A stretch of 64,000 nucleotides of DNA from Anaerolineae bacterium (GTDB lineage Bacteria > Chloroflexota > Anaerolineae > Aggregatilineales > Aggregatilineaceae): positions 496,001 to 560,000 of the forward strand of contig JAOSJP010000034.1 in NCBI GenBank assembly GCA_027494015.1. The letters are read 5' to 3'. Positions 1-64,000 of the stretch are shown here, one piece after another (positions within the stretch are counted from its first letter, which is position 1; each line of letters opens with the position of its first letter). The translations under genes were made by a program, and so were the position numbers. Below the pieces are notes generated by a model, which ran no database searches, had not been told where the DNA came from, and worked only from the letters and a program-made list of their open reading frames with translations.

Positions 1-1184
1 TCGTGGACATCGGCCACGACAGCAGCAACCCGGTCATCAGCACGCGCACCCTGGGCGCGGACGCCGCCCGCGTCAGCCGGCTGGCCGTCGCCCAGGTGCG
101 CGGCTTCCAGTCGGCAGGGGTAGCCGCCTGTGCCAAGCACTTCCCTGGACATGGGAACACACCGACCGACTCACACGTCAGCCTGCCGGTGGTCAGGGGC
201 GCGCTTGATTTTCTGTGGGAACACGATCTGGTCCCCTTCCGGGCGACCGTAGACGCCGGTATTGCCAGCGTCATGATCAGCCACGTCAAGTTCGAGGCGC
301 TCGATCCCGTCTATCCTTCCACCCTGTCACCGGCGATCATCACCGGCCTGCTGCGCCAGGAGATCGGGTTCAAGGGCCTGATCGTCACCGACTGCATGGA
401 GATGCAGGCCATCACTCAGAACTACGGGGCGGGCGAGTCCGCAGTGCTGGCGGCGCTGGCTGGTGTTGACGCGATGTTCTTTTCACACACGCGCCAGAAC
501 CAGGAGGCGGCCTATGACGCCCTGCTACGCGCGGCAGAAAGCGGACGGCTGCCGTTGGCGCAGATTGACGCCGCGAATGCGCGCCTGGACGCCTTCACCC
601 GCCGCTTTCCAGCCAGCGAACCGGGCGACTTGAGCGCCATCCGCCGCGCGGATCATCTGCGCGTTTGCCAGGCGGCAGCCGAGGCCGGCACGGTGCTGCT
701 CACCGCCAACCCGGATGCGTTTCCGCTTCGCCCGCAAAGCCAGCGTATCGCCGTGATCGAGTTCGCGTCGCACCTGGAAACGGGAGCGCTGGATCGGAGC
801 GGCCTGACCGGGCTGGGTGCGTTGCTCCATGCGCAGGTGCCGGGCATCGCGCACATCGCCCTGAACCCGACCGATCCCCGGCCTGACGCGCTTGAAGAAG
901 CCCGCCAGATGGCCCGCGCCGCCGACGTAACGATTGTGGCGACACGCAGCGCGCACTTGCTCCCCCGGCAGCGCGAGATCGCGCAGGAGATGCTGAGCAT
1001 CGCCTCCAAAGGCGTTCTGCTCTGCCTGCGCAACCCCTATGATGTCGAGGTGCTGGACGGCGCGGACGCGATCCTGTGCACCTGTGGCGATGGCACGTCT
1101 TCTCTGCAAGCCGGGGTGGACGCGCTGTTGGGCCGCTTCACACCAGCGGGCCGGCTGCCCGTGCCGATCCGGCGCGCAGTATGA
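1..1184 (+). CDS. nagZ: Beta-N-acetylhexosaminidase, GH3 (NagZ-type), 5' end outside the window
   Basis: The first complete codon is at base 3 and the frame is open to the window edge, so the N-terminal part of the barrel lies upstream. The visible 393 residues contain the family signature KHFPGHGNT at residues 45-53, the Asp-x-His dyad of the general acid/base (D56, H58) and the TDCMEM motif carrying the nucleophile D130. NagZ removes GlcNAc from muropeptides. About 200 residues follow the catalytic domain, as in the two-domain extracellular NagZ of Bacillus rather than the short cytosolic enterobacterial form. Peptide/muropeptide importers and other MurNAc-pathway genes follow on the same strand. 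Confidence 0.88.
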   Translation, partial: VDIGHDSSNPVISTRTLGADAARVSRLAVAQVRGFQSAGVAACAKHFPGHGNTPTDSHVSLPVVRGALDFLWEHDLVPFRATVDAGIASVMISHVKFEALDPVYPSTLSPAIITGLLRQEIGFKGLIVTDCMEMQAITQNYGAGESAVLAALAGVDAMFFSHTRQNQEAAYDALLRAAESGRLPLAQIDAANARLDAFTRRFPASEPGDLSAIRRADHLRVCQAAAEAGTVLLTANPDAFPLRPQSQRIAVIEFASHLETGALDRSGLTGLGALLHAQVPGIAHIALNPTDPRPDALEEARQMARAADVTIVATRSAHLLPRQREIAQEMLSIASKGVLLCLRNPYDVEVLDGADAILCTCGDGTSSLQAGVDALLGRFTPAGRLPVPIRRAV

Positions 1185-1297
1185 CAGGATGGCTGCACCA
1201 GTTGACACGGCGGGCCTAATGAAGCATAGTGTGAAGAGGGCGCAGTGGCACCGCGCCTGAATCTAAAGTTCAGTATATAGCTCAATGGAGGAAGAAA

Positions 1298-3052
1298 ATG
1301 CGACGTGTTACTGTTGTTCTGATCGTGTTGGCGCTGGTGCTCACCGGCGTCGCGCCAGTGCTGGGGCAAGGGGCCCCGGTAGGGACCTTCTATGCCGCCT
1401 GGCCGTATCCGATTCCGCCGGACGGGCACCTCAACAGCTTTGCCGCCGGCGGGCCAGCCGTCGGTGCCGGTCTCGGCCTGTACTACCGCTGGGTCGAGCT
1501 GCCGATGGCCTACTATCTGGCCTCTGAAGCCGACTATGAACCCTGGCTGGCCGAGAGCTGGGAGTTCGAAGGCGACCAGGCGTTCGTGGTGCACCTGCGC
1601 CAGGACGCCCTGTGGAGCAACGGCAGCCCCATCACCGCCGACGATGTGGTGGGCACCTTTGCGATTGGGCGCATCATGAAGTGGACCGACTTCAACTACA
1701 TCGGCGAGGTTGAGAAGGTTGACGACTACACCATCCGCTTCACGCTGTCCAATCCTTCGCTGTATGCCCGGCACCTCATCCTGCGGGATTGCGTCCGCAG
1801 CATGGAGACCTATGGCGATCTCGCTCAGAAGGCCGTGGACCTGTATGAGAGTGGCGAGGCCATAGACAGCGAGGCGTGGAAGGCTCTTCAGACCGAAATC
1901 GGCGAGTTCCGTCCTGAGGAGATCATCGCCAGCGGCCCGTTCATCTATTCTCTGAGCGACGTGGGCGACAGCTTCATGACGCTGCACTGGCAGCCGAACA
2001 GCATCTTCTCGGAGACGGTCAAGTTCGGGGAGGTCAAGATCTGGTACGGCGAGACTGAAGCCGTCACCCCGCTCGTGCTGGACGGCCAGGTGAGCTACGC
2101 GACGCACGGCTTCCCGCCCGCGACTGACCAGGCCATGCAGGACGCCGGGCTGCGCGTCCTGCGCGCGCCCTACCTCTATGGTGCGTCCGTGTATATCAAC
2201 CACACCAAGTATCCCTTCAGCCGGCCAGAGGTGCGCCAGGCGATGGCCATGGTCATTGACCGCGAAGAGAGCGCCTTCCTCACCAAGGGCCTGAGCGCCC
2301 AGCCCGTGCATTACATGGCTGGGATAGCCGATAGCCTGGTTGATCTGTGGCTGTCCGACGAGGACAAGGCCGAGCTTAATACCTATGATCTCAACCGCGA
2401 GGCCGCCGAAGAGCTGCTGCTGAGCATCGGCTTCACGCGCGACAGCAACGGCAAGTGGATTGACGACCAGGGCAACCCGGTGGCCGCTGAGTACATCTTC
2501 CAGGCGGAGTGGGCTGACTATGGCGCTGCCGCGCAGCACGCCGTCGCGCAGTTGAATGACTTTGGCTTCGACATCACGGGCCGCGCAATGCAGTGGCAGC
2601 AGGTTGACCAGGACATCAAGGACGGCAACTTCACCCTGGCGGTTCGTAGTTGGGGCACGTCTTCGCCGTTCCCCAGCGCCCAGTTGTACGGCACCGTGCG
2701 CGACTGGAACTACACCGGACTGCCGGAAGGCCAGACTGGCCTGAACTTCCCGATGGAGTTCGAGTGGAACGGTGAGCAGATTGACTTCACCGCGTTGATC
2801 GCCGAAGCCGGCGCTGGCCTCGATCCGCAAGCGCAGCGGCCTGCCATCGCCAAGGCGGTCAAGATCTGGAATGACCTCCTGCCGGTGATCCCGCTGAGCA
2901 TGGCGCTGACCAACAATCCGCTCAACGAGGGCCTGGTGTCCGGTGCGCCGCCCGACAGCGATCCCATCTGGCTCAACGGCGGTGGCGCGGCTGACAACTA
3001 CATCACGTACCTGGCCATGAAGGGCGTTCTCAGCCCAGGCCCGGAAGCATAA
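1298..3052 (+). CDS. Peptide/muropeptide ABC transporter substrate-binding protein (SBP family 5)
   Basis: A 584-residue extracytoplasmic solute-binding protein of the DppA/OppA class. Residues 1-25 form a signal peptide ending near LGQG with no lipobox cysteine, so it is not an obvious lipoprotein. Typical family features are a substrate-binding entry region (LAESWEFEGDQAFVVHLR) and the later YINHTKYPFSRPEVRQAM block. The start is set by GGAGG nine bases upstream of the ATG. It is first in a run with two permeases and two ATPases and directly follows nagZ. Ligand is inferred from context: dipeptide, oligopeptide or muropeptide. Confidence 0.9.
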   Translation: MRRVTVVLIVLALVLTGVAPVLGQGAPVGTFYAAWPYPIPPDGHLNSFAAGGPAVGAGLGLYYRWVELPMAYYLASEADYEPWLAESWEFEGDQAFVVHLRQDALWSNGSPITADDVVGTFAIGRIMKWTDFNYIGEVEKVDDYTIRFTLSNPSLYARHLILRDCVRSMETYGDLAQKAVDLYESGEAIDSEAWKALQTEIGEFRPEEIIASGPFIYSLSDVGDSFMTLHWQPNSIFSETVKFGEVKIWYGETEAVTPLVLDGQVSYATHGFPPATDQAMQDAGLRVLRAPYLYGASVYINHTKYPFSRPEVRQAMAMVIDREESAFLTKGLSAQPVHYMAGIADSLVDLWLSDEDKAELNTYDLNREAAEELLLSIGFTRDSNGKWIDDQGNPVAAEYIFQAEWADYGAAAQHAVAQLNDFGFDITGRAMQWQQVDQDIKDGNFTLAVRSWGTSSPFPSAQLYGTVRDWNYTGLPEGQTGLNFPMEFEWNGEQIDFTALIAEAGAGLDPQAQRPAIAKAVKIWNDLLPVIPLSMALTNNPLNEGLVSGAPPDSDPIWLNGGGAADNYITYLAMKGVLSPGPEA

Positions 3053-3388
3053 CCGGGACAGACTTCACAGAGACGTTGACCGGGTGGGGGCCACCCCCAC
3101 CCGGTTCCCGCTGCGCGGGTTCTGCGCGCGCCGTGCCAGCCGCAAGAGGTCGTTTGCAAGGCCCGCAATCCCACCCCAAATCCCTCCCCGCCTGCGGGGG
3201 GGGACTCAAGCAGTCCTTCCTCCTTTCTCCGCTTGCGGGGAAGGGGGGGATGGGGGTAAAGATACCTCTCAAACGGTCTCCAGGATCGGCTAACCGGCGC
3301 GCGGATTACCTTTCATTCGGCGCGCTGTCCTGTCTCAACGTCTCGTTGTTTTGCGGCGGCACGCCCGTTCCCACCGGAATATGATCTT
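3053..3388. repeat. Intergenic stretch with G/C-run hairpins, degenerate repeat
   Basis: No convincing gene. The stretch contains short inverted repeats with C-rich and G-rich arms around 3110-3125, 3178-3210 and 3225-3260. It recalls the CCCCTCTCC/GGAGAGGGG core of the Rep-A family found elsewhere in the window, but without recognisable termini. It separates the binding-protein gene from the permease gene, a position where stem-loops often uncouple transcript levels. Confidence 0.4.
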
Positions 3389-4480
3389 ATGGAAGCTACG
3401 ACAGCATCTCCAGTCGCCCAGGCTGCCCCATCACGGCTTGTCGCCTGGCGGCGCGCCGCAGCCCGCCTGCTCACCGGTTATACTGTCCAGACGGTCTTCC
3501 AGGGAATCGTCACCGTCTGGGCAGTGATGACGTTCACCTTCATCCTGATCCGCCAGATGCCCTCCAACCCGGTCGAGATTGAGACGGAGCGGCTCATCCG
3601 TGAGCAGCAATTGTCGTACGACGAGGCGCGCAGCAGGGCCGCGGCGCTGTTCGCGTTTGACCCCGATCAGCCGATCCTCGAGCAGTACGTCGAATACCTC
3701 GGCAAGCTGATCCGGCTGGACCTCGGCACATCCATTACGTCAACGGGCACCCAGGTTCTCGACCAGATTCTGCAATACCTTCCCTGGACGCTCTTCAGCG
3801 TGGGCCTGGGTCTGCTGATCAGCTTCACCATCGGCATCTTTGTGGGCATGGCGATGGCCTACTGGCGCGGCGGCCTGTTCGATAACCTGGTCACTGCGTT
3901 CGCCTCGATTCTGTTTGGCATCCCCAATTACATCATTGCCCTGTTGATCATCCTGATCCTGGGCGTGCAGCTCCACGTGTTCAGCGTCGCCAACGCTCTT
4001 GGCCGGGTTGACCCGACGATCGAGCCTGGTTTCACGATGGAGTACATCGGAAGCGTGCTCAGCCACGCGCTGCTGCCCGTCGTCACCTACGTTTCGGCCA
4101 CGGTGGGCGGCTGGATTCTGACCATGAAGAGCAGCACAATCTCCACGCTGGGCGAGGAGTATGTCACCGTCGCCCATGCGCGCGGCCTGCCTCAGCGGCG
4201 CGTCCTGACGGCCTATGTCGGTCGCAACGCCATGCTGCCGCTGGTGACCCGGCTGGCGATCAGCATCGGCTTTGTCGTCGGCGGCAGCGTGATCATCGAG
4301 GATATCTACCGCTACCGGGGCCTGGGCAAGTTCCTGACTACGGCCATTGTCGCCCGCGATTACACGTCAATGCAGGGTGTTTTTCTGGTAATTGCGATCT
4401 CGGTGGTGGTGGCGAATACGCTGGCCGATGTTCTGTATGGCGTGCTGGATCCGCGCGTGCGCATGGGAAAGGAACGCTGA
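3389..4480 (+). CDS. Peptide ABC transporter permease (DppB/OppB-like)
   Basis: A 363-residue inner-membrane permease. An N-terminal helix (about residues 35-55) is followed by an external segment and five further hydrophobic helices. The EAA-type coupling loop (EEYVTVAHARGLPQRRVL, near residue 255) contacts the ATPase. C-terminal VLDPRVRMGKER is typical of DppB proteins. Two bases separate its stop from the next permease, so the two are co-translated subunits of one importer. Confidence 0.9.
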   Translation: MEATTASPVAQAAPSRLVAWRRAAARLLTGYTVQTVFQGIVTVWAVMTFTFILIRQMPSNPVEIETERLIREQQLSYDEARSRAAALFAFDPDQPILEQYVEYLGKLIRLDLGTSITSTGTQVLDQILQYLPWTLFSVGLGLLISFTIGIFVGMAMAYWRGGLFDNLVTAFASILFGIPNYIIALLIILILGVQLHVFSVANALGRVDPTIEPGFTMEYIGSVLSHALLPVVTYVSATVGGWILTMKSSTISTLGEEYVTVAHARGLPQRRVLTAYVGRNAMLPLVTRLAISIGFVVGGSVIIEDIYRYRGLGKFLTTAIVARDYTSMQGVFLVIAISVVVANTLADVLYGVLDPRVRMGKER

Positions 4481-4482
4481 CG

Positions 4483-5670
4483 TTGGACCTGCAAAGCGTC
4501 GCCAGCCCCACCGGCCTGATCATCGGCGCTCTGTGTGGCCTCGTGCCGCTGGCCGTCGCCATCCGCCAGCGGACGCTGCGGCCCGGCATCCTCGGCTTTG
4601 TGGCGTGTCTGTTCAGCGGGTTTGCGTGTAACGTGCTGGGCGGCCTGCCGATGATCGTCCTGACTGTGGCGGTGGTCGTTTCCTACACCTACACGGACAA
4701 GGACGACCCGTTCCTGTCGCGCGCGCGCCTCGAAGACGTGGACTTTGAAGAGACCTTCGGCGCGATGGTGACGCGCCGCCTGGCCAGCCTGGGGCGCACC
4801 GTCCGAGGAGGGTCTCGTGCGCTGGTCCGCAACAAGGCCGGGTTCCTGGGTTTCCTGGGGCTGGTCTTTTTCTTCGTGCTCACCATTTTCGGCCCCATGC
4901 TGATTCCCTACGACGGCAAGTCACACTACTACGACCGCCGCCGCGAGGGCGCGATAAGCCTGTTTCAGGGACCCTCGGCGGAGTTTCCGCTGGGCCTGGA
5001 CTGGCAAGGGCGCGATATCCTCTCGCACATTGTGCACGGCGGGCGGTCGCTGATCCTCACCGCCGTTCAGGCGGGCGTCCTCACGACAATCATCGCCGTC
5101 ACCCTGGGCGCGCTGTCGGCTCTGTTGGGCGGTTTCCTTGATCGGGCGCTCACCATGATAGCCAATTTCATCCTGACCATTCCACAGTTCCCTCTGCTGG
5201 TGGTGCTGGCCGGGTTGATCAGCTTTCAGGATCGATTCTATCTGGCGCTGTTGCTGGCCGTCCTGGACTGGCCGAGCCTGATGCGAGCGGTGCGCGCTCA
5301 GGTGCTCAGCCTGCGGGAGCGCGATTATGTCGAGGCCGCCGTCGTCCTGGATCTGGGGCTGCCGCACATCATGCTGCGCGAAGTCTTGCCGCAGATGATC
5401 AGCTATGTCTCCATCAACATGATCTTTTCGATCCAGGGGGCGATGTACGCCATCGTTGGCCTGGTCTTCCTCGGCATGGTGCCGTTCACAGAGCCGGACT
5501 GGGGCGTGATGATCTTCATGGGCCGTTCTCAGGGCGCTCTGTTTTCTACGGAGGCAGCCAGTATGTTGCTCTCACCGGTGATCGCGGTGGCGCTGTTCCA
5601 ACTGTCCCTGGTGCTCTTCACGCGCTCGCTGGAAGAAGTCTTCAACCCCCGGCTGCGGGCCGGCCTGTAG
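4483..5670 (+). CDS. Peptide ABC transporter permease (DppC/OppC-like) with N-terminal extension
   Basis: A 395-residue permease partner of the preceding gene. The best start is a TTG two bases after the upstream stop. Residues 1-75 add two or three hydrophobic segments before the usual OppC N-terminal region (NKAGFLGFLGLVFFFVLTIFGP). The EAA loop ERDYVEAAVVLDLGLPHIM is present near residue 285. C-terminal FNPRLRAGL is typical. The longer N-terminus is unusual for DppC, and a later start cannot be excluded. Confidence 0.88.
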   Translation: MDLQSVASPTGLIIGALCGLVPLAVAIRQRTLRPGILGFVACLFSGFACNVLGGLPMIVLTVAVVVSYTYTDKDDPFLSRARLEDVDFEETFGAMVTRRLASLGRTVRGGSRALVRNKAGFLGFLGLVFFFVLTIFGPMLIPYDGKSHYYDRRREGAISLFQGPSAEFPLGLDWQGRDILSHIVHGGRSLILTAVQAGVLTTIIAVTLGALSALLGGFLDRALTMIANFILTIPQFPLLVVLAGLISFQDRFYLALLLAVLDWPSLMRAVRAQVLSLRERDYVEAAVVLDLGLPHIMLREVLPQMISYVSINMIFSIQGAMYAIVGLVFLGMVPFTEPDWGVMIFMGRSQGALFSTEAASMLLSPVIAVALFQLSLVLFTRSLEEVFNPRLRAGL

Positions 5671-5675
5671 GGGAC

Positions 5676-6716
5676 ATGCTGATGTCCGTCCCAGAGCAAC
5701 CTGTCGTTCTCAGCCTACAGGATGTCTCGATCAGCTACCTGGCGCACCGGGGCAGGGTTCAGGCTGTCAGCCAGGTCTCATTTGATCTGCATCGAGGAGA
5801 GTCGCTGGCGCTGATCGGCGAGAGCGGCTGCGGCAAGTCCACGCTCAACCTGGGGATCATCCGTCTGCTGCCCCAAACAGGCCGGGTGGACAGGGGCAAA
5901 ATACTGTACACAACGCGCGAAGGCCAGGTGGTGGATGTCCTGACCCTCGGCGAGCGGGAAATGCGCCAGTTTCGCTGGGCGGAATGCGCCATGATCTTCC
6001 AGGCCGCCCTGAACTCGCTGAATCCCGTCATCCGCGTGCGCGAGATGGTGTACGACACCGCGTCTGCTCATGGCCGCCGTAATCGCGCCGGGATTCGCAG
6101 CCGGATGCTCGATCTGTTCCGCAAAGTACGGCTGGACCCGGAGCGCGTCTTCAATGCCTATCCGCACGAACTGAGCGGCGGGATGCGCCAGCGCGTCCTG
6201 CTGGCGCTGGGCGTTTTGCTGAATCCGCAGGTCGTCATCCTGGACGAGCCGACGACCGCCGTTGATATTCTGACCCAGCGCACGATCCTGGAAGTGCTGA
6301 AAGACCTGCGCGAGGCGATGGGCTTCAGCAGCATCTTTATCAGCCACGATCTCTCGATTGCTGCTGAGATGGCGGACACCGTCGCCACTATGTACGCCGG
6401 CGAGATCGTCGAGATTGGCCCGGTGAACGAACTATTCTATCGCCCTCGCCACGCTTATACGCTCGGTCTGCTGCAGGCCGTTCCAAAGCTGAGCGCGGGC
6501 GCACAGGAGTTGAGCAGTATCCCTGGCAGCCCGCCCGACCTGATCGAGCCGCCGCCCGGCTGCAAATTTCACCCGCGCTGCCCTTTTGCCACAGAGCGAT
6601 GTCGGCGCGAGCCGCCGCCTCTGGTCGAAGAAGTGCCAGGGCATCGCGTGGCCTGTTTCGAGTCTGCACAGGTGCTGGCCCACAGCGGAGAACCCGCTGA
6701 GGAGCCGGGCCTCTAG
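5676..6716 (+). CDS. Peptide ABC transporter ATP-binding protein (DppD/OppD-like)
   Basis: A 346-residue ATPase with Walker A GESGCGKST (residues 48-56), signature LSGGMRQRV, Walker B VVILDEPTTAVD and switch histidine ISHD. The C-terminal oligopeptide-transporter extension carries the Cys-rich motif CKFHPRCPFATERC, typical of OppD/DppD. It lies five bases after the permease stop. It energises the importer encoded just upstream and may also serve the ATPase-less importer at 8743-12177. Confidence 0.92.
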   Translation: MLMSVPEQPVVLSLQDVSISYLAHRGRVQAVSQVSFDLHRGESLALIGESGCGKSTLNLGIIRLLPQTGRVDRGKILYTTREGQVVDVLTLGEREMRQFRWAECAMIFQAALNSLNPVIRVREMVYDTASAHGRRNRAGIRSRMLDLFRKVRLDPERVFNAYPHELSGGMRQRVLLALGVLLNPQVVILDEPTTAVDILTQRTILEVLKDLREAMGFSSIFISHDLSIAAEMADTVATMYAGEIVEIGPVNELFYRPRHAYTLGLLQAVPKLSAGAQELSSIPGSPPDLIEPPPGCKFHPRCPFATERCRREPPPLVEEVPGHRVACFESAQVLAHSGEPAEEPGL

Positions 6717-6750
6717 CTCGCGGGAACTGTGATTGTCAGGACTGAGACTC

Positions 6751-7797
6751 ATGCCAGAAAACCCGTCCGGCCAACCCCTCATCGAGCTGCAGGGGGTGTG
6801 CCGCAGCTTCTACCAGGGGCGAATTCGCATCCCGGTCTTACAGGACATCAATCTGGCCATCGGCGAGAACGAAATCGTCTGTCTGGTGGGCGAGAGCGGC
6901 TGCGGCAAGACGACCACTGGCCGGATCATGGTCAATCTGTTGGAGCCAACCGCCGGCGAAGTGCTCTTCCGGGGCCGCCCGAACGGCGCGCTACGCGGCA
7001 AAGAGCAGGCCGAGCACCGCCGCGCCCTGCAGATCATCCATCAGGACCCTTTTGCCTCGCTCAATCCGGCGCACACCGTCGGCCAGATTCTGTCGTATCC
7101 ACTAAAGCGCCACCGGATGACATCAGGACGTGGCGGCCTGCGGCGACGCATCTGGGAGCTTCTGACGCTGGTGGACCTCACGCCGCCCGGCGATATTGTC
7201 AACAAGTATCCGCACCAACTCAGCGGTGGGCAGCGCCAGCGCGTGAGCATCGCGCGCGCGCTGACGGTCGAGCCAAAGCTGATTGTCGCTGACGAGGCGG
7301 TCAGCATGGTGGATGTCAGCATCCGCGTCAGCCTGCTGAAGATGCTCCACAGCCTGCGCGACCGGTTGGGCGTGGCGATTGTGTTCATCACTCACGACCT
7401 GGCGCTCGCCAAGTACTTCGCCTGGGAAGGGCGCATCGCGGTCATGTACCTGGGGCGGCTTGTCGAGGTTGGCCCCACGCCAGAAGTGATCGCGAACCCG
7501 GCGCATCCCTATACACGCGCGCTGATCTCGGCTATCCCTGAGGCGGACCCGGAGGTGACGCGCAACAAGAAGCGCATGATCCTGCGCAGCGAAGACATCC
7601 CCAGCCTGACTCAGATTCCGCCCGGTTGTGCGTTTCATCCCCGCTGCCCGTTCTTCGTGCCGGGGCTGTGCGATGCCAGAGTCCCGCCGCTGGACCATGC
7701 TGAGGGGTTCGCGCAGGATGTCGCGTGCCTTCCGCTGACGCAAGGGCTGGGCCTGCGCGAGTATGTCGCGGTCGAGGAGCCGGCGCTTGGACCCTGA
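6751..7797 (+). CDS. Peptide ABC transporter ATP-binding protein (DppF/OppF-like)
   Basis: A 348-residue second ATPase of the heterodimer. It has Walker A GESGCGKTT, signature LSGGQRQRVS, Walker B region LIVADEAVSMVD (the usual DEPVSALD is altered) and switch ITHD. The C-terminal CAFHPRCPF motif matches OppF. An upstream in-frame TTG at 6733 is possible, but ATG 6751 with AGGA about ten bases upstream is preferred. Its 3' end overlaps the next small gene by 35 bases. Confidence 0.9.
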   Translation: MPENPSGQPLIELQGVCRSFYQGRIRIPVLQDINLAIGENEIVCLVGESGCGKTTTGRIMVNLLEPTAGEVLFRGRPNGALRGKEQAEHRRALQIIHQDPFASLNPAHTVGQILSYPLKRHRMTSGRGGLRRRIWELLTLVDLTPPGDIVNKYPHQLSGGQRQRVSIARALTVEPKLIVADEAVSMVDVSIRVSLLKMLHSLRDRLGVAIVFITHDLALAKYFAWEGRIAVMYLGRLVEVGPTPEVIANPAHPYTRALISAIPEADPEVTRNKKRMILRSEDIPSLTQIPPGCAFHPRCPFFVPGLCDARVPPLDHAEGFAQDVACLPLTQGLGLREYVAVEEPALGP

Positions 7798-8017
7798 GGT
7801 GTTGCGCGGCTTCCTGCGCATCGGCATGTTCGTCGGCGTCTGCGGGCTGGTGATGGCGTTGGTGCAGCCGCGCGACAGCGCCGAGTTCGTGCTGAGCGTC
7901 TGCAGCGCCCTGATGGGGGGTGCCCTGATCGTGGGAGTCGTGATTCTGACGCGCTGGTTCGTTCGCCGCGAGCGCGTGCAGGGGGTTGAAGAGGATCACG
8001 GGCCGGATCGGGTCTGA
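7763..8017 (+). CDS. Small two-helix membrane protein
   Basis: An 84-residue hypothetical protein overlapping the end of the DppF-like gene by 35 bases in another frame. Residues 15-36 and 43-66 are hydrophobic helices, followed by a basic-then-acidic tail (RRERVQGVEEDHGPDRV). Compact overlap with the ATPase gene and the charged flanks argue for a real membrane protein, but no family is recognised. A GTG at 7799 is an alternative start that would give 72 residues and no overlap. Confidence 0.5.
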   Translation: MSRSRSRRLDPEVLRGFLRIGMFVGVCGLVMALVQPRDSAEFVLSVCSALMGGALIVGVVILTRWFVRRERVQGVEEDHGPDRV

Positions 8018-8164
8018 TTGGCCGCCGCACCTCGACAGCACGATAGTGGATGCGCTGGATGGCGCGCTGGTACACCAGGCGCGGGAACAACCTACGGACA
8101 CCCGGCCAGTGCGGCCAGCATGAGTCTGAGGCATAAGGCGGCCCCACCAGGAAGTACGACGCAA

Positions 8165-8647
8165 GTGACGAAGCTCACCTTCCGCCCCATGCAACGTTCC
8201 GACATCCTGCCACTGAGTGACTGGCTGGCCGCGCTGCCCCTGTTGCAGCGTTACGAGTTCACCGCCGACAAGGCGCGGGCTGCTCTGGAGGGGGCGCTCC
8301 GGCAGGCGGATATGCTGCTGGTATGCGACGCAGAAGATGCGCCTGACCTGGCCTGTGGATTGGCCTGGGTGATGCCCAGAGGGGGGTTGGGGCGCAGCGC
8401 CTATCTTCGCCTGCTGGCCGTCAACCAGGCGTATGCGGGGCTGGGAATTGGGGCGGGGTTGCTGGCCCAGGCCGAGCAGCTTGCGGCCCGTTCAACCCAG
8501 GATATGCTGTTGCTTGTATCCGACTTCAATGTAGACGCCCAGCAATTCTATCGCCGTCTGGGGTATACTCAGATTGGCGCCATCCCAGACTATGTATTGC
8601 CCGGCGTGACCGAGCTGCTGTTTCGAAAGCGGCTCGCCGGACTGTAA
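8165..8647 (+). CDS. GNAT family N-acetyltransferase
   Basis: A 160-residue acetyltransferase. The acetyl-CoA loop is seen in AYAGLGIGAGLLAQAEQLA, and the C-terminal FNVDAQQFYRRLGYTQIG is the classic GNAT beta5-alpha4 region. Start GTG 8165 follows AGGAAG at good spacing; ATG 8120 is an alternative. It sits between two peptide importers, so an amino acid or peptide amine is a plausible acceptor, but the substrate cannot be read from sequence. Confidence 0.8.
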   Translation: MTKLTFRPMQRSDILPLSDWLAALPLLQRYEFTADKARAALEGALRQADMLLVCDAEDAPDLACGLAWVMPRGGLGRSAYLRLLAVNQAYAGLGIGAGLLAQAEQLAARSTQDMLLLVSDFNVDAQQFYRRLGYTQIGAIPDYVLPGVTELLFRKRLAGL

Positions 8648-8742
8648 CAGAGCGCGGTGCCGAGGAGGTGCACCCCCGATCTGTCAGCTGCCTGAATCAC
8701 CTGATGGTCTTGACTCTGTCGGTTTCGAAAGGTGGAACGCAA

Positions 8743-10269
8743 ATGAACCTACCCCGCATTGCCCGCATTGTGCTCGTCTTAGCCGTTATGGTTATGAGTC
8801 TTGGCGTCGTGGCACCTGGTGCTGCGCAGAGCGACAACACCTTGATCATGGCCCGCGCCGTGGATGCCACCGGTCTGGACCCCCACACGCAAACGGCGTT
8901 CGCGTCGCTGCGCCTGCTCGAGCTTGTTTACGAGCCGCTCATCCAGGCCGACGAGAATCTTAACCTTGTCCCGGCGCTGGCTGAAAGCTGGGCGTTCTCC
9001 GAAGATGGGCTGCAACTCACGCTCAATCTGCGCCAGGGCGTGACCTTCCACGATGGATCAGCCTTCACCGCGCAAGACGTGATCGCCTCTCTTGAGCGCA
9101 TTCTCGATGAGGAGACCGCCTCCGCCACGCGGACCAACCTGCTGTCCATCGAGTCAATGGAAGCGCCGGATGACTATACGGTGGTGCTCAACCTGACGCT
9201 GCCCGATGTGCCGCTGGTGGCCGCGCTGAGCAGTATTAACACGGCGATCCTGTCATCGGAAGTCATCGCCAGCGGCGATCCCACCGCTGATGTAGTCGGC
9301 ACCGGCCCGTTCATGCTCGAAAGCTGGCAGCCCGAAGAGAAGACGGTTCTGAAGGCCAACCCGAACTACTGGGGTGACGGCCCCTTTGTGGACGGCATTG
9401 AAATCCGGATCATTCCCGACGAAGCGACGATCATGGCGGCCTTGCGCGCCGGTGAAGTAGACTTTGTCATGTTCAACGACCCGCTGATCGCCACCCTGCC
9501 GGTCGGCGACGCGACAATCACCATCAACCGCGCGCCGGAGATCTCCTACCACGCGCTGCAACTCCGCGCTTCGGTCGAGCCTTTGGATAAGCTCGAGGTG
9601 CGCCAGGCCATTTCCTGCGCCATTGATCGTCAGGAAGTGGTTGATGTGGCGGCACTGGGCGAGGGTCAGGTCACCGGCCCGCTGACCATGCCGTCCTGGA
9701 CCGTTCCGCTGGACGAGCTGTTCTGCTATGAACAGGATGTTGAACGGGCGCGCGAGCTGATGAAGCAGGCCGGCATGGAAGAGGGCTTCACCCTGCCGGT
9801 GATCGCCTCAGCGTCGGAGCCGCCCACCGCGCTGCCAGAAGCGCAGGTCATCCAGGAACAGCTCAAAGCGATCAACATCACTGTGGAGATCGAATCGCTG
9901 GAGTTTGCCACCTACGTGGATCGCTGGCTGGCCGCGGACTTTGTGGCTGCCATTGCCCTGAACGGCGGGCGGCCCGATCCGTACCCGATGTACTCGCGCT
10001 ACTGGCAATACGATGCGCGCTTCAGCGAAGTGGCGGGCTACGTTGACGACACGCTCGACAGGCTGATGAAGGAAGGACAGGTCGAGACGGATCCGGAAGC
10101 GCGCTACGCGATCTTCGCCGAGTTCCAGAAGCATCTGGCCGAGATGTCGCCCTGGATTTGGCTGTATGCCGGCTACACCTACACCGGACAACAGGCCTAC
10201 GTCACGGACTTCATACCCACCCCTACTGGCTCGCTCTACTACTTGAGCCAGGTTAAGCTCAACCGCTAG
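8743..10269 (+). CDS. Second peptide ABC transporter substrate-binding protein (SBP family 5)
   Basis: A 508-residue DppA-type binding protein. Signal peptide residues 1-28 end near PGAAQ; no lipobox cysteine. Family marks include LAESWAFSEDGLQLTLNLR, VTFHDGSAFTAQDV and ANPNYWGDGP. The start is ATG 8743 with AAAGGTGG upstream. Followed by a perfect stem-loop and two permeases but no ATPase genes. It differs clearly from the first binding protein, so a different ligand is likely. Confidence 0.9.
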   Translation: MNLPRIARIVLVLAVMVMSLGVVAPGAAQSDNTLIMARAVDATGLDPHTQTAFASLRLLELVYEPLIQADENLNLVPALAESWAFSEDGLQLTLNLRQGVTFHDGSAFTAQDVIASLERILDEETASATRTNLLSIESMEAPDDYTVVLNLTLPDVPLVAALSSINTAILSSEVIASGDPTADVVGTGPFMLESWQPEEKTVLKANPNYWGDGPFVDGIEIRIIPDEATIMAALRAGEVDFVMFNDPLIATLPVGDATITINRAPEISYHALQLRASVEPLDKLEVRQAISCAIDRQEVVDVAALGEGQVTGPLTMPSWTVPLDELFCYEQDVERARELMKQAGMEEGFTLPVIASASEPPTALPEAQVIQEQLKAINITVEIESLEFATYVDRWLAADFVAAIALNGGRPDPYPMYSRYWQYDARFSEVAGYVDDTLDRLMKEGQVETDPEARYAIFAEFQKHLAEMSPWIWLYAGYTYTGQQAYVTDFIPTPTGSLYYLSQVKLNR

Positions 10270-10296
10270 GGCCGGATAGATGATCGCCTGATCAGC

Positions 10297-10329
10297 GCGG
10301 GGCATACGTTGTACTCGCGTATGCCCCGC
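10297..10329 (+). other. Perfect 12-bp stem-loop between binding protein and permease genes
   Basis: Arms 10297-10308 and 10318-10329 (GCGGGGCATACG and its complement) pair perfectly around a nine-base loop. There is no T-run after it, so it is not a strong intrinsic terminator. Such hairpins after binding-protein genes commonly stabilise the upstream message and lower expression of the membrane subunits; that role here is inference. Confidence 0.65.
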
Positions 10330-10349
10330 CGCACCTATAAGGGGAGAGG

Positions 10350-11315
10350 ATGTCCCGCTATCTGGCGCAGCGTCTTGTCGTGGTGATCCCCACCCTGATA
10401 GGAATCTCACTGCTGGTCTTCATCGCCATCAGGCTTGTGCCCGGCGACGCAATCACGACGATGCTCGGCACCGAAGCCGGGATGCTGACCGCCAAGCAAC
10501 GAGCCTCGCTCGAGGCCTATTTCGGCCTGGACAAGCCCGTTGTCGAGCAGTATTTCTCGTGGATGACCCGCGTGTTGCAGGGCGATCTGGGCTACTCGGT
10601 CCGTCATGGCAAGCCCGTCCTGACACTGATTCTGGAGCGATTTCCTGTCACGCTCGAACTGGCCCTGTTGTCCCTCCTCATCGCCCTGACCATCGGCATC
10701 TCCATTGGGACGCTGTCGGCAGTGCGGCACAACTCGATGATTGACCTGTTCGGGCGGCTGTTCGCGCTGACAGGTCTGGCCGCACCCAACTTTCTGATCG
10801 GCACGCTGCTGATCTATGTGCTCTCTGTATACTTTGGCATCCTGCCCAATTCTGGCAACTACACGGAATTCACCGAAGACCCGCTGAAGAACCTGGGACA
10901 GATTATCTTCCCGGCGCTCACCCTGGGCTTCTCGTTCTCGGCATCGGTCATGCGCACCACGCGCTCGGCCATGCTCGAAGTGTTAGGGCAGGATTACATC
11001 CGCACTGCACGCGGCAAAGGGCTACGTCCGCGCGCGGTCATCTTCGGCCATGCGGTGCGCAATGCGCTGATCCCTATCGTCACGCTGGCCGGTGTGGAGC
11101 TGGGCTATCTGCTGGGCGGCGCAGTGATTGTAGAGAAGGTCTTTGCCCTGCCGGGCATCGGGCGGCTGACGCTCAACGCCATCTCCCAGCGCGATTATGC
11201 GCTCATTCAGGGGGCAACTCTGTTCATCGCCTTCAATTTCGTTGTGATCAACATGCTGGTTGATCTGCTCTATGCCGCCATTGACCCACGGATTTCGTAT
11301 GCCAGCAAGAAGTGA
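10350..11315 (+). CDS. Peptide ABC transporter permease (DppB-like), second importer
   Basis: A 321-residue permease with a start set by GGGGAGAG just upstream. It has an N-terminal helix (MSRYLAQRLVVVIPTLIGISLLVFIAIRL in part), the DppB signature GLDKPVVEQYFSWM and the EAA loop GQDYIRTARGKGLRPRAV near residue 220. C-terminus VDLLYAAIDPRISY is typical. It overlaps the next permease by 17 bases, so translational coupling is likely. Confidence 0.92.
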   Translation: MSRYLAQRLVVVIPTLIGISLLVFIAIRLVPGDAITTMLGTEAGMLTAKQRASLEAYFGLDKPVVEQYFSWMTRVLQGDLGYSVRHGKPVLTLILERFPVTLELALLSLLIALTIGISIGTLSAVRHNSMIDLFGRLFALTGLAAPNFLIGTLLIYVLSVYFGILPNSGNYTEFTEDPLKNLGQIIFPALTLGFSFSASVMRTTRSAMLEVLGQDYIRTARGKGLRPRAVIFGHAVRNALIPIVTLAGVELGYLLGGAVIVEKVFALPGIGRLTLNAISQRDYALIQGATLFIAFNFVVINMLVDLLYAAIDPRISYASKK

Positions 11316-12177
11316 TACGCTGGGCGAGTTCGCCAAAGAGCCATCCGTGCTGCGGCGGCTGCTGCACAGTCGCAGCGGGGCGCTCGGCCTGCTCATTGTC
11401 GTGTTCTACATCATCGTGGCTGTCTTGGGCTTGCTGCAGATCACGCCCTATCCGCCCACCGAACAGCATCGCGTAGATCGGCTGCAAGGCCCCAGCGCGC
11501 AGTACCTCCTGGGAACCGACATGTTCGGGCGCGATTTGCTCAGCCGCGTCATCAAAGGCTCCACCAACTCGCTCTACGTGGCCCTGTTCTCGGTGGCCAT
11601 CTCCGGTACGGTGGGAACCCTGATCGGCACCTCGTCAGCCTACATCGGCGGCATGTTCGATAATGTCATGATGCGCATCATGGATGTGTTCTTCGCCTTC
11701 CCGGCCATCCTGCTGGCGCTGCTGGTCGTGGTCATCCTGGGCCGGGGACTGGATAAGACAATCATCGCCATCGCCGTCGTCTACACGCCCATCTTCGCGC
11801 GCGTGGCGCGCGGCCCGGTGCTATCGGTCAAGGAGATGGAGTACATCACGGCAGCACGCTGCATCGGGATGCACCACAAACGCATCGTGTTCTTTCACGT
11901 GCTGCCCAACACCCTCGCCCCGCTGATCGTTCAGGTCAGCCTGGCCCTGTCGTGGTCGCTGCTGACCGAGGCGGGCCTCAGCTTCCTGGGGCTGGGCATC
12001 CAGCCGCCGGAGCCGTCGTGGGGAGTGATGCTGAGCGAGAGCCAGGGAATCTCCGAGATCGCCCCCTGGCTGATGATCTATCCCGGCCTGGCCATCATGC
12101 TGGGCGTGCTCGGCTTCAATCTGCTGGGCGACGGCCTGCGCGACGTGCTCGATCCGCGCATGAAGCGCCTGCGCTGA
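11299..12177 (+). CDS. Peptide ABC transporter permease (DppC-like), second importer
   Basis: A 292-residue DppC-type permease starting inside the previous gene at ATG 11299. Family marks: LGTDMFGRDLLSRVIKG at residues 70-90, EAA loop EMEYITAARCIGMHHKRI, GLSFLGLGIQPPEPSWG and C-terminal DGLRDVLDPRMKRLR. No ATPase gene follows; the next gene encodes a serine hydrolase. The importer may borrow the ATPases encoded at 5676-7797. Confidence 0.92.
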   Translation: MPARSDTLGEFAKEPSVLRRLLHSRSGALGLLIVVFYIIVAVLGLLQITPYPPTEQHRVDRLQGPSAQYLLGTDMFGRDLLSRVIKGSTNSLYVALFSVAISGTVGTLIGTSSAYIGGMFDNVMMRIMDVFFAFPAILLALLVVVILGRGLDKTIIAIAVVYTPIFARVARGPVLSVKEMEYITAARCIGMHHKRIVFFHVLPNTLAPLIVQVSLALSWSLLTEAGLSFLGLGIQPPEPSWGVMLSESQGISEIAPWLMIYPGLAIMLGVLGFNLLGDGLRDVLDPRMKRLR

Positions 12178-12256
12178 TCGCACTGGATTGTCGCGTGCAG
12201 CAAGGGCGGTGCGAGGAGCCGCCGCCCAATCTCTGACATCATCGAGGAGCAAGCTC

Positions 12257-13510
12257 GTGCCCGCGCTCGACTCTCTGGCACCCGGCCAGACCATCAACAC
12301 TTTTTCTCCCCGCGCCCAAGCCAGCCTGTCACGGATCGTGGAGGCGCACCTGGGAGAAACGTTCCCGGCCATCGCGCTGACGGTCGTCCAGAACGGAACG
12401 GCGCGCTTCAACGGCGCGTGGGGCTGGGTTGATCCGGAAACGGCCTCCTACCCCGCTCAGCCGGACACGTTGTTCGACCTGGCGTCGGTCAGCAAGCTGT
12501 TCACGACGACCGCCTTTCTAGCGCTGGCCAGCGAAGGGCGGGTGCGGCTGGACGATCCGCTGGTGAGCGTGGTCCCTGAATTTGGCGCATCGGGCCAGCG
12601 CCCCCTGGACGGCGGGCAGGACCCGCACAGCAAGGCGATGCTCCCCGTGCCGGAGGAGGCGCGCGACCAGCTCGCTGATCCAGCGCAGGTCACCTTCTTC
12701 CAACTGCTCACCCACACATCGGGGCTGGCCCCCTGGCGCGCTCTGTACGAGGCCGCCGGGCCGCCACCGCCTCCGCCGGACGAACCCGACCCGCTTGGGC
12801 GGAAGGTGCGCTGGGGGCGCGCGCTGCACGCTCTGTGCCGTTCCCCCTTCGTCGGCCAGCCAGGTGACGGCGTCGTGCGCTACAGCGACCTGGGCCTGAT
12901 GCTGCTGGGCGAGGCAACCAGCCGCCTGCACGGAACGCCGAACGCGCTGGACGCAGCGATCGCGGCGCGCGCCCTCGAACCGCTGGCCCTGCGCTCGGTG
13001 ACCTTCAACCCGCTCCAGCACGGGCGCAGCCGGACGACCATTGCGCCCACCGAGGACGATCCCGGCTGGCGCGGGCGGCGCTGCTGGGGCGAAGTTCACG
13101 ACGAGAACGCCTGTGGCGCGGGGGGCGTGGCCGGGCACGCCGGGCTGTTTGGGGCCGCGCGCGATGTCGCGGCGCTGGGGCAGGCGTGGCTGGAGGGCGA
13201 TGTGCGCCTGGGCATCGCGCCCGCGCTGTGGCGCGCTGCCACCAGCGAGCAGGCGCGCACCGGCGAGATACGGCGCGGCCTGGGCTGGCTGCTCAAAGCG
13301 CCCCTGGACTCCTCCGCCGGCGATCTGTTCAGCCCCGATTCCTACGGTCATACGGGGTTCACCGGCACCTCGCTCTGGATCGATCCGGAGCGGGCGCTGG
13401 TCGTCGCCTGCCTGACCAATCGTGTCTATCCGGGGCGCGCCAGGCCGGGCATTGAAGCGTTCCGGCGCGCCGTGCATGATGTCCTAGTGAAGGCGGTGGG
13501 AGACCTATGA
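12257..13510 (+). CDS. Beta-lactamase-fold serine hydrolase (AmlB-like, class C family)
   Basis: A 417-residue member of the AmpC/FmtA-type serine hydrolase family. The nucleophile motif SVSK is at residues 77-80, the second motif reads YSD at 209-211 instead of Y-x-N, and the third is HTGFTG near residue 345. No signal peptide is evident. Start GTG 12257 follows AGGAG at proper spacing. Its stop overlaps the anmK start (ATGA). A similar protein (YbbE/AmlB) sits in the Bacillus murQ-nagZ operon, supporting a cell-wall role; the reaction is unknown. Confidence 0.82.
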   Translation: MPALDSLAPGQTINTFSPRAQASLSRIVEAHLGETFPAIALTVVQNGTARFNGAWGWVDPETASYPAQPDTLFDLASVSKLFTTTAFLALASEGRVRLDDPLVSVVPEFGASGQRPLDGGQDPHSKAMLPVPEEARDQLADPAQVTFFQLLTHTSGLAPWRALYEAAGPPPPPPDEPDPLGRKVRWGRALHALCRSPFVGQPGDGVVRYSDLGLMLLGEATSRLHGTPNALDAAIAARALEPLALRSVTFNPLQHGRSRTTIAPTEDDPGWRGRRCWGEVHDENACGAGGVAGHAGLFGAARDVAALGQAWLEGDVRLGIAPALWRAATSEQARTGEIRRGLGWLLKAPLDSSAGDLFSPDSYGHTGFTGTSLWIDPERALVVACLTNRVYPGRARPGIEAFRRAVHDVLVKAVGDL

Positions 13511-14691
13511 TCATCGTTGGCCTGATGTCTGGCACCTCGGCGGACGGCATTGACGCGGCATTGTGCGAGATTGCGGGCGCGCCGCCCCACATCCAGGCGC
13601 GCATCCGCCACGCGATCACCTACCCGTACCCGCAGGGCTTCCAGGAGCGCATTCTGAGCGCCTGCCTGCCGGAGCACAGCGCTGTGGATGTGCTGTGCCA
13701 GCTCAATTTCGACCTGGGGGAGCTGTTCGCCCGCGCCGCGCAGCGCGTCATCGAAGAGGCGGGCCTGGCCAGCAGCGAGGTTGACCTGATCGCCTCGCAC
13801 GGCCAGAACGTCTGGCATATGGTTCAGCCAGACGGACAGGTGAGCGCCACCCTGCAAATCACCGAGGCGACCGTGATCGCCGAGCGCACCGGCATCACCA
13901 CCGTGAGCAACTTCCGCACGCGCGATGTCGCCGCGGGGGGACAGGGCGCGCCGCTGGCCAGCTACTTCGACTGGCTGCTGCTGCGTCACCCGGCTCACTG
14001 GCGTGCCGCGCAGAATCTCGGCGGGATCGGCAACGTGACTTTTCTGCCCCCGCTCTCCGATTCTGACTCTGCGCCGCTGGCCTTCGACACCGGCCCCAGC
14101 AACGCCCTGATTGACGTGGCCGTGACGCTGCTCAGCGGCGGGGCGCAGCTTTACGACCGGGATGGGGCGTTGGCCGCGCGCGGCCAGGTGGATGACGAAT
14201 GGCTGACCGCGCTGCTGGCCCACCCCTATTTCGAGCGGCGACCGCCCAAGACCACAGGGCGCGAGGTCTTCGGCGCGGTCATGGGCGAGGAACTGGTGCG
14301 CGAAGGGCGTGCGCGCGGCCTGGACGACGCATCTATCGTGGCGACGCTCACCGCCCTGACCGCCGCCAGCGTCGCCGCTGCCTATCGCCGCTTCGCCCCC
14401 GCGCCGATTGGTGAAGCGATCCTGGCGGGAGGCGGCGCGCGCAATCCCACGCTGGTGCGGATGCTGCACGAGCGCCTGCACCCGACCCCGGTCTTGCTCA
14501 GCGAAGACATCGGCCTGGACAGCGACAACAAAGAGGCGCTTCTCTTCGCGCTGCTGGCCCACGAGACCTGGCACGCCCGTCCGGGCACCCATCCGGCGCT
14601 GACTGGCGCGCGGCACGGCTCGGTTCTGGGGCAAATCACGCCGGGGCGCAATTACGCCGATCTCATCCGCCGCACGTGGTGCCCGGACTAG
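13507..14691 (+). CDS. anmK: Anhydro-N-acetylmuramic acid kinase
   Basis: AnmK opens the 1,6-anhydro ring of anhydroMurNAc and phosphorylates it to MurNAc-6-phosphate. The 394 residues show the N-terminal ATP motif GLMSGTSADGIDAALC, ASHGQNVWH, GGQGAPLASYFD, NLGGIGNVTF, FDTGPSNALID and the late GGGARNP adenosine motif. It overlaps the preceding hydrolase by four bases and is followed 34 bases later by murQ, the enzyme that uses its product. Confidence 0.95.
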   Translation: MIIVGLMSGTSADGIDAALCEIAGAPPHIQARIRHAITYPYPQGFQERILSACLPEHSAVDVLCQLNFDLGELFARAAQRVIEEAGLASSEVDLIASHGQNVWHMVQPDGQVSATLQITEATVIAERTGITTVSNFRTRDVAAGGQGAPLASYFDWLLLRHPAHWRAAQNLGGIGNVTFLPPLSDSDSAPLAFDTGPSNALIDVAVTLLSGGAQLYDRDGALAARGQVDDEWLTALLAHPYFERRPPKTTGREVFGAVMGEELVREGRARGLDDASIVATLTALTAASVAAAYRRFAPAPIGEAILAGGGARNPTLVRMLHERLHPTPVLLSEDIGLDSDNKEALLFALLAHETWHARPGTHPALTGARHGSVLGQITPGRNYADLIRRTWCPD

Positions 14692-14725
14692 CTCAGGGAA
14701 TGTCACCTGGAATGGAGCACGCCGT

Positions 14726-15622
14726 ATGCTGACCGAAGAGCGCAGCCCGCGAACGGCCACTATTGACCGCCTGAGCACGCTGGCCCTGCTGGAGGTGATG
14801 AACGACGAGGATGCGTCCGTCCCTGGCGCGGTGCGGCGCGCCCTGCCGGCCATTGCCCAGGCAGTAGACGCCATCGTGGAGCATCTGCGGCAGGGCGGAC
14901 GCCTGCTCTATGTTGGGGCGGGCACCAGCGGGCGACTGGGCGTGCTTGACGCCGTCGAATGCGTGCCCACTTTCAACACCGATCCCGAGACGGTGCAGGG
15001 CATCATCGCAGGCGGCCCGCTTGCACTGACCCACGCCGCCGAGGGTGCTGAGGATGATCGCGCAGCGGGGTACGCGGAAATGGTGGCCCGCAACGTGAGC
15101 GGGCGAGATGTGGTGGTCGGCATCGCCGCCAGCGGACGAACCCCCTACGTCATCGGCGCGCTGGAGGCCGCCAACGCTGCCGGAGCCGCGACGGTGGCGA
15201 TCTCCTGCAACGAGCCAGCGCCCATGCTGGACATGGCTGGCATCCCCATCGCTGTCCTGGTCGGCCCGGAGATCCTCAGCGGCTCCACCCGCCTCAAAGC
15301 GGGCACGGCGCAGAAGCTCATTCTGAACATGCTCAGCACCGCCACCATGATCCGGCTGGGCAAGGTTTACCAGAACCTGATGGTTGACATGCGCGCCACT
15401 AACCAGAAGCTGATGCAGCGCGCCCGGCGCATTGTGGCCGAGATCGCCGGGGTGAGCGGCGAGGAAGCCGGCGAACTATTGACCCACGCGGGGGGCGAGA
15501 TCAAGACGGCCATTGTCATGGCGCTGCTCGGCGTCAGCCCGGACGACGCCCGCGCGCAGATTGACGCGGCGGGTGGTGTGCTGCGCACTGTCATCGGAGA
15601 TCGCGACCCGCCGCGCGGCTGA
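14726..15622 (+). CDS. murQ: N-acetylmuramic acid 6-phosphate etherase
   Basis: MurQ cleaves the lactyl ether of MurNAc-6-phosphate to GlcNAc-6-phosphate and D-lactate. The 298-residue length is normal. The SIS-domain sugar-phosphate site GAGTSGRLGVLDAVEC is near residues 64-79, with the catalytic Glu in DAVEC and the AEGAEDD motif after it; QKLILNMLSTATMIRLGKVYQNLMVDM and the C-terminal helical domain follow. It ends 12 bases from the convergent epimerase gene. Confidence 0.96.
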   Translation: MLTEERSPRTATIDRLSTLALLEVMNDEDASVPGAVRRALPAIAQAVDAIVEHLRQGGRLLYVGAGTSGRLGVLDAVECVPTFNTDPETVQGIIAGGPLALTHAAEGAEDDRAAGYAEMVARNVSGRDVVVGIAASGRTPYVIGALEAANAAGAATVAISCNEPAPMLDMAGIPIAVLVGPEILSGSTRLKAGTAQKLILNMLSTATMIRLGKVYQNLMVDMRATNQKLMQRARRIVAEIAGVSGEEAGELLTHAGGEIKTAIVMALLGVSPDDARAQIDAAGGVLRTVIGDRDPPRG

Positions 15623-15623
15623 C

Positions 15624-15645
15624 CGCCCGCCCGCTCACGCGGGCG
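15624..15645. terminator. Possible bidirectional hairpin between murQ and the epimerase gene
   Basis: CGCCCGC at 15624-15630 pairs with GCGGGCG at 15639-15645 around an eight-base loop, spanning the 12-base gap between two convergent genes and entering the 3' end of the epimerase gene. No T-run is present, so termination is only suggested by position. Confidence 0.35.
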
Positions 15646-16672
15646 CAGGCGCGATCCCCAGCCCTGGGCGCTCGGTCAGGATGATCTGTCCCTGGCGCAT
15701 CTCAAGACCGCAATAGGGATCGTTGGTCACCAGCAGGTTGCCGTCCAGGTCGGCGTAGTCGGCCAGCGGGGCCAGGTGGGCCGCCGCCGCGACAGCTACC
15801 GTGCTCTCGATCATGCACCCGATCAGCACCTTTATGCCGCAGGCCCGCGCCAGGTGAATCATCTGCATCGCCGGGCGCAGACCGCCACACTTGGCCAGCT
15901 TGACATTGATGCCGTCCACCAGGCCAGCCAGCGGCAGAACGCTCTCTGCCCCCTGAACAGACTCATCGGCGATCAGCGGTGGACGAACGGCGGGCAGAGA
16001 GTCGTGCAAGGTGCGCCATCCGTCCAGGTCATCGCGCGCCACAGGCTGCTCGATGAAGACAATCTCGTGCTCGATCAGGGCGGGAATGATGGCCGCAGCC
16101 TCGTCCGCAGACCAGCCCCCATTGGCGTCCACGCACAATCGCGCGCTGGTTTCCTGGCGGGCCATCTGCACATAGCGCAGGTCGGCCCGCCAGTCGCCGC
16201 TGCCCAGCTTGAGCTTGATCAGGCCGTACTCGCGCGCCTCGCGCACCCGCTGGCGGTATTCGTCCTCATCGTCGGCCATAGCCACGGTGAACGAGCTGAC
16301 CGGTATGCGCGCCGGGTTGAGGCCCCACAGGCGGTACAGCGGGTGGCCCAGATGCTTGCCCCACAGATCGTGCAGCGCAATATCCACCGCCGCTCGTGCT
16401 GCCGGAGGCATGTCGGCTGGCAGACGGTCGAGAGCATCGCTCAGCAGCAGAGGATCGCCGCCCAGAGCATCTCGCAGCGCCGGAGCGCGGAGGTATTGCA
16501 GGACCCGCTCCGCAGTCTCTCCGTAGTAAGGGACTACCGCCGCTTCGCCTACGCCGCTGGTGAGGCCATCGCTCACCTGGAGCAGGACATTCTCGCGCAC
16601 TGTGGTCGCGCCATAGGAGAGCTTGAAAGGGCTGCGAAGTTGCAGAGCCAATCGGTGCGTTTGTATGTGCAT
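15635..16672 (-). CDS. L-Ala-D/L-Glu (dipeptide) epimerase, enolase superfamily
   Basis: A 345-residue muconate-lactonizing-subgroup enzyme. Visible catalytic and metal residues: the K-x-K pair in LIKLKLGSG, VDANGGWS (Asp), FIEQPV (Glu), IADESVQ (Asp/Glu), the second lysine in INVKLAKCGG, plus CMIES and DLDG, which in Ala-Glu epimerases bind the dipeptide. This enzyme converts L-Ala-D-Glu from murein peptides to L-Ala-L-Glu for breakdown. Convergent with murQ and equivalent to YkfB/YcjG. It has its own TATAAT promoter element. Confidence 0.88.
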   Translation of the reverse strand: MHIQTHRLALQLRSPFKLSYGATTVRENVLLQVSDGLTSGVGEAAVVPYYGETAERVLQYLRAPALRDALGGDPLLLSDALDRLPADMPPAARAAVDIALHDLWGKHLGHPLYRLWGLNPARIPVSSFTVAMADDEDEYRQRVREAREYGLIKLKLGSGDWRADLRYVQMARQETSARLCVDANGGWSADEAAAIIPALIEHEIVFIEQPVARDDLDGWRTLHDSLPAVRPPLIADESVQGAESVLPLAGLVDGINVKLAKCGGLRPAMQMIHLARACGIKVLIGCMIESTVAVAAAAHLAPLADYADLDGNLLVTNDPYCGLEMRQGQIILTERPGLGIAPAPA

Positions 16673-16714
16673 GGCATGTTCTCTATAAAAGTGATTGGGG
16701 CAGCGCCAAAATTC

Positions 16715-16720
16715 ATTATA
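16715..16720 (-). promoter_or_regulatory. Minus-strand -10 element for the dipeptide epimerase gene
   Basis: The minus strand reads TATAAT here, 42 bases upstream of the epimerase ATG. No strong -35 hexamer is evident at standard spacing. Confidence 0.45.
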
Positions 16721-16815
16721 CGTTAGCCGCCCAGGGGTGCCAGGGCCTGGTGGTCGGGTCAGTGCGGAGTTAAGGGCCAGAGGGGTTATGCCTGGAGAAA
16801 AAGGAGCATTCTCCC

Positions 16816-16945
16816 ATGATCGGGCTGAGCGATGAAAAGCGCGTTGAAGTGGATGGGTTTGTCCGGCGAAGGAAGGCGAATGCCCGGAACGTGATCCGTG
16901 CCCATATTCTGCTGAAAAGCGCGGAAGGCCGGATCCGTGAGCGGT
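16816..16945 (+). pseudogene. IS630-family transposase N-terminal relic
   Basis: The translated start (MIGLSDEKRVEVDGFV, then RKANARNVIRAHILLKSAEG) matches the conserved N-terminal helix region of IS630-type transposases (LS-x-E-R...A-x-R-x-RA-x-ILL-x-A). It still has a ribosome-binding site (AAGGAG). After about 44 residues the similarity stops and the remaining frame to 17277 has no recognisable helix-turn-helix or DDE motif. I read it as a decayed, truncated copy; inverted termini were not recognised. Confidence 0.6.
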
Positions 16946-17108
16946 TGGTGACCTTCTCGGCTGCGCTGCACTATGAGCCAGGTTTCTCCAAAACCGATCA
17001 CGTCACAGCAACCCAGCCGCTCTCTTGCCCGGTCGCGGATTGGCTGCAACACTTCAAAAACGGCGATGTGCGCCAGACCAGCCGGATAGCTCCGTCAAGC
17101 GCTATGCT

Positions 17109-17178
17109 ATCCCCTCGTTGGCGATCTCGCTGCCTGTCACATGGCAACACGGCATGGCCAGGCTCGACCAGCCGCCTG
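17109..17178 (+). repeat. Left copy of a ~70-bp direct repeat flanking the cyclase gene
   Basis: Begins ATCCCCTCGTTGGCGATC and contains CATGGCCAGGCT near its end. The copy at 18210-18283 shares a 24-base block with one mismatch, then diverges moderately but keeps the same order of short blocks. The two copies lie about 1.1 kb apart in the same orientation. Confidence 0.7.
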
Positions 17179-17280
17179 TGTGTGACAAGGCAGCCTGGAG
17201 TTTCTCACCCTATACAAGCGACTGCGAGTTCCTGTACCATAAGATCAAGCGCTCAACGGAACAATCAGGAGGTATAAGTC

Positions 17281-18102
17281 ATGAAACACACGCTCACCTG
17301 GTTCGCTTGTGCTGTTCTCGCCCTGCTGGCCGCGGCTGTAATACTCCCAAATGTGATCAATCCAACAGCCCAGGCTCGCTCGACCGTACCCACCTTGACC
17401 GATTGGCAAGTCTTCGATCTGACGCAGCCGCTCACGCCGGACATTCCCATCTGGCCCGGCGATCCTGCGTTCGAGATTGAGCCCTGGGCCACCTATGAGG
17501 TTGACTACTACTTCATCAACCGTATTTCGATTGGAGAGCACAGTGGCACGCATTGGGGCACGCCTAACACCTTCATCGAAGGGGCGCGCAGCGCTGAGAT
17601 GATTCCTGCTGAAGAACTGGTCGTGCCAGCCGTGGTCATTGACATTCGGCAAATCGCAGCTCAAGACGTTGACTATCGTCTCACCGCGGAAGACATCACG
17701 GCCTGGGAAGCGGATAACGGCGAAATCCCCCGGGGTAGCGTTGTGCTCCTGCTGACTGGCTGGCAGGATAAATGGGCCGATCCTGCGGCTTTTATCGGCG
17801 AAGATGCCGAGGGCACGCTGCACTGGCCCGGTTTCGGCGCGGATGCTGCCGAGTTCCTCATCGCAGAACGCGGCGTCATCGGCTTGGGCACGGATACGCA
17901 TGGCGTCGATCCTGGCAACGACGCGGAGTTTGGGGCCAGTTTCGCCATGTATGACGCAGACGGCATGATTCTGGAATGCCTGGCAGGGCTGGACAAGCTG
18001 CCCCCTGCGGGTGCGACGTTGGTTGTCGGCGGCTGGCCGATTGAGGGCGGTTCTGGCAGTCCGGCGCGCGTATTCGCCTTTCTACCACCGACTGAGAAGT
18101 AG
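17281..18102 (+). CDS. Secreted cyclase-family protein (kynurenine formamidase-like fold)
   Basis: A 273-residue protein with a signal peptide (residues 1-32) and AGGAGG eight bases upstream of its ATG. The fold marks of the cyclase/KynB family are FDLTQPLTPDIPIWPGD, a HSGTH motif at 87-91, GLGTDTHGVDPG and the C-terminal GGSGSPARVFAF. In the metal motif H-x-G-T-H-x-D-x-P-x-H the Asp is Gly93 and the last His is Thr97, so metal binding or catalysis may differ. It is isolated, between direct repeats and beside an IS relic, suggesting acquisition. Substrate unknown. Confidence 0.8.
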   Translation: MKHTLTWFACAVLALLAAAVILPNVINPTAQARSTVPTLTDWQVFDLTQPLTPDIPIWPGDPAFEIEPWATYEVDYYFINRISIGEHSGTHWGTPNTFIEGARSAEMIPAEELVVPAVVIDIRQIAAQDVDYRLTAEDITAWEADNGEIPRGSVVLLLTGWQDKWADPAAFIGEDAEGTLHWPGFGADAAEFLIAERGVIGLGTDTHGVDPGNDAEFGASFAMYDADGMILECLAGLDKLPPAGATLVVGGWPIEGGSGSPARVFAFLPPTEK

Positions 18103-18125
18103 TGGCAGCAGTCACCTGAACAAGA

Positions 18126-18167
18126 CAGAACCAGCATGTGGTCGAAACAACCCGCGTGCTGGTTCTG
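18126..18167 (+). terminator. Stem-loop after the cyclase gene
   Basis: CAGAACCAGCATG at 18126-18138 pairs with the near-complement at 18155-18167, with one imperfect pair, 24 bases after the stop codon. It lacks a clear T-run, so it may be a weak terminator or a transcript-stabilising hairpin. Confidence 0.5.
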
Positions 18168-18209
18168 CTCGCGCAACGATCTCTTGTGGCTGCTGACCAG
18201 AGTCGCGCC

Positions 18210-18283
18210 ATCCCCTCGTTGGCGATCGCGCTATCCTCCCACATAGCGGCGCGACATGGCCAGGCTGCTCCAGCCGTCCGCCT
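18210..18283 (+). repeat. Right copy of the direct repeat flanking the cyclase gene
   Basis: Same orientation as the copy at 17109-17178, sharing the opening block and the CATGGCCAGGCT block. The remainder of the 325-base gap before the kinase gene (18284-18427) holds nothing I recognise except a short GCGCCC-type palindrome. Confidence 0.7.
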
Positions 18284-18427
18284 CTTGCAGGCGCAGGCCT
18301 TCCGCCCTCTGCGCCCAGTACGACGCCCAGTAGTGGCCCACAGGCTGCTCTGCTGCGCCCTGAGTGGACCTCAGACCTACCCCTACAAAACCGGTGGCGA
18401 ACTTCTGCCAACGTGTACTCGTATAGT

Positions 18428-20614
18428 CTAGCGGAGGTAGCCAGTCTGCGCGTCCGGCGCATCCGGGGGAAGCGCCGCGCTCAGAACAGACTCCACGACG
18501 CGGACAATTGCGCCCAGTTGAAGCGGGTCAGGGGGCGAGATGACGACATCGCCCTGCAAGGCTGTGTCTTCCAGGCCGTGCTCGTAGCCCGACACGATGA
18601 TCACCGGGATATCGGCCAGCGCCGGGTCCTGCGCCATGTGATCCAGCACCTCGAACCCGTTGAGGTCCGGCAGCGACAGATCGAGCAGGACCAGGTCGGG
18701 TTTTTCCGAGCGCATCAGCGCCAGCCCCTCGCCGCCGGTGAACGCGTCGATGAAGCCGCCCGCCGGGACGCGCATCCGCAGAATCCGCCGGAGAAGCTGA
18801 CCTACCGCCGGGTCGTCGTCCAACACCAGCACGCGTTCCGGCACGCACGCCAGGCGATCAAGGATGGCCAGCAGGTCGTGACGCGAGATCGGCTTGGTAA
18901 GGATATCCTCGACATCGAGCGTGAGCGTCGGGCGGTGGCGGGCCGGCAGCGGGCAGCGAATCGTCAGCCGGGGCGTCGCCGAGGGCGGCAGCGGTGCGGG
19001 GCTGCCCGTGATGATCACATCCGCATGCAGCCGCTCGGCCAGCGCAACCCCTTCCTCAGGGCTGGTGGCGGCCACGACCTCGAAATCGGGCAGGTAGCGC
19101 TTCATGACCTGCACGACTCGCTCGTTTTCATGGATCACGACCACCAGACCGCGCGCCTCGGCAGCCGGCGCGGTCCACCGGCCCTGTCTGGAATCGCCCA
19201 GGTCGCCGGCGGGGCGAGCCGCGCCTGGCAGCGGTAGCGTGAACCAGACGCAGGCCCCGCCCGTGTAGCTCTGGTCAATGCCCATCCGCCCACCGTGCAA
19301 CTCGACAAACTTCTTGCTGATCGCCAGCCCCAGGCCGGACCCGCTGTGCCAGCGGTCGGTGAGCGTGGCGGACGTGCGGAATTCCTTGAACAGCTTGTCG
19401 ATCTCGTCCGGCGCGATGCCCCGCCCGGTATCCTGCACACGGACCAGCATCTCGTCGGGCTGCTGCGTGACAGTGATGCGAATCCAGCCCTGCTCCGTGA
19501 AGCGGATCGAGTTGCTGATCAGATTCAGGAGCACCTGTCGGATGCGCAGCCGGTCGATCCACAGGTCCGGCAGGGCGGGATCAACTTCGGCCTGCAGGGT
19601 GATTCCTTTGGCGGCGACGTAGCGGGCGGTCATGTTCAGCACTTCCTGGACCAGCGCGCTGATCGTGACCTTTTGGCGGCTAAGGGCGAACTTCTGCGCG
19701 TCAATGCGCGCCAGGTCAAGCACGTCGTCAATCAGGTCGCGCAGGTGTTGGGCGCTGTTGTAGACGGCGGTCAGGTCGCGGCGATAGGCTCCCGGCAGCT
19801 CGCCACCGTAGTTCTCGGGGGCGGTGATCATCACGTCCAGAAAGCCGATGATCAGGCTGAGCGGCGTGCGCAGCTCGTGGCTGACGTTGTTCACAAACTC
19901 GGTCTTGAAGCGCCGGGCTTCTTCTGCTGCTTGCAGTGCGCTCAGCCGGGCGCTATGCGCCCGCTGGGTGGCAGCGTATGCCTGATCCAGGTCCTTGACG
20001 AGCTGCCTGAGCCGGGCGCGACCGGCGCGCACCTCGCCGACAATCGCCTGGGTCTGCGCGACGTAGACCGTGCTCCAATAGACCGACGCGTGATAGTGCG
20101 CCACGAACGCCCGCCCCCACAGCGCCATCATCGCGCCGAGCAGTGGGACCAGCAGCGCGTACTGGCCCGGCAGCCAGCCAGCCCGCACCTGGATCAGCGC
20201 CAGCGCCGCCACCCCCGCTGCGACAATCAGCTCCGCGCCGCGCCGCAGGCAGCACGAAGCAAAAAACGGCAGCAGGACGAAAGCGAAAGCGGTCTCCGGG
20301 ACGCGCGCCCGTTCCACCGCGACCGTAATGCTTGCCGCCAGCCCGGCCAGCCACACCCCGGCGGCCCACTGTAGGCTGCGGCGCATCAGGGCGAAGGCCG
20401 CGCCCGCGCTCAGGCCGAGCCACAGCGCCACACTCCAGGCGGAGGCGGCGTAGCGGGCCGCCCAGGTGGACGAGACGAAGATATGGAGGGGCACATAAGC
20501 CACCACTACCCCGGCAATCGCGCGCCGCAGCGCCGTGCGCTGAAGCTCGCCCAGTTCGTCGGACAGGCGCGCTTTAGCCTGGGGAGTCAACCGCTCGGAG
20601 TGTTGTGTCTGCAT
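18428..20614 (-). CDS. Membrane hybrid histidine kinase with two C-terminal receiver-like domains
   Basis: A 728-residue sensor kinase. Residues 30-165 hold five or six transmembrane helices, followed by a coiled linker. The H-box VSHELRTPLS puts the phospho-His at residue 246; N, G1 (DTGRGI) and G2 (GSGLGLAI) boxes follow, so the kinase core looks active. The first receiver (about 480-590) has lost the acidic pair and has Thr where the phospho-Asp belongs (VIITGSP). The second (about 595-715) keeps LDDD and VLLDLSLPD but lacks the conserved Lys. ATG 20614 with GAGG upstream is preferred over ATG 20641. Divergent from the regulator at 20986. Confidence 0.88.
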   Translation of the reverse strand: MQTQHSERLTPQAKARLSDELGELQRTALRRAIAGVVVAYVPLHIFVSSTWAARYAASAWSVALWLGLSAGAAFALMRRSLQWAAGVWLAGLAASITVAVERARVPETAFAFVLLPFFASCCLRRGAELIVAAGVAALALIQVRAGWLPGQYALLVPLLGAMMALWGRAFVAHYHASVYWSTVYVAQTQAIVGEVRAGRARLRQLVKDLDQAYAATQRAHSARLSALQAAEEARRFKTEFVNNVSHELRTPLSLIIGFLDVMITAPENYGGELPGAYRRDLTAVYNSAQHLRDLIDDVLDLARIDAQKFALSRQKVTISALVQEVLNMTARYVAAKGITLQAEVDPALPDLWIDRLRIRQVLLNLISNSIRFTEQGWIRITVTQQPDEMLVRVQDTGRGIAPDEIDKLFKEFRTSATLTDRWHSGSGLGLAISKKFVELHGGRMGIDQSYTGGACVWFTLPLPGAARPAGDLGDSRQGRWTAPAAEARGLVVVIHENERVVQVMKRYLPDFEVVAATSPEEGVALAERLHADVIITGSPAPLPPSATPRLTIRCPLPARHRPTLTLDVEDILTKPISRHDLLAILDRLACVPERVLVLDDDPAVGQLLRRILRMRVPAGGFIDAFTGGEGLALMRSEKPDLVLLDLSLPDLNGFEVLDHMAQDPALADIPVIIVSGYEHGLEDTALQGDVVISPPDPLQLGAIVRVVESVLSAALPPDAPDAQTGYLR

Positions 20615-20696
20615 GAGAACCTCGTTACGCTGGGCTGGCATTGGGCGATCAAATCAATCAGCGGTTAGCAGACAGCGTTCAGCCAAGAGCTAATCG

Positions 20697-20877
20697 GGTA
20701 CGAGCGGGCGCTGCCCTGCTGCGCCCTGGCTGACCTCACCCCCGCGCGGCCCACTGACGCGGGCCTCGCCGCCCCCTCTCCGTCAACGGAGAGGGGGCAA
20801 GGCCGAGCGTAAGCGAGGCTGGGGGTGAGGTCAGTGTCCCAGCGTGTTAAGCAAGTCGCTGACAACCTTTGCTCGCA
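20697..20877 (+). mobile_element. Rep-A copy 1 (left end decayed)
   Basis: The palindromic core runs 20731-20833, opening TGACCTCACCCCC and closing GGGGGTGAGGTCA, with the inner CTCTCC/GGAGAG hairpin. The right terminal inverted repeat (20860-20877, TGACAACCTTTGCTCGCA) is intact; the left one is not recognisable. It fills most of the 371-base gap between the divergent kinase and regulator genes. Confidence 0.8.
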
Positions 20878-20985
20878 CCCCGGCTAATCGCTGACCGCTG
20901 CCCCGGCCCGCCGTTCGCGGTATGATTGACGCGGCAAAAACGAACGCGGGGCGGCGCGCCGCCCAATAACCGGACGATATGAATC

Positions 20986-22197
20986 ATGCCACTCTTTGCC
21001 GATATTCCCCACGCTGAGTTTGCCGGGTGGGTCGAAGATGCGCTGCTGCACCTCTACGACTCCGCTCACCTGCAAAAACACCCGCTGCTGGCCCTGGTCA
21101 TGCGCGAGAACCAGCATGCCTCGCGCGGCAGCCAGCGCCTGCGCCGCTACCTGCTCGAAGCGCTCGAACGGCTGCGCCCAGAGCCGGGCACGCCCGCGCA
21201 GTCGCCCGACTGGCGCCGCTTCCGCATCCTCGAAGCGCGCTATATCGAGGGACTGTCGGTCGCCGAGTGTCTGGATGAGCTGGCGCTGGGCCGCAGTCAA
21301 TTCTACCGTGACCACGCCAGCGCCCTGGAGCGCATCGTCGAGACGCTGTGGCAGGATGTCCAGGAGCAGCGCGCGCAGGAGGACGCGCACGCTGCCGCGT
21401 CGCACCCGCACAACGGCGAGATCTCCCGCTTCGCCGCGACCGCCGCCTGGCAGACCGTCCCTCTGGCCGCGCTGGTCGAGGAGCTGGCTCCGGCGATTGG
21501 CTCGCTGGCCGCGCTGCGCGAGCGGGAAATCGCGATCGATCTCGCCCCGGACCTCGCCATCCAGGGCGATCCCGTGCTGGTCCGCCAGACCCTGCTCAAT
21601 CTGACCAGCCTGGCGCTCGAAATCGCGCACGGCCCGCGAGTCCTCCTGAGCGGGATCAGCGCCGGGGCGCAGGCCGGCGTAACGTACCGGTGCGCGGTGG
21701 GGCGCGGCGCGCCCGCCCTGGACGAGCACCCGCATTTCGACACCTGCCGGCGCCTGATCCAGCACATGCGGGGCGCCATTTCGTGCTCGCAGCAGGGAGA
21801 CGTCTTCGAGATCAGGCTGCTGTGGCCCGCCTCGCGCCCCTCGACTCTGCTGATCGTTGATGACAACATCGAGTACGTGAACCTGCTGCGCCGCCATCTG
21901 GTCAACAGCCCCTGCCGTGTGCTGACCGCGCAGAATGGCGTCCAGGCGCGCGAGGTGGTTGAGAACGCCGCGCCAGATGCGATCATTCTGGATATTATGC
22001 TGCCCGCCGAAGATGGCTGGAGCCTGCTGGCCTGGTTCCGCGCCCACCCGGCCACGGCCCGCACGCCGATCTTCATCAGCTCGGTGATCGCGGATCAGGA
22101 GATGGCTCTCGCGCTCGGCGCCGATGGCTTTCTGCCCAAGCAGATGGACGCGGAATACCTGCTCGAAACTCTGGCGAAGTGGCAGATCGACGTCTGA
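20986..22197 (+). CDS. Response regulator with N-terminal HTH and decayed ATPase-like domain
   Basis: A 403-residue protein of unusual architecture. Residues about 65-112 resemble a sigma-region-4-like helix-turn-helix (ARYIEGLSVAECLDELALGR). Residues 145-280 follow the outline of a histidine-kinase ATPase domain (DPVLVRQTLLNL) but lack the H-box, the N-box Asn and the G-boxes. Residues 283-400 form a canonical receiver with DD, phospho-Asp in AIILDIMLP and Lys in FLPKQ. A TATGAT element lies 60 bases upstream. Divergent to the hybrid kinase, its likely partner. Confidence 0.8.
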   Translation: MPLFADIPHAEFAGWVEDALLHLYDSAHLQKHPLLALVMRENQHASRGSQRLRRYLLEALERLRPEPGTPAQSPDWRRFRILEARYIEGLSVAECLDELALGRSQFYRDHASALERIVETLWQDVQEQRAQEDAHAAASHPHNGEISRFAATAAWQTVPLAALVEELAPAIGSLAALREREIAIDLAPDLAIQGDPVLVRQTLLNLTSLALEIAHGPRVLLSGISAGAQAGVTYRCAVGRGAPALDEHPHFDTCRRLIQHMRGAISCSQQGDVFEIRLLWPASRPSTLLIVDDNIEYVNLLRRHLVNSPCRVLTAQNGVQAREVVENAAPDAIILDIMLPAEDGWSLLAWFRAHPATARTPIFISSVIADQEMALALGADGFLPKQMDAEYLLETLAKWQIDV

Positions 22198-22232
22198 GCG
22201 GCTGGCGCGGCGCGCCGACACCGGGCGGGAGT

Positions 22233-22370
22233 GAGATCTGATGTGAATTGACGATCATGATCGGCAGCCGCTTGTAGGGGCGGGTTTGTAAACCCGCCCT
22301 ACATAACATTTGCGCGTATTACCCGTCTTGAATGTCAAATCTCATTAGGGGGGGTGCTACCCCCCCTACA
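22233..22370 (+). repeat. Rep-B copy 1, palindromic dispersed repeat
   Basis: Ends of the inner unit are GAGATCTGA at 22233-22241 and its near-complement at 22335-22343. It holds a hairpin with TAGGGGCGGGTTT paired to AAACCCGCCC, and a second hairpin TAGGGGGGG/CCCCCCCTA at 22346-22370. A second copy is at 48956-49100. The rest of the 327-base gap before the next gene (22371-22524) shows only a possible GATAAT element near 22481. Confidence 0.75.
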
Positions 22371-22524
22371 ACGGACGCAGCGGAGCAGCGCCCCTGCCAA
22401 ACCGGCGCGCGGAGGACTCGTCAACAGCACTCCCACGAGAAGCGCCCTTCTGAAAGGATGCAAGGCCGGCGTGAATGGGGGATAATGGAGACAGAGAACA
22501 GCCGGAGGCGCTCAAGGAGTCACT

Positions 22525-24078
22525 GTGAAAGAGGCACAGCGTCGCGTGGCGGAGAGCATCCTCTTCACCGACTTCTATCAACTGACGATGGCCCAGCTTT
22601 ACTACCGCACGGGCCTGCACGAGAAGACGGTGCAGTTCGATCACTTCTTCCGCGACTATCCCGATTACGGCGCGCACAAAGCCGGCTACTGCGTCAGCGC
22701 CGGGCTGGAATGGCTGCTCGACTGGATGGGCGAGGCGCATCTGACCGCCGACGATATCGAATACCTGCGCGGGCAGCGCGGGCGTACCGGCGAGCGCCTC
22801 TTCGCCGACGACTTCCTGCGCTGGCTGGCAGCCAACGGCACCTTTGAGGGCTTGACGCTGCACGCCATCCCGGAAGGGCGCGTCGTGCACCCCAACGTCC
22901 CGCTGACCGTCGTGCAGGGGCCGATGGTGCCCGCCCAACTGCTCGAAACCTCGCTGCTCAACCACCTCAACTACCAGACGCTGGTCGCCACCAAAGCTGC
23001 GCGGATGCATTTCAGCGGGCGCGGGCGGCTGCTGCTGGAGTTCGGCGTGCGGCGCGGCCACGACCGGGGCGCGAACGCCGGGACGCGCGCGTCGCTCATC
23101 GGCGGGGCGGATTTCTCATCCAGCGTGGGCATCTCGCGCGTGCTGGGCTATCCGCCCAAAGGCACGCACGCCCACAGCATGGTCCAGGTCTTCATGGCCC
23201 TGGGCATGGGCGAGCTGGGAGCGTTCCGCGCCTACGCGGAGAGCTACCCCGACGACTGCCTGCTGCTGGTGGACACCATTGACACGCTCGGCAGCGGCAT
23301 CCCCAACGCGATCACCGTCTTTGAGGAACTGCGCCGCAAGGGGCATGAGCCAGTCGGTATCCGCCTGGATTCCGGCGACCTGGCCTATCTGAGCATCCAG
23401 GCGGTCAGGATGCTCAACGACGCTGGCTTCCCGGACACGACCATTGTGCTCTCTAACAACCTCGACGAGCTGGTCATCTGGCAGATCATCACCCAGATTC
23501 GGGACGAAGCGCCGCGCTGGGACCTCGATGCCGATCACCTGATCAAGCGGCTGGCCTTCGGCGCGGGGACGCGGCTGATCACCTCATGGGGCGAACCTGC
23601 TCTGGGCGGCGTGTACAAGCTGGTGGCCGTGTGCGACAATGGCCACTGGGTGCCAGCGATCAAGCTGTCGGAGTCGCCGGACAAGACACCCAACCCCGGT
23701 CACAAGCGCGTGTGGCGCGTCTATGACGAGCGCGGCAAGGCAACCGCTGATCTGCTGAGCCTGGAAGACGAAGACCCGCACACAGGCGACAAGCTGATGT
23801 TGCGCCACCCGGCGGATCGCACCAAGTGCCGGGGGCTGGCGCGCGGGGAGATCTCCGAGATCGAGCCGCTGCTGGTCGAAGTGCTGCGCGAGGGGCGGCT
23901 GGTTTACGACCAGCCCACCATCGAGGACATGCGCGCCCTGCGCCGCGCCGACACCGAGCGGCTCGACCCCGGCGTGCTGCGGCTGGTCAACCCGCACATC
24001 TATCACGTATCGCTCACTCAGGCGCTGTGGGACCTCAAGCAGTCGCTGATAGACGCGGCGGCTGGCCAGAGCCAGTGA
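22525..24078 (+). CDS. pncB: Nicotinate phosphoribosyltransferase
   Basis: A 517-residue enzyme that couples nicotinate and PRPP to nicotinate mononucleotide in NAD salvage. Start GTG follows AAGGAG. Family marks: N-terminal [33 protein letters not shown] (with the phospho-His region), [23 protein letters not shown] and the GAGTRLITS loop. Only 17 bases separate it from a P-loop protein gene, implying an operon. Confidence 0.95.
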
Positions 24079-24095
24079 GCTTTCGGGAGCAGACA

Positions 24096-24830
24096 ATGAC
24101 CGACACCTTTCCAATTCTCATCCTCAATGGCCGTCCGGCGGCTGGCAAGAGCGAGCTAATCCACTTCCTGCAAGGTCTACCAGCCGATGAGCGGCTCGCC
24201 CGCTTCCACATCGGGGCGCTGCACGAGCTAGATGATTTCCCCATGCTCTGGACGTGGTTCGAGGAGGATCACATCCTGGAGCACACGCTGGACCGCCCGC
24301 GCCTGCACACTGATCGCGACGGCTATTTCGTCCACAACGACTTGTGGCACCTACTCATCGAGCGGCTGAGCCTGGAATACGACAAGCTCCTGCGCGACGC
24401 GCCTGACCTGCACGCAACGCACACCGTGCTCATCGAGTTCTCGCGCGGCAGCGAGCACGGCGGCTATCGCGCCGCGTACCCGCACCTGAGCGACGCCGTG
24501 CTGAAGCAGGCGGCCATCTTCTTCATTGACGTGCCCTTCGAGGAGTCGCTGCGCAAGAACCGCCGCCGCTTCAATCCGGACAAGCCAGACAGCATCCTGG
24601 AGCACGGGCTGCCGGACGCCAAGCTGGAGCGCCTGTACAGAGAAGTGGACTGGCAGGAGCTAGCCGCCGACGACTCGGAGACGATTGACGTGCGCGGCAC
24701 GGCGATCCCCTACGCCGTGTTCCCCAATCACGACGACGTGACCACCTCGCTGGGGACAGTCTTCGAGGCGCGGCTGGAAGCGACGCTCGGCGCGCTATGG
24801 GCGCGCTGGCAGCAACGTGGCAGAGTGTGA
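24096..24830 (+). CDS. P-loop kinase-like protein of unknown substrate
   Basis: A 244-residue protein with Walker A GRPAAGKS at residues 12-19. Candidate Walker B is TVLIEFSRGS near residue 115; an arginine-rich lid segment is KNRRRFNPDKP near 150. Not similar to any kinase I can name. It starts 17 bases after pncB with GGGAG upstream, so it is probably co-expressed with NAD salvage. A kinase on a nucleoside or cofactor precursor is possible but unproven. Confidence 0.72.
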   Translation: MTDTFPILILNGRPAAGKSELIHFLQGLPADERLARFHIGALHELDDFPMLWTWFEEDHILEHTLDRPRLHTDRDGYFVHNDLWHLLIERLSLEYDKLLRDAPDLHATHTVLIEFSRGSEHGGYRAAYPHLSDAVLKQAAIFFIDVPFEESLRKNRRRFNPDKPDSILEHGLPDAKLERLYREVDWQELAADDSETIDVRGTAIPYAVFPNHDDVTTSLGTVFEARLEATLGALWARWQQRGRV

Positions 24831-24923
24831 GGACAGGCTTCCGGGGTTTTGAGAACTTCGGAAGTCTCTTTCTCCGCATTTCTGTGGTTCAGAACTCCGC
24901 ACATAGACCGATTGCGCGCAGAC

Positions 24924-26141
24924 TCACTTCTCGAACGGCCAGGTGTCGCTCTCGTCCATGGCGCGAGCGGTCGTCCAGCAGGCATTGGCGGCGCGCTCCA
25001 GGGCCTCCGGCGCAATGGCATGGATCGTGTCGCTGCTTTGCCGCCAGTGCGGGATCAGACCGGACGCGCGGTCGTAGCCCATCAGGGCGACGGCGCGCAG
25101 ATCGCGGTCGCGCAGAATGGCCAGCTCATCTACCGTCAGCACAGTCTTGCCCATCAGCCCCAGGTCGGGGCGCGCGTCGGCGACGCGCTCCATGACGCGC
25201 ACGGCCTCGGGGTGCGGGTAGTAATAGGCGTAGGGGCTGATGCCATGCCGCGTCACCCAGCTCAGTTCGCCCGCGCCCACGTGATCCACCACCACCCACA
25301 GCGCCTCTTTCCACGCCTCACCATAGGCTGTCGCCAGCGCATCAGCGCCGGTGCAGGTTGCTGTGCCAGTGCCGGTGAAGGCCAGCACGACTTCAGTGGA
25401 CTCCAGCGGATGGCGGGCCAGCGCGTGGGCAAGGCCCAGCAGCACGGCCACGCCCGACGCATTGCCGACCGCCCCATCGGTGTTCGGCCCGGTTTCGTCG
25501 GCCATCGCCAGCCCCGCCGCGCCAAACGCAGAGAGTCCCACGAGCGCGCGCAGCCAGCGCCAGCGCGCCTGGCGGCCCGCCAGCACAGAGAGCACGCCGC
25601 CCGTGAGCGCCATCAGCGTGACGCCGCCCAGCGTATAGGGCAGGTAGCGGGCGATGCGACTGTTCGTCGTCAGGCGGTGAACGCCCGAATCGAGGTGAGC
25701 CACGAAGACAACGCGCCGCTCGATCTTGCGGCGGGGCGGGATACGCACGATCACGTTGCCAGACTCGCCGCGCGGCAGCCACGTCTCCCAGATGGAGGGG
25801 CGGGCCAGAAATGCGTCGCGGCTCATGATGCTCAGCGCAATGGACAACAGCCCGCCGCTGATCTGGGCCTGGCGGCTCCGTCGCAGCCCAAAGAGCAGAC
25901 TCAGCCCGGTCAGGACCGCCAGCGGCGCGATACGCACGCGGAATCCGGTCACGCTGCGGAAGGGCTGGTTGGTCAATTCCCAATGGCGGTTCAGGCGGCG
26001 AATCGTCTCGTGAACATACGCCGCCGCTTCGCGTTCGCCCTGGCTGGCCGGGCGGCGCGGCCCGATGGTCACGCTCAGGTGGCGAACGGCCTCCAGCAGG
26101 CGCGCGGCCTCTAGCTCGTGGGGCAGATTCGGGTCAGGCAT
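24924..26141 (-). CDS. M28-like peptidase homologue, probable pseudoenzyme with membrane helices
   Basis: A 405-residue protein with the M28 aminopeptidase outline. It keeps H149 and D151 in AHLDS and an Asp in VVVDHVG (D286). The bridging GADDNASG motif reads GAVGNASG (Val225, Gly226), the catalytic Glu-Glu of TGAEE is TGTGT (256-260), and the last ligand His of W-H-Q-x-x-D-T is Arg367. Hydrophobic segments at about 70-106 and 168-215 suggest membrane attachment. Hydrolytic activity is unlikely; a scaffold or binding role is possible. Monocistronic. Confidence 0.75.
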   Translation of the reverse strand: MPDPNLPHELEAARLLEAVRHLSVTIGPRRPASQGEREAAAYVHETIRRLNRHWELTNQPFRSVTGFRVRIAPLAVLTGLSLLFGLRRSRQAQISGGLLSIALSIMSRDAFLARPSIWETWLPRGESGNVIVRIPPRRKIERRVVFVAHLDSGVHRLTTNSRIARYLPYTLGGVTLMALTGGVLSVLAGRQARWRWLRALVGLSAFGAAGLAMADETGPNTDGAVGNASGVAVLLGLAHALARHPLESTEVVLAFTGTGTATCTGADALATAYGEAWKEALWVVVDHVGAGELSWVTRHGISPYAYYYPHPEAVRVMERVADARPDLGLMGKTVLTVDELAILRDRDLRAVALMGYDRASGLIPHWRQSSDTIHAIAPEALERAANACWTTARAMDESDTWPFEK

Positions 26142-26648
26142 GGTCTGCTTCCCTGTGACTGTGCGCGGTCAGGCACGTCCCAAGTATGCCCCAAGTGGCC
26201 GGAAATGGCACATCGCCGCCCTGCACAGGGTGCATTCGGATTTGGGGGCGAAATACTTGAACCGCAGAAGTAAGCTCAGGTAAGGAATTGAAGAGGCGAG
26301 TTGCCATGCCCCGGTTTACCTCACCCCCGCTCGGCGCTGACGCGCCTCGCCGCCCCCTCTCCATGCATGGAGAGGGGGCACGCCGAGCGAAGCGAGGCTG
26401 GGGGTGAGGTAAACCGCCGGATTACGAAAGACTTTCCTGAGCTTGCTGAGACACAGGGGACGCGGAGAAGAACTAACACCATCTTTCCTCTGCGTCCTCT
26501 GCGCCTCTGCGGTGACGCCTGGCCCCAGAAGCCGACATGCGCCCTCCACGCGATCATGGGAACCATTCCGCGCCCGCCAGCGTCTATGGCATAGCACGGA
26601 AGAGAGTCCGCGCCACCCGGCGCTGAAGAGTATCGTGGAGAGAACACC
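26142..26648. other. 507-base intergenic region: Rep-A copy and a CTCTGCG-rich repeat
   Basis: Holds Rep-A copy 2 (26313-26416) and, at 26451-26513, a partly self-complementary stretch rich in CTCTGCGCC/GGCGCAGAG-type motifs. Nothing with coding character is seen. The region separates divergent transcription of the M28-like and VIT-vWA genes, so promoters for both should lie in it. Confidence 0.5.
26313..26416 (+). mobile_element. Rep-A copy 2, core palindrome only
   Basis: Opens GGTTTACCTCACCCCC and closes GGGGGTGAGGTAAACC, so even the flanks pair. The apex is CTCTCCATGCATGGAGAG, a perfect palindrome. Terminal inverted repeats typical of full copies are not recognisable here. Confidence 0.8.
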
Positions 26649-28823
26649 ATGAGACGCACCATGACATGCTTACTGCTGTTCGCATTGCTGACGGTCGGCA
26701 TCGGTCCGGCGCTGGCCGCTTTCGATGTCCCTGCTCAGGCGCGCCTGCCGTTCCTGCTCGACGAGGGTGTGATCATCGAATCGCACCGCGTCAGCGTGGA
26801 GATTGATAACCAGGTCGCCACGACGCGCATTGAGCAGGTCTTCTACAACGACAGCGCGCGTATCGCCGAGGGGACGTATGTCTTCCCGCTGCCCGCCGGC
26901 GCCGCCGTATCGGACCTGGTCATGTGGGTGGACGGCAAGCCGATTGAGGCGCGGATTCTCGACGCCGATGAAGCGCGCGCCATCTACGACGAGATCGTGC
27001 GCCGGATGCGCGACCCCGCTCTGCTCGAATACATCGGCGCGGGAGCCATCCAGGCCAGCGTGTTCCCCATCCAGCCCTTCTCTGAGGTCAAGATCGAGAT
27101 CGAGTACGGTCAGCTTCTGCCGGTCGAAGATGGGCTGGTGCGCTACGTGTACCCGCTGCGCACCGATCACCTGTCTCGCCGCCCTGTCGAGCGACTCAGC
27201 ATCAGCGTCAGCGTGCGCTCGAACGACCCGGTCAGCACCATCTACTCGCCCACCCACCCGGTCGCCATCTCGCGCGACGGGGAGTACCGCTTCCGCGCCG
27301 GCTACGAAGACAGCTACGTGCGTCCCGACGGTGATTTCAGCCTGTACTACGGGCTGGCCCGCGAGGAGATCAGCGCCAACCTGCTGAGCTATCGCGAGAG
27401 CGCCTACGAGGATGGCTTCTTCACCCTGCTGATCACGCCGCCGGTGAGCGCCGCAGCCGAGCGCATCGTCGCCAAGGATGTCATCATCGTGCTCGATCAG
27501 TCTGGCTCGATGCACGGCGAGAAGTGGGACCAGGCCCGCGAAGCCGTCAAGTTCGTGCTGAGCAACCTCAACCGCCGCGACCGCTTCAACCTGGTCGTGT
27601 TCAGCACCGGCTATCGCGTCTTCGCCGAGGACATGCAGCCGGTCAGCGTGGCGGCGGAGGCGAAGGAGTGGATCGCCGGGCTGGAGGCGCTGGGCGGCAC
27701 GGACATTGACGGCGCGCTGCGCGAAGCGATGCGCCTGGCCGACCGCGAGCGCCCCACGGTCGTGCTCTTCCTGACCGATGGCCTGGCGACCGAGGGCGAG
27801 ACCGACACGGCCCGGATTCTCGACAACGTAGAGAGGGCCGCCCCGCCCAACGTGCGCATCTTCACTTTCGGCGTGGGCGACGACGTGGACACCTTCCTGC
27901 TCGATCAGCTTTACCAGGCGTTTCGCGGCGCGGGCACCTATGTGCGCCCCGATCAGCGCATTGACGAGGAGGTGAGCAGCCTCTACAACAAGATCAGCGC
28001 GCCGGTGCTGGCCAACGTCACGCTCGAAGTGGATGGCGTGCGCGTCGAGGAGATGTTCCCCGCCGCGCCGCTGCCGGATCTGTTCGCCGGAACGCAGCTC
28101 ATCATCACCGGGCGCTATCGCGACGGCGGCCCGGCGACTGTGCGCCTGGCCGGAGAATTGGACGGCGAGCGCAGGGTCTACACCTACGAGGTCAGCTTCC
28201 GCGAGCGGGCCGGTGGCGAGGTGTTCATCCCTCGCCTGTGGGCGACGCGCAAGATCGGCGCGCTGCTCAACGCCATCCGTCTGCACGGCGAAGACCCCGA
28301 GCTGGTGGACAGCATCATCCGCCTGAGCATCCGCTACGGGATCATCACGCCGTACACGTCCTTCCTGATCACCGAAGACGACATCTTCACCCAGCAAGGG
28401 CGCGAGGAAGCGCAGATGCTCTTCGAGGCCGAGGCGGACGCGTCGTTCGCCGCGCCGTCGGGCGGGATGGCGGTAGACGCTGCAGAAGCCGCCGCGAACC
28501 TGGCCGGGGCCGAAGCCCCGGTCGCGGCCCCGACGATGACTTTCCGCGAAGGGGCAGACGCCCCCGGTGAAGCCGAGAAGTACGCCGCAGCCGGCGGCCA
28601 GCCCCTGCGCTACGTGGGCGACCGGACGTTCGTCTGGCGGGACGGCGTATGGGTGGACACGCTCTACGACGCCGACACGATGACCCCCCGTCAGGTCGCG
28701 TTCCTCAGCGATGCCTACTTCGCCCTGCTCGATCTCGACCCGCAGATCGGCGAGTTCCTGGCGCTGGGCGAGCGGGTGCTCTTCGTCTGGGAAGGGCAGG
28801 CTTACGAGATCGTGCCGGAGTAA
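26649..28823 (+). CDS. VIT and von Willebrand factor A domain protein
   Basis: A 724-residue secreted protein. Signal peptide residues 1-23 (ending GPALAA); VIT domain about 30-155 with EQVFYNDS and YVFPLPAGA; vWA domain about 275-455 with MIDAS motif DQSGS (D283, S285, S287) and the later FLTDG. The C-terminal 270 residues include a beta-sandwich-like segment and an Ala/Pro-rich linker. Homologues in inter-alpha-trypsin-inhibitor-like proteins bind metal ions and matrix ligands. No C-terminal anchor is seen. A strong terminator follows. Confidence 0.88.
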   Translation: MRRTMTCLLLFALLTVGIGPALAAFDVPAQARLPFLLDEGVIIESHRVSVEIDNQVATTRIEQVFYNDSARIAEGTYVFPLPAGAAVSDLVMWVDGKPIEARILDADEARAIYDEIVRRMRDPALLEYIGAGAIQASVFPIQPFSEVKIEIEYGQLLPVEDGLVRYVYPLRTDHLSRRPVERLSISVSVRSNDPVSTIYSPTHPVAISRDGEYRFRAGYEDSYVRPDGDFSLYYGLAREEISANLLSYRESAYEDGFFTLLITPPVSAAAERIVAKDVIIVLDQSGSMHGEKWDQAREAVKFVLSNLNRRDRFNLVVFSTGYRVFAEDMQPVSVAAEAKEWIAGLEALGGTDIDGALREAMRLADRERPTVVLFLTDGLATEGETDTARILDNVERAAPPNVRIFTFGVGDDVDTFLLDQLYQAFRGAGTYVRPDQRIDEEVSSLYNKISAPVLANVTLEVDGVRVEEMFPAAPLPDLFAGTQLIITGRYRDGGPATVRLAGELDGERRVYTYEVSFRERAGGEVFIPRLWATRKIGALLNAIRLHGEDPELVDSIIRLSIRYGIITPYTSFLITEDDIFTQQGREEAQMLFEAEADASFAAPSGGMAVDAAEAAANLAGAEAPVAAPTMTFREGADAPGEAEKYAAAGGQPLRYVGDRTFVWRDGVWVDTLYDADTMTPRQVAFLSDAYFALLDLDPQIGEFLALGERVLFVWEGQAYEIVPE

Positions 28824-28857
28824 GCGGCCAGCATTCCCATATCACCGTCTCGACTTT

Positions 28858-28892
28858 CCCGGCTGCCTCACCGCTCAGGCAGCCGGGTTTGT
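28858..28892 (+). terminator. Intrinsic terminator after the VIT-vWA gene
   Basis: CCCGGCTGCCT at 28858-28868 pairs perfectly with AGGCAGCCGGG at 28877-28887 around an eight-base loop, followed by TTTGTT. Confidence 0.75.
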
Positions 28893-28960
28893 TGGGTGTA
28901 TACGAGATCTGCCGGTAGGGGCGCTGCTCTGTGTTACCCGCTGCTCTGCTGCGCCGCCCT

Positions 28961-29309
28961 TTACCTCACCCCCGCGCGGCCCACTAACGCGGGCCTCGCC
29001 GCCCCCTCTCCAACGTGGAGGGACGGGCCTATTAGACAGTGTTGATTTAGCGTAACGACGAGCGATCACAATCACCGGAAGAAACGGGCGGCTTGAAGAA
29101 GAAGCCCGGATGCCTGGCAGGGCCTGTAGGGGCGGGTTTACAAACCCGCCCCTACAACCGGTTCCCCGAAGTCGGCTTCTTGGTTCGTTTCTTCCCTTGC
29201 ATTGTTCTTCCGTAACCTGTAATTAATCGTCAATGCAACCTTATTTGCCCGTCCCTCCAACGTGGAGAGGGGCGAGCCGGGCGCAGCGAGGCCAGGGGGT
29301 GAGGTCAAT
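28961..29309 (+). mobile_element. Rep-A copy 3, split by a Rep-C insertion
   Basis: Left half 28961-29019 and right half 29256-29309 join into one Rep-A palindromic core (ACCTCACCCCC ... GGGGGTGAGGT). The break is exactly at the hairpin apex. Terminal inverted repeats of Rep-A are decayed. Confidence 0.85.
29020..29255 (+). mobile_element. Rep-C copy 1 (236 bp) with 11-bp target duplication
   Basis: Ends GGGACGGGC (29020-29028) and GCCCGTCCC (29247-29255) are perfect inverted repeats. It is flanked by identical direct repeats TCCAACGTGGA at 29009-29019 and 29256-29266. Internally it has the hairpin TGTAGGGGCGGGTTT with its complement near 29125-29155. No coding capacity, so it is a non-autonomous MITE-like element. 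Confidence 0.88.
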
Positions 29310-29342
29310 GCTGCCGCGCTTGTGGTGTGAAAGAAGCGGGGC

Positions 29343-29348
29343 TACAAT
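29343..29348 (+). promoter_or_regulatory. -10 element for the lipoprotein gene
   Basis: TACAAT, 36 bases upstream of the lipoprotein ATG. The -35 box is not clear. Confidence 0.4.
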
Positions 29349-29384
29349 GCGCGCAGGTGTATTGGGGGCTGCGAGGAGCGGACG

Positions 29385-30182
29385 ATGCGACGAGGATGGC
29401 TGCTGCTGGCGCTGGTGGTGCTGCTGTTGGCGGCGTGCGGCGACAATGACAAGGACGGCGATGGCTCCCAGCTTGGCCTGTTCGACTGGAGTCGCGATCC
29501 AGAGTCCATCGTCGTCCGCCTGGACAACCGCCCCACTGAAGAGAGTCCGGCCTCCCTGCTCAACAGCATTCCACCGTGCACGCTGTGGGGCGATGGCCGC
29601 GTCGTGTGGAGCACAGTGGGCGAGTACGGCGCAGAAGATATTCTGGAAGCGCGCGTGACCGATGATGCGGTCATTCGCGCCTTTCTGGAAGACATCATCG
29701 GGCGCGGCTTCTACGAATGGGAGGACGAGCTGATCCCGTCCAGCGAAGGCAGCCCGGTGATCGAGAGCATCACCGTGTCGCTCTACGACGAGACGCGCAC
29801 CGTCCGCCGCTATAGTTCCTGGCCGCAGAACAGCTACAACCAGATTCTGGAACGCTGCGGGCAGTTGAGCAACACGCCGGTGCGCGCGCTGCCGGCGGCG
29901 GGCTGGGTGAGCGCCTACGAAATCCCGCGCGACCCATCCGCTCCGTCCTGGTTGTGGCCGCCCGACGCCCCTTTCACGCTGCGCGAGCTGGCAGCGAGCC
30001 AGGAAGAGCGCTGGCTGGAGCACCAGTTGGCCAGCGAAATCTGGCTGAGCGCGCGCGAGCGCCAGGGCAATATCCAGGTCGTGGAGCGCACCGGAGCCGC
30101 GTACCAGGTGGCGATTGTTGTCCCCGGCTACTCGCGTGACGCAGTGGCCGCTCCTGTCGAAGCAGCCAGTTCCAGCCCGTGA
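29385..30182 (+). CDS. Lipoprotein of unknown function
   Basis: A 265-residue protein with a clear lipoprotein signal: basic start, hydrophobic core and lipobox LLAAC with Cys18. The mature part begins with an acidic stretch (GDNDKDGDGS) and has a two-part globular body with a single WGDGRVVW motif and two Cys near 67 and 164. No family recognised. It has its own TACAAT promoter element and a downstream terminator, so it is probably a single-gene unit. Confidence 0.82.
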   Translation: MRRGWLLLALVVLLLAACGDNDKDGDGSQLGLFDWSRDPESIVVRLDNRPTEESPASLLNSIPPCTLWGDGRVVWSTVGEYGAEDILEARVTDDAVIRAFLEDIIGRGFYEWEDELIPSSEGSPVIESITVSLYDETRTVRRYSSWPQNSYNQILERCGQLSNTPVRALPAAGWVSAYEIPRDPSAPSWLWPPDAPFTLRELAASQEERWLEHQLASEIWLSARERQGNIQVVERTGAAYQVAIVVPGYSRDAVAAPVEAASSSP

Positions 30183-30216
30183 CTTCGCGCAGCAGGGTCG
30201 TGTGCGTGCGCGGAGC

Positions 30217-30250
30217 CAGAGCGCCATTGCGGCGCTCTGTTGTTGCTTTC
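30217..30250 (+). terminator. Intrinsic terminator after the lipoprotein gene
   Basis: CAGAGCGCC at 30217-30225 pairs with GGCGCTCTG at 30231-30239 around a five-base loop, then TTGTTGCTTTCT. Confidence 0.7.
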
Positions 30251-30302
30251 TGTCAGGGAATCGGCTGCCAGCCGCCATTTGTGAGCGCCTGCGACGGTGG
30301 CG

Positions 30303-30308
30303 TACAAT
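30303..30308 (+). promoter_or_regulatory. -10 element for proline dehydrogenase
   Basis: TACAAT, 43 bases upstream of the preferred ATG at 30352. Confidence 0.4.
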
Positions 30309-30351
30309 AAGGGACAGTGACGGGTAAATACTTGAGCAAAGGACTTTGACA

Positions 30352-31278
30352 ATGCTTCGCTCTGCTCTCCTCTACCTCTCTCGGGCTAACTGGGCCAAAT
30401 CCCTCATCACCCACTTCGGCCCGGCGCGCCGCACCGCCGAGCGTTTTGTCGCCGGGGAAACACTGCCCGAAGCCATCCAGGCCGCCCGCCGCCTGAACGA
30501 CGACGGGCTGGAAGTCGCGCTCGATCATCTCGGCGAGAGCGTGACCGACGAACAGGGTGCTGCCCAGGCAGCGCAAGCCTATCTCGACTTGCTGGACGCC
30601 GTCGCCAACAGCGGCGTGCGCGCGACCGCGTCGCTCAAGCTGACACAGCTTGGTCTCGACGTCAGCGAGCAGTTGTGCCTGGACAACATGCGCCGCATCC
30701 TGGAGCGCGCCAAAGCAGCCAACAACCACATCACCATTGACATGGAAAGCTCCGACTATACAGACAGCACGCTGCGCGTCTTCCGGGCGCTGCGCCAGGA
30801 CTTCGACAACGTGGGCACGGTTATCCAGGCGTACCTGTTCCGCAGCGAGGATGACATGCGCGCCCTTGCGGCGGAAGGGGCGTTCGTCCGGCTGTGCAAG
30901 GGCGCGTACAAAGAGCCGCCCGACCGCGCCTTCCCCAAGAAAGCCGCAGCAGACGCGAGCTTCGTGCGCCTGACCGAGTTATTCCTGAGCGAGGAGGCGC
31001 GCGCTGCGGGCGCTTTCCTGGCGATTGCCACCCACGACGAAAAGATGATCGCCGCCGCCAAAGCGTACATCCGCGCCCACGACGTGCCCTATAACAGCTT
31101 CGAGTTCCAGATGCTCTACGGCATCCGGCCCAGCCTGCAGACCCAGCTTCGCGATGACGGCTTCACGGTGCGCGTGTATTCAGGCTACGGGACGGAGTGG
31201 TATCCTTATTTCATGCGCCGCCTGGCCGAGCGCCCGGCCAACGTGTGGTTCATCGCCAGCAACTTCTTCCGCCGCTGA
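30352..31278 (+). CDS. Proline dehydrogenase (monofunctional)
   Basis: A 308-residue FAD-dependent enzyme oxidising proline to pyrroline-5-carboxylate. Family marks: ASLKLTQLGLD, ITIDMESSDYTD, VIQAYLFRSEDD, VRLCKGAYKEP, AIATHDEKMI, FEFQMLYGIRP and the C-terminal Y-x-x-R-R substrate motif (YPYFMRRLAERP). AAAGGA lies eight bases before the ATG; a TTG six bases earlier is a weaker option. No pyrroline-5-carboxylate dehydrogenase gene is in the window. Confidence 0.92.
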   Translation: MLRSALLYLSRANWAKSLITHFGPARRTAERFVAGETLPEAIQAARRLNDDGLEVALDHLGESVTDEQGAAQAAQAYLDLLDAVANSGVRATASLKLTQLGLDVSEQLCLDNMRRILERAKAANNHITIDMESSDYTDSTLRVFRALRQDFDNVGTVIQAYLFRSEDDMRALAAEGAFVRLCKGAYKEPPDRAFPKKAAADASFVRLTELFLSEEARAAGAFLAIATHDEKMIAAAKAYIRAHDVPYNSFEFQMLYGIRPSLQTQLRDDGFTVRVYSGYGTEWYPYFMRRLAERPANVWFIASNFFRR

Positions 31279-31308
31279 CCCCGGCCCAGCCTTCACAGGG
31301 AGTCGCAC

Positions 31309-31878
31309 GTGCCGTTTGAGATCGAGAGCGAGCACTTTGCTGCTGTGAAAGTCATTGTCCCCGGTGTGTTCAGAGACCACCGGGGCTATTTCATGGAAGC
31401 CTATCGTCGGGATGCCTTCGCCGCGCTGGGCATCCCCGACGAGTTCGTGCAGGACAACCAGTCGTATTCCGTGAGAGGCGTCGTGCGCGGCTTGCACTTT
31501 CAGTGGGCCGCGCCGATGGCCAAGCTGATGCGCGTGACGCTGGGCCGCGCTTTTCTGGTGGCGGTGGATATTCGCCAGGGATCGCCGACGCTCGGCCAGT
31601 GGTTTGGCGTCGAGGCGTCGGCGGACGATCAGCGCCAGGTGTGGGCACCGGCGGGCTTCGCGCGCGGGTTCTGCGCGCTGTCCGACGTGGCCGTCGTCTA
31701 CTACAAGTGCACGGCGCTCTACAACCCGGCGGCGGAGAGCGGCATTCGCTGGAACGACCCCGCCATCGGCATCACCTGGCCGGTGAGTGATCCCATCCTG
31801 TCGGAGAAGGACGCCCACGCGCAGCTTCTGGCCGAGTGGCTGGCCCGGCCAGAGGCAGCCAGCTTCGTCTACCCATAG
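31309..31878 (+). CDS. rfbC: dTDP-4-dehydrorhamnose 3,5-epimerase (RmlC-like)
   Basis: A 189-residue cupin epimerase of nucleotide-sugar metabolism. Start GTG follows GGGAGT. Catalytic His63 in RGLHFQ and Tyr138 in ALYNP are present, together with FRDHRGYFMEAY and GFARGFCAL. No other rml genes are nearby; it follows proline dehydrogenase by 30 bases, probably by chance co-orientation. Closely related sugar epimerases share these motifs, so the exact nucleotide sugar is uncertain. Confidence 0.87.
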   Translation: MPFEIESEHFAAVKVIVPGVFRDHRGYFMEAYRRDAFAALGIPDEFVQDNQSYSVRGVVRGLHFQWAAPMAKLMRVTLGRAFLVAVDIRQGSPTLGQWFGVEASADDQRQVWAPAGFARGFCALSDVAVVYYKCTALYNPAAESGIRWNDPAIGITWPVSDPILSEKDAHAQLLAEWLARPEAASFVYP

Positions 31879-31905
31879 CGGGGCGGCGAGTGGAGAGCGC
31901 AGAGA

Positions 31906-31952
31906 TGCTCAAAGGGCGCGAGGCCCGCGCCAGCGGGCCGAGCGGGGATGAG
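31906..31952 (-). repeat. Rep-A half-copy fragment
   Basis: GCGAGGCCCGCGCC ... CCGAGCGGGGATGAGG resembles one arm of the Rep-A core with several mismatches. Only one arm is present. Confidence 0.4.
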
Positions 31953-32053
31953 GCTCGCAGGGACGTATGGCGATATGCCCCTGCGAGCGAGTACCCCCCT
32001 GCCCTATACTGATAACCCCTACTGAAGACTGACTACTGACAATTGATCGCTGG

Positions 32054-33043
32054 CTACTGCTGCGCCATCAGCAGCTTCATATACTGGGCGCGCTCAAAGC
32101 CGAACGGGTCGGGGATGTTCTGCTGGCTCAGCTTGCCCCGGAACTCGTCCAGTGACCGGTAGTCCTTCGCCTCCATCCAGCTTTGGATCGCCAGCAGCAT
32201 GGTTGAGAGGTACGGCAGGCCATTTTCCAGCAGGCAGGAAGCCATCTGCACCGCCGAAGCACCCGCCAGGATGGCCTTGACGACATCGCGCCCGCTGTGC
32301 ACGCCCGTGTTCAGCGCCAGGTCCATCCGCGTGCGCCCGTAGAGCAAAGCCACCCAGCGCAGCGGGACTATCATCTCGCGCGGCGCGCTGAGCACCATGT
32401 CATTGACGAGCGCTTCGCCGTCCACGTCAATGTCCGGCTGGAGGAAACGGTTGAACAGCACGACCGCTTTCGCGCCGCGCTTTTCCAGCTCGCGCACGAC
32501 ATTGGGCGTCGAGGTGTAGTAGGGGCTGAGCTTGACAGCAATCGGGATCGAGACGGTCTGGACGACACTCTCCACAATGTCGAAGAGCTTCTGCTCAAGC
32601 GCGCTGCCGGGCACATCAGGGTCGGTCGCCACAACGTAGTAGTTGATCTCCAGGCCGGCCACGCCGGTTTCCTCAAGCTGCCTGGCGTAGCTGGTCCACG
32701 AGCCGGGAGAAACGGCGTTCAGGCTGGCGAAGATCGGCATCGAGACCGCCCGGCGCGTCTTTTCCACCCACATCAGATGCTCGCGCGGGCCGCCCGACTC
32801 GATAGGCGGGTAGAACGCCGACTGAATCTCCGGCGAGATGTAGGCAGCGCGCTCCATGAAGTCGGCCATGGTCATCTCGTCGTGCTGGATTTGCTCTTCA
32901 AACAGCGAGCGAATGATCAGGGCACCGGCCCCGACTTCCTCCACTCTCTTCACCTTGTCCACATAATTCGAGATCGAGCTGGCAGCCACAATAAGGGGAT
33001 TTTTCAGGGTCACGCCCATGTAGGTAGTCGTCAGGTCGGCCAT
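32054..33043 (-). CDS. Dihydroorotate dehydrogenase-like flavoprotein
   Basis: A 329-residue TIM-barrel FMN protein related to PyrD/PreA. It starts at ATG 33043 with AAGGAGC upstream. Visible features: KNPLIVAASSISNYVDKV, substrate-side AVSPGSW, IAVKLSPYY (conserved Lys), and the phosphate-binding NTGVHSGRDVVKAILAGASAVQM. It lacks the long insertion of true PyrD. Such proteins are often annotated beside PFOR genes; here PFOR is on the same strand beyond the alpha-2-macroglobulin gene. A redox role with ferredoxin is inference. Confidence 0.82.
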   Translation of the reverse strand: MADLTTTYMGVTLKNPLIVAASSISNYVDKVKRVEEVGAGALIIRSLFEEQIQHDEMTMADFMERAAYISPEIQSAFYPPIESGGPREHLMWVEKTRRAVSMPIFASLNAVSPGSWTSYARQLEETGVAGLEINYYVVATDPDVPGSALEQKLFDIVESVVQTVSIPIAVKLSPYYTSTPNVVRELEKRGAKAVVLFNRFLQPDIDVDGEALVNDMVLSAPREMIVPLRWVALLYGRTRMDLALNTGVHSGRDVVKAILAGASAVQMASCLLENGLPYLSTMLLAIQSWMEAKDYRSLDEFRGKLSQQNIPDPFGFERAQYMKLLMAQQ

Positions 33044-33237
33044 CTTTGCTCCTTCGGCACTCTCCATACCGCTTATGCAGTAACTATACCCGGTTCGTAG
33101 GGTGCTCAGCAGTGACAAATACTAGAGCCTGCGAGTGACGATAGGCACCACTTGGGCGACGACCGCCCCACGCAGCCGGGCGCAGCGGGCCAGCGCCTCG
33201 GCAACACCAGCCCTCTATCTTCTGTGGCGAATCCCCC

Positions 33238-33243
33238 TATAAT
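33238..33243 (+). promoter_or_regulatory. -10 element upstream of the alpha-2-macroglobulin gene
   Basis: Perfect TATAAT, 93 bases before the preferred start. The -35 region (about 33215-33220) is poor. Confidence 0.45.
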
Positions 33244-33336
33244 GGCAGGTGTTGGGCAGCGCGCTTCGCCCGCTGGAACTCCGCGCGACTGTTGAGCGTC
33301 CTAAGAGTGTATGGACTTGAGCGAAGGAGTGTGACC

Positions 33337-36300
33337 GTGAACGAGATTCTTGCGTGGGGAACGCGAATCGGCGTTGCGGCCCTGGCTGCAATGCTGCTCG
33401 CCGCGACGACACAGTCGCTGGCCCAGGAGGGCGCGGAGCCGCTGCCGCCGCAGGTGATCGCGGTGCAGCCCTATCCGGGCGAAGAAGTGCTGGCCGACCA
33501 GCCGGTGACGCTGGTCTTTGACCAGGCGATGGACGCGGCCAGCGTTGAGGCGGCCTGGCAGATACAGCCTGCCGCATCGCTGGAGTTCACGTGGGCGGAC
33601 GCGCGCACCTTGCGCGCCATCCCCGCTGGCGGCTGGCAGCGCGCCACGCGCTACGCCGTCACTCTGGGGGCGAGCGCGCAGTCGGCGGGCGGGGTGGCGC
33701 TCGCCGAGCCGCACGAGTTCTTCGTGCAGACCATCGGGCGGCTGGAAGTGGCTGCGGTGATCCCGGCGGACGGCGCAGAAGGCGTGGCCGCCGACGCGAC
33801 GATCACCGTCTCCTTCAACCGTCCGGTCGTGCCGCTGGTCTCCACCGGCGAGCTGGAGGGGCTGCCCGATCCGCTGCAATTCGCGCCAGCGGTTGAAGGG
33901 CGAGGCGAATGGATCAACACGTCCATCTACCAGTTCACCCCGGCCAAGCCGCTGACCGGCGGCACGACCTACACTGCCCGCGTCGCGGCGGGGCTGGCTG
34001 ACGTGCTCGGCGCGACGCTCGACCAGACCTATGCCTGGCAGTTCAGGACGCTGGCCCCCGAAGTCCTCAACGTCTCGCCCTACTCCAACCAGAGCAACGT
34101 GCGGCTGGAAACGCCGGTGAGCATCGAGTTCAGCCAGCCGATGGATCGCGCCAGCACAGAAGCGGCATTCGCCCTGCTCTTCAGCGGCGAGCGCGTGGCG
34201 GGCAAATTCACCTGGTCGGACGACAGCCGCCGCCTGACCTTCCAGCCGGACGCGCTGCTGCGCCTGGAAGCCAGCTACCTGATCACCCTCGCGCCCACCG
34301 CGCGGGGCATCAGTGGCGAGGCCACGCTCAGGGAAGGGTTGTCCTACGCTTTCAGCACCGTGCCCGCGCCGGGCATCGCCTACACTGACCCGTCCAACGG
34401 CGAGCGCGCTGTCTACCCCGGCGGCGGGGTGAGCATCGTCTTCAAATCGCCGATGAACACCGAGACCTTCGCCGACAAGGTGGAGATCGTCAGCCCGGAG
34501 GGTGTGATCTGGAAGCCTGTAGTCGGCGGCGACCAGTCGCTCTACCTGGACTTCGCCACACAGCAGGAGACGACCTACACCATCCGCTTCAAGCGCGGCG
34601 CGCAGGACGTGTACGGCAACACCATCGAGACGGATTACACGTTCAGCTTCGTCACCGGCGTCATTGACCCCTGGGCCGCGCTGCCCACCTACGAGCGCTT
34701 CATGCTCACCAGCGCCTACCGCGACGACACGCGCATCGCCATGCGCGTCGCCGCCAAGCCGGCCGTGCGCTTCTGGCTGCACACCCTTGACACGGCACAG
34801 ATCGGCACGGCCATGCGCGCCTACTACGAGGACATTGACCGTCTGGCCCGCCGCAGTCCCCTATTGCGTGAGTGGACGCAGACGCTCGACGCCGGCCCGG
34901 CGCTCTACGGCGTGGATGAGGTGCTGCTTGCCTCCGAGCAAGGCGGCAAGCTGGCCCCTGGTGTCTACCTGCTGCGCGCGCAAGGCCCGCGCGTCCGCGA
35001 GCCAGAGACGATGGCGCTGGGCGTAGTCACGGCCAGCCTGACCGTCAAGCGCAGCCCGGACGAGATGCTGATCTGGGTGACCGACATCCAGAGCGCCGAG
35101 CCGGTCGCCGGCGTCGCCGTGCGCCTCTATGACGGGGACGGCAGGCAGATCGTCGGCGGCGAGACCGGGGCCGATGGCGTCGTGCGCCTGCCGGTAGACC
35201 TGTACCCCAGCCGCGATACGTTCGTCTACGCGGTGGCTGAGGGCGCGGACACTTACGGCGTGTGGATGTCGTGGAACGAGAACGAGCTGCCCGAAACCGC
35301 CGGGTACCTCTACACGGACCGCCCGATCTATCGTCCCGGCGAGACGGTGTATTTCCGGGGTGCGGTGCGCGACCGCCAGGATATGACCTACAGCGTGCCC
35401 TCTGCCAGGAGCGTGCATGTCTCCATTGACGTGAACTGGGGCGGGCAGATGCTCTTCGAGGGCGAGCTGCCGCTGACGGAGTTCGGCACCTTCAACGGCG
35501 AGATCGCCCTGCCCGATGACGTGCAGCTTGGTCAGGCGAACATCAACGTCCAGATGAGCGGTCGCTACGCCGCCCAGGTGTCGTTCAGCATCGCCGAGTT
35601 CCGCGTGCCAGAGTACAAAGTCGAGGTGACGCCGGACTACGACCAGATCGCCCAGGGCGATCCGCTCAAGGCAGCGGTCGCCGCCTCGTACTACTTCGGC
35701 GGGGCGGTGAGCGGCGCGCCCATGTCGTGGAACGCGGTCGGCGACGCGGCATGGTTCAGCTACGCCGGGCCGGGCCGCTACTCGTTCAGCGACGAGACGC
35801 AGGACACCTTCAGTTGGGTGACGCTGGGGAGCGGCGAAGCGACCACTGACGCCAACGGCCAGGTGATCGTCTCCCTGCCGGACACGCGCGCCCCCTCGCG
35901 CCGCCCCATGACGATCAGCATCGAGGGCCAGGTGTGGGACGAGAGCGGGCAGGTGATCAGCGGGCGGACGTCCGTGCTGGCCCACCCCGCCAACGTCTAT
36001 GTGGGGCTGCGCACCGACCGCTACTTCGGGCGCGAGGGCCAGCCGCTGAACATTGACCTGATCGCCGTCACGCCAGAGAGCCGGCCCATCCCCGGCCAGA
36101 AGATAGACGTGAAGGTCGTGGAGATTCGCTGGGAGCGCGTGCCGGTTGAGGGCCAGTTCGGGCAATACAACTGGCAGCGCCAGGAGATCGAGGTCGAGAG
36201 CGGACAGGTGATCGCAGCGGATGACGGCACGGCGCGCTACACGTTCACGCCGTCGGGGGCCGGCATCTTCCGCGTGCAGGCGCTTGCCCGCGACGCTTAC

Positions 36301-39216
36301 GAGCGCCTCAACAGCGCTACGCTGCAAGTCTGGGTGACGGGCACCCGGCCCGTGTGGTGGGGCCGCCCCAGCAACTCGGTTGACCTGATCGCTGACAAAG
36401 AGAGCTACCAGCCCGGCGACACTGCCGAAATCCTGATCCCGACGCCGTTCACCGGCACATCTTACGCGTTGATCGCTGTTGAGCGGGCGGGCATCCAGGC
36501 CTACGAGGTGGTGAAGATCGAGGGGTCTACCTTCGTCTACACCCTGCCGATCACTGAGGATCATCTGCCGACGATCCACGTCTCAGTGGCGCTGATGAAG
36601 GGCACCGACGCCGAAACGCCCAACCCATCGTACCGCACGGGCAGCATCGCCCTCAGCGTTGAGCCGGTCAGCCGCCGCCTGGAGGTCACCATCACGCCAT
36701 CGGCGACGCGGGCGCAGCCGGGCGACACCGTGACGCTGGACATCAAAGCGGTGGATGCGCGCGGCGAGCCGGTCAGCGCCGAGGTGGGCGTGACCGTCAC
36801 CGACCTGGCCATTCTCTCGCTGATGCCGCCCAACAGCCCCACGCTGGAAGAGCAGTTCTACGGCTACCAGGGCAACTATGTAGATACGCAGGTTGCGCTG
36901 CGCGCCCTGCTCGACGTGCTGACCGACGAGATGATGGAAGACCAGGCCCGGCGCGAGGCGGTCATGGCCCCGATGGCGGCCATGCCGACTGCCACCGCAG
37001 AGATGGCAGATGGCGCGGCGCTCGAAGCCACAAGCGCCCTGGGCGGCGCGCCAGAACCGGTGACCGTCCGCCAGGACTTCCAGCAGACGCCGCTGTGGGC
37101 GCCGCGCGTCGTCACCGATGCGACGGGCCGGGCGAGCCTGACGCTCACCCTGCCGGACAACCTGACCACCTGGCACGTGGACGCGCGCGGCCTGACGGTT
37201 GACACGCGGGTGGGCGAAGCGATCTCCGACGTGATGAGCACGCTGCCGCTGCTGGTGCGCCCGGTGACGCCGCGCTTCTTCGTCGTCGGCGACCGCGTGG
37301 CCCTGGCCGCGGTGATCAACAACAACACCGACGCCGCCCAGACCGTCCAGGCGACGCTGCAGGCGAGCGGCGTGAGCTTCGAGAGCGACGCGACCCAGGC
37401 GGTTAGCATCGAGGCCGGGGCGCGGGCGCGCGTCGAATGGTGGGTGACGGTCGAGGACGTGAAGTACGTAGACCTGACCTTCATCGCCATCGGCGAGCGC
37501 GGCTACCAGGACGCGGCCAAGCCCATGCTGGCCACCGGGCCGGACGGCACCATCCCCGTCTATCGCTACACCGCGCCGGACACAGTGGGCACGGGCGGGA
37601 TGCTGCGCGCCGAGGGCGCGCGCACCGAGGCGATCAGCCTGCCGCCCAGCCTGGACACCGACCAGGGCGAGCTGACGCTTCACCTCGACCCGTCGCTGGC
37701 GGTGACGACGGTGGACGCCCTGGACTACCTGAAGAACTTCCCTCACCAGTGCATCGAGCAGACGATCAGCCGCTTCCTGCCCAATGTGATGACCTACCGT
37801 GCGCTGAAGGACCTCGGCCTGGACGATCCAGAACTGGCCGCCAACCTGCGCGCCGTGCTGGACGAGGCGCTGGCCCGCCTGGCCCGCGAGCAGAATCCTG
37901 ACGGCGGCTGGGGCTGGTTCGCCCAGATGGAGAGCAACCCCTACATCACCGCCTACGCGGCGCTGGGGCTGGCCGAGGCGCGCGACGCCGGCTTCGACGT
38001 GGACGCGCAGATGCTCGACCGGGCGCTCAACTTCGTCCGCCTCGACCTGATCCGGCCCACGATAGACACCCCCGTATGGCGGCTGAACCGCCAGGCGTTC
38101 TACGCCTACGTCTTCGCGCGGGCCGGGCAGGCACAAGCCGCCGACCTGGACATGCTGCGCGAGCACCGGCTGGAGATGGACACCTGGGCGCTGGCGTTCC
38201 TGCTGATGGCCTACGAGCAGCACGACCCCGCCGCTGACGCCATCCCCGCGCTGGTCAGCGACCTGCAGAGCGCGGCCATCCTCTCGGCGACCGGCGCGCA
38301 CTGGGAAGAGGCCGAGCGCGACTGGTGGAACTGGAGCAGCGACACGCGCACGACGGCCATCGCGCTGGCGGCGCTGACGCGCGTCCAGCCCGATCACGAC
38401 CTGCTGCCCAATGTGGTGCGCTGGCTGATGGTCGCCCGCCAGGGCGATCACTGGACGACGACGCAGGAGACAGCCTGGGCGGTGATGGCTCTCACCGACT
38501 GGATGGCTGCCAGCGGCGAGCTGCGCGGCGACTACACCTACAGCCTGGCCATCAACGGCGCGGGCCTGGGCGCGGGCACAGTGACGCCGGAGACGGTGCG
38601 CGAAGGCCAGGTGTTGCAGGTGGCGGTGAAAGACCTGCTGCGCGACGAGATCAACCGCGTGACGGTCTCTCGCTCGGCGGGCGAGGGCGTGCTGTACTAC
38701 ACGGCGCACCTCAAGACCCGGCTGTGGGCGGCGGAGGCCAAGCCGATCAGCCGGGGGGTCACCGTCTCGCGCGAGTACTTCCGCGCTGCCGACCCCAACA
38801 CACCGGTCACGTCCGCCCAGGTGGGCGATGTGATCACCGTGCGTGTGACGATCACCCTGCCCCAGGAGATCTACTACTTCGTGCTGGAAGACCCTATCCC
38901 GGCGGGCACCGAGCCGGTGGATACGTCACTGCTGACGACCAGCCAACTTGACCAGCCGCCCACCATCCAGCCGCTGTACGAGCCGCGCTGGTACTGGGGC
39001 TGGTGGCTGTTCGACCGCTCCGAGCTGCGCGACGAACAGCTTAACCTGTACGCGGACTTCCTGCCGAGCGGCACCTTCGTCTACACCTACCAGGTGCGGG
39101 CCAGCGTGCCCGGCGAGTTCCAGACGATGCCCAGCCACGCCTACGCCTTCTACTTCCCGGAGGTCTTCGGGCGCGGCGCGGGGACGCTCTTCACGGTGAC
39201 GGCGGCGGCTGAGTAA
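33337..39216 (+). CDS. Bacterial alpha-2-macroglobulin family protein
   Basis: A 1959-residue exported protein. Start GTG 33337 has AAGGAG seven bases upstream. Signal peptide about residues 1-30, then four Ig-like repeats (each opening with a P-x-x-G-x-x-V motif), macroglobulin domains (YTDRPIYRPGETVYFRG), a flexible Met/Ala-rich bait-like segment near 1205-1240, the A2M core, and an intact thioester motif CIEQ (Cys1472, Gln1475) in an alpha-toroid domain. It traps proteases that cleave the bait. Unlike proteobacterial forms it has no lipobox and no PBP1C gene beside it. Confidence 0.94.
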   Translation: MNEILAWGTRIGVAALAAMLLAATTQSLAQEGAEPLPPQVIAVQPYPGEEVLADQPVTLVFDQAMDAASVEAAWQIQPAASLEFTWADARTLRAIPAGGWQRATRYAVTLGASAQSAGGVALAEPHEFFVQTIGRLEVAAVIPADGAEGVAADATITVSFNRPVVPLVSTGELEGLPDPLQFAPAVEGRGEWINTSIYQFTPAKPLTGGTTYTARVAAGLADVLGATLDQTYAWQFRTLAPEVLNVSPYSNQSNVRLETPVSIEFSQPMDRASTEAAFALLFSGERVAGKFTWSDDSRRLTFQPDALLRLEASYLITLAPTARGISGEATLREGLSYAFSTVPAPGIAYTDPSNGERAVYPGGGVSIVFKSPMNTETFADKVEIVSPEGVIWKPVVGGDQSLYLDFATQQETTYTIRFKRGAQDVYGNTIETDYTFSFVTGVIDPWAALPTYERFMLTSAYRDDTRIAMRVAAKPAVRFWLHTLDTAQIGTAMRAYYEDIDRLARRSPLLREWTQTLDAGPALYGVDEVLLASEQGGKLAPGVYLLRAQGPRVREPETMALGVVTASLTVKRSPDEMLIWVTDIQSAEPVAGVAVRLYDGDGRQIVGGETGADGVVRLPVDLYPSRDTFVYAVAEGADTYGVWMSWNENELPETAGYLYTDRPIYRPGETVYFRGAVRDRQDMTYSVPSARSVHVSIDVNWGGQMLFEGELPLTEFGTFNGEIALPDDVQLGQANINVQMSGRYAAQVSFSIAEFRVPEYKVEVTPDYDQIAQGDPLKAAVAASYYFGGAVSGAPMSWNAVGDAAWFSYAGPGRYSFSDETQDTFSWVTLGSGEATTDANGQVIVSLPDTRAPSRRPMTISIEGQVWDESGQVISGRTSVLAHPANVYVGLRTDRYFGREGQPLNIDLIAVTPESRPIPGQKIDVKVVEIRWERVPVEGQFGQYNWQRQEIEVESGQVIAADDGTARYTFTPSGAGIFRVQALARDAYERLNSATLQVWVTGTRPVWWGRPSNSVDLIADKESYQPGDTAEILIPTPFTGTSYALIAVERAGIQAYEVVKIEGSTFVYTLPITEDHLPTIHVSVALMKGTDAETPNPSYRTGSIALSVEPVSRRLEVTITPSATRAQPGDTVTLDIKAVDARGEPVSAEVGVTVTDLAILSLMPPNSPTLEEQFYGYQGNYVDTQVALRALLDVLTDEMMEDQARREAVMAPMAAMPTATAEMADGAALEATSALGGAPEPVTVRQDFQQTPLWAPRVVTDATGRASLTLTLPDNLTTWHVDARGLTVDTRVGEAISDVMSTLPLLVRPVTPRFFVVGDRVALAAVINNNTDAAQTVQATLQASGVSFESDATQAVSIEAGARARVEWWVTVEDVKYVDLTFIAIGERGYQDAAKPMLATGPDGTIPVYRYTAPDTVGTGGMLRAEGARTEAISLPPSLDTDQGELTLHLDPSLAVTTVDALDYLKNFPHQCIEQTISRFLPNVMTYRALKDLGLDDPELAANLRAVLDEALARLAREQNPDGGWGWFAQMESNPYITAYAALGLAEARDAGFDVDAQMLDRALNFVRLDLIRPTIDTPVWRLNRQAFYAYVFARAGQAQAADLDMLREHRLEMDTWALAFLLMAYEQHDPAADAIPALVSDLQSAAILSATGAHWEEAERDWWNWSSDTRTTAIALAALTRVQPDHDLLPNVVRWLMVARQGDHWTTTQETAWAVMALTDWMAASGELRGDYTYSLAINGAGLGAGTVTPETVREGQVLQVAVKDLLRDEINRVTVSRSAGEGVLYYTAHLKTRLWAAEAKPISRGVTVSREYFRAADPNTPVTSAQVGDVITVRVTITLPQEIYYFVLEDPIPAGTEPVDTSLLTTSQLDQPPTIQPLYEPRWYWGWWLFDRSELRDEQLNLYADFLPSGTFVYTYQVRASVPGEFQTMPSHAYAFYFPEVFGRGAGTLFTVTAAAE

Positions 39217-39236
39217 GCCTCCCCGCCCAGCGACAC

Positions 39237-39269
39237 AAAACGCCCCAGGGTTGTGGCCCTGGGGCGTTT
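39237..39269. terminator. Bidirectional intrinsic terminator
   Basis: AAACGCCCCAGGG pairs perfectly with CCCTGGGGCGTTT (39257-39269) around a six-base loop. A-run and T-run flanks serve both strands, between the convergent alpha-2-macroglobulin and PFOR genes. Confidence 0.85.
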
Positions 39270-39311
39270 CTGCTTGGCGGTACGGTCAGACTTCCGAAGT
39301 CTTCTCTGCGA

Positions 39312-42300
39312 CTAGATGTCGAACTGCGCCCACTGCTCGTACATCTTCCAGCGCGTAGCCACGTCCTGGCGCATCATCTCCAGCAGTGCGGTGGCGCGCT
39401 CCGGGTCCGAATTGCGCAGGATGCGGAAGCGGTTCTCCTTGTACATCCACTCCCCAATGTCCATCGTCGGAGCCTTGGAGTCCAGCATGAGCGGCTGCTT
39501 GCCGGCGCGCGTATTGTCCGGGTTGAAGCGGTAGAGCGGCCAGAAGCCGGACTCCACAGCATCCTTCTGGTTCTGGTAGCCATAGCGCAGGTCGTAGCCG
39601 TGCGCGATGCACTGGCTGTAGGCGACGATGAGCGACGGGCCGTCGTAGGCTTCCGCCTCGGCAAACGCCTTGATCGCCTGGGTCATGTTGGCGCCGAGCG
39701 CCACCTGAGCGACGTAGATGTTGCCGTAAGTCATGGCGATCATGCCCAGGTCTTTCTTGGGCATCCCTTTGCCGGCGGCGGCAAACTTGGCCACCGCGCC
39801 GCGCGGCGTCGCCTTGGACATCTGGCCGCCGGTGTTGGAGTACACGCCGGTGTCGAGCACGAGCACGTTCACGTCGCGCCCCGACGCCAGGACGTGATCC
39901 AGGCCGCCGTAGCCGATGTCGTAGGCCCAGCCGTCGCCGCCGAAGACCCACACGGACTTTCTCACCAGGTAGTCGGCCACGCCCAGGAACTGCCGGGCAA
40001 ACGGGCTGTCGTCCTGCGCCAGCAGGGCCTTGAGCTGGTCCACGCGCCCGCGCTGCTGCTCGATCCCTTCCTGCGTGCTCTGATCGGCGTCGCGGATGGC
40101 TTCGAGCAATTCGTGGTGATTCTGCGCCTGGGCGATGAGCTGATCGAGCAGCTCGTAGGCGTACTGGGTCAGCTTGTCGGCGGTCAGGCGCATGCCCATG
40201 CCGAACTCCGCCGCATCTTCAAACAGCGAGTTCGACCAGGCCGGGCCGCGCCCGTCGGCGCGCACCGCGTAGGGTGTGGTGGGCAGGTTGCCGCCGTAGA
40301 TGGACGAGCAGCCGGTGGCATTGGCGATGATGGCCCGGTCGCCGAAAAGCTGCGACATCAGCTTGATGTAGGGCGTCTCGCCGCAGCCGGCGCACGCGCC
40401 GGAGAACTCGAACAGCGGGCGGATGAACTGCGACCCCTTGACCGTGAAGCGGCTGAAGGTGGCCGGATCGGTTTCGGGCAGGGCCAGGAAGTAATCCCAG
40501 TTTTCGGCTTCGTTGCGGCGCAGTTCTTCAGCGAGCGGGGCCATGTTGATCGCCTTGCGGTCGGTCTTCTGGCCGCTGGCGTCTTTGGCGTAGGCCGGGC
40601 AGATCTCGACGCACACGCCGCAGCCGGTGCAGTCTTCGGGCGCCACCTGGAGGGTGTACTTCATGCCCTTCCACTCGCGGCCCTTCGCCTCGAAGGACTT
40701 GAAGGTCTTGGGCGACGCGCCGTTGGCATACTCGGCGTCGTAGACCTTCATGCGGATCGTGGCGTGCGGGCAGACGTAGGCGCACTGGTTGCACTGGATG
40801 CAGACTTCGGGTTCCCAGACGGGAATCTCGGTCGCCACCGTGCGCTTCTCGTACTGTGTGGTGGCCGTCGGATACGTGCCGTCAAGAGGCATGGCCGACA
40901 CGGGCAGCAGGTCGCCGCGCCCGGCGATGATCTCAGCGGTCACGTACTGCACGAAGTCCGGCGCGTAGGCCGGGACGGGCGGGCGCATGGAGAACGTGCT
41001 GGTCACCTCGTCGGGATAGCTGACGCGCTCAATGCGCTCCACCGCTACCTCAGCGCCGCGAATGTTCATATCCACGATCTTGCCACCCTTGCGCCCGTAG
41101 GTGTCCTCGACCGCCGCGCCGATCATCTCCATCGCCTTCTCTTCTGGCAGCACGCCGGAAATCTTGAAGAAGGCCGCCTGCATGATGATGTTGATGCGAC
41201 CGCCCAGCCCGACCGACCTGGCGATGGCGTCGGCGTCAATGACGTAGAACCTGGGCTGCCTGTCAATGATCTGCTGCTGCACCTCGCGCGGGAGATGGTC
41301 CCACACTTCGGCGGCGCTGTAGGAGCTGTTGAGCAGGAAGGTGCCGCCCTTCTCAAGCTGGCCGAGCATGTCGAATTGCTCAAGGAAGGTGAACTTGTGG
41401 CAGGCCAGGAAGCCCGCCTTCTTGATCAGGTAGCTGCTGCGGATGGGCTTGTGCGAGAAACGCAGGTGCGAGACCGTGCGCGCGCCGGACTTCTTGGAGT
41501 CGTAGACGAAGTAGCCCTGGGCGTAGTTGTCGGTCCCCCCGCCGATGATCTTAATCGAGTTCTTGTTGGCCCCCACCGTGCCGTCCGCGCCCAGGCCGAA
41601 GAACAGCGCGCGGTGCACGTCGCCGCCCTCGGTGGAGAAGTCGTCGTCCCAGTCCAGGCTGGTGTGCGATACATCGTCCACAATGCCGATGGTGAAGTGA
41701 TTCTTCGGCTGGGCGGCGGCCAGGTTGTCGAACACGCCCTTGACCATCGCCGGGGTGAATTCTTTGGAGCCGAGGCCGTAGCGCCCGCCAACGATCAGCG
41801 GCATCTCGCCCCAGGAACCGTTGGCAATCCCCTCCGCAAAGGCCGTGATCACGTCCTGGTAGAGTGGCTCGCCCACCGCGCCCGGCTCTTTTGTCCGGTC
41901 GAGCACGGCGATAGACTTAACCGTCCTGGGAATGGCGGCCAGAAGCGCCTCGCCGACGAACGGGCGGTACAGGCGGACCTTGAGCACGCCGATCTTCTCG
42001 CCGCGCACCAGCATATAGTCCACCAGCTCGTGTGCCACTTCCGCGCCGGAACCCATCAGGATGACGATGCGCTCGGCGTCGGGCGCGCCCACGTAATCGA
42101 ACAGGTGATACTGGCGGCCCACAACCTCGGCGAAACGATCCATGACCTTCTGGACGATGCCCGGCGTGACGGCGTAGAACGGGTTGACCGTCTCGCGGCC
42201 CTGGAAGTAGACATCCGGGTTCTGCGCCGTGCCGCGCAGCACCGGGCGGTCCGGCGACATGCCGCGCATCCGGTGCGCGATCACGAACTGATCGTCAATG

Positions 42301-42896
42301 AGCGCGCGCATGTCATCGTGCGTAAGCTGCTCGATCTTCTGGATTTCGTGCGATGAGCGGAAGCCATCGAAGAAATGGACGAACGGCACGCGCGCTTCCA
42401 GCGTCACGGCCTGGGCGATCAGGGCGAAGTCGTGCACTTCCTGAATGCTGCCCGACGCCAACAGCCCCCAGCCCGTCTGGCGCACGGCCATCACGTCCGA
42501 GTGATCCCCGAAAATGGACAGGGCGTGCACGGCCAGCGAGCGCGCCGAGACATGGAAGACGGTCGGGAGCAGCTCACCGGCGATCTTGTACATGTTGGGG
42601 ATCATCAGCAGCAGGCCCTGCGATGCGGTGAAGGTCGTCGCCAGCGCGCCCGTGGTCAGCGCGCCATGAATGGCGCCCGCCGCGCCGCTCTCGGCCTGCA
42701 TTTCGGTGACATCCGGCACCGTGCCCCAGATGTTCTGCACGCCCGCAGCCGAAAGCTCGTCGGCCTCCTCGCCCATTGGCGAAGACGGCGTGATGGGATA
42801 GATCGCGATGACCTCATTGAGGGCATGGGCCACCTGGGCAGCAGCGCTGTTGCCGTCAATCGTCACCATGTTGCGGGACGATTTATCACTAGCCAT
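39312..42896 (-). CDS. nifJ: Pyruvate:ferredoxin (flavodoxin) oxidoreductase, single-chain
   Basis: A 1194-residue PFOR interconverting pyruvate + CoA and acetyl-CoA + CO2 with reduced ferredoxin. Start ATG 42896 follows AGGAGG. Domains in order: pyrimidine-binding (YPITPSSPMGE), transketolase-like domain II, CoA-binding domain, 2x4Fe-4S domain (CIQCNQCAYVCPH and CTGCGVCVEICPA), then the TPP domain with CAGCGETPYIKL and GGDGWAYDIGYGG. All cofactor motifs are intact. Indicates anaerobic or facultative metabolism. Confidence 0.97.
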   Translation of the reverse strand: MASDKSSRNMVTIDGNSAAAQVAHALNEVIAIYPITPSSPMGEEADELSAAGVQNIWGTVPDVTEMQAESGAAGAIHGALTTGALATTFTASQGLLLMIPNMYKIAGELLPTVFHVSARSLAVHALSIFGDHSDVMAVRQTGWGLLASGSIQEVHDFALIAQAVTLEARVPFVHFFDGFRSSHEIQKIEQLTHDDMRALIDDQFVIAHRMRGMSPDRPVLRGTAQNPDVYFQGRETVNPFYAVTPGIVQKVMDRFAEVVGRQYHLFDYVGAPDAERIVILMGSGAEVAHELVDYMLVRGEKIGVLKVRLYRPFVGEALLAAIPRTVKSIAVLDRTKEPGAVGEPLYQDVITAFAEGIANGSWGEMPLIVGGRYGLGSKEFTPAMVKGVFDNLAAAQPKNHFTIGIVDDVSHTSLDWDDDFSTEGGDVHRALFFGLGADGTVGANKNSIKIIGGGTDNYAQGYFVYDSKKSGARTVSHLRFSHKPIRSSYLIKKAGFLACHKFTFLEQFDMLGQLEKGGTFLLNSSYSAAEVWDHLPREVQQQIIDRQPRFYVIDADAIARSVGLGGRINIIMQAAFFKISGVLPEEKAMEMIGAAVEDTYGRKGGKIVDMNIRGAEVAVERIERVSYPDEVTSTFSMRPPVPAYAPDFVQYVTAEIIAGRGDLLPVSAMPLDGTYPTATTQYEKRTVATEIPVWEPEVCIQCNQCAYVCPHATIRMKVYDAEYANGASPKTFKSFEAKGREWKGMKYTLQVAPEDCTGCGVCVEICPAYAKDASGQKTDRKAINMAPLAEELRRNEAENWDYFLALPETDPATFSRFTVKGSQFIRPLFEFSGACAGCGETPYIKLMSQLFGDRAIIANATGCSSIYGGNLPTTPYAVRADGRGPAWSNSLFEDAAEFGMGMRLTADKLTQYAYELLDQLIAQAQNHHELLEAIRDADQSTQEGIEQQRGRVDQLKALLAQDDSPFARQFLGVADYLVRKSVWVFGGDGWAYDIGYGGLDHVLASGRDVNVLVLDTGVYSNTGGQMSKATPRGAVAKFAAAGKGMPKKDLGMIAMTYGNIYVAQVALGANMTQAIKAFAEAEAYDGPSLIVAYSQCIAHGYDLRYGYQNQKDAVESGFWPLYRFNPDNTRAGKQPLMLDSKAPTMDIGEWMYKENRFRILRNSDPERATALLEMMRQDVATRWKMYEQWAQFDI

Positions 42897-43221
42897 CAAT
42901 TTCCTCCTGTGTTCTCTCGCCAGATGACCGCGCGCCAGACGAAAAGCCTGGCAGGCAGTGGCCGGCGGACGAGCCATGCAATGTAAACGTTGGAAGCACG
43001 TTGAGAGACAATTGGCAGATCACGGGCGCAGCTTCGCCCGATTTCTGACATTTTCCCGGTCGTTTCGCCAAGAGTCTAGACCCTTTGCCGGGGCCTCAGT
43101 AGTGTGGAATGTCAGGATATGGATGATGAGTGTCACTTTTACCCAGGTCCGCCGCCGCAGGGCCGCCTGAGGCGATATAATCTGCACAGACCTGTGCACC
43201 TTGCACCCGCGACCTGTGACC
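42897..43221. other. Divergent intergenic region between PFOR and HAD genes
   Basis: No coding signal or named repeat. It should hold the PFOR promoter on the minus strand, which I cannot place, and the plus-strand element at 43176-43181. Confidence 0.4.
43176..43181 (+). promoter_or_regulatory. -10 element for the HAD phosphatase / sortase genes
   Basis: TATAAT, 40 bases upstream of the ATG at 43222. Confidence 0.45.
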
Positions 43222-43932
43222 ATGCCCAAGACATCGCTCGTTCTGTTCGACATTGACGGCACGCTGCTCCACTCCGGCGGCTGCGGGCGCGCGGCGACGC
43301 GCCTGGCGGTGCAGGACGTATTTGGCACCGCCGGCACCCTCGACGACGTGGGCTTCGCCGGCAAGACCGACTGGCAGATTCTGCTGGAGGCACTGACTCC
43401 GGCAGGCATCACTGCCGGGGAGATAGCGCAGCATCTCGCCGAGTACAACCAGGTCGTCGCCCAGCGACTGTCCGAGATCATCGGCGGATGCCCGGTCAGG
43501 CCGTGCGCAGGCGCGCCGGAACTGGTCGCCGCGCTGCGCGCCGACCCCGCCGTGTTGCTGGGCCTGGTCACGGGCAACATGGCCGGGCTGGTGCCGATCA
43601 AGCTGCGCGCGGCGGGCTTCGACCCCGCCGATTTCCCGGTCGGCGCGTTCGGCTCGGAGGGCTGGGAACGGGCCATGCTGCCGCCGCTGGCTCTGGCGCG
43701 CGCCAACGCTTTCAACGGAGTGGATTTCGCGCCCGACCGCGTGGTGATCATCGGCGACACGCCCGGCGACATCACCTGCGCGCACAGCATCGGCGCGCGC
43801 ACCATCGCCGTCGCCACCGGGCCGTTCAGCGCCGACGAGCTGGCTGTCCACCAGCCGGACGGCCTTTTCCCCACGCTCGAAGACACGAGCGCCGTGCTGC
43901 GCGCCATTCTCAACGGCCAGCGCGCCACCTGA
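43222..43932 (+). CDS. HAD family hydrolase (phosphoglycolate phosphatase-like)
   Basis: A 236-residue haloacid-dehalogenase phosphatase. Motif I is FDIDGTLL with nucleophile Asp and acid/base Asp, motif II VTGN, motif IV GDTPGDITCA. An alpha-helical cap (about 20-95) as in Gph/PGMB proteins. A TTG at 43201 is an alternative start. The sortase gene follows 13 bases later. Substrate not identifiable. Confidence 0.85.
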   Translation: MPKTSLVLFDIDGTLLHSGGCGRAATRLAVQDVFGTAGTLDDVGFAGKTDWQILLEALTPAGITAGEIAQHLAEYNQVVAQRLSEIIGGCPVRPCAGAPELVAALRADPAVLLGLVTGNMAGLVPIKLRAAGFDPADFPVGAFGSEGWERAMLPPLALARANAFNGVDFAPDRVVIIGDTPGDITCAHSIGARTIAVATGPFSADELAVHQPDGLFPTLEDTSAVLRAILNGQRAT

Positions 43933-43945
43933 GCGCGCGCCCGCC

Positions 43946-44935
43946 ATGTCCCGCCGCTCACCGTCCAGGGGAACGCTCGCGCTCGGCATCGTTCTCGGCG
44001 CAATCGGCGTCGTGTGCGTGGCGGGCGGACTCGCGCTGCTCGGCTGGCGGATGCTGGCCCCCGATGATGCGGTGATCGTGCCACCCCACCTGTTCGGCAC
44101 GCCCGAACCCACGCCGACACCGGGGCTGCTCGGCACGGCCCTGCCCGCGCCGCCATTGCCCGACGCGCTCACCCAGGTGGTGATCCTGCCGGTCAGCGAT
44201 CCGCCCACGCCAACGGCAATCGCCTTCCTTACCGATACCGCTACCCCCGACGACACCCCCACCGACACGCTCACGCCGTCGCCGGCTGAGCTATCGCCAA
44301 CCGCCACGCCCACAGAGACACAGGCTCCGGCCCCCTCAGCAACGCCGATGCTCGCACCGTCGGCCACACCCGCCGTCACGGAGACCGCGCTGCCCCTCAC
44401 GGCGACGCCGATCCCGACGCTCCTGCCGACTGCATCGCCGGTTCCCGCCCCCGGCGAGCTACCCACGCGCATCCGTATTCCCGCCCTGGGTCTGGACGCG
44501 CCGGTGTTGCCAGTCGGTCAGCACGCAGTGACGCTGGACGGCGAGCTGTTCAGCCAGTGGGACGTGCCCCCCACGCGCGCCGCCGGCTGGCACCAGACCT
44601 CCGCGCCGCTGGGCACGCCCGGCAATACCGTCCTCAACGGGCACCACAACGTCAATGGCGAGGTCTTCCGCCACCTTTCGACCCTGAAGCCGGGCGACTG
44701 GATCGCACTCGACTCCGCTGACCGGCGCTACCATTACGTGGTCGTGCAGACCATGACTCTGGCCGAAGAAGGGCAGCCGCTCGATGTGCGCGCCGAGAAC
44801 GCGCGGTGGATATTGCCGACGGCGGACGAACGTGTTACGCTGGTGACGTGCTGGCCGTCCTACGCCAACACGCACCGGCTGGTGGTCATCGCCCTGCCCG
44901 TGTGGGACGTGATCCCGCCCGCCGACATCCCGTAA
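43946..44935 (+). CDS. Sortase family transpeptidase with Pro/Thr-rich linker
   Basis: A 329-residue membrane-anchored sortase. One N-terminal helix (about 12-35), a Pro/Thr/Ala-rich low-complexity linker (about 50-170), then the sortase domain (TRIRIPALGLDAPVLPVG). Catalytic triad: His233 or His234 in NGHHN, Cys302 in TLVTCWP, Arg311 in NTHR. Sortases join sorting-signal proteins to the envelope or to each other. No LPxTG-like substrate gene was seen in the window. Confidence 0.88.
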   Translation: MSRRSPSRGTLALGIVLGAIGVVCVAGGLALLGWRMLAPDDAVIVPPHLFGTPEPTPTPGLLGTALPAPPLPDALTQVVILPVSDPPTPTAIAFLTDTATPDDTPTDTLTPSPAELSPTATPTETQAPAPSATPMLAPSATPAVTETALPLTATPIPTLLPTASPVPAPGELPTRIRIPALGLDAPVLPVGQHAVTLDGELFSQWDVPPTRAAGWHQTSAPLGTPGNTVLNGHHNVNGEVFRHLSTLKPGDWIALDSADRRYHYVVVQTMTLAEEGQPLDVRAENARWILPTADERVTLVTCWPSYANTHRLVVIALPVWDVIPPADIP

Positions 44936-44978
44936 CAGCGCCGCTGGCCGCCCGGCCAGGGCCGTGCCGTGTAGAGGG

Positions 44979-45068
44979 TGCGTGAAGAGGTTGTCGTAGG
45001 GGCGTATTGCAATACGCCCCTACGGGGGCGCACAGAGCAGCGCCCCTACCTGACAGGTTTTGCACGCA
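44979..45068 (+). mobile_element. 90-bp Rep-A derivative with swapped internal hairpins
   Basis: Left end TGCGTGAAGAGGTTGTC (44979-44995) and right end TGACAGGTTTTGCACGCA (45051-45068) match the Rep-A termini. Instead of the large core it carries the hairpin TAGGGGCGTATTGC/GCAATACGCCCCTA and a GCGCCCCTA motif. Confidence 0.7.
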
Positions 45069-45093
45069 TCCTGCGTAGCAATGGGGAACGCCT

Positions 45094-45648
45094 ATGATCC
45101 AGTTTCTGGCAATTGTGCTGGCACCGATCCTGAATATGCCCGTGATCCGCCGCGTGCGGCGCAATCATGGCCTGGAGCACGCCACGATCCACGTCCTCAG
45201 CCGCAAGGTCAAGAACCTGAGCATGGCCGGGCGCTCCACGTCCAGCGGCTTCTATCTTTACGGCAACGTGCCCACGCCCGAAATTGAGGCCGCCGTCGGC
45301 GAGGCGCTGGGCCGCATGAAGCACGGCGAGCACGGCCTGGCCATTCACCCCAACTGCGGGACGGGGCTGGTGACCGCCGGCGTGTTGACCAGCCTGGCGA
45401 CGCTGGTCGGCACGAGCGGGATGCGCAGCGGCATTCTGGAGCGCATCTCGCGCCTGCCCACGATCATCCTGCTCTCCACGCTGTCGCTCATCCTCGCCCA
45501 ACCGCTGGGGCTGGCCCTCCAGCAGCACGTGACCACGCTGGGCGAACTGGGCGACCTGGAAGTGGTCACCATCAACCGCTACGAGCTCCCCATCCCCCTG
45601 GCCGGGCAGCGGCTGACCGTGCACTACGTGCGCACGCAGTCGGGCTGA
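45094..45648 (+). CDS. Conserved membrane protein with HGLEHATIH motif (DUF6391-like)
   Basis: A 184-residue protein. It begins with a hydrophobic segment, then RRNHGLEHATIHVLSRK, a His/Glu motif reminiscent of metal sites, AIHPNCGTGLVTAG, and two hydrophobic segments at about 85-105 and 120-140. I recall this pattern in a conserved family of cyanobacteria and Chloroflexota (DUF6391), from memory only. Function unknown. It lies 21 bases before holA. Confidence 0.7.
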   Translation: MIQFLAIVLAPILNMPVIRRVRRNHGLEHATIHVLSRKVKNLSMAGRSTSSGFYLYGNVPTPEIEAAVGEALGRMKHGEHGLAIHPNCGTGLVTAGVLTSLATLVGTSGMRSGILERISRLPTIILLSTLSLILAQPLGLALQQHVTTLGELGDLEVVTINRYELPIPLAGQRLTVHYVRTQSG

Positions 45649-45669
45649 CCCCCGGCACGAGTTCGCGCC

Positions 45670-46659
45670 ATGAGCCGCAGCGCGCCCACCTTCTACGTCC
45701 TGCACGGCCCGGACGAGTTCACCTGCCGCGCCCAGGTACAGGCCATGCGCGGGCAGATGGGCGATCCCGGCACCGCCGACCTGAACATCAGCGTCTTCGA
45801 CGGCAAGAACGCGACGGCGGCGGATGTGCTGTCGGCGGCACGAGCCATCCCCTTCCTGGGCGACAAGCGGCTGATCATCGTCGAGGGGATGCTCTCCTGG
45901 CTGACGCGGCGCGGCGCGGGCAAAGCCGCCAAAGACGAGCTGGCAGCCCTGGCTGAGGACCTGGCCGACCTGCCGCCCTGGGCGCGCGTCGTCTTCGTCG
46001 AGAGCGTCACCCTGCCCGACAGCCACCCCATCCTCAAGCTGGCCAGGACAGTGCCGGGCGGATTCCACAAAACGTTCGACGCCCCGCGCAACCCGGCGCG
46101 CTGGATCGTCGAGCACGCCCGCAGCGCCTACGGCGCAGAGATAGAGACGGCGGCGGCAACAGCCCTGGCCGCTGTCACAGGGGACGACCTGCACGCGGCG
46201 GACAGCGAATTGAGCAAGCTGGCCGCCTACACGGGCGGCGAGCGTCCCATCAGCGAGGCGGACGTGGCCCTGCTGACGCCTTACGTAGCCGAAGCCAACA
46301 TCTTCGAAATGGTGGACGCGCTGGGCCGGCGCGACGGGGCGACCGCCGTCCGCCTGCTGCGCGGCCTGCTCGCAGACGGCGAGCCGCTGCCCATCTTCGG
46401 CATGATCATCCGCCAGTTTCGCCTGCTGATCATGGCCCGCGAGTTTCTCAACGAGGGCGGCTCACCGCGCCAGGCCGGGGGCGCGCTGGGCGTCCACCCC
46501 TTCGTGGGCGAGAAGGTCGCCGCGCAGGCCAAAGCCTTCACCCAGGAACAGCTTGAAGCGATCTACCGCCACCTGCTCGACACCGACCTGGCCATCAAGA
46601 CGGGCAAGGTGGATGCCGCGCTCGCCCTCGACCTGCTCATCGCGGGCATCGCCTCCTGA
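45670..46659 (+). CDS. holA: DNA polymerase III delta subunit
   Basis: A 329-residue clamp-loader subunit that opens the sliding clamp. Marks: N-terminal FYVLHGPDEFTCRAQV, NISVFDGKNATAADVLSAARAIPFLGDKRLIIVEG, central AAA+-like lid, and C-terminal helical MIIRQFRLLIMAREFL with LDTDLAIKTGKVDAALALDLLI. Length and order match HolA. Confidence 0.92.
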   Translation: MSRSAPTFYVLHGPDEFTCRAQVQAMRGQMGDPGTADLNISVFDGKNATAADVLSAARAIPFLGDKRLIIVEGMLSWLTRRGAGKAAKDELAALAEDLADLPPWARVVFVESVTLPDSHPILKLARTVPGGFHKTFDAPRNPARWIVEHARSAYGAEIETAAATALAAVTGDDLHAADSELSKLAAYTGGERPISEADVALLTPYVAEANIFEMVDALGRRDGATAVRLLRGLLADGEPLPIFGMIIRQFRLLIMAREFLNEGGSPRQAGGALGVHPFVGEKVAAQAKAFTQEQLEAIYRHLLDTDLAIKTGKVDAALALDLLIAGIAS

Positions 46660-46850
46660 TTCTTCTCAGGATCTTCTCGTCTTCCTCTCCCCCCAATCTT
46701 TGGGAGTCTGCGCTAAAGTGGCGCCGGATGGGTGTAACCTTTGCAGCGCCCGGCGCGTACAGATCAGTGAGAACGCACACTGCTGCACCACCTGAGGACA
46801 TAGCGCGTTTTCCCACAAGACGAGTTCCACGAGTTGGGATGGGAACGACC

Positions 46851-47228
46851 ATGCGACCAAGACTATTTCAGGCAGACCCCAACCGGACACAGATCGTTGA
46901 GATCGTCGGGCGACTTGACAACGCGCACGCTGCGAGCCTGACCGAACACGCCGAGAACGCGCTGGCGCATGGCCGCCCGCACCTGATCCTCGACATGAGC
47001 GCCGTCACCTTCATCAGCAGCGCCGGGCTGCGCGCCCTGGTGCAGATCGTCAAGCGGACGGCGGCGGCGGGCGGCTCGCTGACCATCGTGAACCCGTCTG
47101 AGCCGGTCGAGAGGGTGCTCGAGCTGGTGGGGTTGGATACCGTCTTCCGCATCACCTTTGATCCGCAGTGGAATCCCCTGCAGCCGGGCGCGCCAGGCAT
47201 CACCCGGCAGATGTGCGTGCTCCCCTGA
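46851..47228 (+). CDS. STAS domain protein (anti-sigma factor antagonist-like)
   Basis: A 125-residue single STAS domain. Marks: VEIVGRLDNAHAASLTEH, LILDMSAVTFISSAGLRALVQIVKR with the regulatory serine pair in ISSAG, and ELVGLDTVFRI. Such proteins bind anti-sigma kinases and are controlled by Ser phosphorylation. Start ATG 46851 with GGGA upstream; ATG 46839 is an alternative. No anti-sigma or sigma gene is adjacent. Confidence 0.85.
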   Translation: MRPRLFQADPNRTQIVEIVGRLDNAHAASLTEHAENALAHGRPHLILDMSAVTFISSAGLRALVQIVKRTAAAGGSLTIVNPSEPVERVLELVGLDTVFRITFDPQWNPLQPGAPGITRQMCVLP

Positions 47229-47241
47229 TCGCTCGCACCGG

Positions 47242-47427
47242 TACGTGCAAAACTGTCAGGTAGGGGCGTTGCTTTGCTGCGCCCCGCTTGACCTCACCCC
47301 CGCTCGGCGCTGACGCGCCTCGCCGCCCCCTCTCCGTTGACGGAGAGGGGGCAAGCCGAGCGTAGCGAGGCTGGGGGTGAGGTCAATATCCCCGCGCCAG
47401 GCAAGTCGCTGACAACCTTTGCTCGCA
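47242..47427 (+). mobile_element. Rep-A copy 4, complete (186 bp)
   Basis: Both termini are visible: TACGTGCAAAACTGTCA at 47242-47258 and TGACAACCTTTGCTCGCA at 47410-47427. Core 47288-47387. A GGGGCG/GCCCC motif follows the left end. Confidence 0.88.
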
Positions 47428-47441
47428 TCCGCCCGCACCGG

Positions 47442-47600
47442 TACGTGCAAAACCTGTCAGGTAGGGGCGCTGCTCTGCTGCGCCCTGCTTTACCTCACCC
47501 CCGCTCGGCGCTGACGCGCCTCGCCGCCCCCTCTCCGTTGACGGAGAGGGGGCAAGCCGAGCGCAGCGAGGCTGGGGGTGAGGTCAATACCCCCGCACTC
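47442..47600 (+). mobile_element. Rep-A copy 5, right end missing
   Basis: Left terminus TACGTGCAAAACCTGTCA at 47442-47459 and core 47490-47588, nearly identical to copy 4, which ends only 14 bases upstream in the same orientation. The right terminus is lost. Copies 4 and 5 together fill most of the 528-base gap before the next gene. Confidence 0.85.
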
Positions 47601-47628
47601 AGCCCACCCCCCACACCTTTCACTGTGC

Positions 47629-47634
47629 TACAAT
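47629..47634 (+). promoter_or_regulatory. -10 element upstream of the alpha-oxoamine synthase gene
   Basis: TACAAT preceded by TGTGC, an extended -10-like context, 122 bases before the ATG. It lies just past Rep-A copy 5. Confidence 0.4.
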
Positions 47635-47756
47635 AGCGGGTGGGCTGCGTCCCACGAGAGACTTGACCTGGAATGAGCCGCGCTGCGCAAGCCGCCACCA
47701 GGCAGTGGTGACGATCCGGCTGGCGGCTGACAGCGCTTCCTCAAGGAGACCCACTC

Positions 47757-48941
47757 ATGAGCAAGACGAAGACGGCCTGGATCAGCGAAGAGATCGCGCA
47801 GCTTAAGGCCCAGGGACTATTCACCCACATCCGCACGCTGGACAGCCCGCAGGGCGCGTGGCTGGTGGTGGATGGCCGGCGCGTGCTCAACTTCTCGTCC
47901 AACAACTACCTCGGCCTGGCCAATCACCCCCAGGTGGTGGCGGCGGCCAGGCAAGCGATGGACCGCTACGGCGTCGGGCCGGCGGCGGTACGCACCATCG
48001 CCGGGACGATGACTCTGCATGTGGAGCTAGAGCAACGGCTGGCGACGTTCAAGGGCGTCGAGGCGGCGATCACCTTCCAGAGCGGCTTCAACGCCAACCT
48101 GGCGACCATCCCGGCGCTGGTCGGGCGCGGCGACGTGATCTTCTCCGACCGGCTCAACCACGCCAGCATCATTGACGGCTGCCGCCTGTCGCGGGCGCAG
48201 ATCGTCGCCTATGAGCACTGCGACCCTGATGATCTGCGCCGCCAGATCGCGGCGACGACTGAGTACGGGCGGCGGCTGATCATCAGCGATGGCGTGTTCA
48301 GCATGGATGGCGACATCGCCCCGCTGCCCGCGCTCTACGAGATCGCCGCCGAGCACGACATCCTGCTGATGGTGGACGACGCGCATGGCGAGGGCGTGCT
48401 GGGCCGGGGCGGGCGCGGCATCGTGGATCACTTCGGGCTGCACGGCAAGGTGGATGTGGAGATCGGCACGCTGAGCAAGGCGTTCGGCGTGGTCGGCGGC
48501 GTGGTCGCCGGCAGCCAGGTGATCGTGGACTGGCTGCGCCAGCGCGGGCGACCGTTCCTGTTCAGCAGCGCCATGACCGTGCCGGACGTAGCCGCGTGTC
48601 TGGCCGCCGTAGACCTGCTGGAGGCGAGCACCGAGCTGGTGGATCGGCTGTGGCAGAACGCGGAGTACTTCAAGAGCGGCATGAGCGCGCTCGGCTTCGA
48701 CACCGGCCTGAGCACCACGCCCATCGTGCCGGTCATGCTGGGCGAAGCGCCGCTGGCGCAGCAGTTCAGCCGCCGCCTGTTTGAGGAGGGGCTGTTCGCC
48801 ATGGCCATCGGCTTCCCGACGGTGCCGCAGGGCAAGGCGCGCATCCGCGTGATGAACAGCGCCACCCATTCGCGGGACGATCTCGACCTGGCGCTCGACA
48901 TCTTCGCCAGAGTGGGGCGCGAGCTGGGCGTCATCGCCTAG
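47757..48941 (+). CDS. kbl: Glycine C-acetyltransferase / alpha-oxoamine synthase family
   Basis: A 394-residue PLP enzyme. AAGGAG precedes the ATG. Marks: [28 protein letters not shown] segment, [39 protein letters not shown] and the PLP lysine in GTLSKAFG (Lys241). The pattern fits Kbl (2-amino-3-ketobutyrate CoA ligase), but 8-amino-7-oxononanoate synthase and similar enzymes are close. No threonine dehydrogenase or biotin genes are nearby. Confidence 0.85.
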
Positions 48942-48955
48942 CGGCGCGCCAACAG

Positions 48956-49100
48956 AGAGTCCTGATGTGAATTAACGATCATGATCGGTAACCCGCTTGT
49001 AGGGGAGGGTTTGGAAACCCTCCCCTACAAGACGCCCGGTGTGCGTTACCCGTGTTGAATGTCAAATCCCATTAGGGCATATGGCCATGCGCCCCTACAT
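48956..49100 (+). repeat. Rep-B copy 2
   Basis: Matches 22233-22370 outside the hairpins (TGATGTGAATT, ACGATCATGATCGG, TTGAATGTCAAATC, CATTAGGG). The first hairpin stem is AGGGGAGGGTTT/AAACCCTCCCCT and the second GGGCATATGG/CCATGCGCCC, different in sequence from copy 1 but still paired. Confidence 0.75.
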
Positions 49101-49118
49101 CTCCCCAATAAACAATTA

Positions 49119-49145
49119 CGCCCGGCGAGAGACACTGGCCGGGCG
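49119..49145. terminator. Bidirectional terminator between convergent genes
   Basis: CGCCCGGC at 49119-49126 pairs with GCCGGGCG at 49138-49145. On the minus strand the stem is followed by a T-rich TAATTGTTTATTG, and on the plus strand by TT. Confidence 0.6.
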
Positions 49146-49176
49146 TTGGATTCTCGTCGCGGGGACATGAAGTCGC

Positions 49177-49518
49177 CTAAAGCTGGAACCCCTGGCGGAA
49201 GCGCACGATCTTGCGGCTGTAGCCGCTCACATGCTGGCGCAGCCGGGTTTCCAGGTCACACCATTTCTCGCTGCGCAGCACGCCCTGGATGGTCTCCAAT
49301 TCCTCGGCCACATACTCCACCTGGCGATGCCGGTGATCGTCGTCAGCCTGCGCCGGGATAGTTTGGAAGGCGCGGAACAGGTAGAGTCCCATCTCGTGCA
49401 AGGCGGGCACCATCTCCGACATCAGGAACTGGAAGTACGCCTCGGCGTCATCCGTCGCGACATCGTAGAACAGCATCAGTTTGAAGCGCGGCACAATGTG
49501 CTTGGTAGGTTTGGTCAT
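49177..49518 (-). CDS. Small conserved hypothetical protein
   Basis: A 113-residue soluble protein. It starts with basic residues and KLMLFYDVATDDAEAYFQFLMSEM in part, which recalls the beta-alpha-beta of dimeric ferredoxin-like (ABM-type) folds, followed by an acidic helical stretch and a basic C-terminus. No catalytic motif recognised. It lies 54 bases downstream of the AmrS-type gene and may be co-transcribed. Confidence 0.7.
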   Translation of the reverse strand: MTKPTKHIVPRFKLMLFYDVATDDAEAYFQFLMSEMVPALHEMGLYLFRAFQTIPAQADDDHRHRQVEYVAEELETIQGVLRSEKWCDLETRLRQHVSGYSRKIVRFRQGFQL

Positions 49519-49572
49519 GATGCGCGTCGTTCCCCGCTCGAACCCCGGCCCCAGTTGCCGCCCATAGGCCCC

Positions 49573-50643
49573 TCAGCGCCAGATGCCGGGGATCGCCGTG
49601 CCACAGCCGGAACAGACCCCGCCCGTAGCCGACAGGCGATTCTCCGTCACCAGGAAACCGTGCCGGCGGATGAGCGTCTTGCCACAGCCAGGGCAGCGCG
49701 TATCCTCCCATTCTCCGGTGCGCCCCGGCAGGTTGCCCGAATACACGTAGTGCAGCCCGGCCTCGCAGCCGATCTCAGCGGCGCGCGCCAGAGTCTCGGC
49801 GGGCGTGCGGTCGCGGTCGGTCATCTTGTAGTCGGGATGGAAAGCGGTGACATGCCAGGGGATGTCCGGCGACACCTCGCGGATGAAGCGGGCCGCGTCC
49901 CATAGCTCGTCGCTGCTGTCGTTGAAGCCGGGCACGACCAGGGTCAGCACTTCCAGCCAGATGCCCGCCTCGTGCACCCGCCTGATCGTGTCCAGGACGT
50001 GCTGGAGCACGCCGCCTAGCTCGCGGCGGTAGTGCGCATCCTGCATCGTCTTGAGGTCAATCTTGTAACCATCCAGCCAGGGCTTGAGGTACTCGATCAC
50101 TTCGGGCGTGCCGTTGCCGTTGGAGACATACAGAGTCAGCATCCCCGCCGCTTTCGCCCGCCTGAAGATCTCGACCGCCCACTCGGTGGTGATCAGCGGC
50201 TCGTTGTACGTGCTGGCCACGGCGCGCGAGCGGCGCGCCATGCCCAGCGCGACCAGTTCTTCGGCGGTGATCGGGATGAAGTCGCGCCCGGCGGCTTCGT
50301 CGCGCAGCGTCTGCGAAATCTCCCAGTTCTGGCAGTAGCTGCAACGGAAGTCGCAGCCGAGCATCCCAAAGCTGAGGACGGATTGTCCCGGCGTCACATG
50401 AAAGAACGGTTTCTTCTCGACCGGGTCAATTTGCAGCGCGCCCACGTAATTGTGCGGCACGCGCAACACGCCCCCGTCGTTGTAGCGCACCTGGCAGATG
50501 CCGCGCCGCCCGTCCTTGAGCAGGCAGCGATGCCCGCAGGCCAGGCAGCGGATCTTCTTCTGCTCGGCATCCACCACCTCGACCAGCGCGCCGGGCATGG
50601 TCATGCGGTCGAGCTGTGCTTGCAGGCTCAGGGCCGGAGTCAT
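49573..50643 (-). CDS. amrS: AmmeMemoRadiSam-type radical SAM enzyme (AmrS)
   Basis: A 356-residue radical SAM protein. N-terminal Cys motif CLACGHRCLLKDGRRGIC, then the SAM-cluster motif CDFRCSYC in FGMLGCDFRCSYCQNW, and a C-terminal zinc-ribbon-like pair CPGCGKTLIRR and CSGCGTAIPGIW. This matches the AmrS branch, related to pyruvate formate-lyase activases. Usual partners AmrA and AmrB (Memo) are not adjacent. Substrate unknown. Confidence 0.9.
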   Translation of the reverse strand: MTPALSLQAQLDRMTMPGALVEVVDAEQKKIRCLACGHRCLLKDGRRGICQVRYNDGGVLRVPHNYVGALQIDPVEKKPFFHVTPGQSVLSFGMLGCDFRCSYCQNWEISQTLRDEAAGRDFIPITAEELVALGMARRSRAVASTYNEPLITTEWAVEIFRRAKAAGMLTLYVSNGNGTPEVIEYLKPWLDGYKIDLKTMQDAHYRRELGGVLQHVLDTIRRVHEAGIWLEVLTLVVPGFNDSSDELWDAARFIREVSPDIPWHVTAFHPDYKMTDRDRTPAETLARAAEIGCEAGLHYVYSGNLPGRTGEWEDTRCPGCGKTLIRRHGFLVTENRLSATGGVCSGCGTAIPGIWR

Positions 50644-50726
50644 GCGCTGTGTTTCCCCTTCATGCGTGTCCGATCAGACTTTAGCATAAACGCGGGGCGA
50701 CTGGTTAGTGCTGGGGTGGGCCGTGC

Positions 50727-50911
50727 GCGTGCAAAAGTTGACAGCGACTCGCTGGACGTGGGGGCATTGACCTCACCCCCAGCCTCGCTGCGCTCGGCTT
50801 GCCCCTTCTCCGTCAACGGAGAGGAGGCAGCGAGGCGCGTCAGCGCCGAGCGGGGGTGAGGTCAACCAGGGCGCAGCAGAGCAGCGTCCCTACCTGACAG
50901 GTTTTGCACGC
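50727..50911 (-). mobile_element. Rep-A copy 6, complete, inverted orientation
   Basis: Left GCGTGCAAAAGTTGACA (50727-50743) and right TGACAGGTTTTGCACGC (50895-50911) termini are both present. The core reads in the opposite direction from copies 1-5. It lies between recN and amrS and may act as a transcript end for recN. Confidence 0.88.
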
Positions 50912-50927
50912 ACCCGGCGAGCCATGA

Positions 50928-52673
50928 TCAAACCGTTTCCAGGCGGCGGCCCTCTTTGGCGCGGCGGGCCAGCATGAGGATGTCGTAAGCGCTCTGGCGG
51001 GCGCTGGTCGTCTCCGCGCCGAGCATCTCGGCCAGCTCGTCCACCCGGCCCTGGTCATCCAGGCGCTGCACGCGCGTCACGGTGCGGCTGCCCTGCACAT
51101 GCTTGCTCACCCGGTAATGGGCGTCGCCGAAGCCGGCAAGCTGGGCCAGATGGGTGACGACGAGCACCTGGTGCGTGTCGGAGAGACCCCACAGCTTGTG
51201 CCCGACGACCGCGCCCAGCCGCCCGCCGATGCCCTGATCGATCTCGTCGAAGATCAGCGTGGGCACCTGGTCGGCGCGCGAGAGCACGCTCTTCAGCGCC
51301 AGCATGATGCGCGCCGTCTCGCCGCCAGAAGCGACCTTCGCCAGCGGGCGCGGCGGCTCGCCCACGTTGGCCGCCAGGTAGAACTCCAGCCGGTCAACGC
51401 CGGTCGCGTCGAAGGCCAGGCGGCGCTCGCCCACGTAACAGCCGCCGGCGTCATCGCCGTGCTCGAAGACGACCTCGAAGCGGGCGCGCTCCATGCGCAG
51501 ATCGCCCAGTTCGGCGACGATGCGCTCGGTGAGGTGGGCGGCGGCCTCCTGGCGGCTCTGGCTCAGCCGGGCCGCCCCGCCCCCGATCTGGCGCAGCAAG
51601 CGGTCTTCCTCGGCGCGCAACTCGGCCAGCCGTTCCTCGCTGTGGGTGATCGAGTCCATCTCCGCCTGAGCGCGCGCAGCGTAGTCCAGCACAGCATCCA
51701 GCGAGCCGCCATATTTGCGCTTGAGGCGGACCAGCACCTCCAGACGCTCTTCGATCTCATTGAGGCGGCGCGAATCGAACTCCAGGCCATCGCGGTAGGC
51801 GCGGATTGAGCGGGAAAGCTCCGCGCTCTGCACGCTCAGCGTCTCGGCGAGGTCGGCATATTCCTGCGTCGTCGCATCCAGCCGGGCCAGCTTCGCCAGC
51901 ACAAGGGCCACCTGGCCCAGCAGGTCTTCCGCGCCGGAGAGGTCGGCCAGGTCGCCATTGAGGGCAAGCTGCGCTTCGGCGGTCAGCTCGGCGATCTTCT
52001 CGACGTTGACCAGGCGGTTGCGCTCCTGGCGAAGCTCCTCTTCCTCTTCGGGGCGAGGATCGGCGGCGCGAATCTCGCTCACCTGGTATTGGAGCATGTC
52101 CACCCGCCGGGCGAGCGCCGCCTCGTCAGTGAGCAGCCCCTTGATCTCGCCGCGCACGCCCGCCAGTTGGCGGACCAGCGCGCCCACCGCCGCCCGCGCT
52201 TCGTCCAGCCCGGCGTAACGATCCAGCAGATAGAGGTGCTCGGCGGGGCGCAACAGCGACAGGTGCTCGCTCTGCCCGTGAATGTCCACCAGCAACGCCC
52301 CCACCTCGCGGTACACGGCCAGGTTGCACAGGCTGCCGTTGATGCGGGCCTGGCTGCGCCCGTTGGCACGCACCTCGCGCGATAGCAGCACTTCCTCCCC
52401 GGACTCGCCGTCCAGCCCTTCGCGGGCCAGGATGGCGCTGAGCGCCGGGCGGATGGGCTTGGGCACAACGAACGTCCCCTCGACGGCAGCGCGATCCGTG
52501 CCGGCGCGCACCAGCGTCGCATCCGAGCGCTCGCCCAGCAGCAAACTCACCGCGTCTACGATGATGGACTTGCCCGCGCCCGTCTCGCCGGTGATCACCA
52601 GAAAGCCGGGTTCCAGGCGCAGCGCCAGCTCGTCAATGATGGCGAAGTCCTTGATCCGCAGTTCTAGGAGCAT
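50928..52673 (-). CDS. recN: DNA repair protein RecN
   Basis: A 581-residue SMC-like ATPase acting in double-strand break repair. N-terminal MLLELRIKDFAIIDELALRL, Walker A GETGAGKSI near residues 30-38, long coiled-coil arms, and C-terminal KVASGGETARIMLALK signature with LIFDEIDQGIGG Walker B and VVTHLAQLAGF. Start ATG 52673 matches other RecN proteins; no strong ribosome-binding site. Third in the nadK - zinc-finger protein - recN row. Confidence 0.94.
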   Translation of the reverse strand: MLLELRIKDFAIIDELALRLEPGFLVITGETGAGKSIIVDAVSLLLGERSDATLVRAGTDRAAVEGTFVVPKPIRPALSAILAREGLDGESGEEVLLSREVRANGRSQARINGSLCNLAVYREVGALLVDIHGQSEHLSLLRPAEHLYLLDRYAGLDEARAAVGALVRQLAGVRGEIKGLLTDEAALARRVDMLQYQVSEIRAADPRPEEEEELRQERNRLVNVEKIAELTAEAQLALNGDLADLSGAEDLLGQVALVLAKLARLDATTQEYADLAETLSVQSAELSRSIRAYRDGLEFDSRRLNEIEERLEVLVRLKRKYGGSLDAVLDYAARAQAEMDSITHSEERLAELRAEEDRLLRQIGGGAARLSQSRQEAAAHLTERIVAELGDLRMERARFEVVFEHGDDAGGCYVGERRLAFDATGVDRLEFYLAANVGEPPRPLAKVASGGETARIMLALKSVLSRADQVPTLIFDEIDQGIGGRLGAVVGHKLWGLSDTHQVLVVTHLAQLAGFGDAHYRVSKHVQGSRTVTRVQRLDDQGRVDELAEMLGAETTSARQSAYDILMLARRAKEGRRLETV

Positions 52674-52722
52674 AGGTGTGTCACGCTGCCTTGTCATCTG
52701 CGCGGCGAGCAGAGCGCCGCAA

Positions 52723-53238
52723 TCACAGAAACAGCCGGAACTGCGCGACTGCCGCGCCGGTTGCCATGAACAGGTAGATGCCAATCGCCAGGGGGTTGCC
52801 CGGCAGAAAGAGCAGCGCTCCCACTACCACATTCGCGCCCACAACGATGGCCGTATAGCGCCCCCGCCGCTTGCCGGTGAGCCGCCACACAACACGACCG
52901 ATCAGCCCGCCCGCCGCCGGAGCGAGGAAGAATGCGAACAGGAACCACCCCAGGCGGGCTACCACCAGGGCGGCGAAGAAGCTGATCGTCAGGCTGACCG
53001 CGCCGGCGATCAGGTAGTCGAGCATCTGCGCGTCGAAGAACTTATCCTGCTGGGCGCGCACGCACTCGCGGCAGCGGTAGCCTACCGGCGTCTTGACCGC
53101 GCAGCGCGTGCACATCGGGCGACCGCAGCGGTTGCAGCGCAGGTGAGTGGCCACGGTGGGGTGCACCGTGCAGTACAGCGTCACCTCGGCGTCGCCGGTG
53201 TCGTTCTCAGTCACTTCAACGTGGTCTGATGCTGTCAT
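52723..53238 (-). CDS. B-box-type zinc finger membrane protein
   Basis: A 171-residue protein. Residues 20-65 carry a Cys/His cluster (CTVHP, RCNRCGRPMCTRC, GYRCRECV) resembling B-box zinc fingers. Residues 75-170 hold three or four hydrophobic helices. It sits 40 bases downstream of nadK and 49 bases upstream of recN. The function is unknown; similar zinc-finger/transmembrane proteins are common, uncharacterised bacterial families. Confidence 0.82.
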   Translation of the reverse strand: MTASDHVEVTENDTGDAEVTLYCTVHPTVATHLRCNRCGRPMCTRCAVKTPVGYRCRECVRAQQDKFFDAQMLDYLIAGAVSLTISFFAALVVARLGWFLFAFFLAPAAGGLIGRVVWRLTGKRRGRYTAIVVGANVVVGALLFLPGNPLAIGIYLFMATGAAVAQFRLFL

Positions 53239-53278
53239 ATGGTTGGTCGCTTCGGGCGTGTGTCCTCGCTGAGCCGCT

Positions 53279-54184
53279 TCAGGGCAGATTCTTGCCATTT
53301 TCCGGCTTGCTGCCCACCTGATTTCTGCCAGGGCGCGGCGGCACGCGCGGCTCCAGACGATCCAGCAGCGAGCGGAAGAAGTAGTTGCGCTCGCGCAGGC
53401 GCACGAACCGACTGGTGCTGTCGTTGGCCGCAATCGCCACCAGATCGCCTGCTTCCATGCTCGCCAGCAGCTCGCCGTCTACAGTCAGCACGACTTCGGC
53501 GGCGGCGTGCGGCGCGACGACGACTTCCACCGCCGCCCCCTGCGAGAGCACCATCGGGCGATCCATGCTCAGGTGCGGCGCAACCGGCACGACCAGGATG
53601 TTCTTCAGGTCCGGCGGCAGGATTGGCCCGCCGACGGCCAGCGCATAGGCTGTCGAGCCGGTGGGCGTGGCGATGATCAGGCCATCGCAGTAGTAAGTGG
53701 TCGCCCACCCACCGTCAATATACGTCTCCAACTGCACCAGCTTGGCGATGGTGCCACGACTGATGACCACATCGTTGAGCGCCTCGCTCTCGACAACGGT
53801 CTCCCCGTCACGGCGCACCGTGCAGCGGATCATCATCCGCTCCTCAATCCAGAAGCGCCCGTCGAGCAGGGCCTGCAAGCCCTGCGGCCATTCCTCCGGG
53901 CTGATCTCCGTCAGGAAGCCGAGATGACCCGTGTTGATGCCCAGCACCGGCACGTTGTGCGGCGCGCAGACGCGGGCCGCGCGCAGCATCGCGCCGTCGC
54001 CGCCGATGGCGATCACCAGGTCGGAGCCGGGCACCAGCGCGCGCGCATCGGGGGCCTCCCACGAGGCGCGCATCCACGCAACGACTCCGCGCGCCTCCAG
54101 GAAACGGGTCACTTCCTGCGCCAGGGGGGTGGTGACCGGTCGCAGGGGATGAGCCAGGATGCCGATACGCTGGAAATGCTGCAC
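53279..54184 (-). CDS. nadK: NAD kinase
   Basis: A 301-residue ATP-NAD kinase making NADP. Marks: IAIGGDGAMLRAAR, GINTGHLGFLTE, ALNDVVISRG, and the glycine-rich GLIIATPTGSTAYALAVGGPI with HLSMDRPMVL. First gene of the row nadK - zinc-finger protein - recN. NadK beside recN is frequent in bacteria. Confidence 0.95.
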   Translation of the reverse strand: MQHFQRIGILAHPLRPVTTPLAQEVTRFLEARGVVAWMRASWEAPDARALVPGSDLVIAIGGDGAMLRAARVCAPHNVPVLGINTGHLGFLTEISPEEWPQGLQALLDGRFWIEERMMIRCTVRRDGETVVESEALNDVVISRGTIAKLVQLETYIDGGWATTYYCDGLIIATPTGSTAYALAVGGPILPPDLKNILVVPVAPHLSMDRPMVLSQGAAVEVVVAPHAAAEVVLTVDGELLASMEAGDLVAIAANDSTSRFVRLRERNYFFRSLLDRLEPRVPPRPGRNQVGSKPENGKNLP

Positions 54185-54373
54185 GAATGATCGCTGCCTT
54201 TCGCGTGGGCGGACACAGGGGATTGTAATGCCGGATCAGGGTGCCCGTCAAACGCACGGGAGAGAGTATACGAACGCGCGTTCTAGCGCGCAAATCGCAA
54301 GGAGACAGAGACGATGATGATCGTGCCGCGAAACCCGTGCGCACGCCGCCTGGGAAGGAAGTGCGCCGGACGA

Positions 54374-54379
54374 TACAAT
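54374..54379 (+). promoter_or_regulatory. -10 element for the URO-D-like gene
   Basis: TACAAT, 46 bases upstream of the ATG at 54426. Confidence 0.4.
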
Positions 54380-54425
54380 CATCCCCACTTAGCCTGCCAG
54401 ATGTTGAGAGAGGATCGCGTCCGCT

Positions 54426-55559
54426 ATGACCGGTACCTGGGATCAGTTCGGCGAAGAGGGCTGGAAGAAGCGGCGGGAGCGCTTCAGCGCCTGGTGGCGA
54501 CACGAAGGGCTGGTGCTGGACGTGCTGGCCCCGCGCAGCAACACGCCCGGCAGCATCGAGCACGAACAAGCCCCCTTCTTCTACTTGCTTTCAGGGCTGG
54601 ACACGCTGGCGGACTACCCCGATCAGGCGGCGCTGCAACAGGCCTGGCTCGACCCCGTCCCACGCGCCCGCCGCGCCGAGCGACACCTGGACAGCATCTG
54701 CTTCGCCGGTGAGGCATTCCCCCACTACGATACCCATCTGGGGCCGGGTAACCTGGCGACCTTCCTGGGTGCCGAGCCGGAGTTCGCGCTCGACACGGTC
54801 TGGTACCACCCGTGCATCAGCGATCCAGACACGCACCCTCCCCTGCGCTTCGATCCTGACAACCCCTGGTTTCTGCGCCAGAAAGCGATCCTCGAAGAGG
54901 GCGTGCGCGTCAGCCAGGGGCGCTATCCGGTGACCATCCCCGATCTGGTCGAGGGCCTGGACATCCTCTCCGCCCTGCGCGCCCCGCAGAGTCTCCTCCT
55001 CGATCTGATCGAGCGGCCCGGTTATGTCCAGGAACGGCTCGCCGAGATCAACCAGGTCTACTTCCAGGTCTTCGAGCAGCTCTACGAGATCGTGCGCGGG
55101 GCGTGGGGCGGCAACGTCTTCTCGGCTTTCCACATCTGGGGACCGGGCAAGACGGCCAAAGTGCAGTGCGACGTCGCCGCCATGATCTCGCCGCGCATGT
55201 TCCGGGAATTCGCCGTCCCCGCGCTGACCGAGCAGTGCGCCTGGCTCGACTACTCCATGTATCATCTGGACGGCACGCAGGCCATCCCTCACCTGGATGC
55301 TTTGCTGGAGATCAAGGAACTGGACGCCATTGAATGGACGCCCCAGGTGAGCCTGCCCCAGGGGGGCGATCCCTTGTGGTACGAGCTGTACCGGCGCATC
55401 CTCGCAGCGGGCAAGAGCGTGCAGGCCATCAGCGTCCGGCCCCAGGAGGTGATCCCCCTGCTGGAAGCAGTTGGGCCGCAGGGCATGTTTGTGTGCGTCA
55501 GCGCCAGCAGCGAGGCCGAAGCCGAGGCGCTGGTCAGCGCAGTGGACGCCTATCGCTGA
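54426..55559 (+). CDS. Uroporphyrinogen decarboxylase-like protein
   Basis: A 377-residue protein with the URO-D/MtaA barrel outline, e.g. HIWGPGKTAKVQCDVAAMISPRMFREFAVP and YHLDGTQAIPHLDALL in part. The sequence is divergent from true HemE and lacks its N-terminal FPVWF-type motif. Such proteins are often methyl-corrinoid methyltransferase relatives, but no corrinoid protein gene is beside it. Function uncertain. Confidence 0.75.
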   Translation: MTGTWDQFGEEGWKKRRERFSAWWRHEGLVLDVLAPRSNTPGSIEHEQAPFFYLLSGLDTLADYPDQAALQQAWLDPVPRARRAERHLDSICFAGEAFPHYDTHLGPGNLATFLGAEPEFALDTVWYHPCISDPDTHPPLRFDPDNPWFLRQKAILEEGVRVSQGRYPVTIPDLVEGLDILSALRAPQSLLLDLIERPGYVQERLAEINQVYFQVFEQLYEIVRGAWGGNVFSAFHIWGPGKTAKVQCDVAAMISPRMFREFAVPALTEQCAWLDYSMYHLDGTQAIPHLDALLEIKELDAIEWTPQVSLPQGGDPLWYELYRRILAAGKSVQAISVRPQEVIPLLEAVGPQGMFVCVSASSEAEAEALVSAVDAYR

Positions 55560-55584
55560 CTGGAGAAGTTTCCACGCAAAGGAA

Positions 55585-55620
55585 AAGACCAAACACTCGG
55601 TTCGCGAAGCGTTTGGTCTT
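55585..55620 (+). terminator. Stem-loop after the URO-D-like gene
   Basis: AAGACCAAACACT (55586-55597 region) pairs with AGCGTTTGGTCTT (55608-55620) with one mismatch. G-run rather than T-run follows, so termination strength is uncertain. A Rep-A half-arm with mismatches lies at about 55780-55824; the rest of this 338-base gap shows nothing recognised. Confidence 0.5.
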
Positions 55621-55897
55621 GGGGGAGCAACCGGATGGCTGTGGGGGGGCAGCAGCCATCGCAGTTTGTCTCATCATAGGCGCGGGCTGCCCCGCCTGCC
55701 TGACGAACAACCGCCGGGAACCCACCGCCCACCTGACGCGCCGTGCCTGGAGCGTGTTGTGACCCTGGCATCCTCAACGAGGGAGAGGGGGTCGAGGCGC
55801 GGCAGCGCCGAGCGGAGGTGAGACAGAGCCAGGAACTACCCCAAACCGCAGAGGGAGAAAGGGCCGGAAAAGCGGGATTGAATGTGCAGAGCAGGCT

Positions 55898-57769
55898 CTA
55901 AAAAGGCCACAGGAGCGGAATCCCCAGCATTGTCACCACCAGCATGATCAGCACCATCGGCACGCCGGCGCGAATATAGTCGGCGAAGCGGTAGCCGCCC
56001 GCACCCATCACCAGCGTGTTGACCGGCGAGCCAACAGGCGAAGCGAAGGCCATGGACGCAGCGATGCACGTCGCCATCATGAACGCCTGGGGGTGAACCC
56101 CCAGCTCGCGTGCGGTGGCGAATGCTATCGGCGCGACAACGACTGCCGTCGCCGTGTTGGAGAGCACCTGGGTGATGATCGCCGTGAGCAGAAACAGCCC
56201 GGCCATGACCACCAGCGGCCCGAAGCTGCCCAGCCCTTCGGTCAAGCTCTGGGCGAAGCGCGCCACCAGGCCAACCTGTTGCAGGGCTGTGCTCATCGGC
56301 AGCATCCCGGCGATGAGCACGATGCTCTTCCAGTCAATCGCCTCGTAGGCGTCGTCCATGCTCAGGCAGCCGCCCAGCACCATCAGCAGCCCGGCGGCCA
56401 TACTGATCATCGCCATCTCGCCGGGTGCGACGACGAGCGCAACCAGCATCGCCGCCAGGATCAGCAGCGCGACCGGCGCACGATGGCGGTTGGGCGCGCC
56501 GAGCATCGCCTCCGGTCGGCCCATCACCAGGAAGTCATGCGACTTGCGGCGCAGCGCCAGGATGTCGTGCCAGTACCCCTGCACCAACAGAATGTCGCCG
56601 AACTGGAGCGGCGTCGTCTTGAGGTCGAGCCGCCCGGACGCGCCGGGCCGCATGAGGTTGAGCACTGTCAGCTTATAAGTCGAACCGAAGCGGACATTCA
56701 CCAGCGTCTTGCCGATCAGCGACGAGCGCGGCGGCAGCAGCACCTCGGCAATGCCCGCTTCCTGGCTGATCAACGCCTGCTCGTCGGCGGGCAACACCGG
56801 CTGCATCGCCAGATTCCAGTAGGCGACCGCCTTGTGCACAGCCATTTCCTCGCCCTGCACAATGAGCACATCGTTGGCTTCCAGCATCGTGTCGGGCGTA
56901 GGGTGCACGGTGGCAATCGCGGGTTGCAGGATGAGCTGCTGCTCGCCGAAGCGGACGACTGCCTGGGGCGGCGGCTGGCGCTGAATGTCCAGCACCATCA
57001 GCCCGAAGCTCTCGCCCAGACGCGCCCCAGCTAGAGTCTGGTTCGCCAGGTTAGACTCCGGGGGAACGCGCAAGCGAAACAGGTTGTCGGGCAAGCGGTA
57101 GACATCGAGCAGCTCGCGCAGGCTATGTTCCTGCTCCTCGTAGGCTCCCACCGGCTTGTGGCCGGGCAGGATGCGGCGACCCACCATGACCATGAAGAAG
57201 ATGCCCGCCACCATCATCAGCAGGCCGATGGGCGTGAAGCTGAAAAAATGGAATGTTTCCTCGCCCTGCTCGCGCAGCATATCGGCGACGATGATGTTGG
57301 GCGTGGTGCCGATGAGCGTGGCCGTGCCGCCCAGCAGCGCCGCATACGACAGGGGAATGAGCAGCTTGGAGGGACTGACGTTGGCCGTGCGCGCCAGACC
57401 GACAATCGCCGGCAGGAGGACGGCGACCGCCCCCGTATTGCTCATGAAGGCGGAGAGGACGCCCCCTGCCAGCATGACCACGATGGTCAGCCGGATCTCG
57501 CTTCTTCCGGCAATGATGAGGATGCGCTCGCTGACCCTCGTCACCAGGCCGGTCTGCTGCAGAGCACCTCCCACAATAAACAGCGAGGCGACGATCAGCA
57601 CGACCGAGTTGGAGAAGCCCGCGAGGGCCTGCGACGTGGTGAGAATGCCAGTGACCATCAGGAGCACGACTACGCCCAGCGCCACGACATCCACGCGCAG
57701 CCACTCGGTGACGAACAGAACGATCGCCCCAATCAGAATAGCCAGCGTCACCCACATCTCAAGGGTCAT
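55898..57769 (-). CDS. SLC13/DASS family transporter with two RCK_C (TrkA-C) domains
   Basis: A 623-residue membrane protein. About five N-terminal helices contain the family motif MSNTGAVAVLLP and a TTPNIIVADM segment. Two cytosolic TrkA-C-like domains sit at about 210-300 and 310-390 (LAGARLGESFGL; LIGKTLVNVRFG), and the second half has IVLIAGMLPMSTALQ, NTATAVVVAPIA and a C-terminal helix. Members move sulfate, carboxylates or other anions with sodium. Single gene; substrate not identifiable. Confidence 0.9.
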   Translation of the reverse strand: MTLEMWVTLAILIGAIVLFVTEWLRVDVVALGVVVLLMVTGILTTSQALAGFSNSVVLIVASLFIVGGALQQTGLVTRVSERILIIAGRSEIRLTIVVMLAGGVLSAFMSNTGAVAVLLPAIVGLARTANVSPSKLLIPLSYAALLGGTATLIGTTPNIIVADMLREQGEETFHFFSFTPIGLLMMVAGIFFMVMVGRRILPGHKPVGAYEEQEHSLRELLDVYRLPDNLFRLRVPPESNLANQTLAGARLGESFGLMVLDIQRQPPPQAVVRFGEQQLILQPAIATVHPTPDTMLEANDVLIVQGEEMAVHKAVAYWNLAMQPVLPADEQALISQEAGIAEVLLPPRSSLIGKTLVNVRFGSTYKLTVLNLMRPGASGRLDLKTTPLQFGDILLVQGYWHDILALRRKSHDFLVMGRPEAMLGAPNRHRAPVALLILAAMLVALVVAPGEMAMISMAAGLLMVLGGCLSMDDAYEAIDWKSIVLIAGMLPMSTALQQVGLVARFAQSLTEGLGSFGPLVVMAGLFLLTAIITQVLSNTATAVVVAPIAFATARELGVHPQAFMMATCIAASMAFASPVGSPVNTLVMGAGGYRFADYIRAGVPMVLIMLVVTMLGIPLLWPF

Positions 57770-58010
57770 CAGCTACCGGACTCTTCCTTTGGTAGCAGCG
57801 GGTTCGCCGGGCGCGCTCAGCCCTCAGCTTACCGCCCAGGCGCACGATCATGGCATATGCGCCCAGGCCTGTCGAGGGCGCATCTGGCTCAATTGGCAGT
57901 GCAGTCTGTCACGAATTGCGCAGCAGAACCGGACGGCGCGGAGCTGGAAAAACACGAGCGCGGAGTCGTCCCACCGAACGGCCCCGCGCCCGGCGTGTGT
58001 CACAGCCCGT

Positions 58011-59162
58011 TCAGGCGCGCGCCCGCAACACCGCGTCGTGCGGGCCGCCCCACAGGGCGTGCCCGGCGTCCCACGACCACCCCGGCGCGCCGACCGTCAC
58101 CGCCTGGCGCGCCCAGCCCGCGACAACGCGCGCCTGCGTCGCATCCCACGAGCGCACCCCGCTCAGCGCGTCGGCGGCCTCAACGTTGCACGCGCCAACA
58201 GCTACGGCGCTGGTCAGCGCCGCCTCGACGGGCTGCCCGCGCAGCACGCCCGCCAGAAAACCGGCAATCGTCGCGTCGCCCGCACCAGTAGTGCCGACCA
58301 GCGGCTCCGGCACAAAGCACGGTACCCATAGCTCGCGCTCGCGCCAGCCCGCGCCCGCCAGGGCCGCGATGCCCCGCGCGCCGATGCGCAGATACAGGCC
58401 GCGCGCGCCCAGCTTGAGCACGACAATGCCCGCGCCCCAATCCAGCATTTGCGCGGCCACCTCCGCAAGCAGCGCATCGGCGGCCTGCGGAGACGCGGGC
58501 AGCTCGCGGCGCAGCATGACCAGCAGCTCGTCCAGGCTGGGCAGGAAGATGTCCACGTGGGGCAGCGTGCGCTTCAGAATTGTCCGCCAGTCCACGCGCC
58601 CGCTGGGGCCTTGCGGATCGGGCATGGCCATGTCCAGCGAGGTAATGACGCCGGTTTCTCTGGCGCAGCGGAACATCGTCTCCAGTTCCGCGCCATCGTC
58701 CAGATACATGCGCTCCATGACGGGCGGATAGCCGAAATGAAACAGCCTCGCGTCGCGCAGCGCGTCGCAGTCCAGGTCATCCGCGCCGAAGGTATGGTTG
58801 GCGCCTGGGCAGTGCAGGAACGAGCGATCCGCGTCCGGCAGGCTGAGCACGATGCTGTACGAGCTGACTTCACCGGGGACAACGATCATATTCTGCACCA
58901 GGGCCGCATCCTGAGCGCGGATCAGGTCGAGGATGATGCGCCCGAAGGGATCATCGCCCACCTTGCCCATCAGGCGTGTGTCTATCCCCAGCGTGTGCAG
59001 GGAGCGGCCCGTGTTGGATACAGGGCCGCCTGTTGAGAGCAGCGCCGCGCCAATTTCGATCAGCGCTCCCGGCGTCAGGCGCGCCTGCACGTTCCCGCCC
59101 GGTATGCGCGGGATGATGTCCAGGCAGATGTGCCCGGCAACGACTGCCCCTTTGCGACTCAT
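58011..59162 (-). CDS. PfkB family carbohydrate kinase
   Basis: A 383-residue ribokinase-fold sugar kinase. N-terminal GHICLDIIPRIPGG, the sugar-side GGPVSNTGRSLHTLG, GKVGDDPFG, and the C-terminal ATP/catalytic motif GTTGAGDATIAGFLAGVL with catalytic Asp. Sugar unknown; no sugar transporter or isomerase gene is adjacent. Preceded on the plus strand by Rep-A copy 7. Confidence 0.88.
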   Translation of the reverse strand: MSRKGAVVAGHICLDIIPRIPGGNVQARLTPGALIEIGAALLSTGGPVSNTGRSLHTLGIDTRLMGKVGDDPFGRIILDLIRAQDAALVQNMIVVPGEVSSYSIVLSLPDADRSFLHCPGANHTFGADDLDCDALRDARLFHFGYPPVMERMYLDDGAELETMFRCARETGVITSLDMAMPDPQGPSGRVDWRTILKRTLPHVDIFLPSLDELLVMLRRELPASPQAADALLAEVAAQMLDWGAGIVVLKLGARGLYLRIGARGIAALAGAGWRERELWVPCFVPEPLVGTTGAGDATIAGFLAGVLRGQPVEAALTSAVAVGACNVEAADALSGVRSWDATQARVVAGWARQAVTVGAPGWSWDAGHALWGGPHDAVLRARA

Positions 59163-59281
59163 GCGTCCCCTCTTCCGAATCGAACCAGACCTGTGCCCCC
59201 GCGCCGTCCAGAGCAGCGCCAGGCTCGCCCTCCCCCGATGATACTGCCGAAGGCACTGCCTTCACAAACGGAACAGGGGAG

Positions 59282-59457
59282 GCGAGCAAAGGTTGTCAGC
59301 GACTCGCTGGACGCGGGGGTATTGACCTCACCCCAGCCTCGCTACGCTCGGCTTGCCCCCTCTCCGTCAACGGAGAGGGGGCGGCGAGGCGCGTCAGCGC
59401 CGAGCGGGGGTGAGGTAAACCGGGGAACAGCAAACTGCCTGACGCATTTGGCGCGCA
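59282..59457 (-). mobile_element. Rep-A copy 7, nearly complete, inverted orientation
   Basis: Left GCGAGCAAAGGTTGTCA (59282-59298), core about 59322-59420 in the opposite orientation to copies 1-5, and a more diverged right end TGACGCATTTGGCGCGCA (59440-59457). It lies between the PfkB and cytochrome genes, in the divergent promoter region. Confidence 0.82.
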
Positions 59458-59498
59458 CCCAATGAATGTGCATTCCAGCACAATCGGCCCAACCCGCC

Positions 59499-59504
59499 TA
59501 TAAT
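59499..59504 (+). promoter_or_regulatory. -10 element for the multihaem cytochrome gene
   Basis: TATAAT, 66 bases upstream of the ATG at 59571 and 41 bases past Rep-A copy 7. Confidence 0.45.
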
Positions 59505-59570
59505 ACAGGCTGGTTCAGCGCCGCCGGGTGGCGGCAGCACGTGCCTGATTGCACGATGTGGGAGAGAGAC

Positions 59571-61268
59571 ATGCACAGAAACGGACGAGGAATTTCACTG
59601 CGGGCTGCTGGGCTGGCGTTCGCCGGCCTGGCGCTGCTGGCGATCAGCGCTCTGCTGCCGGGCGCGCTGACGCTGGCTCAGGGAGACGATGCCGCTGCTC
59701 CCGCCCCCTTTCCCGGCAGCCCACTGCCCAACGACCGTGACGACTTCTTCGCCGGATCGGGAGTCTGCGCGATCTGTCATGGTCGTCTCACCGATGCAGC
59801 AGGGAACGATGTCTCGATAGACAGGTACTGGCGTGCGACGATGATGGCCAACGCCGCCCACGACCCGTACTGGCAGGCATCGGTCAGCATCGAAACGGCC
59901 AATTTACCGCAGTACGCCGAGATAATCGAGGACAAGTGCGCCCTGTGCCACACGCCGATGGCCCACTTCAGCGCTGTCCAGGCGGGGGCCAGCACGCGCC
60001 TGTTTGAGGGCGGCTTCCTCAGCGCAGAGCACGCGGCGCACGCCCTGGCCATGGACGGCAACTCGTGCACGCTCTGCCACCAGATCGAGGATGTCGCGCT
60101 CGGCGAGCCAGAGAGCTTCAGCGGGCGCTACACGATTGACGCCGAACTGCCAGCGGGCGAGCGCCTGAACTACAGCCGCTTCGCCGTCAGCGAGCAAGGG
60201 ACGGCCATCATGCAGGGCGCGTCCGGCTTCATCCCCACCCAGTCCACGCACACTGGCCAGGCGGAGATGTGCGCAACCTGCCACACGCTCTACACGCCTT
60301 ACGTGGACGACACGGCCACCATCGTCGGCGAGTTCCCAGAGCAGACACCCTACCTGGAATGGCTGGGCAGCGCCTACGCTGACAACACCCCATGCCAGGG
60401 CTGCCACATGCCCCAGGCCGAGGGCGCTGTCGTGACCAGCGTCACCGGCGGCGACGCACGTGAGCCGTTCTTCAAGCACACCTTCGTCGGCGGCAACGCC
60501 TACCTGATGGACATCTTCCTGGCGCACGGCGCGGAGATGGGCGCAACCGCCAGCAGCGAGCACTTCACTTTCACCCGCGAGCAGACGCTCGCCCAGCTTC
60601 AGCAGCGCGCCGCCGCCGTCAGCCTGGAAAATGCAGGATTTGCGAACGCCACGCTGGCCTTCAACGTCGTGGTGGAGAACCGCGCCGGGCATAAGCTGCC
60701 GACCGGCTTCCCATCGCGGCGGGCCTGGCTGCACATCACTGTGCGCGACGCCGCTGGCAACGCGGTCTTTGAGTCCGGCGGGTACACGGCAGACGGGCGG
60801 ATCGTCGGCGACGATCACGATGCCGACCCGGCGCGCTACGAGCCGCACCACACCGTGATCCTCTCGCCAGATGACGTGCAGATTTACCAGCCCATCATGG
60901 GCGACGTGAACGGCGAGATCACCGGCATTCTGCTGCGCGGGGCGGGCTACCTGAAGGACAACCGGCTGCTGCCAGCGGGCTTCGACAAGAACGCCGCCCA
61001 CCCAGACGTGCGCCCCTGCGACGCGGCCCTGGCCGACGCCAACTTCACTGGCGGGAGCGACCGGCTGATGGTCTCGGTCAACACGGGGGCTGCCGAAGGG
61101 CCGTTCGAGGTGAGCGTTGAGCTGCTCTATCAGGCGCTCAGCTATCGCTGGATCGAGAAGCTGCGCGGCTTCGACACGGCGGAGAGCGCCCGCTTCCTCG
61201 GCTACCATGAGACAGTGCCCAACACGCCCGTCGTCATGGCCAGTGTGACCCAGAGCGTCTCCCCATAG
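59571..61268 (+). CDS. Secreted five-haem c-type cytochrome
   Basis: A 565-residue exported protein. Signal peptide about 1-37 (ending LTLAQG). Five haem-binding motifs C-x-x-C-H begin at Cys66, Cys123, Cys166, Cys234 and Cys275; the remaining 280 residues are haem-free with beta-rich segments (FNVVVENRAGHKLPTGFPSR in part). That late motif with HKLPTGFPSR recurs in multihaem proteins of the cytochrome c554 group. Start ATG 59571 with GGGAGAGA upstream. A strong terminator follows. A role in extracellular or periplasmic electron transfer is inferred. Confidence 0.88.
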   Translation: MHRNGRGISLRAAGLAFAGLALLAISALLPGALTLAQGDDAAAPAPFPGSPLPNDRDDFFAGSGVCAICHGRLTDAAGNDVSIDRYWRATMMANAAHDPYWQASVSIETANLPQYAEIIEDKCALCHTPMAHFSAVQAGASTRLFEGGFLSAEHAAHALAMDGNSCTLCHQIEDVALGEPESFSGRYTIDAELPAGERLNYSRFAVSEQGTAIMQGASGFIPTQSTHTGQAEMCATCHTLYTPYVDDTATIVGEFPEQTPYLEWLGSAYADNTPCQGCHMPQAEGAVVTSVTGGDAREPFFKHTFVGGNAYLMDIFLAHGAEMGATASSEHFTFTREQTLAQLQQRAAAVSLENAGFANATLAFNVVVENRAGHKLPTGFPSRRAWLHITVRDAAGNAVFESGGYTADGRIVGDDHDADPARYEPHHTVILSPDDVQIYQPIMGDVNGEITGILLRGAGYLKDNRLLPAGFDKNAAHPDVRPCDAALADANFTGGSDRLMVSVNTGAAEGPFEVSVELLYQALSYRWIEKLRGFDTAESARFLGYHETVPNTPVVMASVTQSVSP

Positions 61269-61290
61269 CGGCTCTGTCTGCGTGAAACGC

Positions 61291-61330
61291 AAGCGGCTGT
61301 CCGGTGCGCGATACAGGACAGCCGCTTTTT
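61291..61330 (+). terminator. Intrinsic terminator after the cytochrome gene
   Basis: AAGCGGCTGTCC at 61291-61302 pairs with GGACAGCCGCTT at 61316-61327, followed by TTTTT starting within the arm. Confidence 0.85.
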
Positions 61331-61355
61331 GCGCCCTCTATCTTGTTTTGTCGGG

Positions 61356-61769
61356 TGCGAGCAAAAGGCGTCAGGCAGACGGCTTTGCTCTGAGTTGCCT
61401 CACCCACACCCGGCGCTGACGCGCCTCTCCGCCCCCTCTCCATCATGGAGGAACGGACAAATAAGATTGCATTGACGGTTGATTATAGGTTACAGCAGAA
61501 CAATGCAAGGGAAGAAACGAACGAAGAAGACGACTTCGGGGAACCGGTTGTAGGGGCGGGTTTGCAAACCCGCCCCTACAGGCCGGTATCCGGGCTTCTC
61601 CTTCAAGCCGCCCGTTTCTTCCGTTGATTGTGATCGCTCGTCGTTACGCTAAATCAACACTGTCTAATATGTCCGTCCCTCCGCAGCGGAGAGGGGGCAA
61701 GCCGGGCGCGGCGAGGCCAGGGGGTGAGGTAGAACAACACGCACGTTTGATGCGATTGCCCTGCTCGCA
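61356..61769 (+). mobile_element. Rep-A copy 8, split by the second Rep-C insertion
   Basis: Left terminus TGCGAGCAAAAGGCGTCA at 61356-61373, left half core to 61449, right half core 61680-61735, and a decayed right end near 61769. The break is again at the CTCTCC/GGAGAG hairpin apex. Confidence 0.8.
61450..61679 (-). mobile_element. Rep-C copy 2 (230 bp), inverted relative to copy 1
   Basis: Reads GGAACGGAC ... GTCCGTCCC; the reverse complement aligns with 29020-29255 along its whole length, including TTAGACAGTGTTGATTTAGC and the TGTAGGGGCGGGTTT hairpin. Flanking 11-mers are TCCATCATGGA and TCCGCAGCGGA, the same size and position as in copy 1 but not identical to each other. Confidence 0.85.
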
Positions 61770-61794
61770 GAAGCCCTCCCGCGCCCGGCAGTGC

Positions 61795-61800
61795 TATACT
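61795..61800 (+). promoter_or_regulatory. -10 element for the spermidine-synthase-like gene
   Basis: TATACT, 31 bases upstream of the ATG at 61832. Confidence 0.4.
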
Positions 61801-61831
61801 GGAGCCAACCGCACATCAGAAGGTGCAGACC

Positions 61832-64000
61832 ATGCGGCGCATCTACAGCGGGGTTGGGCTGTTCTCGGCGACCACCCTGCTCTTTCAGATCACGCTGACG
61901 CGGCTCTTCTCCATCGCCCAGTTCTACCACTTCGCTTTTCTGGTGGTCAGCCTGGCGCTGTTGGGCTTCGGGGCCAGCGGATCGCTGCTGGCTATCTGGC
62001 CGCGCCTGCGCGGGCCGGGCTGGCGGCCCGTCTGGGCGCTGGCCTTCGGCCCGGCGCTGATCGGCGCCTACCTGGTGCTCAACCGGTGGGCGTTCGACTC
62101 TTACGCCATCGCCTGGGATCGGGCGCAGGTCTGGCGGCTGGCGGCCAATCTGCTGGGCCTGGCCGTGCCCTTCACGCTGGCCGGGGCGCTCGTCGGCGCG
62201 CTGCTAGCCGATCCTGCACTGGCTGCCGGGCGAGTCTACGGCGCGAACATGATCGGGTCGGCGGCAGGCGCGGCGCTGGCCCCCCTGCTGCTGGCCTGTC
62301 TCGGCGGCGAGCGCATCCTGCTGCTGACCAGTGCCCTGGCCGCCGTCGCCGGGATGATCCTGGCTCCCGCTGGCGCGCGCCGCTCCCGCGCGGCCCAGGC
62401 GCTTGGCCTGCTGATCGCCGGAGCGAGCCTGGCCCTGCTCGTCGCCCCACCCGCAGCCCTGGCTATCGCGCCGTCGCCCTACAAGGCGCTGAGCCACTTC
62501 CGCCGCAACCCTGACGCAACCCTGGCCGTGCCGCACCACAACGCCTACTCGCGGCTGGACATCGTGCGCAGCCCGACCATCCACTCCGCGCCCGGCCTGA
62601 GCATGACCTACCTCAGCGCCCCGCCGCCGCAGGTCGGCCTGCTGCTCGACGGCGATAACCTGCTGCCGGTTGTGCAGGCGGAGGCGACGCCGGTCGCCTT
62701 CGCCCAGGCGATGCCCGCCTCGGTCGCGTTGCGCCTGCGCGCTGAGCCGGATGTGCTCGTGCTGGGCGCGGGCGGCGGCATGGACGCCTGGATCGCCCTG
62801 CGCAACGGGGCGCGCTCGGTCGTCGCCGTCGAGGCGAGCGGACTGGTGGTGGAGGCGCTGCGCGGCGAGCTGCGCGCCTGGGCGGGGCTGGCCGATGACC
62901 CGCGCCTGACGCTGGTGCACCAGGAGCCGCGCGCCTTCGCCCGGCAGAGCAGCGACCGCTTCGGCGTGGTACAGATCGCGCTGACCGACGCCTACCGGCC
63001 CGTCACGTCGGGCGCGTTCACCCTCACCGAGAACTACGCGCTCACCGCCGAGGCGTTCTCCGCCTATCTGGACCTGCTGGAGCAGGACGGGCTGCTGCTG
63101 CTGACGCGCTGGCTGCAAAACCCGCCCAGCGAAGAAGTGCGGGCGCTGGGCCTGATCCTGGCCGCGCTCGACCCGCTGACGGACGATCCCGCGCAGCACA
63201 TCGTCGCCTTTCGCTCGTTCCAGACGATGACCTTCATCGTCAAGCGGACGCCGTTCGCGGCGGAGGAGATCGCGCAGGTGCTGGCCGAGGCTGAGCGGCT
63301 GAAGTACGACATGGTGCTCGCGCCGGGCCTGCCGCCGGAGACGGTCAACCGCTACGCGCGGCTGCCGGAGCCGGTCTATCACACCACGCTCACCCGCCTG
63401 CTGGAAGCCGACGACCGCGCGGCCTTCTACGCGGCTTACGAGTTCGATGTGCGCCCGCCCACCGACGACCGCCCTTTCTTCTTCCACTTCTTCAAGTGGC
63501 GGCAGACGCCGGAGATTCTGGACAACCTGGGGCGCACCTGGCAGCCCTTCGGCGGCAGCGGGTATTTCGTGCTGGTGGCGCTGCTGGGCTTCGCGGCGCT
63601 GGCGGCGGGGCTGTTCGTCGTGCTGCCGGTGGCGCTGGCCAGGCGCTTCCGCCGGGCGCTGCGCGCCGTGCCCAGACAAACGCGCGCCCGCACCCTGGTC
63701 TACTTCGCCAGCCTGGGGCTGGCCTTCCTGCTCATTGAGGTGGCGACCATTCAGCAGTTCGTGCTCATCCTCGGCCAGCCGACGCTGGCCATCGCCACTG
63801 TGCTGGCGACGCTGCTGCTGGCGTCAGGAGTGGGCAGCGCTCTATCTGACCGGCTGCCCTGGGGCCGGGCGCTGGCGGCGCTGGTGATGGTTGCGGCGCT
63901 GTGGCCCTGGCTGGTGCAGGGCGTCTTCGGGGGCGTGCTGGGGCTGCCGCTGGGCGCGCGCTGGGCGCTGAGCGTGCTGGCCCTGGCTCCGCTCGGCTTT
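61832..64000 (+). CDS. Membrane-bound spermidine synthase-like protein, 3' end outside the window
   Basis: The frame from ATG 61832 is open for 723 codons to the window end, so the C-terminus is missing. Residues 1-215 hold about six or seven hydrophobic helices (LFQITLTRLFSIAQFYHF at the start); residues 230-550 form a soluble Rossmann-like domain with an SAM-binding-type VLVLGAGGGMDAW near 310 and a V-V-A-V-E-A strand end; residues 560 onward return to helices (FLLIEVATIQQFVLILG). This helices-methyltransferase-helices plan fits integral-membrane spermidine synthase homologues. True polyamine synthesis is uncertain. Confidence 0.82.
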   Translation, partial: MRRIYSGVGLFSATTLLFQITLTRLFSIAQFYHFAFLVVSLALLGFGASGSLLAIWPRLRGPGWRPVWALAFGPALIGAYLVLNRWAFDSYAIAWDRAQVWRLAANLLGLAVPFTLAGALVGALLADPALAAGRVYGANMIGSAAGAALAPLLLACLGGERILLLTSALAAVAGMILAPAGARRSRAAQALGLLIAGASLALLVAPPAALAIAPSPYKALSHFRRNPDATLAVPHHNAYSRLDIVRSPTIHSAPGLSMTYLSAPPPQVGLLLDGDNLLPVVQAEATPVAFAQAMPASVALRLRAEPDVLVLGAGGGMDAWIALRNGARSVVAVEASGLVVEALRGELRAWAGLADDPRLTLVHQEPRAFARQSSDRFGVVQIALTDAYRPVTSGAFTLTENYALTAEAFSAYLDLLEQDGLLLLTRWLQNPPSEEVRALGLILAALDPLTDDPAQHIVAFRSFQTMTFIVKRTPFAAEEIAQVLAEAERLKYDMVLAPGLPPETVNRYARLPEPVYHTTLTRLLEADDRAAFYAAYEFDVRPPTDDRPFFFHFFKWRQTPEILDNLGRTWQPFGGSGYFVLVALLGFAALAAGLFVVLPVALARRFRRALRAVPRQTRARTLVYFASLGLAFLLIEVATIQQFVLILGQPTLAIATVLATLLLASGVGSALSDRLPWGRALAALVMVAALWPWLVQGVFGGVLGLPLGARWALSVLALAPLGF

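Follow-up and report, generated by a model that had tools for sequence, protein, structure and literature searches.

MppA/Opp of Escherichia coli and DppE of Bacillus subtilis are family-5 substrate-binding proteins (SBPs) that bind murein tripeptide. In Agrobacterium tumefaciens, the ABC system YejBEF-YepA takes up anhydromuropeptides in place of AmpG, according to the part of its description drawn on here (PMC9790009), and in B. subtilis NagZ and AmiE act extracellularly and MurNAc enters through the PTS permease MurP, as outlined in an excerpt of PMC5061867. We analyzed a 64,000-nt stretch of DNA (the window) whose first ~16.7 kb we consider likely to be an Anaerolineae cell-wall recycling locus equipped with two SBP-family-5 ABC importers for wall fragments, the importers probably replacing an AmpG permease or a sugar PTS in uptake. 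The original prediction for this locus allowed for an undescribed muropeptide uptake system, which is too broad in that ABC muropeptide uptake is known from the YejBEF-YepA account (PMC9790009, in the portion used), but a literature search that fell short of most subscription journals yielded no Chloroflexota wall-recycling importer and no anmK-linked ABC importer cluster like that of the window, YejBEF-YepA being the nearest.

Profile matches place the genes named by the original prediction on one strand, in the order nagZ, importer 1, importer 2, PF00144 hydrolase, anmK and murQ, with an epimerase gene convergent at the end, as follows:

3..1184, + strand: nagZ, GH3 beta-N-acetylglucosaminidase (PF00933 173 bits, PF01915; N-terminus cut by the window start)
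1298..3052, + strand: SBP1, family-5 SBP of importer 1 (PF00496; hydrophobic Sec-like N-terminus without a lipobox)
3389..4480, + strand: permease B of importer 1 (PF00528)
4483..5670, + strand: permease C of importer 1 (PF00528 and OppC_N)
5676..6716, + strand: ATPase D of importer 1 (ABC_tran and oligo_HPY)
6733..7797, + strand: ATPase F of importer 1 (ABC_tran and oligo_HPY)
about 8165..8647, + strand: GNAT acetyltransferase (PF13508/PF00583; homologue-based start, ORF open from 8018)
8743..10269, + strand: SBP2, family-5 SBP of importer 2 (PF00496 298 bits; homologue-based start, ORF open from 8668)
10350..11315, + strand: permease B of importer 2 (PF00528 and PF19300)
11260..12177, + strand: permease C of importer 2 (PF00528 and OppC_N)
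12257..13510, + strand: AmiE/AmlB-like PF00144 serine hydrolase (PF00144 172 bits; start estimated from loci L001/L010, ORF opens at 12188)
13507..14691, + strand: anmK, 1,6-anhydro-MurNAc kinase (NCBIfam equivalog)
14726..15622, + strand: murQ, MurNAc-6-phosphate etherase (TIGR00274)
15635..16672, - strand: enolase-superfamily dipeptide epimerase or N-acyl-Glu racemase-like enzyme (PDB 3iji, E=1e-67; convergent)

The two permease genes of importer 2 overlap, as do the hydrolase gene and anmK, and 34 bases separate anmK from murQ. Importer 2 consists of an SBP and two permeases with no ATPases of its own, and perhaps borrows ATPases D and F from importer 1. The GNAT gene between the two importers was missing from the earlier gene list.

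The two MurNAc enzymes score above curated cut-offs, AnmK with 454 bits against 387 for its NCBIfam equivalog and MurQ with 384 against 302 for TIGR00274, and in 14 genomes a total of 15 anmK frames, each of more than 640 aa, even span both genes. NagZ, the N-terminal part of which lies outside the window, reaches 119 bits with NF003740 (cut-off 207), and its start, like AmpG and PTS, was assessed in relatives of the window. The nearest full-length NagZ relatives, of ~517 aa, have no signal-like N-terminus, and a hydrophobicity rule, which we applied to NagZ, SBP1 and SBP2, found a hydrophobic N-terminus in 0 of the 115 full-length NagZ proteins among 120 relatives listed of 4044. The other proteins were judged by eye, and no signal peptide was seen in AmiE-like and NamZ proteins with a clear start. 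In the lineage of the window, the substrate should therefore enter before GlcNAc and peptide are removed. NagZ has a lipoprotein-like start in three distant clusters (L144, L145 and L159), so that GlcNAc would be removed outside the cell there; in L144 and L159, the AmiE-like protein showed no signal. The AmiE-like hydrolase of the window combines the PF00144 fold with SxxK (FDLASVSK), Tyr (YSD) and HTG (HTGFTG) motifs and is a putative MurNAc-L-Ala amidase; its best NCBIfam relative is PBP4B (yfeW), whose model NF002968 it matches with 119 bits against a cut-off of 385.

In structure and profile comparisons, the top-ranked matches of SBP1 are binders of manno-, cello- and chitooligosaccharides, with 16-21% identity to the Vibrio chitooligosaccharide-binding protein and Thermotoga TM1223. 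MppA (Z 25.7) and DppE (Z 24.9) also match structurally, with lower Z, so the fold alone does not settle the ligand, and YejA appears only as weak profile matches of ~40 bits. What had been called a five-gene peptide importer is indeed a five-gene SBP-family-5 importer, but SBP1 ranks closest to oligosaccharide binders. This rank order suggests that importer 1 may be a glycan importer and makes a plain peptide importer less likely without eliminating it. The best-ranked structures for SBP2 bind an opine, dipeptides, glutathione and a signalling molecule; YejA is absent among the matches listed for SBP2, an absence to which we give no weight either way. In DppA, residues R383 and D436 bind the dipeptide carboxyl and amine, respectively, according to the passages of PMC12136057 that we use. 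When SBP2 is aligned to the Yersinia pestis DppA, Gly occupies the D436 position in 49 of 49 aligned sequences, and the R383 position is variable, with Ala in the window. With both dipeptide-binding charges missing, we rejected SBP2 as a DppA-like dipeptide binder.

We surveyed 249 genomes, mostly draft assemblies, of the class to which the L010 genome belongs (taken as Anaerolineae). AnmK is encoded in 79 of the 249 and MurQ in 87, with both in 67, and in 45 genomes anmK and murQ are no more than 15 kb apart. SBP2 orthologues (E ≤ 1e-90) were found in 20 of the 249 genomes, 19 of them AnmK-positive (Fisher p=1e-9), and orthologues of the importer-1 permease C (E ≤ 1e-60) in 54, of which 50 are AnmK-positive (p=5e-27), each genome being counted as independent in these tests. 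The single control gene was a citrate transporter encoded elsewhere in the window (55898-57769). Of the 134 genomes that have it, 43 are AnmK-positive, which is the background rate (p=0.50); for its 19 closest genomes the figure is 4. The distance to anmK or murQ is 15 kb or less for SBP2 in 11 of its 20 genomes, and for the importer-1 permease C in 14 of its 54.

To cover anmK neighborhoods, we took 80 stretches around anmK matches together with L010 (genome G001) and L158, which represent 78 of the 79 AnmK-positive genomes, G120 being left out as a contig-end fragment. Many contigs stop near anmK, so the resulting counts are lower bounds. At least 62 of the 78 genomes have one or more other recycling genes within 10 kb of anmK, and at least 29 have one of three importer types nearby (importer 2 in 10, importer 1 in 8 and a CUT1-type sugar importer in 13). 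The same genes thus recur together across the class, and the neighborhood of the window is more than chance. The original prediction could have failed at this point, had the importers not been conserved with anmK and murQ, but the importers recur; an earlier view that importer 1 is unrelated to recycling, based on its not being beside anmK in the first 11 loci, was overturned by the class survey.

The nearest loci are the Anaerolineae MAG contigs L010 (AnmK 94% identical) and L001 (93%). In both, GNAT, SBP2, permease B and permease C of importer 2, AmiE-like hydrolase, anmK and murQ follow one another in this order, and the epimerase is convergent. Protein identities are 83-96%, except that a single stretch of the L010 GNAT alignment has 57%. 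The L001 contig starts within the GNAT gene, and the ~4.5 kb further upstream in L010 contains neither importer 1 nor nagZ. The full combination reappears at a distance in L144 (AnmK 53% identity), where an anmK-murQ fusion, SBP2, both importer-2 permeases, a GNAT, both importer-1 permeases, both ATPases, SBP1 (31%), nagZ (31%), a two-domain GlmA-like GNAT, an AmiE-like hydrolase and a BadF-type kinase lie within 19 kb with a few other genes interspersed, that is, the set of the window minus the epimerase and in a different order. Both importers likewise occur together in L145 (which extends L064) and L150 (which extends L072). For importer 1 we examined 20 loci chosen from the 54, three of them for a known nearby murQ and four from genomes without AnmK and MurQ, and found nagZ, NamZ, murQ or an AmiE-like gene in 10 of the 20, or 7 of 17 without the three picked for murQ. 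Specifically, L160 has nagZ, SBP1, permease B and permease C in the order of the window at 78-87% identity up to the contig end, and L161 carries NagA, murQ, a kinase, an AmiE-like gene, NamZ, nagZ and importer 1 on one strand. NamZ adjoins importer 1 in two of the four AnmK-negative genomes (L176 and L178), and none of these genes was found in the other two (L177 and L179).

The expectation that ABC importers serve instead of AmpG or a PTS also held among the relatives. No AmpG scored above the TIGR00901 cut-off in any of the 79 AnmK-positive genomes (weak matches in 14; the E. coli control was detected), and PTS_EIIC exceeded its cut-off in three of the 79, which does not imply that these three are MurP.

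From the computed gene content, conservation and co-occurrence, the absence of AmpG and near-absence of PTS_EIIC, the NagZ N-termini and the SBP match ranking, we infer the substrates of both importers and propose the following route. GlcNAc-anhydroMurNAc fragments, whether or not they carry peptide, would be set free by lytic transglycosylases outside the membrane. The glycan part, a disaccharide or a short muro-oligosaccharide, would most likely enter through importer 1 with its SBP1, permease pair and ATPases D and F. The most likely cargo of importer 2, with SBP2, its own permease pair and perhaps ATPases D/F, would be muramyl-peptides or modified murein peptides. In the cytoplasm, GlcNAc would be removed by NagZ and the peptide by the AmiE-like hydrolase, anhydroMurNAc would be opened and phosphorylated by AnmK to MurNAc-6-P, and MurQ would convert the latter to GlcNAc-6-P and D-lactate; in close relatives, the epimerase would process the L-Ala-D-Glu part. 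A stricter version, which we hold to be less likely than not, is a two-importer ABC system dedicated to murein turnover in Anaerolineae, with importer 1, of the chitooligosaccharide branch, supplying cytoplasmic NagZ/NamZ with GlcNAc-(anhydro)MurNAc oligosaccharides in intact form or with disaccharide-peptides, and importer 2 taking muramyl-peptides with the same ATPase pair. Our confidence in it is not higher because the sugar-binder preference of SBP1 is one of rank order. To our knowledge, Chloroflexota are generally described as lacking an outer membrane, and the dedicated system, if true, would give such a phylum an ABC importer of muropeptides that is of the glycan type.

The same importers and enzymes could instead feed on the peptidoglycan of lysed bacteria, with self-recycling secondary, a reading to which we give only a little less than an even chance. 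The GntR/UTRA regulators and NamZ found near anmK, each in 24 loci, are what an inducible catabolic cluster would be expected to have, and Chloroflexi of sludge and anammox reactors are reported, in the part of PMC9942424 bearing on this, to take N-acetylglucosamine from lysed cells and debris. On the other hand, SLT-type lytic transglycosylases occur in 76 of the 79 AnmK-positive genomes and MltG in 77, so anhydro ends can be made by these bacteria themselves, although scavenging is still compatible with this. We regard it as unlikely that only one importer, or neither, serves wall fragments, with importer 2 serving opines and peptides in general, importer 1 serving beta-oligosaccharides in general (chitin or plant), and both standing near anmK through shared amino-sugar regulation. 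The ligands of the top-ranked structures, chitin, mannan or cellulose oligomers for SBP1 and the mixed set for SBP2, would fit such roles, as would importer 2 without recycling genes in stretches L146, L147 and L148 and importer 1 without them in L162, L163, L168, L169, L171, L172, L174, L175, L177 and L179. This reading has to contend with an AnmK co-occurrence that is strong for the importers and nil for the control transporter, and with the repeated linkage of the importers to nagZ, NamZ, the AmiE-like gene and murQ, NamZ adjoining importer 1 even in two AnmK-negative genomes.

The epimerase is the least conserved part of the locus, adjoining anmK only in L001, L002, L010 and the window, or in 1 of 78 class genomes. 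Together with the GNAT it could form a D-glutamate route, in which the GNAT acetylates D-Glu and the enolase-superfamily enzyme racemises N-acetyl-D-Glu, and its best NCBIfam model is indeed DgcA, an N-acetyl-D-Glu racemase (206 bits, against 121 for the L-Ala-D/L-Glu epimerase NF011708). Both scores are below their cut-offs (400 and 343), so that no NCBIfam equivalog is passed, the best PDB relative, 3iji, is one we take to be a dipeptide epimerase, and the GNAT occurs in many loci without the epimerase; we consider this route quite improbable. The earlier assignment was an Ala-Glu dipeptide epimerase, and the enzyme does resemble dipeptide epimerases. The GNAT itself is found in 17 loci of the ORF clustering, the window included, and may have a role in wall recycling. 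It was rejected as GlmA, its PDB matches being generic; 5kf1 and 4zm6, presumably GlmA-type, are matched instead by a distinct GNAT of two domains that other loci encode.

Under the reading that we favor, a recycling locus with two importers for wall fragments, the locus offers a specific candidate for muropeptide uptake, the step that is missing in a large and mainly uncultured phylum in which AnmK and MurQ occur, AmpG was unseen and PTS_EIIC is almost absent. It would extend ABC-driven wall recycling past Alphaproteobacteria, suggests that muro-glycans may be the cargo of some importers named 'oligopeptide' by family, and is relevant to the use of bacterial necromass by Chloroflexota in sludge and sediments.

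The system of the window resembles YejBEF-YepA in that an ABC importer with an SBP is proposed in the place of AmpG; in the latter, the periplasmic YepA is encoded apart from the core, which is common to another SBP, as described in the relevant part of PMC9790009. YejBEF-YepA, however, belongs to an Alphaproteobacterium, is not beside anmK as judged by the locus tags given there, and has a MurNAc route through AnmK-MupP-AmgK-MurU rather than MurQ (PMC9790009, same portion), whereas the window has two importers, their SBPs from different branches, and encodes the D and F ATPases separately. The one of the four permeases scanned, permease B of importer 2, does not score as YejB (136 bits, where the YejB model requires 445; for Opp2B, 333 of the required 350), and instead of a single YejF-type ATPase there are two separate ATPase genes in importer 1 and none in importer 2 (200 and 172 bits against 834 for the YejF model). 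Judged by its proteins, the system would work like YejBEF-YepA in its proposed uptake role but is not a member, as it departs from it in the way its ATPases are arranged and in the one permease scanned.

With the murQ-murR-murP-amiE-nagZ-ybbC cluster of B. subtilis, as listed in the excerpt of PMC5061867, the locus shares murQ, an AmiE-like hydrolase and nagZ, and its relatives also NamZ/YbbC, but the NagZ relatives and the AmiE-like protein have no signal peptide, anmK is present and ABC importers replace the PTS. The AnmK and MurQ steps are those of E. coli, where the murQ-murP-yfeW operon likewise includes a PF00144 protein, PBP4B, and where uptake is by AmpG and MurP (PMC5061867, in part), unlike the 79 AnmK-positive relatives. 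Neither SBP1 nor SBP2 is close to MppA or DppE (17-20% over fold alignments), and SBP2 also lacks the DppA-type charge pair. The Vibrio chitooligosaccharide-binding protein and TM1223 provide the best-ranked folds and profiles for SBP1 as family-5 SBPs with a sugar ligand, from which SBP1 differs in its gene context, that of murein recycling.

A third type of importer occurs at anmK besides importers 1 and 2, namely a CUT1-type sugar importer made up of an SBP_bac_1/8 binding protein and two permeases. Of the 78 AnmK-positive genomes surveyed, 13 carry it no more than 10 kb from anmK, usually accompanied by GntR and NamZ. We also observed that one uninterrupted frame of 681-786 aa spans both anmK and murQ at 15 loci from 14 genomes, and judging from these reading frames the products are apparent AnmK-MurQ fusion proteins.

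Loci, by handle (stretches of relatives' genomes or contigs around anmK or importer genes)
CUT1-type importer near anmK: L053, L054, L057, L058, L061, L065-L067, L072, L085, L087, L089, L090
AnmK-MurQ in a single frame: L051-L054, L056, L059-L062, L064, L072, L109, L114, L117, L119

SBP1 (window 1298-3052) and SBP2 (window 8743-10269), the binding proteins of importers 1 and 2, carry hydrophobic N-termini in the window's lineage. Among full-length relatives, a simple pattern search for a lipobox cysteine returned 0 of 118 for SBP1 and 0 of 119 for SBP2, while distant orthologues such as those in L044 and L119 do have one. The lack of a lipobox is odd for cells of this kind, which are generally described as having no outer membrane.

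The record title of L003 names Bacteroidetes, whereas its anmK (70%) and SBP2 block (62-68%) are Anaerolineae-like; this bin may be mislabelled or mixed. Elsewhere, the window encodes a 1974-aa bacterial alpha-2-macroglobulin containing four Big_5 stretches (33292-39216) and a 600-aa protein with weak matches to multihaem cytochrome c (59466-61268).

Two kinds of GNAT gene were found. A single-domain GNAT (window 8165-8647) accompanies importer 2 in 18 of 23 importer-2 loci, as counted by eye, and three of the five loci without it stop at a contig edge. A two-domain GNAT lies near anmK at L110:8248-9252 and in 11 further loci; its PDB matches are 5kf1 and, within the N-acetylglucosaminidase 4zm6, the C-terminal portion, and it is probably a GlmA-like glucosamine acetyltransferase.
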